Source: Fretibacterium sp.
Lineage (GTDB): Bacteria; Synergistota; Synergistia; Synergistales; Aminobacteriaceae
Assembly: GCA_024681935.1 (NCBI GenBank)
Contig: JAIKZX010000045.1
Location: 1 to 33,331 of the forward strand
Reading direction: 5' to 3'
DNA length: 33,331 bases
Made by a program: the position numbers and the translations under genes. Each line of letters starts with the position of its first letter. Positions within the stretch are counted from its first letter, which is position 1. Shown piece by piece: positions 1-33,331 of the stretch. The notes under the pieces are model-generated. The model searched no databases and was not told where the DNA came from. It worked only from the letters and a program-made list of their open reading frames with translations.

Positions 1-59
1 GTGCCGGCCACCAGAGCCAGCGCCATGAATACTCCTGTCCATAACCATAACCGTTTCAT
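1..59 (-). CDS. 5' end of a truncated CDS with signal-peptide-like N-terminus (MKRLWLWTGVFMALALVAG...)
   Basis: Not in the ORF track. Reverse-strand ATG at 59-57 follows a GGAGG-type RBS. Translation is a positively charged start plus hydrophobic stretch that is open to the window edge. A promoter lies upstream (113-141). Confidence 0.6.
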   Translation of the reverse strand, partial: MKRLWLWTGVFMALALVAG

Positions 60-112
60 CCTCTATCGCCTCCAGGAATCAGATTTGAAAATTTAAGAAA
101 ATTTTCTATTTT

Positions 113-141
113 ATTATCCTCTTGAGACGGGGTAAATGCAA
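113..141 (-). promoter_or_regulatory. Sigma70-like promoter for the truncated left-edge gene (TTGCAT-N17-GATAAT)
   Basis: On the minus strand, -35 TTGCAT (141-136), 17-nt spacer, -10 GATAAT (118-113), about 55 nt upstream of the ATG at 59. Confidence 0.55.
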
Positions 142-151
142 GGAGGAAAAT

Positions 152-192
152 TGACGTTCGTGCGCTTTAGATGACGTTCATGCAAGTTTAGA
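152..192. repeat. Imperfect tandem direct repeat, ~20-21 bp unit (TGACGTTCGTGCGCTTTAGA / TGACGTTCATGCAAGTTTAGA)
   Basis: Two adjacent copies read directly from sequence, immediately upstream of the minus-strand -35. Confidence 0.7.
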
Positions 193-377
193 CGGAAAAT
201 CCGAACCCGGACGGAGGGTCGGTCATCCCTCCCCCCGACCATCCCCCCCCCCGGACGCGCGGGGCCTCTAAGCGGCCAGTTCGGTCAGCATCGCCAGAAG
301 GATAAGGCAGCAGCTGATAAAAAAATCCCCTGTTTTTGCCGCACAGGACAAAGAACAGGGGAAAAGGGAAAAGGAAG

Positions 378-408
378 TTTTTTCTGACAGAAGACCTGTC
401 AGAAAAAA
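378..408. terminator. Perfect inverted repeat flanked by A/T runs; bidirectional intrinsic terminator candidate downstream of arcC
   Basis: TTTTTTCTGACAG-AAGAC-CTGTCAGAAAAAA, 13-bp arms with 5-nt loop, 38 bp past the arcC stop. Confidence 0.75.
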
Positions 409-445
409 CAGGGGGCCTCCAAGCCATCTGTCTTTTCAGAAATGA

Positions 446-1393
446 CTACGCCCCCCTGATAATGCGGGTTCCCGTTGTTCCTTTCAGCGCCTCCCGCGCC
501 TTTTGAAGGTGCGTGATGAGGGCGACGCGGTCCGGCCCGGATTTGACAAAGCGGATTCCCGCCTGCACCTTCGGCAGCATGGAGCCGGGGGCGAACTCGC
601 CGTCAGCTATATATTTCTCTGCCTCGGCAACAGTCATAGCATCAAGCCCTTTCTGGTCCGGCTTGCCGAAATGGATTGCCACCTTCTCCACAGCGGTGAG
701 GATCAGAAGCATATCGGCCTCGATGCTCTCCGCCAAAAGCGACGCGGAGAGGTCCTTATCGATGACTGCCGGAACACCAGCCAGATGTCTGCCCTGAGAT
801 ACAACAGGGATGCCGCCGCCCCCGCAGCAGATGACCAGGTGTCCCGCGTCCGCCATGGCGCGGATGGCCTTCAGCTCGATAATCTCCACAGGCCGGGGGG
901 ACGCCACTACGCGCCTGTACCCCCGCCCGGCGTCCTCCTTCACAATCCAGCCGCGCGCGCCGGCCTCCTTCAGCGCCGCCTCCTTCGTCATAAAGCCGCC
1001 GATGGGCTTGGTGGGGTCTTTGAAGGCCGGGTCCTCCGCGTCCACACGCACCTGCGTCACAAGGGAGGCCATGGCCGGTGGCTCCCTGTCCCGGTTCAGA
1101 AACTCCTCGCGCAGGGCATTCTGAATGTCGTAGCCGATGTACGCCTGACTCATGGCGACACACACGGACAGCGGGACAGTGAAGGAGTTGTTGTTCTGCG
1201 AGTATTCCGTCATGGCGTTGTTGATGACGCCCACCTGGGGGCCGTTGCCGTGAACAATCACGACCTCATGACCATCCACAATCAGGTCCACGATAGCCTT
1301 CGTCGTGACCTGGGCCGCCTTGAGCTGTTCGGGAAGAGTGTTGCCCAGGGCGTTTCCGCCGAGGGCAAGCACGATTTTTTTATGTTCGCTCAT
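446..1393 (-). CDS. arcC: Carbamate kinase
   Basis: 315 aa; KKIVLALGGNAL..., VIVHGNGPQVG, CCGGGGIPV amino acid kinase/carbamate kinase motifs. Confidence 0.95.
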   Translation of the reverse strand: MSEHKKIVLALGGNALGNTLPEQLKAAQVTTKAIVDLIVDGHEVVIVHGNGPQVGVINNAMTEYSQNNNSFTVPLSVCVAMSQAYIGYDIQNALREEFLNRDREPPAMASLVTQVRVDAEDPAFKDPTKPIGGFMTKEAALKEAGARGWIVKEDAGRGYRRVVASPRPVEIIELKAIRAMADAGHLVICCGGGGIPVVSQGRHLAGVPAVIDKDLSASLLAESIEADMLLILTAVEKVAIHFGKPDQKGLDAMTVAEAEKYIADGEFAPGSMLPKVQAGIRFVKSGPDRVALITHLQKAREALKGTTGTRIIRGA

Positions 1394-1396
1394 GGG

Positions 1397-2593
1397 TTAT
1401 ACCCTGAAGACTCTCTCCTGACCGCGCTTGTCCAGCTTTTGGAGCACTGCCGCCGGGTCCGCGAATCTCTCAAGCAGAATCATGGCCGCGATGACGTAGG
1501 GCTTGAAGCTGGCCTGCTTATACAGCGGGGTCCGGTAACGGTCGAACACGGAGCCGTCCACCTCGCCCTCCCTGCAGGAGACGCCGGAGATGTCCGCGGG
1601 CAGGCAGTGAAGGTAAAGAGCCTTGCCGCCCTTCGTGAGCTTCATCATGTCCTCGGTGCAGGCCCAGTCTTTGTGCCCGGCGTTCTGCTTCAAAAGCTCC
1701 TTCTCCAGCGCGTCGATGCCCGCCTGGTCTCCGTCGCCATAGAGTTTCGTCCGCTTCTCCATGGCGGCGAAGGATGCCCAGGACTTTGGATAGACCACGT
1801 CAGCGTCCTTAAAGGCTTCCTTCATGTCGTTGGTGATGCTGAACGTGCTGCCGGCGGCCTGGGCGTTTTTCTTTGCCACGTCGACCACGCCCGGCATGAC
1901 CTCGTAGCCCCTGGGATGGGCAAGGACAACATCCATTCCCAGCCGCGTGAACAAGCCGATGACACCCTGAGGCACGGAGAGAGGCTTGCCGTAAGAGGGG
2001 GAATAAGCCCAGCTCATAGCAAGCTTCTTGCCCTTCAGTTTTTCAATGCCGCCAAACTCATGAATGACGTGGAGCGCGTCGGCCATGCACTGCGTCGGGT
2101 GGTCGATGTCGCACTGGAGGTTCACCAGCGTGGGCCGCTGCTCCAGAATGCCGTCCTTATGTCCGGCCTCCACCGCGTCCGCTACATCATGCATATACTT
2201 GTTGCCCTTGCCGATGTACATATCATCGCGGATTCCAATGATATCCGCCATGAAGGAGATCATATTCGCCGTCTCGCGCACCGTCTCCCCGTGGGCCACC
2301 TGGGACTTCTTCTCGTCCAGGTCCTGAACCTCCAGCCCCAGAAGATTGCAGGCGGAGGCAAAGGAAAAACGGGTGCGGGTGGAGTTGTCGCGGAAAAGGG
2401 AGATTCCCAGCCCGGAATCAAAAACCTTCGTCGAGATGTTCCGTTCCCGCAGGTTTCTCAGGGCATCGGCCACCGTCCATACAGCCTTGAGCTCGTCGTC
2501 CGTCTTCTCCCATGTCAGGAAAAAATCGTTCTGGTACATCCTGTCGAACCTGAGTCCGTTCAGGGCACTGATATAGTCCTTAAATTCTGCCAT
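1397..2593 (-). CDS. ygeW: Knotted carbamoyltransferase YgeW
   Basis: 398 aa; FRDNSTRTRFSFASACNLLG (STRTR motif), LHCLPADISGVSCREGEV; neighbours arcC, ygeY and ygeX. Confidence 0.92.
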   Translation of the reverse strand: MAEFKDYISALNGLRFDRMYQNDFFLTWEKTDDELKAVWTVADALRNLRERNISTKVFDSGLGISLFRDNSTRTRFSFASACNLLGLEVQDLDEKKSQVAHGETVRETANMISFMADIIGIRDDMYIGKGNKYMHDVADAVEAGHKDGILEQRPTLVNLQCDIDHPTQCMADALHVIHEFGGIEKLKGKKLAMSWAYSPSYGKPLSVPQGVIGLFTRLGMDVVLAHPRGYEVMPGVVDVAKKNAQAAGSTFSITNDMKEAFKDADVVYPKSWASFAAMEKRTKLYGDGDQAGIDALEKELLKQNAGHKDWACTEDMMKLTKGGKALYLHCLPADISGVSCREGEVDGSVFDRYRTPLYKQASFKPYVIAAMILLERFADPAAVLQKLDKRGQERVFRV

Positions 2594-2654
2594 TTGTCAT
2601 TGACTTCCTTCCCTATCTTTAAATATTGGCCTTTCCGCACCGGACAGGCAGCGT

Positions 2655-3983
2655 TCAGTCGCAGTAGTACCGGGGCAGGGCCGCGTAAAAGGCCGCGCAG
2701 GTCACAAGATCGTTCTTCCATGTGATTTCGTTGGGGGCGTGGGCCTGAGCCTCCGCGCCGGGACCAAAACCAATCACGGGGATGCCGTTGCGTCCCATGA
2801 TGGAGACGCCGTTGGTCGAGAAGGTCCATTTGTCCAGCAGAGGACGGGCCTCCCGCTCCTTCACGGTCTCCTCGTCGCCGATGCGCTTATCGCCGAAGAG
2901 GTCCGTGTACGCGGCAACGGCAGCTTTGCAGACCTTGTGATCCTCCGGGATGACCCACGTGGGAAAATAACACTCGATGGGATAGACACAGCCCGTGTAG
3001 GAAGGCCTGTCGTAGTGGTACATGGAGACCTTCACGTCGTCGCCGTACTTCTTCACGGCGGGCAGGTCACGGATCTCCTGAAGGCAGGATTCCCAGGTCT
3101 CTCCCGCGGTCATGCGGCGGTCAAGAGACACGGCGCAGGAGTCAGCCACCGCGCAGCGGGAGGGTGATGTGAAGAATATCTCCGAGGCGGTGACGGTGCC
3201 GCGGCCAAGGAACCGCGCTTCCTTCCATTCGGGGTTGTACCTGGGGTTCAGCATCCTGACGAGGCCCCTGATGTCCGTGGACTCGGCGTCGCCGTTATTG
3301 TTGAGGGCGCGCACGTCCCTCAGGATATCGGCCATTTTGAAGATGGCATTGTCGCCGCGCTCAGGGGCGGAGCCGTGACAGGAGACGCCCTTCACGTCGA
3401 TGCGGATCTCCATGCGGCCCCGCTGCCCGCGGTAGAGCCCTCCGTCCGTAGGCTCGGAGGAGACAACGAAGGCCGGCCTGATCCTGTCCTCCTTGCAGAT
3501 GTACTCCCAGCAGAGCCCGTCGCAGTCCTCCTCCTGGACCGTGCCCACAACCATGACCTTATATTTGCTGTTGAGGAGTCCCAGATCCTTCATAATCTTT
3601 GCGGCGTAGACCGCGGAGACCGTGCCGCCAAGCTGGTCGGAGACACCGCGCCCGCCGATCCGGTGTTCGTCCTCAAAGCCCTCGTAGGGGTCGAACTTCC
3701 AGTTGTCCCGGTTCCCAATGCCGACTGTGTCGATGTGGCCGTCAAAGGCAATCAGGGTGGGGCCGTTTCCGATGAAGCCCATGACGTTCCCCTGGGGATC
3801 GACCTTCACCTCGTCGAAACCCACCTTCTCCATCTCCGCCTTAATGACGGCGACATGATCGGCCTCACCCGCGGACTCCCCCGGGTGCTTCACAATGGCA
3901 CGGAGGAACGCGGTCATATCCGCACGATAACCCTCCGCCGCCGCTTTGATCTTCTTCAGTTCATCCTGCGTCAGCTTGCCCAT
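2655..3983 (-). CDS. ygeY: YgeY family selenium metabolism-linked M20-type hydrolase
   Basis: 442 aa; metallopeptidase M20 features ([49 protein letters not shown]). Confidence 0.92.
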
Positions 3984-4012
3984 AATGTTCTCCTCTTTTT
4001 AAAAAAATGAGC

Positions 4013-5212
4013 TTAACGCTCTTTCGCTTCCCACACGATATTTTGCCAGCGCTCCGGGTCTGTGTCACCCTCCGTTGAGAAGAGCAAAACTCTGGAATCC
4101 CGGTCCAGTTTGAGCGCCTTGCGAAGTTCCTGGCAGTCATCGCATTTCATGATGGAAGCCAGCGCGCCGAAGGGGGCGGCTCCGGACTCCCCGGAGGTGA
4201 CCTGCGCGTCACCCTTCAGCGGAGCGGCCAGCATTCTCATTCCCCGCGCCGCCACGGGGTCCTCGGCAGAGATAAAACAGGTTACATGATTTTTAAGGAT
4301 GTCCCATGAGGTGATGTTGGGCTCTCCGCAGGCAAGGCCGGCCATGATGGTGTCCATGTCGCCCTCAACAATGCGGGGCTTTCCATCCCCCGCGACGGCT
4401 CCCTTGTAGAGGCACGCCGCCGCCGCCGCCTCAACCACAACCATGACGGGGGGATTATCTTTATAAAGATTGGAGAAGAACCCCACCATGGCCCCGGCGA
4501 GGGAGCCCACGCCGGCCTGGACAAAGATATGCGTGGGGCGCCCGCCAAACTGCTCCGCGGCCTCGGAGGCCATGGTGCCGTAGCCCTGCATAATCCACGC
4601 GGGTATCTTCTCATATCCCTCCCAGGCCGTGTCCTGCACCACCACGCCGTGCCCTCCCTTTGAGTTCTCCTCTTCGGCAAGCTTTGCCGCCTGGCGCACG
4701 CATTCGTCGTAGTTCACGTCGGATATCCACGCCTTCGCATTCTCGGCAAGGATATTGTTCAGGCGCGTCTGGGTTGAGCCCCTGGGCATGATGATAACAG
4801 CCTTCTGCCCAAGCTGGTTGGCCGCCCAGGCCACCCCGCGCCCGTGGTTGCCGTCCGTAGCGGAGAAGAAGGTAGCCGAGCCAAATTTCTTCTTCAGTTC
4901 TTCGCTCTTCAGGACATTATAAGGGAGCTCCGACACGTCCACGCCAATCTCTTCTGCGATATAACGGGCTATGGAATAAGAACCGCCCAGAACCTTAAAG
5001 GCATTCAGCCCAAAGCGCCAGGATTCATCTTTGATTTTAACCGCGCCGAGGCCAAGATACTCCGCCATCTTCGAGAGATCCGCCATCGGCGTCACCGAAT
5101 ATTGCGGGAAACTCTCATGGAACTTTCGGGCCTTTGCCACTTCCCCAACGGACATGACAGAAAGGTTTTTATCCCCGGTTTTGGGCATCCGGTTCATGAC
5201 CCATTTCAACAT
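4013..5212 (-). CDS. ygeX: Diaminopropionate ammonia-lyase
   Basis: 399 aa PLP fold II enzyme; RFGLNAFKVLGGSYS, SATDGNHGRGVAWAA, SGESGAAPFGAL; adjacent to ygeY/ygeW. Confidence 0.93.
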   Translation of the reverse strand: MLKWVMNRMPKTGDKNLSVMSVGEVAKARKFHESFPQYSVTPMADLSKMAEYLGLGAVKIKDESWRFGLNAFKVLGGSYSIARYIAEEIGVDVSELPYNVLKSEELKKKFGSATFFSATDGNHGRGVAWAANQLGQKAVIIMPRGSTQTRLNNILAENAKAWISDVNYDECVRQAAKLAEEENSKGGHGVVVQDTAWEGYEKIPAWIMQGYGTMASEAAEQFGGRPTHIFVQAGVGSLAGAMVGFFSNLYKDNPPVMVVVEAAAAACLYKGAVAGDGKPRIVEGDMDTIMAGLACGEPNITSWDILKNHVTCFISAEDPVAARGMRMLAAPLKGDAQVTSGESGAAPFGALASIMKCDDCQELRKALKLDRDSRVLLFSTEGDTDPERWQNIVWEAKER

Positions 5213-5256
5213 CGATATCCCCCTTTTGATTTAATTCCGACGGTGCTGCTGCTCAT

Positions 5257-5272
5257 TATATTATATAATATA
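5257..5272. promoter_or_regulatory. 16-bp perfect AT palindrome (TATATTATATAATATA) in the divergent ygeX / symporter intergenic region
   Basis: Self-complementary sequence between the divergent starts at 5212 (-) and 5303 (+); overlapping -10-like elements on both strands. Confidence 0.5.
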
Positions 5273-5302
5273 CCCAACTTTGTTACAGAAAGGGGTATTG
5301 TC

Positions 5303-6772
5303 ATGCAGGCAAATCTTATGGTCATTTCCATCGTCGTGGCGTACATGCTGTTTATGTTGTGGATTGGCTGGTACTCCTCAACAAAAGTCCGCAGCAACAC
5401 GGACTTCATGGTGGCTGGACGCCGGCTTGGCCCGCTCATGATGGCGGGGACCCTGGCCGCGACGGAAATTGGCGGAGGCAGCTCGCTGGGCGTGGTGCAG
5501 AATGGAATGTCCGGCTTCGGCCTGAGCGCGTCGTGGTACATCGCCACGATGGGGCTGGCCTTCATCGTCCTGAGCTTCATCGCGCCAAAGTTCCGCCTGT
5601 CCGAGGTCAAGACCGTCCCTGAGTACTTCCGCAGAAGGTACGGAAAGGAGTGCGGCTTCATCACCTCCATCATCATGCTGCTGCCGCTCATTGGCCTCAC
5701 GGCGGGTCAGATCATCGCGTCGGCGGTTATCTGCTCCACCATGCTGGGCATCAGCTACTCCACGGCAGTCATCCTGATTTCAGTCATCATCACGCTATAC
5801 TCTGTCATGGGCGGCCTCTGGAGCGTCACCATGACGGATAACGTGCAGGTATTCCTGATTGTCGCCGGCATGATTATCGCCATTCCCTTCGCTCTGAACT
5901 TCGCCGGGGGCTGGGACGCGGTGGTTGCCAATATCCCGGAGGGGACGCTTGCGCTGTTTGACGGCCCCGGCAAGAGCTATAGAATCATGGACATCGTCTC
6001 GCTGACGGTGATGTACGTCGCCACCTTCGCCGTGGGGCAGGAGGCCGTCTCCCGCTTCTACGCCGCAAAGGACGGCCAGTCCGCAAAGGCGGGCGCGTGG
6101 TGGGCCGCAATCATCAACTTCATCTATGCCTTCATCCCCACAATCCTGGGAATCATCATGCTCGCCCTGATCAACATGGGCAAGTTCAACGCCTCCGATT
6201 TCGCCAGCGTGGGCGCGCGCTACGCTCTGCCCGTCCTCGCCATTGAGGTTATGCCTGCCGCTATCTGCGGGCTCCTGTTTGCCGGCATTATCTCCGCAAC
6301 GATGTCCTCCGCAGACTCCGACCTTCTGGGCGCAGGGGCCATCTTTTCCAACGACATCTACAAGCAGTTCATCAAAAAGGACGCAACCAGCAAGGAAGTC
6401 ATGCGCGTCACTCAGATCACAATGGTGCTGGTGGGGCTCATCTCCATGTTCATCGCGCTCTACAACACCCAGAGCATCGTCACCATCCTGATGTTCAGCT
6501 TCACGCTTCGCGCGGCCGGTTCCCTGTTCCCGTATATCATCGGGATGTACTGGGACAGGGCCTCGAAGGCCGGAACCATCGCCTCCCTCATCGCGGGGAC
6601 GGTGATGGTGGTGTACCTGGAGAGGATCTCGGGCGGAAATCTCTTTGGGATGCACATCAGCCAGCCGATCATTCCGGGGCTGGCCGCGGGCCTGGTCTTC
6701 TTCATCCTGTTCTCCTACCTCATGCCGCCGGCAGAGAGGACAACGGAACTTGCGGCCGAGGAAGATATTTAG
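5303..6772 (+). CDS. Sodium:solute symporter (SSS) family transporter
   Basis: Start taken at ATG 5303, where the hydrophobic protein begins; the track ORF starts earlier at 4844, antisense to ygeX. GWYSSTKVRSNTDFMVAGRRLGPLMMAGTLAATEIGGGSSLG and TMSSADSDLLGAGAIFSNDIYK are typical of SSS proteins. Confidence 0.9.
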   Translation: MQANLMVISIVVAYMLFMLWIGWYSSTKVRSNTDFMVAGRRLGPLMMAGTLAATEIGGGSSLGVVQNGMSGFGLSASWYIATMGLAFIVLSFIAPKFRLSEVKTVPEYFRRRYGKECGFITSIIMLLPLIGLTAGQIIASAVICSTMLGISYSTAVILISVIITLYSVMGGLWSVTMTDNVQVFLIVAGMIIAIPFALNFAGGWDAVVANIPEGTLALFDGPGKSYRIMDIVSLTVMYVATFAVGQEAVSRFYAAKDGQSAKAGAWWAAIINFIYAFIPTILGIIMLALINMGKFNASDFASVGARYALPVLAIEVMPAAICGLLFAGIISATMSSADSDLLGAGAIFSNDIYKQFIKKDATSKEVMRVTQITMVLVGLISMFIALYNTQSIVTILMFSFTLRAAGSLFPYIIGMYWDRASKAGTIASLIAGTVMVVYLERISGGNLFGMHISQPIIPGLAAGLVFFILFSYLMPPAERTTELAAEEDI

Positions 6773-6830
6773 TCTTTTTCATCCATAACGCGCGGATATA
6801 GTCAAAATCAATCGCTCGCTGTGCGGGCCT

Positions 6831-6861
6831 GTCATCCCCGGAGCGTTTCTCCGGGGATGAC
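6831..6861. terminator. Perfect hairpin between symporter and ssnA (GTCATCCCCGGAG-CGTTT-CTCCGGGGATGAC)
   Basis: 13-bp perfect arms, 5-nt loop, 26 bp upstream of the ssnA GTG start; no following T-run, so termination versus RNA processing/stabilisation is open. Confidence 0.6.
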
Positions 6862-6887
6862 GTTAATGCGGCAAGGGGGGAAACGCT

Positions 6888-8216
6888 GTGTTAGTTATTG
6901 CCAATGGAAAGGTTGTCACCCGAAACCCCGAACAGCCCTTCATTGAGGACGGGGCCGTCGTCCTCGATGGAAACAGCATCCTGGAGGTTGGGGGCTCCGG
7001 CCTGCGTGAAAAATACGCCGGCGCCGAATTCATCGACGCCCGGGGCGGGGTCATCATGCCAGCCTTCATCAACACCCACGAGCATATCTACTCGGCCATG
7101 GCGCGGGGCCTGTCCATTAAGGGATACGCCCCCAGGGGATTTCTCGACATCCTTGACGGACAGTGGTGGACGATTGACCGTCACCTCAACAACGGGCTCA
7201 CGAAGCTCAGCGCGCTGGAAACCTATGTGGAGTGCATCAAAAATGGCGTGACGACCCTGTTTGACCACCACGCAAGTTTTGGGGAGATTGCCGGCTCCCT
7301 CTTTGCCATTGAGGAAGCCGCAAAGGAAACAGGGGTGCGGAGCTGCCTCTGCTACGAGATATCCGACCGCGACGGCGAGGAAAAGATGAGGGCCGCCGTG
7401 AAGGAAAACGTGGACTTTGCCCGTCACGCCCTGGCCGACAACTCGGACATGATTGCCGGCATGATGGGGATGCACGCCAGCTTCACCCTCTCCGACAAGA
7501 CCATGGAACTGTGCCGGCAGGAGAAGCCGGATGAAATCGGCTGTCACATCCATGTGGCGGAGGGGATACTGGATCTGCAGGAGTGCCTGGCGAAACATTC
7601 AAAGCGCATCGTGGACCGTCTCTACGATTGGGACATACTGGGACCCAAGACGCTGCTGGCGCACTGCATCTACGTCAACCCCCACGAGATCGCCCTGATC
7701 AAAGACACCGGGACCATGACAGTACACAACCCGGAGTCCAACATGGGCAACGCCTGCGGCTGCCCCCCCACGATGGAGCTGGTCCATCAGGGCATCGTCA
7801 CCGGGCTGGGAACGGACGGCTACACCCACGATATGATCGAGTCCTGGAAGGTGGCAAACATCCTGCACAAGCACCACCTGTGCGACCCCGGCGCGGCGTG
7901 GGGCGAAGTGCCGGAAATGCTGTTTAAACACAACGCCACAATTGCAAACCGTTACTTCAGGAAAAAGCTCGGCGTCCTGGAAAAAGGCGCAGCAGCAGAC
8001 GTCATCGTGGCGGACTATATTGCCCCAACTCCGCTAAACGGCGCCAATATCAACGGGCATATCCTCTTTGGCATGAACGGCCGCTCCGTCGTCACAACCA
8101 TAGCCAACGGCCGCGTGCTGATGAAGGACCGCGTATTGCAGCATATCGACGAAGAGGCGGTCATGGCCCACGTCCGTGAGGGGGCGGAACGGCTGTGGCG
8201 CAGCATCAACGGCTGA
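6888..8216 (+). CDS. ssnA: SsnA-type putative aminohydrolase (amidohydrolase superfamily)
   Basis: 442 aa, GTG start; FINTHEHIYSAMARG, DHHAS, HIHVAEG, LAHCIYV, VHNPESNMGNACG, GTDGYTHDM metal-site motifs; followed by ygfK. Confidence 0.92.
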   Translation: MLVIANGKVVTRNPEQPFIEDGAVVLDGNSILEVGGSGLREKYAGAEFIDARGGVIMPAFINTHEHIYSAMARGLSIKGYAPRGFLDILDGQWWTIDRHLNNGLTKLSALETYVECIKNGVTTLFDHHASFGEIAGSLFAIEEAAKETGVRSCLCYEISDRDGEEKMRAAVKENVDFARHALADNSDMIAGMMGMHASFTLSDKTMELCRQEKPDEIGCHIHVAEGILDLQECLAKHSKRIVDRLYDWDILGPKTLLAHCIYVNPHEIALIKDTGTMTVHNPESNMGNACGCPPTMELVHQGIVTGLGTDGYTHDMIESWKVANILHKHHLCDPGAAWGEVPEMLFKHNATIANRYFRKKLGVLEKGAAADVIVADYIAPTPLNGANINGHILFGMNGRSVVTTIANGRVLMKDRVLQHIDEEAVMAHVREGAERLWRSING

Positions 8217-8235
8217 CAAAAGGGGGGAAAAGACA

Positions 8236-11200
8236 TTGAGCGACATCATGACGCCCATCCCTTTCCCAAAACTGATGGAAAGGATTTTGGATGAGCATGA
8301 AAAGGGCTCCTGCGACAGGCAGGAGGCCTTAGTGCCGGCGGCGGCGCAGGGATGCGCCCGCTTGCCGACGGCCTTCGGCGTGAGGAAGTGCTATAAGGCG
8401 AATCCCAACCGGTATTTCACGCTCTTTGGACGAAAACTGGAGACGCAGATTGGTCCGGCGGCGGGGCCCAACACACAGCTTGCACAGAACATCGTGGCCT
8501 CGTATTACGGCGGCGCACGGTTCTTTGAGCTGAAAACGGTGCAAAAGATCGACGGCCGGGAGCTCGCGGCGGCCGTTCACAAGCCCTGCATCTGGGCCGA
8601 GGACGAGTGCTACAACTGCGAGTGGTCCACGGAGCTCACCGTTCAGCAGGCCTACGAGGAATACGTCAAGGCGTGGTTCGCTCTCAGGGTTATCGCAAAG
8701 GAGTGGGGCCTGGGCTCACCCGACGGCTTCCAGTTCAACATCTCCGTGGGCTACGACCTGGAGGGCATCAGGGGGCCAAAGATCAACACGTTCATTGACA
8801 ATATCATGAACGCCGGGGACACTCCTGTCTGGAAGGAGTGCAAAGCCTGGCTGAAAGCCCATCTGAACCGTTTTTCCCATATCACGGAGGAGGACGTTGA
8901 GGCAATAAACCCCGACATCGTGAACTCCGCGACGGTCTCCACGCTGCACGGCTGCCCCCCCCAGGAGATTGAGGCCATCGCGTCCTATCTCCTCACGGAG
9001 AAAGGTCTGCACACCTTCATCAAGTGCAACCCGACGCTTCTGGGCTACGAGGAGGCCCGGAGGACGCTGGACGATATGGGTTACGGCTACATTCAGTTTA
9101 CGGACGTACACTTTAAGGGCGATCTGCAGTACGCCGACGCAATCCCCATGCTGACCCGGCTGAAAAAGCTGGCCGCCGGCAGGGGCCTGGAGTTTGGCGT
9201 CAAGATAACCAACACCTTCCCGGTGGACGTGACGCGGAACGAGCTGCCCTCGGCAGAGATGTATATGTCCGGCAAGTCGCTTTATCCCCTTTCGCTCCGC
9301 GTGGCCCGCAACCTGTCGCGGGATTTCAAAGGAGAGCTTCGTATCTCCTTCTCCGGCGGCTGTGATTTCTTTAATATCGCCCGTGTCATCAGCACAGGAA
9401 TATGGCCCGTGACGATGGCGACGACGCTTTTAAAACCCGGCGGGTACGAGCGGCTGGTCCAGATTGCGGAAAGGCTGGATAAAGAGGGGGTCACGGCATG
9501 GCAGGGCGTTGACGTTCCGGCGCTGGAGGCTCTGAGCGACGCGGCCAGGACCGACCCGCATCACGTCAAGCCCGTCAAGCCGCTGCCCAAACGCAAATCC
9601 GAGGCAAAGGTGCCGCTGGTGGACTGCTTCACCGCTCCCTGCTCCGACCGCTGCCCCATCCATCAGGACATCACGGCCTATGGCCAGCTCGTGGGCGAGG
9701 GAAAGTTTGCGGAGGCTCTGCGCGTCATTCTGGCGAAGAATCCGCTTCCCTTCATCACGGGGAACCTCTGCACGCACACCTGTCAGACCGCCTGCACGCG
9801 AAACCACTATGAGACGCCGGTGCAGATACGCAGCAACAAGCTCATCGCGGCGCGGAAGGGCTATGACACCGTCATCAGGGAGCTGAAGCCCGGCGCGTCC
9901 AATGGCAAAAAGATCATCATCATCGGCGCGGGGCCGGCCGGGATTGCGGCGGCGTTCTTCCTGGCACGGGCCGGCGCGGACGTGACGGTTTACGACGAAA
10001 ACGAGAGGGCCGGAGGCGTTATCCGGAACGTCATCCCCTCCTTCCGCATCCCTCAGGACGAGATACAAAAGGATGTGGCCCTCGCTGAGGCGGCCGGCGC
10101 AAAGTTCGTCCTGAACCATCGCGTGGAGAGCATAAAGGACCTGAAGGCCGACGCGGTGCTTCTCGCCATCGGGGCCCATCAGGACACCCCCCTGACACTG
10201 AAGCAGGGCAAGGCCATCAACGCTCTGGACTTCCTGAAGGACTTCAAAAAACACGACGGACACCTCCGGCCCGGGGAAAACATCGCCGTCGTGGGCGGCG
10301 GCAACACGGCAATGGATACAGCCCGCGCCGCGAAGCGAACGGACGGAGTTAAGAACGTCTGCATCGTCTATCGCCGCACCCGGCGCTATATGCCGGCAGA
10401 CGAGGAGGAGCTGAACGACGCGCTGGCGGACGGTGTGGAGTTTAAGGAACTCCTTGCCCCCGTCTCGCTGGAAAACGGCCGTCTCATCTGCCATAAAATG
10501 GAGCTGGGCGAGGCCGACGCCAGCGGCCGCCGCGGCGTGAGGGAGACGGACGAGGTCGTGGAGATTGCCTGCGACACGGTGATCGCCTCCATTGGAGAGA
10601 AGATCGGCGCGGACTTTTACAGGGCCAACGGCATTGAGGTCGACGCAAAGGGACAGCCTGTTCTGAACCCGGACACCTGCGAGACCTCGTTGAAGGGGGT
10701 CTACGCCATTGGCGACGGGGCGTTTGGCGCGTCGGTCGTGGTGCGGGCCATCGCGGACGCGCAGAAGGCCTGCTCCGCCCTGCTGGGGCGGGACATCGCC
10801 ACGGGCCGTAAGCCTGAGCTGACGGACCTGGCCGTCTACGCCAGGCGCGGCATCCTGGAGGAAGCGCCCCAGTCCGGCACAGCGGACACCCGCTGCCTGA
10901 CCTGCGACCTCATCTGTGAGAACTGCGTGGAGGTGTGCCCAAACCGCGCCAACGTCTCCATTCGTGTTCCCGGTCACAAAAACCAGATAATCCACGTGGA
11001 CTCCATGTGCAACGAGTGCGGAAACTGCACGGTTTTCTGCCCCTACGACTCTTCTCCCTACAGAGACAAATTCACTCTCTTCGCGGACGAGGCGGACATG
11101 AAGGAATCCGAAAACGATGGATTTGCCTTTAAGGGAACGGACAAGGCCGTGGTCCGCGTGGCGGGAGAAAAGTTTGATTATCAGATCGGGCAGAAGGACA

Positions 11201-11271
11201 CGGCCTTTGATGCCCGTCTGGCCGGGGTAATCGATGCGGTCTTTCGGGATTACCCGTATTTGCGGTCATGA
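8236..11271 (+). CDS. ygfK: YgfK: putative selenate reductase-type flavin/Fe-S oxidoreductase subunit
   Basis: Likely TTG start at 8236 (MSDIMTPIPFPKLMERI); N-terminal dihydropyrimidine dehydrogenase-like region, GltD-like FAD/NAD domain (IIIIGAGPAGIAAAFFLARAG, VVGGGNTAMDTARAA), C-terminal Cys-rich ferredoxin region. Confidence 0.93.
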   Translation: MSDIMTPIPFPKLMERILDEHEKGSCDRQEALVPAAAQGCARLPTAFGVRKCYKANPNRYFTLFGRKLETQIGPAAGPNTQLAQNIVASYYGGARFFELKTVQKIDGRELAAAVHKPCIWAEDECYNCEWSTELTVQQAYEEYVKAWFALRVIAKEWGLGSPDGFQFNISVGYDLEGIRGPKINTFIDNIMNAGDTPVWKECKAWLKAHLNRFSHITEEDVEAINPDIVNSATVSTLHGCPPQEIEAIASYLLTEKGLHTFIKCNPTLLGYEEARRTLDDMGYGYIQFTDVHFKGDLQYADAIPMLTRLKKLAAGRGLEFGVKITNTFPVDVTRNELPSAEMYMSGKSLYPLSLRVARNLSRDFKGELRISFSGGCDFFNIARVISTGIWPVTMATTLLKPGGYERLVQIAERLDKEGVTAWQGVDVPALEALSDAARTDPHHVKPVKPLPKRKSEAKVPLVDCFTAPCSDRCPIHQDITAYGQLVGEGKFAEALRVILAKNPLPFITGNLCTHTCQTACTRNHYETPVQIRSNKLIAARKGYDTVIRELKPGASNGKKIIIIGAGPAGIAAAFFLARAGADVTVYDENERAGGVIRNVIPSFRIPQDEIQKDVALAEAAGAKFVLNHRVESIKDLKADAVLLAIGAHQDTPLTLKQGKAINALDFLKDFKKHDGHLRPGENIAVVGGGNTAMDTARAAKRTDGVKNVCIVYRRTRRYMPADEEELNDALADGVEFKELLAPVSLENGRLICHKMELGEADASGRRGVRETDEVVEIACDTVIASIGEKIGADFYRANGIEVDAKGQPVLNPDTCETSLKGVYAIGDGAFGASVVVRAIADAQKACSALLGRDIATGRKPELTDLAVYARRGILEEAPQSGTADTRCLTCDLICENCVEVCPNRANVSIRVPGHKNQIIHVDSMCNECGNCTVFCPYDSSPYRDKFTLFADEADMKESENDGFAFKGTDKAVVRVAGEKFDYQIGQKDTAFDARLAGVIDAVFRDYPYLRS

Positions 11272-12644
11272 CGATTCTGATTCGGAACGGAACGATCGTC
11301 GCTCCCTCCGGGAGTTTCCCGGGGGATATCCTGATTGACGGCGAAAAGATCAAAGCGGTTGTGCCCGGGGGCATGAAGGACGTTCCCGCGGGCACAGAGC
11401 ACATAGACGCGGCGGGCAAACTGGTCTTTCCCGGCTTCATCGATGCGCACACCCACTTTGATCTCCACGTCGCGGGGACCGTGACCTGCGACGATTTCGC
11501 TTCCGGCACGAGGGCGGCCGTCGCCGGCGGCACGACGACGATTATCGACTTTGGAACGCAGTACCCCGGCGAGACGCTGAGCGACGGGCTGCGGAACTGG
11601 CAGAAAAAGGCCGCGGCGGGCGTGTCCTGCGACTATGGCCTCCACATGTCCATCACAGAGTGGAACGACAGGATTTCCGACGAGTGCCAGCTCATGATGG
11701 ACGAGGGCGTGACGACCTTTAAGCTCTACATGACCTACGACACAAAGGTTGACGACAAAACCCTTTATAAGGTGTTGAAGCGGCTGAAGGAAGTTGGCGG
11801 CATCACGGGGGTCCACTGTGAGAACGACGGTCTGATTGCCGCGCTTCAGGACGAATACGCCCATCGCGGCGGGGACGTGTCCTGCCATTACCGGACCCGG
11901 CCCCCCGCGGCGGAGGCGGAGGCCATCGGCAGGCTGCTTCACCTGTGCGAGGCCGCCGGCACACCCGTCATCGATGTCCACCTGACCTGCGAGGAGGGCC
12001 TGAAGGAGATTCGCGCAGCCCGCCAGCGGGGCCAGACTGTTTACGCCGAGACCTGCCCGCAGTACCTCACCATGACGCGGGAGCTCTACGACCTCCCCGG
12101 CTTTGAGGGCGCGCGGTATGTCATATCTCCGCCATTGCGGGAAAAGAGTGACAACGACGCGCTCTGGAGGGCCCTGGCCGATGGGGAGATTCAGACCGTC
12201 TCCACGGACCACTGTTCGTTCACTCTGGCGCAAAAGGAGCTTGGCCTGAAGGATTTCCGCAAAATCCCCGGCGGGATGCCCGGCGTGGAGACCCGGGGCG
12301 GGATCATCTACTCCGAGGGCGTGGCAGGGGGGCGCATCACCGTGGAAAAGATGTGCGAAGTCCTGTGCGAAAACCCGGCCAGGCTGTACGGGCTCTACCC
12401 CCGCAAGGGCGTTATCCGCGAGGGGTCCGACGCGGACCTCGTTATCCTGAACCCGAACCGGACGAAGGTCATCACAGTCTCTGACCAGCTCAGCCGGTGC
12501 GACTACGCGCCGCTGGAGGGCAGGACGCTGACCGGAACCGTTGAGGCGGTCTTCCTGAGAGGGCAGCTTGCGGCAGAAGAAGGGAGAGTTGTCCGCGAAA
12601 ATCAGGGCGTATTCCTGAAACGGGGCCCCTTTATGAACCTGTAG
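11268..12644 (+). CDS. hyuA: Dihydropyrimidinase / D-hydantoinase family protein (hyuA/ygeZ-like)
   Basis: 458 aa; FPGFIDAHTHFDLHVAGTVTCDDFASGTRAAVAGGTTTIIDF; overlaps the ygfK stop by 4 nt. Confidence 0.92.
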   Translation: MTILIRNGTIVAPSGSFPGDILIDGEKIKAVVPGGMKDVPAGTEHIDAAGKLVFPGFIDAHTHFDLHVAGTVTCDDFASGTRAAVAGGTTTIIDFGTQYPGETLSDGLRNWQKKAAAGVSCDYGLHMSITEWNDRISDECQLMMDEGVTTFKLYMTYDTKVDDKTLYKVLKRLKEVGGITGVHCENDGLIAALQDEYAHRGGDVSCHYRTRPPAAEAEAIGRLLHLCEAAGTPVIDVHLTCEEGLKEIRAARQRGQTVYAETCPQYLTMTRELYDLPGFEGARYVISPPLREKSDNDALWRALADGEIQTVSTDHCSFTLAQKELGLKDFRKIPGGMPGVETRGGIIYSEGVAGGRITVEKMCEVLCENPARLYGLYPRKGVIREGSDADLVILNPNRTKVITVSDQLSRCDYAPLEGRTLTGTVEAVFLRGQLAAEEGRVVRENQGVFLKRGPFMNL

Positions 12645-12672
12645 GCGGCACAGCGAATTATCGCATTATAAT

Positions 12673-12702
12673 ATTACCAGGGGCGCGTTTGCCCCTGGTA
12701 AT
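12673..12702 (+). terminator. Perfect hairpin followed by U-rich tract; terminator/attenuator between hyuA and the molybdopterin-binding gene
   Basis: ATTACCAGGGGC-GCGTTT-GCCCCTGGTAAT, 12-bp perfect arms, then TATTTTAT. Confidence 0.75.
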
Positions 12703-12736
12703 TATTTTATCTGCGTGCAGACAGGAGGGCGAGACC

Positions 12737-13759
12737 GTGAAGCTCATGAAAACGGAGGACGCCGTGGGGCAGGTCCTGTGCCACGACATCACGCAGATCA
12801 TCAAAGACGTGAAGAAGGGCCCCGCGTTCAGGAAGGGACATATCATCACGGAGGAGGATATCCCCATCCTCCTGAGCCTGGGGAAGGATAATATCTACAT
12901 CTGGGAGATGGACGAAAACAGGGTCCATGAGAACGAGGCAGCGATGATCCTATGGGATATCTGCCGGAGCGAGGGAATGAACCACTCAGAGGTCAAGGAG
13001 GGCAAGGTGGAGATCATCGCCGGCCGGGAGGGACTTTTGAAGGTAAACCATGAGCTCCTGAACAAACTCAACTCCCTTGGGGAAATGATGATCGCCTCCC
13101 GGCACGGCAATTTCGCCGTAAGACCGGGTGATGTCATTGCCGGGACCCGGATTATTCCCCTTGTTATCGAAAAGGAAAAGCTGGAGCGGGCAAGGGAGAC
13201 CGCGGCGGGAAGCCCCGTATTCAGGATTTTGCCTTTTCTGCACAAAAAGGCGGGCATCGTCACAACAGGAAACGAGGTCTATCATCACAGGATCAGTGAC
13301 ACCTTTACTCCCGTGGTTGAGGAGAAGCTGGCGGAGTTTGGCGCGGAGATCACAGGGCGGGAGACCAGCCCGGACGACCCGGAGATGGAGATTGCGTGCA
13401 TCAGAAGACTTCTCGATAAGGGCGCGGACATGATCCTCTGCACGGGAGGCATGAGCGTTGACCCCGACGACAGGACCCCCTTCGCAATCCGGTGCGTGGC
13501 GGACGAGGTGGTGACTTACGGGGCTCCCGTTTTGCCGGGAGCCATGTTCATGCTGGCGTATCGGGGCAAAGAGCATATTCCCATCATGGGGCTTCCGGGC
13601 TGCGTCATGTACGCGAAAAGGACGGTTTTTGACCTGGTTCTGCCAAGGATCATGGCGGGCGAAGTGCTGAAGAAAGCGGATATCGATTCTCTGGGGCAGG
13701 GAGGGCTTTGTCTTAACTGCAGGGTCTGCGTCTTCCCCAACTGCGGGTTTGGGAAGTGA
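12737..13759 (+). CDS. Molybdopterin-binding (MoeA-like) protein with C-terminal CxxCxxCxxxxC motif
   Basis: GTG at 12737 after AGGAGGGC RBS; EDAVGQVLCHDITQI, DMILCTGGMSVDPDDRTP, YGAPVLPGAMF; C-terminus GGLCLNCRVCVFPNCGFGK. Confidence 0.85.
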   Translation: MKLMKTEDAVGQVLCHDITQIIKDVKKGPAFRKGHIITEEDIPILLSLGKDNIYIWEMDENRVHENEAAMILWDICRSEGMNHSEVKEGKVEIIAGREGLLKVNHELLNKLNSLGEMMIASRHGNFAVRPGDVIAGTRIIPLVIEKEKLERARETAAGSPVFRILPFLHKKAGIVTTGNEVYHHRISDTFTPVVEEKLAEFGAEITGRETSPDDPEMEIACIRRLLDKGADMILCTGGMSVDPDDRTPFAIRCVADEVVTYGAPVLPGAMFMLAYRGKEHIPIMGLPGCVMYAKRTVFDLVLPRIMAGEVLKKADIDSLGQGGLCLNCRVCVFPNCGFGK

Positions 13760-14775
13760 GCGGCATGACGGCCTTTTACGATAAGCTCCCGGAACTGGAC
13801 CCCGGCCGGGAAACGCTCATCCTGACTCTGCTGGACGGCAGCGGCATGGGGGAGAAGGCGCTGTTGTCTGACGGAGAGATCGTCTGGACCTCAGGGCAGG
13901 ATGAGTTTTTCTCCCTTCACGCCGGAGAGGCGCAAAACGTGACGGGCGTTCAGGAAATCGACGGAAGGCGCGTTTACAGCGAACGTCTTGAGCATGAAAA
14001 GAAGATTGTGATCTGCGGGGCCGGGCACGTCTCCATCCCCATTATCAGGCTCGGCCGGATGATCGGATGCCGGGTGACCTGCATTGACGACAGGCCCTCC
14101 TTCGCCGGAAACGCCAGGGAGGCCGGGGCTGACCCTGTGCTCTGTGACAGCTTTGAGAACGCATTGAACACCATAACGGGGGATAAGGATACCTTCTTTG
14201 TGATCGTCACCCGCGGGCACCGCTGGGACCAGCAATGCTTAAAGGCCATCGCGGCAAAGCCTCATGCCTACATCGGGCTGATGGGGTCTGTAAAAAGGGT
14301 CCGCATGGTCAAAGAAAACCTGTTGAGGTCCGGAGTTCCAAAGGATGTTCTGGATGAAGTCCACACCCCCATCGGCCTGAAAATCGGGGCCGAGACACCG
14401 GAGGAAATTGCCGTTTCCGTCATGGCGGAGATTATTGAGGTAAAAAACCGGCATGGACGGGGGGCGGGATACCCCGACGCGATTCTGAAAGCGCTGGGCC
14501 AGCCCGGAAGGAAGGTTCTGCTTACCCTCATCGCCCGCAGGGGCTCCGCCCCACGGAGCGTGGGGACAAAAATGCTGGTCCTCCCCGATGGAACCTGCGT
14601 GGGGACAATCGGCGGCGGGTGCGCGGAGGCCGCGCTGATTCAAAAAGCAAGGGATATGCTCTCCGGCGGGACGCTCAGGCCTCAGCTTTATCATGTGGAC
14701 CTGGCGAGGGAGGAGGCCGCTGAGGCGGGCATGGTGTGCGGCGGCACCCTGGAGCTGCTGCTGGAAGTCCTGTAA
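13756..14775 (+). CDS. XdhC/CoxI family molybdenum hydroxylase maturation factor
   Basis: 339 aa; KKIVICGAGHVSIPIIRLGRMIGCRVTCIDDRPSFA Rossmann domain and GSAPRSVGTKMLVLPDGTCVGTIGGGCAEAALI CoxI-type motif; 4-nt overlap with the upstream gene. Confidence 0.88.
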   Translation: MSGMTAFYDKLPELDPGRETLILTLLDGSGMGEKALLSDGEIVWTSGQDEFFSLHAGEAQNVTGVQEIDGRRVYSERLEHEKKIVICGAGHVSIPIIRLGRMIGCRVTCIDDRPSFAGNAREAGADPVLCDSFENALNTITGDKDTFFVIVTRGHRWDQQCLKAIAAKPHAYIGLMGSVKRVRMVKENLLRSGVPKDVLDEVHTPIGLKIGAETPEEIAVSVMAEIIEVKNRHGRGAGYPDAILKALGQPGRKVLLTLIARRGSAPRSVGTKMLVLPDGTCVGTIGGGCAEAALIQKARDMLSGGTLRPQLYHVDLAREEAAEAGMVCGGTLELLLEVL

Positions 14776-14803
14776 AAAGAAGAGAACGTGAGGAGTGACT
14801 GTC

Positions 14804-15586
14804 ATGAAAAAAATGATGGCATTTATGACAATAATTATGTGGGCTGCCGCGTGGGGAGTTATCCCCTGCCGTGCCATGGCGGAGGATAAGACGGTTCTGA
14901 CGGTCTTTGCCGCCGCGTCCATGCAGGCGACCATGGAGCAGACCGCGGCGCTTTATATGAAGGCGCACCCCGATGTCCGGATTCTTTATAACTTTGATTC
15001 CTCGGGCACGCTCAAGACACAGATTGAGGAGGGCGCGGAGTGCGATTTGTTTATCTCCGCCGCGCAGAAACAGATGAACGCCCTGGAGAAGGCGGGCCTC
15101 ATTGTCCCCTCGACGCGGGTGAACCTTTTGGAGAATAAAGTGGCGCTCGTCGTCCCTGACGGGAACAAAGCGGGTATCCACTGCTATGAGGATCTGGGAA
15201 CGGATAAGCTCCGCACGATTGCCCTGGGCAATTCCGACGTGCCCGTCGGCGCGTATTCTCAGGAGATCCTCACAAACATGGGGCTCTGGGACAGGCTGAA
15301 CGCCGAAAACAAAATCTCATTCGCCAGCAACGTCACCGAGGTCGCCATGCAGGTGCGGGAGGAGGCCGTGGACTGCGGCATCGTTTACGCGACAGACGCG
15401 GCAACCCACAAGCTGACTGTCGTTGCCGAACCTCCCGCGGGCACGCTCAAAACGCCTGTCGTCTATCCCGCGGCGGTTCTGTCCCGCTCCGCCCACGAGG
15501 CCATAGCCCGCGCATTTTTGGAATATCTCATGTCCCCGGAGGCCCGTGAGATATTTGCCTCCGTTGGTTTTGCCCCGGCAAAATAA
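14804..15586 (+). CDS. modA: Molybdate ABC transporter substrate-binding protein
   Basis: Signal peptide, VLTVFAAASMQATMEQTAALYMKAHPDVRILYNFDSSGTLKTQIEEGAECDLFISAAQKQMNAL; ATG at 14804 preferred over GTG at 14795. Confidence 0.93.
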   Translation: MKKMMAFMTIIMWAAAWGVIPCRAMAEDKTVLTVFAAASMQATMEQTAALYMKAHPDVRILYNFDSSGTLKTQIEEGAECDLFISAAQKQMNALEKAGLIVPSTRVNLLENKVALVVPDGNKAGIHCYEDLGTDKLRTIALGNSDVPVGAYSQEILTNMGLWDRLNAENKISFASNVTEVAMQVREEAVDCGIVYATDAATHKLTVVAEPPAGTLKTPVVYPAAVLSRSAHEAIARAFLEYLMSPEAREIFASVGFAPAK

Positions 15587-15601
15587 GCGAACGGCCGGCT
15601 T

Positions 15602-16261
15602 ATGGACTGGTATCCTCTGCTGAACTCCCTTCGGGTGGCGCTCATCTCCTGCGTCGTGGTGTTCTTCACCGGCATCGCGGCCGCCTATTACGCCGCGAAA
15701 CTGCCGCGGCTGATGAAGGGCTTTCTTGACGTGGCGCTGACTCTCCCGCTGGTGCTGCCGCCCACGGTGGTGGGCTATTTTTTGCTGCGCCTTCTGGGGC
15801 CGCGCCGGGCCCTGGGGCTCTGGGTGCTGGAACATTTTGGGGTGCGCCTCACCATGACGTGGTACTCGGCCGTTTTTGCCTCCGTCGTGGTGGCGTTTCC
15901 GCTGATGTACCGGACGGCGCGGGGAGCTTTTGAGTCCTTCGACAGGACGCTGGAGGAGGAGGCGCAGACGCTGGGGGCGTCAAACACCGCCATTTTCTGG
16001 CTTATTCGCGTACCCTGCTGCCGCCAGGGGCTCATCGCGGGGATTATCCTGTCCTTTGCCCGCGCCCTGGGCGAGTATGGCGCAACGAGCATGATAGCGG
16101 GCTACACGCCGGGCCGGACCGCCACGATCTCCACGACGGTCTACCAGCTCTGGCGCACGGGCGACGACGAGCTGGCCATGAAATGGGTGCTGGTCAACCT
16201 GGCCATTTCCTTCGCCGTCCTGGTGACCGTAAACCTGATGGAAAGGCGGCAGGGCCGGTGA
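15602..16261 (+). CDS. modB: Molybdate ABC transporter permease
   Basis: 219 aa; LPLVLPPTVVGYFLLRLLG, EEEAQTLGASNTAIFWLIRVP, FARALGEYGATSMIAG. Confidence 0.95.
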   Translation: MDWYPLLNSLRVALISCVVVFFTGIAAAYYAAKLPRLMKGFLDVALTLPLVLPPTVVGYFLLRLLGPRRALGLWVLEHFGVRLTMTWYSAVFASVVVAFPLMYRTARGAFESFDRTLEEEAQTLGASNTAIFWLIRVPCCRQGLIAGIILSFARALGEYGATSMIAGYTPGRTATISTTVYQLWRTGDDELAMKWVLVNLAISFAVLVTVNLMERRQGR

Positions 16262-16330
16262 AACCCCACGCCGGCATTCATTCACGCCCTCTCGCGCCGG
16301 GGCCTGTCCTGCTGATGAGGCCTTAGCGAA

Positions 16331-17266
16331 ATGCGGGATACTTTTGGCCGGGAGATAAATTATATGCGCGTCTCCGTGACGGACCAGTGCAACCTTCGCT
16401 GCCGCTACTGCATGCCGGCCGGGGCGGCAGCGGCGCACGGCACGACGATGGATGAGGACGAAATCATACGCGCCATTGAGGCCGCGTCGGAGCTGGGCAT
16501 AAATAAAATCCGCATCACGGGCGGCGAGCCTCTTGTCAGGAAAAACATCCTGTCCATCTGCCGCCGCGCCGCTGCCATGCCGGGGATACGGGAGGCCACC
16601 CTCACGACAAACGGACTTCTGCTGTCTGACATGGCGGGGCCGCTGAAGGACGCGGGAATCCGCCGCGTCAACATCAGCCTGGACACGCTGGACCCGGAGA
16701 AGTACGCCCACATCACGCGGGGCGGTTCGCTCGGCCAGGCCCTGCGGGGCATAGAGGCAGCCCGTTCCGCGGGGCTCCGCGTAAAGATCAACACGGTTTT
16801 GATAGGCGGCTTCAACGACGGCGAACTTTCGCGCCTGGCGGACATGACGCGGGAGAACGACATGGATATCCGCTTTATCGAGCTGATGCCCATGACGGGG
16901 GACTTTGGACAGGACGCTTACCTGACGTTCCGGGAGGCAAGGGCACTCATCCCCGGGCTCGTCCCCCTGCCCGGGGACGGAGCCGCGCGGATGTTTCAAT
17001 TTGAGGGGGCGCGGGGGCGTGTGGGGTTCATCAGCCCCATGACCTGTAATTTTTGCTCTCAGTGCAACCGGATCCGCCTCACCGCCGACGGATATCTAAA
17101 GCCCTGCCTTCATTCCCGTCAGGAAATCCCCATAAAGGGGCTGAGCCGTGAGAAAATGAAGGAGGCCATACGGCGGGCGATCCTCGCCAAGCCGGAGAGG
17201 CACCCCTATTTATCAGCGTCGCGGCTCAGCGAGGCGGGCCGCAGCATGAACAGGATCGGAGGCTGA
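16331..17266 (+). CDS. moaA: GTP 3',8-cyclase (radical SAM)
   Basis: 311 aa; DTFGREINYMRVSVTDQCNLRCRYCMP, ITGGEPLVRKN, C-terminal MTCNFCSQCNRIRLTADGYLKPCL. Confidence 0.96.
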   Translation: MRDTFGREINYMRVSVTDQCNLRCRYCMPAGAAAAHGTTMDEDEIIRAIEAASELGINKIRITGGEPLVRKNILSICRRAAAMPGIREATLTTNGLLLSDMAGPLKDAGIRRVNISLDTLDPEKYAHITRGGSLGQALRGIEAARSAGLRVKINTVLIGGFNDGELSRLADMTRENDMDIRFIELMPMTGDFGQDAYLTFREARALIPGLVPLPGDGAARMFQFEGARGRVGFISPMTCNFCSQCNRIRLTADGYLKPCLHSRQEIPIKGLSREKMKEAIRRAILAKPERHPYLSASRLSEAGRSMNRIGG

Positions 17267-17269
17267 CTG

Positions 17270-17767
17270 ATGGCAGACTTAAGCGGCGACTTCACGCACT
17301 TTGACAGCGAGGGGCGCGCCCGAATGGTCAATGTGGAGGAGAAGGACATCACGCCGCGCCGCGCCGTGGCATCGGGGCGAATTTTCGTCAACGCCGGGAC
17401 ATTCCGTCTCATCCAAAGCGGCGGCGTCAAAAAGGGCGACGTGCTGACCGTCGCGCAGGTGGCGGGCATCATGGGGGCAAAGCGCACGCCGGACTTAATC
17501 CCCATGTGCCACCCCATCACTCTGAACGGGGTGAACCTCTCTCTCTCCCTGGACGAAGAGGCGCAGGCCGTCAGCGTCCGGGCCGAGATATCCTGCGCGG
17601 GGCGGACCGGCGTTGAGATGGAAGCGCTGACCGCCGTGTCCGTCGCCCTGCTGACGGTTTACGACATGTGCAAGTCCGTTCAGCGCGACATGGTGATTGG
17701 CGACATCCGCCTGTTGTCCAAGAGCGGCGGCGTTCACGGGGATTACGCCTGTGCCCCGCGGGTATGA
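17270..17767 (+). CDS. moaC: Cyclic pyranopterin monophosphate synthase
   Basis: 165 aa; FTHFDSEGRARMVNVEEKDITPRRAVASG, PMCHPITLNGV, GRTGVEMEALTAVSVALLTVYDMCKS. Confidence 0.96.
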   Translation: MADLSGDFTHFDSEGRARMVNVEEKDITPRRAVASGRIFVNAGTFRLIQSGGVKKGDVLTVAQVAGIMGAKRTPDLIPMCHPITLNGVNLSLSLDEEAQAVSVRAEISCAGRTGVEMEALTAVSVALLTVYDMCKSVQRDMVIGDIRLLSKSGGVHGDYACAPRV

Positions 17768-17770
17768 GAA

Positions 17771-18712
17771 ATGAGTGAAGAGATTATGCAAAAAGCGGCA
17801 GTCATCACAGTGAGCGACAAGGGATCAAGGGGGGAAAGGCAGGACACCAGCGGGCCCGCGCTGCGGCGACTTCTGGAGGAAATGGGATGGGAAACCGTTT
17901 ATGCGGCAATTATCCCGGACGAATTTGAGCTTATCCGGTCCGAACTGCTGAAATGCGCGGACAGACTGAAGCTGCCCCTCGTTCTGACCACGGGGGGAAC
18001 GGGTTTTGCCCCCCGGGACGTGACGCCGGAGGCGACGCTGGCCGTCCTTGAGCGGGAAGCGCGGGGCATTCCGGAGGCCATGCGGGCGGAGAGCATGAAG
18101 ATTACCCCGATGGGGTGTCTGTCCCGCGCCGTGGCGGGGATACGGGGGACGACGCTCATCATCAACCTGCCGGGCAGCGAGAAGGCCGCCTGCGAGTGTT
18201 TTGGCGCGGTCCTCCCCGCAATCCGGCACGGGACGGACCTTCTGGCAGGCAGAACAGAACACCCGGCGACAGTGACAGGAAAGATCCTCGCCGTCTGCAT
18301 CAGCGAACACAGGGGTGAGCAGAAGCACCCCGTGGAAAAGATCGCCCTCCGGGCCGGTCATGGAATCGAAGGCGACGCCCACGCGGGGAGCGGACACCGG
18401 CAGGTCAGCCTGCTGGGGAGGGAGAGCGTGGCAAAGCTCCAGCCCCGTGTCAGGGAAAAACTGCAGCCGGGGGCATTTGCCGAGAACATTCTTACGGAAG
18501 GGCTCTGCCTGTACGAGTTCCCGGTTGGGACGCGCCTGAAAATCGGCACCGCGGTCTGCGAGGTCACACAGATCGGCAAGGAGTGCCACGGAGACTGCGC
18601 AATCCGAAAAGCCGCCGGGGATTGCGTGATGCCGCGGGAGGGCATCTTTGTGAAGGTTCTGGAGAGCGGAGAGGCCAGGCCGGGCGACACGCTGGAGACG
18701 ATGAGGATTTAG
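17771..18712 (+). CDS. MogA/MoaB-like molybdopterin adenylyltransferase fused to a C-terminal MOSC domain
   Basis: 313 aa; N-terminus AAVITVSDKGSRGERQDTSGP, LVLTTGGTGFAPRDVTPEAT, NLPGSEKAACECF; C-terminus GIEGDAHAGSGHRQVSLLGRESV, FAENILTEG, CHGDCAIRKAAGDCVMPREGIFVKV. Confidence 0.9.
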   Translation: MSEEIMQKAAVITVSDKGSRGERQDTSGPALRRLLEEMGWETVYAAIIPDEFELIRSELLKCADRLKLPLVLTTGGTGFAPRDVTPEATLAVLEREARGIPEAMRAESMKITPMGCLSRAVAGIRGTTLIINLPGSEKAACECFGAVLPAIRHGTDLLAGRTEHPATVTGKILAVCISEHRGEQKHPVEKIALRAGHGIEGDAHAGSGHRQVSLLGRESVAKLQPRVREKLQPGAFAENILTEGLCLYEFPVGTRLKIGTAVCEVTQIGKECHGDCAIRKAAGDCVMPREGIFVKVLESGEARPGDTLETMRI

Positions 18713-18738
18713 ATTCTCACGTCACAGGGCTGTCCGGC

Positions 18739-19050
18739 TCAGGGCTGTTTTCCGCCCGGTGCCGATTCCACGATGAATATCTCAGAAAAGCCCGTCACCT
18801 CGAGGATGTCCATGACTTCCCCGTTCACGTTGCGGAGCGTCACCCGGCCCTCCTCCCCCATCGCGTGCTGCACCGCCAGAAGCGCGCGAAGTCCCGCGGA
18901 GGAGATGTAGACCACCGCGGACATATCGATGACAAGGCTCGTGGCCCCGCCGATATTCCGCATCAGCGTCTCATAAAACCGGGGGGACGAGTCCGCGTCC
19001 AGCCTTCTTTCGTTTAAAATCAGCGTCAACTCTTTGCCATCATCAGGCAT
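18739..19050 (-). CDS. STAS domain protein (anti-anti-sigma factor-like)
   Basis: LTLILNERRLDADSSPRFYETLMRNIGGATSLVIDMSAVVYISSAGLRALL; ATG at 19050 with AGGAGG RBS preferred over the track start at 19089. Confidence 0.85.
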   Translation of the reverse strand: MPDDGKELTLILNERRLDADSSPRFYETLMRNIGGATSLVIDMSAVVYISSAGLRALLAVQHAMGEEGRVTLRNVNGEVMDILEVTGFSEIFIVESAPGGKQP

Positions 19051-19172
19051 GGCAGAGCCTCCTTTCATCTGCATGGAACGGAGATACAAGGATATTATGG
19101 CAGACAGGGGGGCAAAAATCGAGGCCGGGATTTTCCAACCGGAATACCCATATCATTGTCTTCACTGCCGCC

Positions 19173-19211
19173 TTGTTTTCTTGGGGAAAAAGGCTTATCA
19201 TTAATAATGAT
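19173..19211 (+). promoter_or_regulatory. Promoter TTGTTT-N17-TATCAT with a 7-1-7 palindrome (ATCATTA-A-TAATGAT) over the -10
   Basis: -35 19173-19178, -10 19196-19201, palindrome 19197-19211, upstream of the NfnA-like gene. Confidence 0.5.
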
Positions 19212-19240
19212 TGTGTGTAATTCCATCTTAGAGGGGGAAC

Positions 19241-20152
19241 TTGACTTTGCATAAGATTTTGGAGAAGCGGCGGCTCTCTCACGACGAGGAGAGAAGTCAG
19301 GACGTCTACTACTTCAGGGTGACGGCTCCTGAAATCGCCCGGAACCGCAAGGCCGGACAGTTCATCATTCTGCAGGTTGACGAGACCTACGGAGAGAGGA
19401 TTCCGCTGACCATCGCGGACGCCAATGCGGACGAGGGCTGGATTGCCATCGTGTTTCAGACGGTGGGGGCTTCGACGCTGAAGCTCTCTCAGTTTGAGGT
19501 GGGCGACAACATTCCCGTTATCGTCGGGCCGCTGGGCAGTCCCACAAAGATTGAAAAGGTGGGAACGGTTGTCTGCGTGGGCGGCGGCATCGGAGTTGCC
19601 CCCATGCATCCCATCGTCCAGGCCCACCATGCCGCAGGCAACCACGTGATTGCCATCATGGGAGCCCGCACCAAGGACCTTATGATCTTCGAGGAGGAAA
19701 TGAAGAAGGCCTCCGACGAGCTTATCGTTGTGACGGACGACGGCTCCTACGGCCGCAAGGGCCTTGTGACGGAGCCCCTGAAGGAACTCTGCGAGGGCAA
19801 AGGCGGTCACCCCCTGCCCAATGAGGTCGTCGCCATCGGCCCCCCCATCATGATGAAATTCTGCGTTGCCACCACCCGCCCCTTCAACGTCCCCACCACC
19901 GTGTCCCTGAACACGATTATGATTGACGGCACGGGCATGTGCGGCTGCTGCCGCGTCAGCGTGGGCGGCGAGACAAAGTTCGTCTGCGTTGACGGGCCGG
20001 AGTTCGACGGCTTCAAGGTGGACTTCGACAACATGATGCAGCGTATGCGTGCCTTCCGCGACCGCGAGCAGGCGGACTATCAGAAGGAGAAGGACCACGT
20101 GTGCCGCATTGGGCTGACAAACGGTTCTACCCTTGGAAAGGCGGGTGCGTAA
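19241..20152 (+). CDS. Sulfide/dihydroorotate dehydrogenase-like FAD/NAD-binding protein (NfnA / ferredoxin-NADP+ reductase alpha-like)
   Basis: 303 aa, TTG start; FRVTAPEIARNRKAGQFIILQVDETYGERIPLTIAD, VCVGGGIGVAPMHPIVQ, MIDGTGMCGCCRVSVGGETKFVCVDGPEFDG. Confidence 0.9.
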   Translation: MTLHKILEKRRLSHDEERSQDVYYFRVTAPEIARNRKAGQFIILQVDETYGERIPLTIADANADEGWIAIVFQTVGASTLKLSQFEVGDNIPVIVGPLGSPTKIEKVGTVVCVGGGIGVAPMHPIVQAHHAAGNHVIAIMGARTKDLMIFEEEMKKASDELIVVTDDGSYGRKGLVTEPLKELCEGKGGHPLPNEVVAIGPPIMMKFCVATTRPFNVPTTVSLNTIMIDGTGMCGCCRVSVGGETKFVCVDGPEFDGFKVDFDNMMQRMRAFRDREQADYQKEKDHVCRIGLTNGSTLGKAGA

Positions 20153-20154
20153 CC

Positions 20155-21645
20155 ATGTCTGAACACAAGACGACGGAGATGCTCAACCAGGAGGCAGAAA
20201 AGGTTTGGGCTGAGATTAAAGACAAGACGCTGACCCCCAAGGACCGGGGCACCATCCCCGGACAGGAAATGCCCTCCCGCGACCCCATCCAGAGGGCGCA
20301 CGAGATGGGCGAGGTGGCGCTGGGCTACACGGAGACTCAGGCCCGCGTTGAGGCGGAGCGCTGCCTTGGCTGCGCCGGAGCCCCCTGCACAAAGGGCTGC
20401 CCCGTGGGCGTGCCCATCAAGGACTTCATCGCCCACATCCAGAAGGGTGACTTCAAGGGCGCCGTGGACACCATCAAGACGACGAACCTGCTTCCCGCCA
20501 TCTGCGGCCGCGTCTGCCCGCAGGAGAAGCAGTGCCAGAGCTTCTGCACCGTGGGCAAGATGCTCAAATCCCCGGAGAAGGCCGTGGCCATTGGCCGCCT
20601 CGAGCGCTTTGTGGCGGACTGGGAGCGGGCCCACAACCAGATCACCGTCCCGCAGCCCGCGCCGGACACGGGCAAGCGCGTTGCCGTCATCGGCTCCGGC
20701 CCCGCGGGCCTGACCGTCGCGGCGGACACCCGCCGGGCGGGGCACAGCGTCACCGTGTTTGAGGCGTTCCAGAAGACCGGCGGCGTCATGGTCTACGGCA
20801 TTCCTGAGTTCCGTCTGCCCAAGGAGATCGTCTCCAAAGAGGTGGAGAACCTCAAAAAGATGGGCGTGGAGTTCAAGATGAGCTTCCTGGTGGGCCGCAC
20901 GGAGACGCTGGAGCAGCTTTTGGACCGCGAGGGCTTTGACGCCGCGTTCATCGGAACGGGCGCGGGCCTGCCGAAGTTCCTGAAGATCGAGGGCGAGAAC
21001 CTCATCGGCGTGTTCAGCGCCAACGAGTACCTCACCCGCGCGAACCTGATGAAGGCCTACGACGTGGAGCACGCGAACACGCCCATGTTCCCGGCAAAGC
21101 GCGTGGCGGTCTTCGGCGGCGGCAACGTGGCAATGGACGGCGCACGCATGGCCCTTCGCCTTGGCGCGGAGAAGGTTTACTGCGTCTACCGCCGCACCCG
21201 CACGGAGATGCCCGCCCGTGCTGAGGAGGTCGCGCACGCGATGGAGGAAGGCGTGGACTTCCACTTCCTGGAGAACCCCACCCGCTTCATCGGCGACGAA
21301 AACGGGAAGCTGAAGGCCGTGGAGCTTCTGAGCTACGAGCTGGGTGAGCCGGACGCCTCCGGACGCCGCAAGCCCGTCGCCAAGCCGGGGACGGAGCACC
21401 AGCTTGAGATTGACGCGGCAATCGTGGCTCTGGGCAACGAGTCCAACCCGCTGATGGCCGCCACCACCAAGGGGCTCAAGGTCACGGAGCGCGGCAACAT
21501 CATCGTGGACGAGAACCAGAAGACCAGCATCCCGCGCGTGTGGGCCGGCGGAGACATCGTGCTGGGCGCCGCGACGGTCATCCTGGCCATGGGCGAGGGC
21601 CGCAGGGCAGCCGCCAGCATCAACCAGTACCTGGCCGGGAAGTAA
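20155..21645 (+). CDS. NADPH-dependent glutamate synthase small subunit-like / NfnB
   Basis: About 496 aa from ATG 20155; AERCLGCAGAPCTKGCPVGVPIKDFI, VAVIGSGPAGLTVAADTRRAGHSVTVFEAF, VAVFGGGNVAMDGARMALRLG. Confidence 0.9.
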   Translation: MSEHKTTEMLNQEAEKVWAEIKDKTLTPKDRGTIPGQEMPSRDPIQRAHEMGEVALGYTETQARVEAERCLGCAGAPCTKGCPVGVPIKDFIAHIQKGDFKGAVDTIKTTNLLPAICGRVCPQEKQCQSFCTVGKMLKSPEKAVAIGRLERFVADWERAHNQITVPQPAPDTGKRVAVIGSGPAGLTVAADTRRAGHSVTVFEAFQKTGGVMVYGIPEFRLPKEIVSKEVENLKKMGVEFKMSFLVGRTETLEQLLDREGFDAAFIGTGAGLPKFLKIEGENLIGVFSANEYLTRANLMKAYDVEHANTPMFPAKRVAVFGGGNVAMDGARMALRLGAEKVYCVYRRTRTEMPARAEEVAHAMEEGVDFHFLENPTRFIGDENGKLKAVELLSYELGEPDASGRRKPVAKPGTEHQLEIDAAIVALGNESNPLMAATTKGLKVTERGNIIVDENQKTSIPRVWAGGDIVLGAATVILAMGEGRRAAASINQYLAGK

Positions 21646-21675
21646 GCCGGGACATCAAAACAAAAAAAGCCATGA

Positions 21676-21706
21676 CGGGGGAGGGAAACTTCCCCCGCCT
21701 TTTTTT
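21676..21706 (+). terminator. Rho-independent terminator after the NfnB-like gene
   Basis: CGGGGGAG-GGAAAC-TTCCCCCG stem followed by CCTTTTTTT. Confidence 0.85.
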
Positions 21707-21755
21707 AGGGGCCCCCTCCTCCGCTCCGGCTCTCTGAGCTGACCTCCTCAAATGC

Positions 21756-21785
21756 TATAATGGCCCTGTCACCAGAAGGACAGGG
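21756..21785 (+). promoter_or_regulatory. dnaG leader: TATAAT -10 element followed by a 7-bp hairpin (CCCTGTC-accagaag-GACAGGG)
   Basis: TATAAT 21756-21761; inverted repeat 21764-21785; about 45 nt before the dnaG TTG start. Confidence 0.45.
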
Positions 21786-21830
21786 CGATGCAGAAGGGGG
21801 GCGAGGGGACAGGGATTCCCTGAGCTTAAA

Positions 21831-23705
21831 TTGGCCAACAGCGATATTCAACTCATCAAGGAACGTCTGGATATTGTCGACGTCATCGGCGACCGGGTGA
21901 GACTGCGCCGGGCCGGGAGGAGCTACGTCGGACTCTGTCCATTCCACAACGAGAAGACGCCTTCCTTCCACGTCAGCCAGGAGAAGCAGAACTATCACTG
22001 CTTTGGCTGCGGCAGGGGGGGAGACATCTTTACCTTTGTCATGGAGACGGAGGGGCTGGACTTCCCCCAGGCCCTGGAGCTTTTAGCCGCCCGCGCCGGC
22101 GTGACGCTGACGAAAAAGGCCGGGAAAAAGAAGCTGGAGGGCAACCTCTACGAGGTGACGGACCTGGCGGCGCAGTTCTTCAGCGCCCAGCTCCGCGCGC
22201 CGGAGGGGGCAGCGGGCAGGGCTTACATGGAGCGAAGAGCCCTCACGCCCCAGGACGCCGCGCGCTTTGGCCTGGGCTGGAGCTCCAGCTCGTGGGACTC
22301 GCTCTTAAGGCATTTGAGGGAGGCAGGCGTCAATGACCGTCAGGCCCTGGCCGCCGGGCTCGCCGTCGAGGGACAGCGGGGCGGCCTCTACGACCGCTTC
22401 CGGGGACGGCTGATGTTCCCCATCCGCGACATCGCCGGGCGGGTGATCGCCTTTGGCGGCCGTCTTGTCGACGGGGAGGGCGCAAAGTACATCAACAGTC
22501 CGGAGGGGGAGATCTACAGCAAGCGGCGGACCCTCTACCTGCTGCACGAAGCGCGGAACGCCATCCGTGAGCGCGGGCGCTCCATTTTGGTGGAGGGCTA
22601 CATGGACGCGCTGCGGCTCCACCTCTGCGGCTTCACCGAGACCGTCGCCTCCCTGGGCACCTCGCTGACGGAGGACCAGGCGCGGCTGCTCAAGCGCTTC
22701 AGTGACCGCTGCTACATCTGCTACGACAGCGACGCGGCAGGGCAGGAGGCGACCATCAGGGGGATGTACATCCTCCAGAGCCTTGGACTTGACGTTCAGG
22801 TCATCTCCCTGCCCTCCGGCAAGGACCCTGACGAATTATTGACTGCAGCCAGCGGTAGTGCGGATCCAGCCGCGCGGCGAGAGCGCTTAAATTCGTTTGA
22901 GGAGGCCGTCAAAAACGCGCGTCCCCTGATCCTTCAGCACATGGCCTCCGTCCGGGGCATGCTGGCCTCCCCCGAGACGAGGCGGGCCGGGGTTGAGTCC
23001 CTGATGAGCGGCCTGGTCCAGCTGGACCCTTCGGCCATTGCCCCCTATGTGTCAGAGCTGGCCGGGGCCCTGGAGCTTTATCCTCACGAGTTCTGGCGGG
23101 AGCTGGAGGCCTTCCGGCGGAAGGGGAACCGGACGCCCCGCCCCGAACCGGCCCCGCAGAAGAAGAACGACGGGACAGGCGGGGAAAAAATTGTCCTGGA
23201 TCCCCTGGAGTCCGCCCTTTGTTCCCTTCTGTGGCGCGATGAGGAACTTCGCCGCCGCGTCCGTCCTGAAGAGGTCCTTGCCCTGCTGGACGACGAGCGC
23301 GTCAAGGAGGTGGCGCTGGCTATCCTGATGGAAACGCCGGAGACGCTGGAGGCCCGCTGGCTCAGCCTGGGGGACCGCTGGCCCCTGGCGCTGATCTCCC
23401 GCGGCGACGCCTTCTGCGACGAGCTCACAGACCCTTCCCACGCGGCGCCCCAGCCACGCGGCGAGAACGATTCAAACCAGGCCCGCGCCGTGAGCGATCC
23501 AAACCAGACCCGCGCCGTGAGCGATCCAAACCAGGCCCGCGCCGTGAGCGATCCAATATGGAATGTGGTTTGCTCAGCCCTCAGGCGCCGCCGGGACGAG
23601 GGGCGGCTCAGGGAGCTGGACGCAAAGATGAAGCGCGGCGAGGCCACCGCGGAGGATCTGACGGAGCTGCGCGCCCTCGCCGCGGAACTGAAACGAAGAA
23701 ACTGA
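21831..23705 (+). CDS. dnaG: DNA primase
   Basis: 624 aa, TTG start; zinc-binding CPFHNEKTPSFHVSQEKQNYHCFGCGRGGDIFTFVM, Toprim SILVEGYMDALRLHLCGF, CYDSDAAGQEAT. Confidence 0.95.
   Translation: MANSDIQLIKERLDIVDVIGDRVRLRRAGRSYVGLCPFHNEKTPSFHVSQEKQNYHCFGCGRGGDIFTFVMETEGLDFPQALELLAARAGVTLTKKAGKKKLEGNLYEVTDLAAQFFSAQLRAPEGAAGRAYMERRALTPQDAARFGLGWSSSSWDSLLRHLREAGVNDRQALAAGLAVEGQRGGLYDRFRGRLMFPIRDIAGRVIAFGGRLVDGEGAKYINSPEGEIYSKRRTLYLLHEARNAIRERGRSILVEGYMDALRLHLCGFTETVASLGTSLTEDQARLLKRFSDRCYICYDSDAAGQEATIRGMYILQSLGLDVQVISLPSGKDPDELLTAASGSADPAARRERLNSFEEAVKNARPLILQHMASVRGMLASPETRRAGVESLMSGLVQLDPSAIAPYVSELAGALELYPHEFWRELEAFRRKGNRTPRPEPAPQKKNDGTGGEKIVLDPLESALCSLLWRDEELRRRVRPEEVLALLDDERVKEVALAILMETPETLEARWLSLGDRWPLALISRGDAFCDELTDPSHAAPQPRGENDSNQARAVSDPNQTRAVSDPNQARAVSDPIWNVVCSALRRRRDEGRLRELDAKMKRGEATAEDLTELRALAAELKRRN
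23471..23551 (+). repeat. 27-bp in-frame tandem repeat, 3 copies, inside dnaG (NQARAVSDP peptide unit)
   Basis: Copies at 23471-23497, 23498-23524, 23525-23551; copies 1 and 2 each differ from copy 3 by one nt; partial TCCAA follows. Confidence 0.9.
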
Positions 23706-23740
23706 ACGGGCCCCCGGCGCCTGCCGGACGCAAGACCGTG

Positions 23741-24403
23741 TTATTTTCCCCACAGGCCGCGCTTTGCCCTGCGGGCCTCCTCCTGGAAACGGACGAACAG
23801 GTCCGCATAGCGTGAGTTGGGCTGGATGGTCATCACCTTTGCGTAGCCGCCCAGCAGCAGACGGGCGTTGAACATCCCGCGCCGGATGGCCGCCTCCCCG
23901 TCGGAGGGAGACTCCAGCCAAATGTAGGCCAGATGGCGCTGGTAGCGGTCCAGAGGCGCGACGTCGTACTCCAGCCAGACGTGTTTGCCCGTGAGCTCCT
24001 TCTTGGTGAAGGCGCTGGCCTCCGGGCCATAGAACTGGACTGCCTTGTTGGGGTGGACGGTCTCGGGCGTATCCACGCCGACCAGCCGCACCCGCCGGGA
24101 CTGGCCGTCCACCTCCACCAAAAGGGTGTCGCCGTCCACAACGCGCTTGACGGTCCCCTCCAGCTTATCCCCCACCTGGGCCGTCGTCTTTTTCCCGCTC
24201 GTTTGAGCTCCGGGCGCTTTGGGCTGTTCCGCCGGGGTCTCCCCAAGGAGCGACTGCAGAAGGGCCTCCGGGGAGACGTCATGTCCTGACAGCCGGGCCA
24301 CACCCCACCCCACCAGGACGACCAGAAGAATGACGAGAATCTGTTTCGGGCTCATCCGGGCCAGCTGTGACAGCCTTCCCCGCGTCTGACGTTTTTTTGC
24401 CAT
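23741..24403 (-). CDS. Thermonuclease (SNase-like) family protein with N-terminal membrane anchor/signal
   Basis: 220 aa; VKRVVDGDTLLVEVDGQSRRVRLVGVDTPETVHP, GPEASAFTKKELTGKHVWLEYD, DRYQRHLAYIWL. Confidence 0.92.
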   Translation of the reverse strand: MAKKRQTRGRLSQLARMSPKQILVILLVVLVGWGVARLSGHDVSPEALLQSLLGETPAEQPKAPGAQTSGKKTTAQVGDKLEGTVKRVVDGDTLLVEVDGQSRRVRLVGVDTPETVHPNKAVQFYGPEASAFTKKELTGKHVWLEYDVAPLDRYQRHLAYIWLESPSDGEAAIRRGMFNARLLLGGYAKVMTIQPNSRYADLFVRFQEEARRAKRGLWGK

Positions 24404-24483
24404 ACGGCCGCACCCCCATTAAAATGAATCCTTAAGGTAAAATATACCACGGGTCGTGATTTTTAAAAGAGGAGTGAGTCGTA

Positions 24484-27400
24484 ATGACACACATAGAGGA
24501 GCAAAAACGCCGGATTCAGGCAAGAAGGGGGAACGCCCTGCTTAAATGTCTGCTGGGACTTGTCCTTTTTCTGGCCGTCGCGGGGAGCATCCTTTCGTTC
24601 GTGGATATCGGCGGCAGCCTCATCCTGAGCATCGCGCAGAAGGCGCTGAAGGAACAGCTGAACCTGGACCTTGCGGCCTCCGGAGTCAGCGGAAACCCCG
24701 TCAAGGGCTACACGCTGCATGACTTCACTCTTGCCGCGGGGGGAAGCGGGAAGATCCTCTCAGCAAAGTCCCTGGCCGCGCGGATTAACTTCACCGCTCT
24801 GTTCCGCGGGGCAATCCGCCTGGCGGAGATCGCTGTCGGCGGCGTTGAGATGGATCTGGACCAGTTCATCGCGGACGTTCAGAAAATCAAACTGCCGAAG
24901 GGCGAGGACAGCGGCGGAAGCACGGAGATTCCCATCGACCGCATCAGCCTGGTGGATAGCCGCTTCACCTCCCAATGGGGCACGGTGGAGGTCTCCGAGG
25001 TGGGCGCCAACATTCAGGGCACAGCCCTGGGGGTGGATGTTGACGGCCGGGTCAACGGCGTGCCCGTCAGGGGCGGCGCGGACCTGGACATCGCCAGCGG
25101 CGTCCTCATCAACCGCTCCGACATAAATTTTGGAAAAGGAAAGATACTGGCCACCGGCGGCATCCAGCCCGTCTCCCCCACGGATAAGACCAACACGCTG
25201 AACCTCCATGGCTCCGTACAGGGGCTCGACCTGAAGGAGCTCACCGCGCTGTGGCCCTCCGCCCTCAAGGCGGAGGACTACGACGGGACGGCCGGCCTGA
25301 ACCTTGAGGTCACGGGGACCAGTGAGACCCTCAAGCTCAAGGGCACGGCGAGCTATCAGGGGACAAAAATCAGCGGCTACCCCGTGGAACGGGTGGCGGC
25401 CGGCGTGAGCTACTCGGGCGGGCGCGTGACCGTCAGCGATATCCAGGCCTCCATCCTGAATATCCCCATCAACGGGGAGATCGCCATCGCGACGCACCCG
25501 GGGAAGATTCCCTCCATTATGGTGAAACTGGACGCGCGGGACGCGGCGCTGGACGGCCTGGACAAGGCTCTTCACCTTCCGGAGCTTAAGGGGTTGGGCG
25601 GGCGCATCGCGTCCTTCAACGCCAACATCCAGGGCCCCGCCAACGCCCTGAACGGGACGGTGTCCCTCTCCGCCCCCAGGATCAGCTACCAGGACAAGGG
25701 CCTCACCAACATCGCGGCGCAGGTCAAGCTCAGCAAGGGGGACACGGTGGCTGTCAACAGCAAATTCAGCTTTGAGGGGGCGCAGGGCTTCCTTCAGGGG
25801 AGCGCCGCCTCCCTCCTCACCTCACCGAAGCTGGACCTGACGGCCAACCTCAAGGACCTGGACGTCAAGAGCGTGGCGGAGATGATTCCGGATTCCTCGC
25901 AGTATGGACTGGATGGTAAAGTCACCGCCTCCCTCGCCGTCAGGGGCAGCCTGTCGAACCCTGCCGTCTCCGGCACAATCAGCAGCCCCAGGCTCTCCGG
26001 CTGGGGACAGAAACTGGACAAGCCCTCTCTGGCCTTCTCCTTCGCAAACAACGTCCTCTCCCTTCAGAAGAGCAGCGGGACACTGAACGGCATGCCCATC
26101 CACGTCTCCGGCACAGTGGGGCCCCTCACTTCCTCCACACCGGACGTCAACATCAACGCGACGGTGACTGTCTCCCCCGCGGCGCTGAAGGCCTACGTCC
26201 CCGACATCGACAGCTACGCCCTCAAGGGGAACGTCAACGCCGGCGTAAAAGTTCAGGGCAAACTGCCCAATCCCTCCCTCAGCCTTTTGGCCTCCTCGGC
26301 GAACCTTCAGGCCATGAACATGCTCACGGCCCGGGACATTGAGGTGACGACGGCGCTGGGCGGCGATTTGACGAAACTTGAGAAGATTGCTCTGAACGCC
26401 AAAGCGAAGAGCCTGACGGCCAGCGGCCTCACGCTCACCAACCTGGCGGCGGACGTCTCCGGCACGGCGCAGGAGCTGAAGCTCAACAGCTTCAGGGCCG
26501 AGGTGGGCGGAGCGCCCCTGACCGCGTCGGGCACCGTAAAGACCGCCCCCGCGGTGAACGCCAACATTTCTGTCCGCGGCAAGGGTCTGGATCTGGCGGC
26601 CCTGACGAAGGAGTTTCCCGACCTGAAGGGACAGCTCTCGGGCAAGGCTGACCTGACCTTTGACCTCACAAGCGACGCCAGGGGGAACTCCGGCAAGGGC
26701 TCCATCACGTCTTCGGCAATCAAAGCCTTTGGGCTTAAGCTGTCGGAGGTAAAACTGCCTCTGTCACTGACCGGGAACACCTTCGCCTCCATGGGCGGCA
26801 CGGCGAAAGTCTACGGCGGAAGTGCGAAGAACGACCTGACCTGCGACCTGTCCAGGTCCACCTTCACAGATCAGCTCCAGGCCAGCGGTGTGGACGTCAA
26901 CGCCCTGATTCAGGACATGACGGGCGGGCTGGGCGGCAAGATTACGGGCCAGGGCAAGCTGAACCTGAAGCTCTCCGGCAGCGCGGCCAAAAAACTGAGC
27001 TACTCCGGCAGCGGACAGGCCTCCGTGGGGGCCGGAGGCATCACGGGCTTCAAGTGGCTGGATCTGGCCACGCGCCTCTACGGCACGAAGGGGATTCAGT
27101 ACTCCAGCGTCACCGCGCCGTTCACCATTCAGACGGGCAAACTGATTTTAAAGGCCGGGAGCATTGTCAACGCGACAAAGAACAACCCGCTCTACCTCTA
27201 TGCCAAACTGCCTCAGGACGGGGCCGTCAACTTTGACTCGACGCTGAATATCACGGCGGAGGGCAGCCTCAACTACCAGCTCGTCAACGCGCTGGTGGGC
27301 GGCGGAAAGGGCAGTTTTGAAGGGCTGGCCTCGGTGCTGAAGGGCGGAAAAGGGCTGGAGGACAGCCTGAAACAGGTCCTGGGCGGCGGCTGGAAAGGCG

Positions 27401-27819
27401 CGAAGGAGGCCGGGTCGGAGGCGGACTTCCGCGTTGTGAGCCTCAAAATCACGGGTAAGGCATCATCCCCCTCTTTCTCCAATATCAAGGTCTCCGGGTC
27501 CACCAGGAAGGACGCCGGGGCCAGCCAGAAAAAGGACGAACAGGCTGCTCAGCAAAAACAGAAGCCGGCGGCCCCCACTCAGCCCGTCAAGAAAGACGAG
27601 GTTGTGAAGAAGGCCAGCGACAAGGCCGCGGATAAGCTGATTGACGCCATCATCCCCGGGAGCGGGAAACAGACCCCCGCTCAGCCTCAGGGCAATAAGG
27701 GCACGCAGCAGGCCCAGCAGGAGCAAAAGAAGGATAAAAAAGAGGAGATCAGGGATAAGCTCAAGGAGGATCTGAGCAGAGAACTCCAGAAGGGCCTGGG
27801 GGGGCTCTTCAAACGGTAA
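24484..27819 (+). CDS. Large AsmA/TamB-like envelope protein (lipid-transfer bridge-type repeats)
   Basis: 1111 aa; single N-terminal TM, long repetitive beta-rich segments (GTASYQGTKISGYPVERVAAGVSYSGGRVTVSDIQASILNIPINGEI), low-complexity Q/K C-terminus. Confidence 0.75.
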   Translation: MTHIEEQKRRIQARRGNALLKCLLGLVLFLAVAGSILSFVDIGGSLILSIAQKALKEQLNLDLAASGVSGNPVKGYTLHDFTLAAGGSGKILSAKSLAARINFTALFRGAIRLAEIAVGGVEMDLDQFIADVQKIKLPKGEDSGGSTEIPIDRISLVDSRFTSQWGTVEVSEVGANIQGTALGVDVDGRVNGVPVRGGADLDIASGVLINRSDINFGKGKILATGGIQPVSPTDKTNTLNLHGSVQGLDLKELTALWPSALKAEDYDGTAGLNLEVTGTSETLKLKGTASYQGTKISGYPVERVAAGVSYSGGRVTVSDIQASILNIPINGEIAIATHPGKIPSIMVKLDARDAALDGLDKALHLPELKGLGGRIASFNANIQGPANALNGTVSLSAPRISYQDKGLTNIAAQVKLSKGDTVAVNSKFSFEGAQGFLQGSAASLLTSPKLDLTANLKDLDVKSVAEMIPDSSQYGLDGKVTASLAVRGSLSNPAVSGTISSPRLSGWGQKLDKPSLAFSFANNVLSLQKSSGTLNGMPIHVSGTVGPLTSSTPDVNINATVTVSPAALKAYVPDIDSYALKGNVNAGVKVQGKLPNPSLSLLASSANLQAMNMLTARDIEVTTALGGDLTKLEKIALNAKAKSLTASGLTLTNLAADVSGTAQELKLNSFRAEVGGAPLTASGTVKTAPAVNANISVRGKGLDLAALTKEFPDLKGQLSGKADLTFDLTSDARGNSGKGSITSSAIKAFGLKLSEVKLPLSLTGNTFASMGGTAKVYGGSAKNDLTCDLSRSTFTDQLQASGVDVNALIQDMTGGLGGKITGQGKLNLKLSGSAAKKLSYSGSGQASVGAGGITGFKWLDLATRLYGTKGIQYSSVTAPFTIQTGKLILKAGSIVNATKNNPLYLYAKLPQDGAVNFDSTLNITAEGSLNYQLVNALVGGGKGSFEGLASVLKGGKGLEDSLKQVLGGGWKGAKEAGSEADFRVVSLKITGKASSPSFSNIKVSGSTRKDAGASQKKDEQAAQQKQKPAAPTQPVKKDEVVKKASDKAADKLIDAIIPGSGKQTPAQPQGNKGTQQAQQEQKKDKKEEIRDKLKEDLSRELQKGLGGLFKR

Positions 27820-27835
27820 CGGGAGGTCTTCTTTA

Positions 27836-29230
27836 ATGGCCCAGTCAGCGGAACGGCACGGGCGATTTCTATCCGATTCCCTGGCAGTGCGCCATAAGTA
27901 TATGACGGAGACGTCTATCCCAGCCCTGATAGGGGCTCTTTCGGTGCCGACCATCATCAGCATGATGGTGACAAACCTCTACAACATGGCGGATACCTTC
28001 TTCGTCGGGCGCATTTCCACTCAGGCAACTGCCGCTGTCGGCGTCGTCCTGCCGGTGATGAACATCATTCAGGCCGTAGGCTTCTTTTGCGGGCATGGGT
28101 CGGGAAACTACCTGTCCCGCAAACTGGGGGCCGGGGAAACGCGCGAGGCGGAGGAGATGGCCGCGACGGGCTTCACTCTGGCATTTCTGCTGGGAACGGG
28201 CATCCTCCTTGCGGGGCTTCTGAAATCAGAAGCCCTTTCCTACGCGCTGGGAGCCACAAGGACCATTATCCGGGACACGCAGAACTACATGAGGATCATC
28301 CTTTACGCCGCGCCGCTGATGACCTCACAGATTGTGGTGAACAACCAGCTCCGCTACCAGGGCAGCGCGGTCTACGCCATGGCGGGGCTGGTAAGCGGGG
28401 CGGTGCTGAACATCGCGCTGGACCCTCTTTTCATCTTCGTCTTTGGAATGGGAGTGGCGGGCGCGGCCTGGGCGACAACCCTGAGTCAGTGCGTCAGTTT
28501 CTGTATTCTGCTCTTTGGCAGCACACGGGGCCCCAATCTCCATCTAAGGCCCAAAAACATCCGCATGAACGCACACTACCTCCTGGAAATTGTGAACGGC
28601 GGCTCGCCCTCCCTCTTCCGCAACGGCCTGATGAGCCTCTCCACCGTCATGCTGAACCACATGGCCGGGACGCTGGGAGGGGACGCCGCTATTGCCGGGA
28701 TGTCCGTGGTCAATCGGGTGATGCTGTTTGCAAACTCAGCGCTCATTGGTTTTGGCCAGGGATTTCAGCCTGTTTGCAGCTACAACTACGGCGCGGGGCT
28801 GCACGGGCGGGTTAAGGACGCGTACAAATTCTGCGTGCGGTATGGAACGCTGTTTCTGGTATTTGTGGCTATCCTGAGCTCTGCCTGCGCGGATTCGATT
28901 ATCCGCTTCTTCCGCAGCGACCCGAAGGTCATCGCCATCGGCGGCTTTGCGCTTCACTGGCAGATGGCCACGCTTCCCCTGAACGCCTCGTTTACGCTCT
29001 CCAACATGCTGCTGCAGTCCATCGGCAAGGGGGGAAGGGCAACGGTTATTGCCTCCGCGCGCTCCGGGTTATTCTTTATCCCGTCCCTCCTCATCCTCTC
29101 CCGGCTGTTTGGGCTCTTCGGCGTGCAGATTGCGCAGCCCTGCGCGGATATCTGCGCCTTCCTCCTCGCCATCCCACTGACCTGGTCCGTGTGGAGGGGA
29201 ATGAACGACGTCAAAAGTATGGTTTGCTGA
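27836..29230 (+). CDS. MATE family efflux transporter
   Basis: 464 aa; ALIGALSVPTIISMMVTNLYNMADTFFVGRISTQATAAVGVVLPVMNIIQAVGFFCGHGSGNYLSRKLG. Confidence 0.93.
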   Translation: MAQSAERHGRFLSDSLAVRHKYMTETSIPALIGALSVPTIISMMVTNLYNMADTFFVGRISTQATAAVGVVLPVMNIIQAVGFFCGHGSGNYLSRKLGAGETREAEEMAATGFTLAFLLGTGILLAGLLKSEALSYALGATRTIIRDTQNYMRIILYAAPLMTSQIVVNNQLRYQGSAVYAMAGLVSGAVLNIALDPLFIFVFGMGVAGAAWATTLSQCVSFCILLFGSTRGPNLHLRPKNIRMNAHYLLEIVNGGSPSLFRNGLMSLSTVMLNHMAGTLGGDAAIAGMSVVNRVMLFANSALIGFGQGFQPVCSYNYGAGLHGRVKDAYKFCVRYGTLFLVFVAILSSACADSIIRFFRSDPKVIAIGGFALHWQMATLPLNASFTLSNMLLQSIGKGGRATVIASARSGLFFIPSLLILSRLFGLFGVQIAQPCADICAFLLAIPLTWSVWRGMNDVKSMVC

Positions 29231-29243
29231 AGGGGAGAACAGA

Positions 29244-30068
29244 ATGTCAGATGAGATCGATATCCTGACGGAGGAGGCCGTCCGCGCCTGCCTGTCGAAG
29301 GGAAGCCCCGTGCGACGCGTTATCTGCCTGGAGACGGTGGACTCCACCAACACCTACGCCAAGCGTCTGGCGCAGAGCGGAGCAGAGAGCGGAACGCTGG
29401 TCATTGCCAACCAGCAGACGGCGGGCCGTGGGCGGCGGGGGCACTCTTTCGTCTCGCCGCCGGGGACGGGGCTCTATATGACGCTGATCCTGCGCCCAAC
29501 GGCGGATATGGAACTGTTCCAGATAATCACCGTGGCGGCGGCAGTCGCCGTGTGCCTCACGCTGGAGGCTTTGACGGAGGCGCGGCCGCTCATCAAATGG
29601 GTAAACGACATCTGTCTGCGCTGCGGGGACACGGGGGAAGAACGCAAAGTCTGCGGCATCCTGAGCGAGGCTGTGACCGATACCGGAACCGGAAGTGTCG
29701 GGAGCGTGGTGGTTGGGCTGGGAATCAACCTCACGACGCGGAACTTTGGGGGGCTGGAGGGCATCGCGGGCTCCGTCTTTCCGGAGGCCGGGACAAAGAG
29801 CGTGGGCCGGCCCCCCATCGCGGCGGGCATCGCAGAGCGCCTGATGGATTTCGCCGGGCGGCTGGGGGACCCGGATCTGATCTCCGCCTACCGGAAACGC
29901 TCGCTGCTCCTGGGGCGGGAAATCACCTACAGCCAGGACGGGGAGACCCGCCGGGCCCGGGCGCTGGACGTTGACGCTCAGGGCGGCCTGGTGGTGGAGA
30001 ATGAAAACGGCCAGACACTGACACTCCGGTCCGGAGAGGTCTGTCAGGTCCGGCCGCTCAAAAGCTGA
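29244..30068 (+). CDS. birA: Biotin--[acetyl-CoA-carboxylase] ligase (mono-functional, no HTH domain evident)
   Basis: 274 aa; ETVDSTNTYAKRLAQSGAESGTLVIANQQTAGRGRRGHSFVSPPGTGLYMTLIL, IKWVNDICL, VVGLGINL. Confidence 0.93.
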   Translation: MSDEIDILTEEAVRACLSKGSPVRRVICLETVDSTNTYAKRLAQSGAESGTLVIANQQTAGRGRRGHSFVSPPGTGLYMTLILRPTADMELFQIITVAAAVAVCLTLEALTEARPLIKWVNDICLRCGDTGEERKVCGILSEAVTDTGTGSVGSVVVGLGINLTTRNFGGLEGIAGSVFPEAGTKSVGRPPIAAGIAERLMDFAGRLGDPDLISAYRKRSLLLGREITYSQDGETRRARALDVDAQGGLVVENENGQTLTLRSGEVCQVRPLKS

Positions 30069-30072
30069 AAGG

Positions 30073-30639
30073 ATGAAGGCTATGGAAAAGAAGTTTTTGA
30101 CCATCCGGGACCTTGTGCTCTGCGCACTGTTCGCGGCGCTGGTCGCTGTGGGGACGTTTATCAAGATACCGACGCCGCTGCTTCCGCTGACGCTCCAGAC
30201 GCTCTCCGTGGTGTTGTCCGGACTTGTGCTGGGACGCAAACGAGGGGCTGTGGCCGTCGCCGTTTATGTCGCGGCGGGGCTCATCGGGCTGCCGGTGTTC
30301 TCTCAGGGCGGGGGGCCGGGCTATGTGCTGAACCCCACATTTGGTTACATTGTGAGTTTCATCGCCGGGGCGTGGACGGCAGGCTTTCTGGCCGAGCGGC
30401 TGAAACCGGGGCTGTGGAACTGGGTGCTGGCTGGCGCGGCGGCCATCGTACTGATCTACGCCATTGGAATCCCCTACTATTACGTCGTTGCGCGTTGGTA
30501 TCTGGGCAAGACCCTGGCGGCCGGAGTCCTGCTGTGGACCTTTGTGCTGATGCCGCTGCCGGGCGACCTCCTCTCCTGCGTCGCCGCGGCGCTGATCTTC
30601 CAGCGGCTCCGGGCCTTTCTGAATATCAGACCGCTCTGA
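30073..30639 (+). CDS. bioY: Biotin transporter BioY
   Basis: 188 aa; LPLTLQTLSVVLSGLVLGRKRGAVAVAVYVAAGLIGLPVFSQGGGPGYVLNPTFGYIVSFI; follows birA. Confidence 0.95.
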   Translation: MKAMEKKFLTIRDLVLCALFAALVAVGTFIKIPTPLLPLTLQTLSVVLSGLVLGRKRGAVAVAVYVAAGLIGLPVFSQGGGPGYVLNPTFGYIVSFIAGAWTAGFLAERLKPGLWNWVLAGAAAIVLIYAIGIPYYYVVARWYLGKTLAAGVLLWTFVLMPLPGDLLSCVAAALIFQRLRAFLNIRPL

Positions 30640-30702
30640 CCGCGTGACTGAAAAAACAGGCCGGCACCTCCCGCGGGTTTCGAGGCGGAGTATAATTGTC
30701 TT

Positions 30703-31647
30703 ATGGAAACAGTTCATGGGAGCACAGGCTCACGAAACTCAAAATGGGTACAAGGGGTGCTGGCGGTTATCCTGGTTTGCAACCTTCTGGTCTCCGCCAT
30801 CAAGATTGCCGTGGGCTTTGCGACGGGGATGCCGTCCATCACCGCCGACGGCTATCATTCCATCACGGATTGTTTCTCGAACGTCATTGGCCTCATCGGG
30901 ACACGCATTGCCCACAAGCCCAAAGACGAGGACCACACCTACGGCCATGCCCGCTACGAGACGCTGGCGAGCCTGGCCATTGTCGCACTGTTGTTCATTC
31001 TGGGGCTCAACGTCCTGGAACAGAGTTTTAATGCCCTGTCCGAGCCTGATTTCCGTGTCCCTTCCGGCATGGAGCTGGCGCTCATCTCCTCAACCCTGGC
31101 CTTCAATCTCTTTGTTGTCGCGGCCGAGCGGCTGGCAGGGCGAAAGCTCGTCTCCATCATCCTGACAGCAGATGCCCAGCACACCCTCTCCGACGTTTAC
31201 GTCACCTGCGGAGTCCTGGCCTCCGTCCTCCTCATCAAGTACATGGGCGCGCCCGCCTGGATAGATTCCGCAATCTCCTTCCTCATCGCCCTGATGATCC
31301 TCAAAACGGCCTGTCAGATTTTTCATGTTGCGGCGGACGAGCTGACGGACCACATCGCCCTGGACCCAGCGGAAATCGCGAAGGTCGTGCTGAGCGACCC
31401 GGATGTGCACGGCATCCACAAGATCCGTTCCCGCCGGTCGGGCGACATGATTTACACCGACTTTCACGTCCAGTGCGACCCTGAGATGAAGCTGAAGGAT
31501 GTTCACGCCATGACGCACCGTCTTGAGGCACGCCTCAACGAACGTCTGGGGGTCTCCATCAGCTGCGTCATCCACACAGAGGACGAAACCCTTTCACGCG
31601 CATCGAAGCCTTTAGAAGACAAAACATCGCAGGCCCGCGATGCTTGA
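30703..31647 (+). CDS. Cation diffusion facilitator family transporter
   Basis: 314 aa; ADGYHSITDCFSNVIGLIGTRIAHKPKDEDHTYGHARYETLAS, TADAQHTLSDVYVTCGVLAS. Confidence 0.93.
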   Translation: METVHGSTGSRNSKWVQGVLAVILVCNLLVSAIKIAVGFATGMPSITADGYHSITDCFSNVIGLIGTRIAHKPKDEDHTYGHARYETLASLAIVALLFILGLNVLEQSFNALSEPDFRVPSGMELALISSTLAFNLFVVAAERLAGRKLVSIILTADAQHTLSDVYVTCGVLASVLLIKYMGAPAWIDSAISFLIALMILKTACQIFHVAADELTDHIALDPAEIAKVVLSDPDVHGIHKIRSRRSGDMIYTDFHVQCDPEMKLKDVHAMTHRLEARLNERLGVSISCVIHTEDETLSRASKPLEDKTSQARDA

Positions 31648-31691
31648 CCTTTTCCTACATGTTTTGAAGTCAGGCGGAGTGTATAACAATG

Positions 31692-31721
31692 AAAAAAACC
31701 GCTGCCCGGGGAGGGCAGCGG
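31692..31721 (-). terminator. Rho-independent terminator for the minus-strand response regulator
   Basis: Minus strand: CCGCTGCCC-TCCCC-GGGCAGCGG followed by TTTTTTT. Confidence 0.85.
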
Positions 31722-31773
31722 AGAGTCTGTGAAATAAAAGAGGCGTTCACTGACCGTGTACGCTGCTGCTGTC

Positions 31774-32559
31774 TTAAGCGTTTTGACTGAGGTTCTGCCA
31801 CTTCTTTGTCCTGAAGAAATTATCCACCGAGGCGATGATGTCCTCCCTGCTCATGGACTTGAGGAGGTAGCCGTCCGGCTTGAGGCTCATGACGCTCATC
31901 ACGCTGTCGCGGTCATTCTTGCCCGTGAGGAAAATCACCGGAATATGCGCGGTAGTCGGCTCGCTTCTGAGCGCCTCAAGCACCTGCGGGCCATTCATGA
32001 TGGGCATATCATAATCCAGCAGGATAAGATCCACCTGATGCTCTGCTATATAGGTGATGCCCTGCATGCCCGAGCGCGCCACCGTGACATTGTACTTCAG
32101 CCCCAGCCAGCTTCTCACTATCTGCAAGAACGTATAGTCATCATCCACAAGCAGTATTTGCTTCTCCACACTTAATTTGTTTTCCATCTTGAGCAGCGAG
32201 CTGATCTGAGAAGCGAGGGCCTTGACATCAAAGGGGCGGGCAACCTCGCGCACAATCACCTTCCCGGGGATGGTCTCCTTGACCTTCAGGCGTTCTTTGT
32301 CATAACCCACAATGCACAGCGGCTTATCTTCTTCGAGGCACATATCCCACAAATACGACAGGAAACCCGGGGAATTATACACAAAATCCCCTGTGAAAAA
32401 CACAATAACCTCTGCTTTATCCTTCTCAGCACTGATCTTGTCGGCATTTGGTTCAACGAGGATGGCTTCGATCTCCATTTCCTTCAGAACCGCAGTCAAG
32501 CGGTTAATCATCAGTGCCGACCCCTCATTTATCATTAAAATTTTTCCTGCCATATTCAT
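31774..32559 (-). CDS. Response regulator with degenerate N-terminal receiver-like domain and intact C-terminal receiver; no output domain
   Basis: 261 aa; C-terminal half ILLVDDDYTFLQIVRSWL...VDLILLDYDMPIMNGPQVLEALR...PVIFLTGKND is canonical REC; N-terminal half KILMINEGSALMINRLTAVLKEMEIEAILVE...EVIVFFTGDF is REC-like without the phospho-Asp. Confidence 0.82.
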   Translation of the reverse strand: MNMAGKILMINEGSALMINRLTAVLKEMEIEAILVEPNADKISAEKDKAEVIVFFTGDFVYNSPGFLSYLWDMCLEEDKPLCIVGYDKERLKVKETIPGKVIVREVARPFDVKALASQISSLLKMENKLSVEKQILLVDDDYTFLQIVRSWLGLKYNVTVARSGMQGITYIAEHQVDLILLDYDMPIMNGPQVLEALRSEPTTAHIPVIFLTGKNDRDSVMSVMSLKPDGYLLKSMSREDIIASVDNFFRTKKWQNLSQNA

Positions 32560-32592
32560 ACCTCCAAAATCATAATTCAGGGAAGAAACCCG

Positions 32593-32655
32593 TTAAGGCA
32601 CTCTGCCTAAAGCCGCTGCCGCACGGCGAAGCTGTCCCACACGTTCCCGAAGATG
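32593..32655 (-). pseudogene. Possible relic of an Hpt-protein C-terminus (HLRERVGQLRRAAAALGRVP*)
   Basis: Resembles the intact Hpt C-terminus EKERVEHLRAAARSFDW; nucleotide similarity visible (GAACGTGTGGGACAGCTTCG vs GAGCGTGTGGAGCACCTTCG). Confidence 0.4.
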
Positions 32656-32675
32656 TTATGTAAAAAACGCCGCCG

Positions 32676-32876
32676 TTATCCGCCTTCACTGCAGGCTGCC
32701 TCAGCCCGCAGCCCGTGCAGCGTTTCGATGCCATCCTTTTCCGACATCATTTGCCACAAGGAGATAATATCATACTTCCTGTTTTGCGAAAGGGCAATTT
32801 CCCTCATGCCGATACAGGACAGCCGCAGTCCGTCCCCGCCGGCCCTTTGAGCGGAGGGGAAACCGGGAGCCATCAC
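32676..32876 (-). pseudogene. Degenerate receiver-domain fragment (KYDIISLWQMMSEKDGIETLHGLRAEA)
   Basis: Matches the REC core pattern KYDIIxMDxMMPxMDGIETLxxIRA, but phospho-Asp is Trp and both REC ends are missing; start overlaps the Hpt stop. Confidence 0.5.
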
Positions 32877-33331
32877 GAAAGAATATCTTTAATCCGGTCC
32901 CAGTCAAAGCTGCGTGCCGCGGCACGAAGGTGCTCCACACGCTCTTTCTCGCCATCCGGGACGCTGAAGCCGTCCAGATAGTCCAGCGCGTACGTTATGC
33001 TGTCCGCGTCAAGACTTGCCGTAAACTCCCGGATGGACTCATACGCCTCGCGCAGCTCTTCTTCGGAGATAAGCGGCAGGGCCTCTTTGCTCCGCGCCTC
33101 CTGTGCCGGCGCGTAAAGCGGCGACAGCGCCTCACCCAGCGCACGGTAACGCGCCAGAAGGCCGTCAAGCTCCGCGTCCAGTGCCGCCTCGTCCCCCGCC
33201 TTTCCCGCAAACTCCAGCTTCTCCGCCAGCGCCCCCAGTTCCTTCGCTCCGATGGCCCGCGACGTGCTCTTCAGCGCGTGAACCTTGATTGTGGTGTTGA
33301 CCATGTCACGCGCGCGCCAGAAGTTCTCAAT
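32873..33331 (-). CDS. Hpt domain-containing protein, 5' truncated by window edge (probably C-terminus of a hybrid sensor kinase)
   Basis: Frame is open past the track start at 33304: IENFWRARDMVNTTIKVHALKSTSRAIGAKELGALAEKLEFAGK, typical Hpt helix with phospho-His. Confidence 0.82.
   Translation of the reverse strand: MENFWRARDMVNTTIKVHALKSTSRAIGAKELGALAEKLEFAGKAGDEAALDAELDGLLARYRALGEALSPLYAPAQEARSKEALPLISEEELREAYESIREFTASLDADSITYALDYLDGFSVPDGEKERVEHLRAAARSFDWDRIKDILS

Follow-up and report, generated by a model that had tools for sequence, protein, structure and literature searches.

Genes for the downstream part of a probable reductive uric-acid degradation pathway in a Synergistota bacterium

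Introduction

Does a bacterial locus in which genes of anaerobic purine breakdown lie beside genes of molybdenum supply serve the degradation of uric acid, and do the transporter and the molybdenum genes encoded there take part in it? The biochemistry of a reductive urate pathway was shown in 2025 for enzymes of E. coli and Clostridioides (PMC12507026). The published route leads from urate through yanthine, ureidomethyl-hydantoin, 2,3-diureidopropionate and a monoureido compound to 2,3-diaminopropionate, which yields pyruvate and NH3 (PMC12507026, PMC12990295), with YgeW as the source of carbamoyl phosphate (PMC12507026).

The whole 33,331-nt stretch analysed here (the window) very probably carries, on the evidence of gene content, the downstream part of an island for the reductive (anaerobic) degradation of uric acid in a Synergistota bacterium, with the entry enzyme and molybdenum supply proposed below. 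It illustrates well a system that is already known, the oxygen-free pathway described recently, and does not represent a new one.

Results

The original prediction had named a set of genes in two divergent halves. All are present, in the families and on the strands claimed, with profile matches mostly above curated cut-offs. The two halves are confirmed and meet at 5213-5302: family profile searches give arcC-ygeW-ygeY-ygeX on the minus strand and SSF symporter-ssnA-ygfK-hyuA-MoeA-like-XdhC-like-modA-modB-moaA-moaC-mog/MOSC on the plus strand.

446-1393, minus strand: arcC, carbamate kinase (carbamoyl phosphate + ADP to ATP); TIGR00746, 368 bits (cut-off 358); 59.5% identical to E. coli YqeA
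1397-2593, minus strand: ygeW, knotted carbamoyltransferase (ureido-group phosphorolysis); TIGR03316, 776 bits (cut-off 500); 65% to E. coli YgeW
2655-3983, minus strand: ygeY, M20 hydrolase (removal of the second ureido group); TIGR03526, 646 bits (cut-off 322); 67% to E. coli YgeY
4013-5212, minus strand: ygeX, 2,3-diaminopropionate ammonia-lyase (to pyruvate and ammonia); TIGR03528, 585 bits (cut-off 532); 48% to E. coli YgeX
5213-5302, no strand: AT-rich divergent intergenic region between the halves, read from the sequence
5303-6772, plus strand: SSS/SSF-family sodium:solute symporter, candidate urate/purine carrier from slot comparison and orthologues; PF00474, 177 bits
6888-8216, plus strand: ssnA, aminohydrolase opening the reduced purine ring; NF005540, 655 bits (cut-off 444); TIGR03314, 594 bits
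8236-11271, plus strand: ygfK, Fe-S flavoprotein, NAD(P)H-dependent yanthine reductase; TIGR03315, 1294 bits (cut-off 835)
11268-12644, plus strand: hyuA, D-hydantoinase/dihydropyrimidinase; TIGR02033, 551 bits (cut-off 393); 41% to E. coli HyuA
12673-12702, plus strand: terminator-like hairpin between hyuA and the molybdenum block; z = -3.15
12737-13759, plus strand: divergent MoeA-like protein with a MoCF domain and a C-terminal Cys4 motif, putative molybdenum insertase; PF00994, alignment, MoeA/MoaB fold matches
13756-14775, plus strand: XdhC-family molybdoenzyme maturation factor; PF13478, PF02625; NF045664, 266 bits (under the cut-off of 350)
14795-15586, plus strand: modA, molybdate-binding protein; TIGR01256, 159 bits (cut-off 62.5)
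15602-16261, plus strand: modB, molybdate permease subunit, with no modC after it; TIGR02141, 206 bits (cut-off 183)
16331-17266, plus strand: moaA, GTP 3',8-cyclase; TIGR02666, 332 bits
17270-17767, plus strand: moaC, cPMP synthase; TIGR00581, 203 bits
17771-18712, plus strand: mog/MoaB-like domain fused to a MOSC domain; PF00994 and PF03473
19241-20152, plus strand: NfnA/SudB-like FAD/NAD-binding subunit, downstream neighbour; NF004862, 392 bits
20101-21645, plus strand: NfnB/SudA/GltA-like subunit, downstream neighbour; TIGR01316, 660 bits

Curated cut-offs are exceeded by arcC, ygeW, ygeY, ygeX, ssnA, ygfK, hyuA, modA, modB, moaA and moaC, and the remaining genes of the island have domain-level matches (SSF, MoCF, XdhC, MOSC). 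Starts were set at 5303 for the SSF gene (ATG with a ribosome-binding site), 8236 for ygfK (TTG) and 12737 for the MoeA-like gene (GTG). Intergenic gaps within the island range from -4 to 115 bp, far from chance. Alignment with the E. coli proteins shows a common HxH, H, D metal-site pattern in SsnA, 18 shared cysteines in YgfK, among them clustered Fe-S motifs, and retention of the HTH, K, H, H, D ligands in HyuA; 2yfk and 3q98 are solved structural relatives of the window YgeW. The downstream Nfn/Sud-like pair are probably resident genes; genes similar to its NfnB/SudA/GltA-like member occur across the family. No RNA elements were found in the window with Rfam and no tRNA with ARAGORN, and the urate-reducing molybdenum hydroxylase, yqeB/yqeC, selD, modC and moaD/E are absent from it.

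By the definition of reductive uric-acid clusters of Li et al. 2025 and Liu et al. 2025, the marker SsnA adjoins YgfK or UacX, as do ssnA (6888-8216) and ygfK (8236-11271) here, and HyuA, YgeW (or UacY), YgeY and YgeX are co-located, as they are in the window. The original assignment of the ygeW/X/Y-hyuA-ygfK-ssnA set to anaerobic urate degradation matches the pathway shown biochemically (PMC12507026), and the route foreseen, through ureido and 2,3-diaminopropionate intermediates with pyruvate and ammonia from YgeX and ATP recovered from a carbamoyl group by YgeW and ArcC, is right in outline when set against the published one. Allantoin, then proposed as a test substrate, is not among the intermediates of this urate route (PMC12990295).

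The reactions are known from E. coli and clostridial homologues, and gene identities, order and conserved catalytic residues are established for this locus; we infer from homology that the organism may run the pathway as follows. Urate would be taken up by the island's SSF symporter or by a NAT permease encoded elsewhere, and a selenium-dependent molybdenum hydroxylase of the XdhAC type, encoded outside the window, would reduce it to 2,8-dioxopurine (yanthine). YgfK would reduce the ring of yanthine, and SsnA and HyuA would open it to 2,3-diureidopropionate. YgeW would transfer one carbamoyl group to phosphate, from which product ArcC would make ATP; YgeY would hydrolyse the other ureido group, and YgeX would split 2,3-diaminopropionate, giving pyruvate and ammonia. 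The MoeA-like and XdhC-like proteins, ModAB, MoaA, MoaC and Mog-MOSC are predicted to supply and insert the molybdenum cofactor for the entry enzyme and XdhABC.

The island had been called near-complete. This holds for the post-entry enzymes, all found at family-specific scores, but the entry hydroxylase lies outside the window, as XdhX fragments on two other contigs of this genome, C87 and C9. G057, a high-quality genome, has a full-length relative of the TIGR03311 type (1242 bits, cut-off 830), to which the fragments are 83-90% identical. Relatives carry xdhX at full length and linked to the cluster; in the present genome the gene is divided between contigs, adjoins an IS21-like remnant and may not be intact. 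Its neighbours on C9 are yqeB, yqeC, guaD and a xanthine-type permease gene, and an exact 141-bp overlap in the assembly connects C9 with xdhABC, which is on C197/C199. C197 and C199 were ruled out as two paralogous xdhABC operons: their shared 141-bp prefix and suffix mark an assembly bubble, probably of strain variants. Neither the C9 end that carries xdhX nor the left edge of the window could be joined to another contig by end overlap. In G057 a single contig carries hyuA-ygfK-ssnA / ygeX-ygeY-ygeW-arcC-permease-xdhX-yqeB-yqeC-guaD-permease-xdhABC-MoeA-like-XdhC-like-moaA-moaC-mog-modAB, selD being the only one of these urate, selenium and molybdenum genes not on it. In G067, a second genome of the genus, xdhX directly follows arcC.

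The expected link to a selenium-dependent molybdenum hydroxylase is supported at the level of the genome, which has the hydroxylase fragments, YqeB, YqeC and a UGA-containing SelD, but not within the window. SelD, YqeB and YqeC together define the selenium-dependent molybdenum hydroxylase trait. The Glu606-type insert of E. coli XdhD, present in XdhD types, is absent from XdhX of this and the Lachnospiraceae/Clostridium type. Li et al. suggested that the insert orients urate in XdhD, for E. coli only and not as a pathway-defining feature; urate-to-yanthine specificity of XdhX therefore rests on the published clostridial XdhAC. Comparing both enzyme types would test the proposed basis of XdhD yanthine specificity.

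SsnA exceeds the family cut-off in 46 of 183 genomes of the order, and ygfK occurs in three separate lineages within one family. YgfK of the genus groups with that of oral Lachnospiraceae and not with the rest of its own family (AU p = 2e-5), pointing to probable horizontal acquisition; E. coli YgfK forms a long branch in this tree, and how it joins the other family lineages is uncertain. Synergistota are not mentioned in the SsnA survey text of Li et al. The genes found here place in this phylum the anaerobic urate pathway, which now attracts interest in connection with gout and with urate clearance in the gut.

Discussion

Two other readings concern what the island consumes and what its symporter carries. 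It is very unlikely that the true substrate is another N-heterocycle (hydantoins, dihydropyrimidines) or an amino acid of the 2,3-diaminopropionate/albizziin type, with urate incidental. In favour of such a substrate, the profile match of HyuA is that of a general dihydropyrimidinase, the E606 insert is missing from XdhX, and the transporter slot is occupied by a non-NAT symporter; yet ssnA, ygfK, ygeW and ygeY together mark the demonstrated urate pathway, and guaD, the xanthine-type permease and xdhABC beside xdhX form a purine context. The SSF symporter (5303-6772) is tentatively proposed to be a sodium-coupled transporter of urate (or yanthine/xanthine). In this lineage it would have taken the place of a NAT/UacT-type permease, a non-homologous exchange within an island acquired horizontally. 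The chance is not quite even that it instead carries another substrate (e.g. proline, pantothenate or a sugar acid) as a passenger at the divergent junction: its best relatives among PDB structures transport choline and glucose, and 85-87% identical orthologues in G057 and G028 lie away from the urate clusters, where genes for an L-ribulose-5-phosphate 3-epimerase and an ascorbate-phosphate-lactonase-like protein are nearby. Against a passenger stands its place between ygeX and ssnA, where many Bacillota clusters have the NAT/UacT-type permease; the island contains no NAT/NCS2 permease (PF00860), and none of the four PF00860 proteins of the genome is orthologous to the G057 cluster permease. 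Within the genus, moreover, the three genomes that have the cluster all retain the symporter and the one without the cluster lacks it, SsnA is present in seven of the eight genomes with an orthologue, and in another family (G091) the orthologue lies directly upstream of ssnA. Some orthologue neighbours in G012 and G163 were discarded as doubtful ORFs that match no families and resemble antisense or wrong-frame frames, so only a MocA-like neighbour in G012 was kept. The symporter gene thereby offers a specific candidate, open to experimental test, for a second kind of urate carrier in bacteria.

The molybdenum genes, which may be dedicated to the urate pathway, could also be a general molybdenum-cofactor operon, from the MoeA-like gene to mog-MOSC, that lies beside the urate genes by chance, a reading that deserves serious weight while falling short of the favoured one. 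Homologous blocks are also present in G015, G048 and G062, family genomes that lack ygfK, and modA, modB, moaA, moaC and mog are nearer to resident family versions than to Lachnospiraceae ones. Pathway and cofactor genes had been predicted to form one collinear block; the gene order including the molybdenum block indeed recurs in G067, but the hairpin at 12673-12702, less clear in G067, parts hyuA from that block, in line with the general reading, so that the two may not form a single operon. Chance proximity is opposed by recurrence of the linkage in Lachnoanaerobaculum orale (ssnA-ygfK-hyuA-MoeA-like-XdhC-like-moaA-mog-modABC-moaC), by blocks that follow xdhABC in G057 and G028, and by the different block of G066, a genus member without ygfK. 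The MoeA-like protein, too, falls in a clade found in urate loci. Searches for MoeA_N (PF03453) and MoeA_C (PF03454), expected of a full MoeA, found only PF00994 in it, and its AlphaFold model matches MoeA and MoaB in the MoCF part, with a TM-score to whole MoeA of only 0.34. Predicted molybdenum supply stands in that modA, modB, moaA, moaC, mog/MOSC and the MoeA-like and XdhC-like genes adjoin the island, but the block has no modC and the genome search gave no match to MoaE. No modC scored above cut-off in the genome; candidates for a dedicated ModC elsewhere were only sub-cut-off ABC ATPases, 34-40% identical to the modC-like protein of G057. General and dedicated roles of the block are compatible, since every molybdenum hydroxylase of this fold found in the genome is of the purine type.

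The uricolytic cluster of E. coli K-12 comprises ygeW-ygeX-ygeY-hyuA-yqeA, yqeB-yqeC-mocA, ygfK-ssnA-ygfM-xdhD and uacT. It shares with the present genome all seven post-entry enzymes (33-67% identity) and selenium and molybdenum accessory genes. Whereas E. coli pairs XdhD with YgfM, an FAD subunit, and its cluster includes UacT (NAT), the Synergistota bacterium has XdhX of the TIGR03311 type with no YgfM neighbour, the SSF symporter, and moaA/moaC/modAB beside the island. In C. difficile, where growth on urate requires selD and yqeB (PMC11448449), uacX stands in place of ygfK and uacY in place of ygeW/yqeA (PMC12507026). The C. difficile and C. sporogenes systems (XdhAC or XdhD, UacX, UacY variants) resemble the pathway of the window in entry by a molybdenum hydroxylase and in their intermediates (PMC12507026, PMC12990295), but the window, unlike C. 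difficile, retains the YgfK and YgeW/ArcC version.

The neighbourhood comparison across Synergistota and Bacillota, suggested with the original prediction, was run and covered the Lachnospiraceae clusters of Oribacterium parvum, L. orale, Schaedlerella and Mediterraneibacter. Many of these clusters share the divergent layout arcC-ygeW-ygeY-ygeX / ssnA-ygfK-hyuA, and window proteins are 64-86% identical to those of two oral genera, Oribacterium and Lachnoanaerobaculum. At the divergent junction many Lachnospiraceae have a NAT permease and/or an ORF of about 215 aa, the Oribacterium version being a YheO-like regulator (PAS_6/HTH_22), whereas the window has neither and carries the SSF symporter instead. 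L. orale also shares the run from hyuA through the MoeA-like and XdhC-like genes to the molybdenum genes.

Gene content and layout of the uricolytic island

Every gene named in the original prediction was confirmed by hmmscan against NCBIfam and Pfam, mostly above curated cut-offs:

446–1393, minus, arcC
1397–2593, minus, ygeW
2655–3983, minus, ygeY
4013–5212, minus, ygeX
5303–6772, plus, SSF symporter (start site corrected)
6888–8216, plus, ssnA
8236–11271, plus, ygfK (start site corrected)
11268–12644, plus, hyuA
12737–13759, plus, MoeA-like (start site corrected)
13756–14775, plus, XdhC-like
block ending at 18712, plus, modA, modB, moaA, moaC and mog-MOSC

Intergenic distances within the island range from −4 to 115 bp. 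Sequence comparison shows that SsnA and HyuA have the metal ligands of their E. coli counterparts, and that the clustered cysteines of YgfK agree with those of E. coli YgfK. A perfect hairpin of 14 bp, lacking a strong T-run, lies in the gap between the symporter gene and ssnA (6773–6887). In Bacillota urate clusters (7564–8211 in locus L122, and similar Lachnospiraceae loci), the divergent junction is occupied by a PAS_6/HTH_22 (YheO-like) regulator; none is present at the divergent junction of the window.

In the reductive urate route set out by Li et al. (PMC12507026) and in a commentary on Li et al. and Liu et al. (PMC12990295), XdhD or XdhAC converts urate to 2,8-dioxopurine, YgfK and SsnA lead to ureidomethyl-hydantoin, and HyuA yields 2,3-diureidopropionate. 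The ureido groups are taken off by YgeW and YgeY, in a disputed order, before YgeX releases pyruvate and ammonia and carbamate kinase recovers ATP (PMC12507026, PMC12990295). All post-entry enzymes of this route are encoded in the window, and we infer that its reactions operate in Fretibacterium sp.

An NfnAB/SudBA-like pair 3′ of the molybdenum block (19241–21645) could supply NADPH to YgfK; it is also downstream in the genus relative G067, and in G065 it lies on a different contig from ygfK.

Entry enzyme and assembly

The window contains no Mo hydroxylase, yqeB, yqeC or selD. It is the entire contig C198 of a 2.31-Mb assembly (226 contigs, completeness 98%), in which the hydroxylase XdhX, an Fe–S/Mo fusion, is split between contigs C87 (N terminus) and C9 (C terminus), with ~200 residues unassembled; its full-length relative in the related genome G057 belongs to TIGR03311, the selenium-dependent xanthine dehydrogenase type. 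Genes for YqeB, guanine deaminase, a permease of the xanthine type and a fusion of YqeC with a MocA-like domain lie on C9 as well, and SelD of this genome has an in-frame UGA. G057 carries the complete set except selD on a single contig, and in G067 arcC is directly followed by xdhX. In the window's genome, a piece 5′ of xdhX resembling an IS21-type transposase remnant (translation read by eye, without a database match) is consistent with a rearranged island.

The xdhABC genes lie, with those for serine dehydratase and serine hydroxymethyltransferase, on C197 (L038) and C199 (L039), both of which lead into C9. These contigs are 93% identical and have exact 141-bp ends in common; they therefore form an assembly bubble, which suggests two strains in the bin. 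At its right end (33191–33331), the window carries an Hpt-domain gene with an exact 141-bp match to C128 and 77–97% matches to several further contigs, and the assembly breaks there because this gene family is repeated.

Neither XdhX nor its relatives in Lachnospiraceae and Clostridium have the segment that bears Glu606 in E. coli XdhD; XdhD-type enzymes of G020 (a family member) and L180 (a Clostridiales genome) retain it. From its cluster context, clostridial XdhAC is likely of the XdhX type; if so, and if it yields yanthine as published, Glu606 cannot serve as the general determinant.

A mosaic molybdenum block

The block is incomplete. Here and in G067 the modB/moaA gap contains no modC, and a modC-like ATPase is present in relatives. 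MoaE (PF02391) was not found in the 98% complete genome, despite several encoded molybdopterin hydroxylases. Between hyuA and the MoeA-like gene lies a perfect 12–13-bp hairpin with a T-rich tail, less clear in G067. The MoeA-like protein falls in one clade with Lachnospiraceae urate-locus versions, and modAB, moaA, moaC and mog more closely resemble family versions; the block is therefore a mosaic. G066, of the same genus and without ygfK, has a different modABC–MoeA-like block. The MoeA-like family, which lacks the MoeA_N and MoeA_C Pfam domains, has a nearly invariant C-terminal Cys4 motif (CxxCxxCxxxxC, within GGLCxxCxxCxFPNCxFG; alignment A2) that may bind a metal or cluster.

The symporter as a candidate urate carrier

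Of 80 Bacillota-dominated loci, 33 carry a NAT permease related to the one in G057, often adjoining ssnA; the SSF protein has no match among these 80. SSF orthologues (~60% identity or more) occur in eight genomes of the order; SsnA exceeds the cut-off in seven of these eight, vs 46/183 order genomes overall (Fisher p 3e-4 by genome and 0.05 by genus, relatedness being handled at genus level only). In G091, of another family, ssnA directly follows the orthologue, and an xdhD-type gene is nearby. However, 85–87% orthologues in G057 and the genome G028 sit far from the urate clusters of these genomes, beside sugar-acid-like genes, and for this reason urate transport by the symporter is put forward as a hypothesis, to which we give somewhat less than an even chance.

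Origin and relation to known urate clusters

Only 17 of the 83 family genomes have a ygfK that exceeds the cut-off. In a tree of 98 sequences, the window's clade, made up of three genomes from its own genus and three from genus g11, nests together with Oribacterium parvum and Lachnoanaerobaculum orale; the remaining family genera form two distant lineages, and a single family clade is rejected (p-AU 2e-5). As judged from the tree, ygfK was probably acquired horizontally. The products of ssnA, ygeW, ygeX and ygeY are 75–86% identical to those of Oribacterium, vs 33–61% for family genera outside g11, in agreement with the ygfK tree and a horizontal origin.

Linkage of molybdenum genes to the urate cluster is not unique to the window: the order in L. 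orale is ssnA-ygfK-hyuA-MoeA-like-XdhC-like-moaA-mog-modABC-moaC, and in a Subdoligranulum genome modABC, moaA, mog and moaC adjoin the urate cluster. The island is real, well conserved and acquired horizontally; it belongs to an already known kind of uricolytic island, in a phylum that the published survey does not name, and a possible swap of transporter is its sole unusual part.
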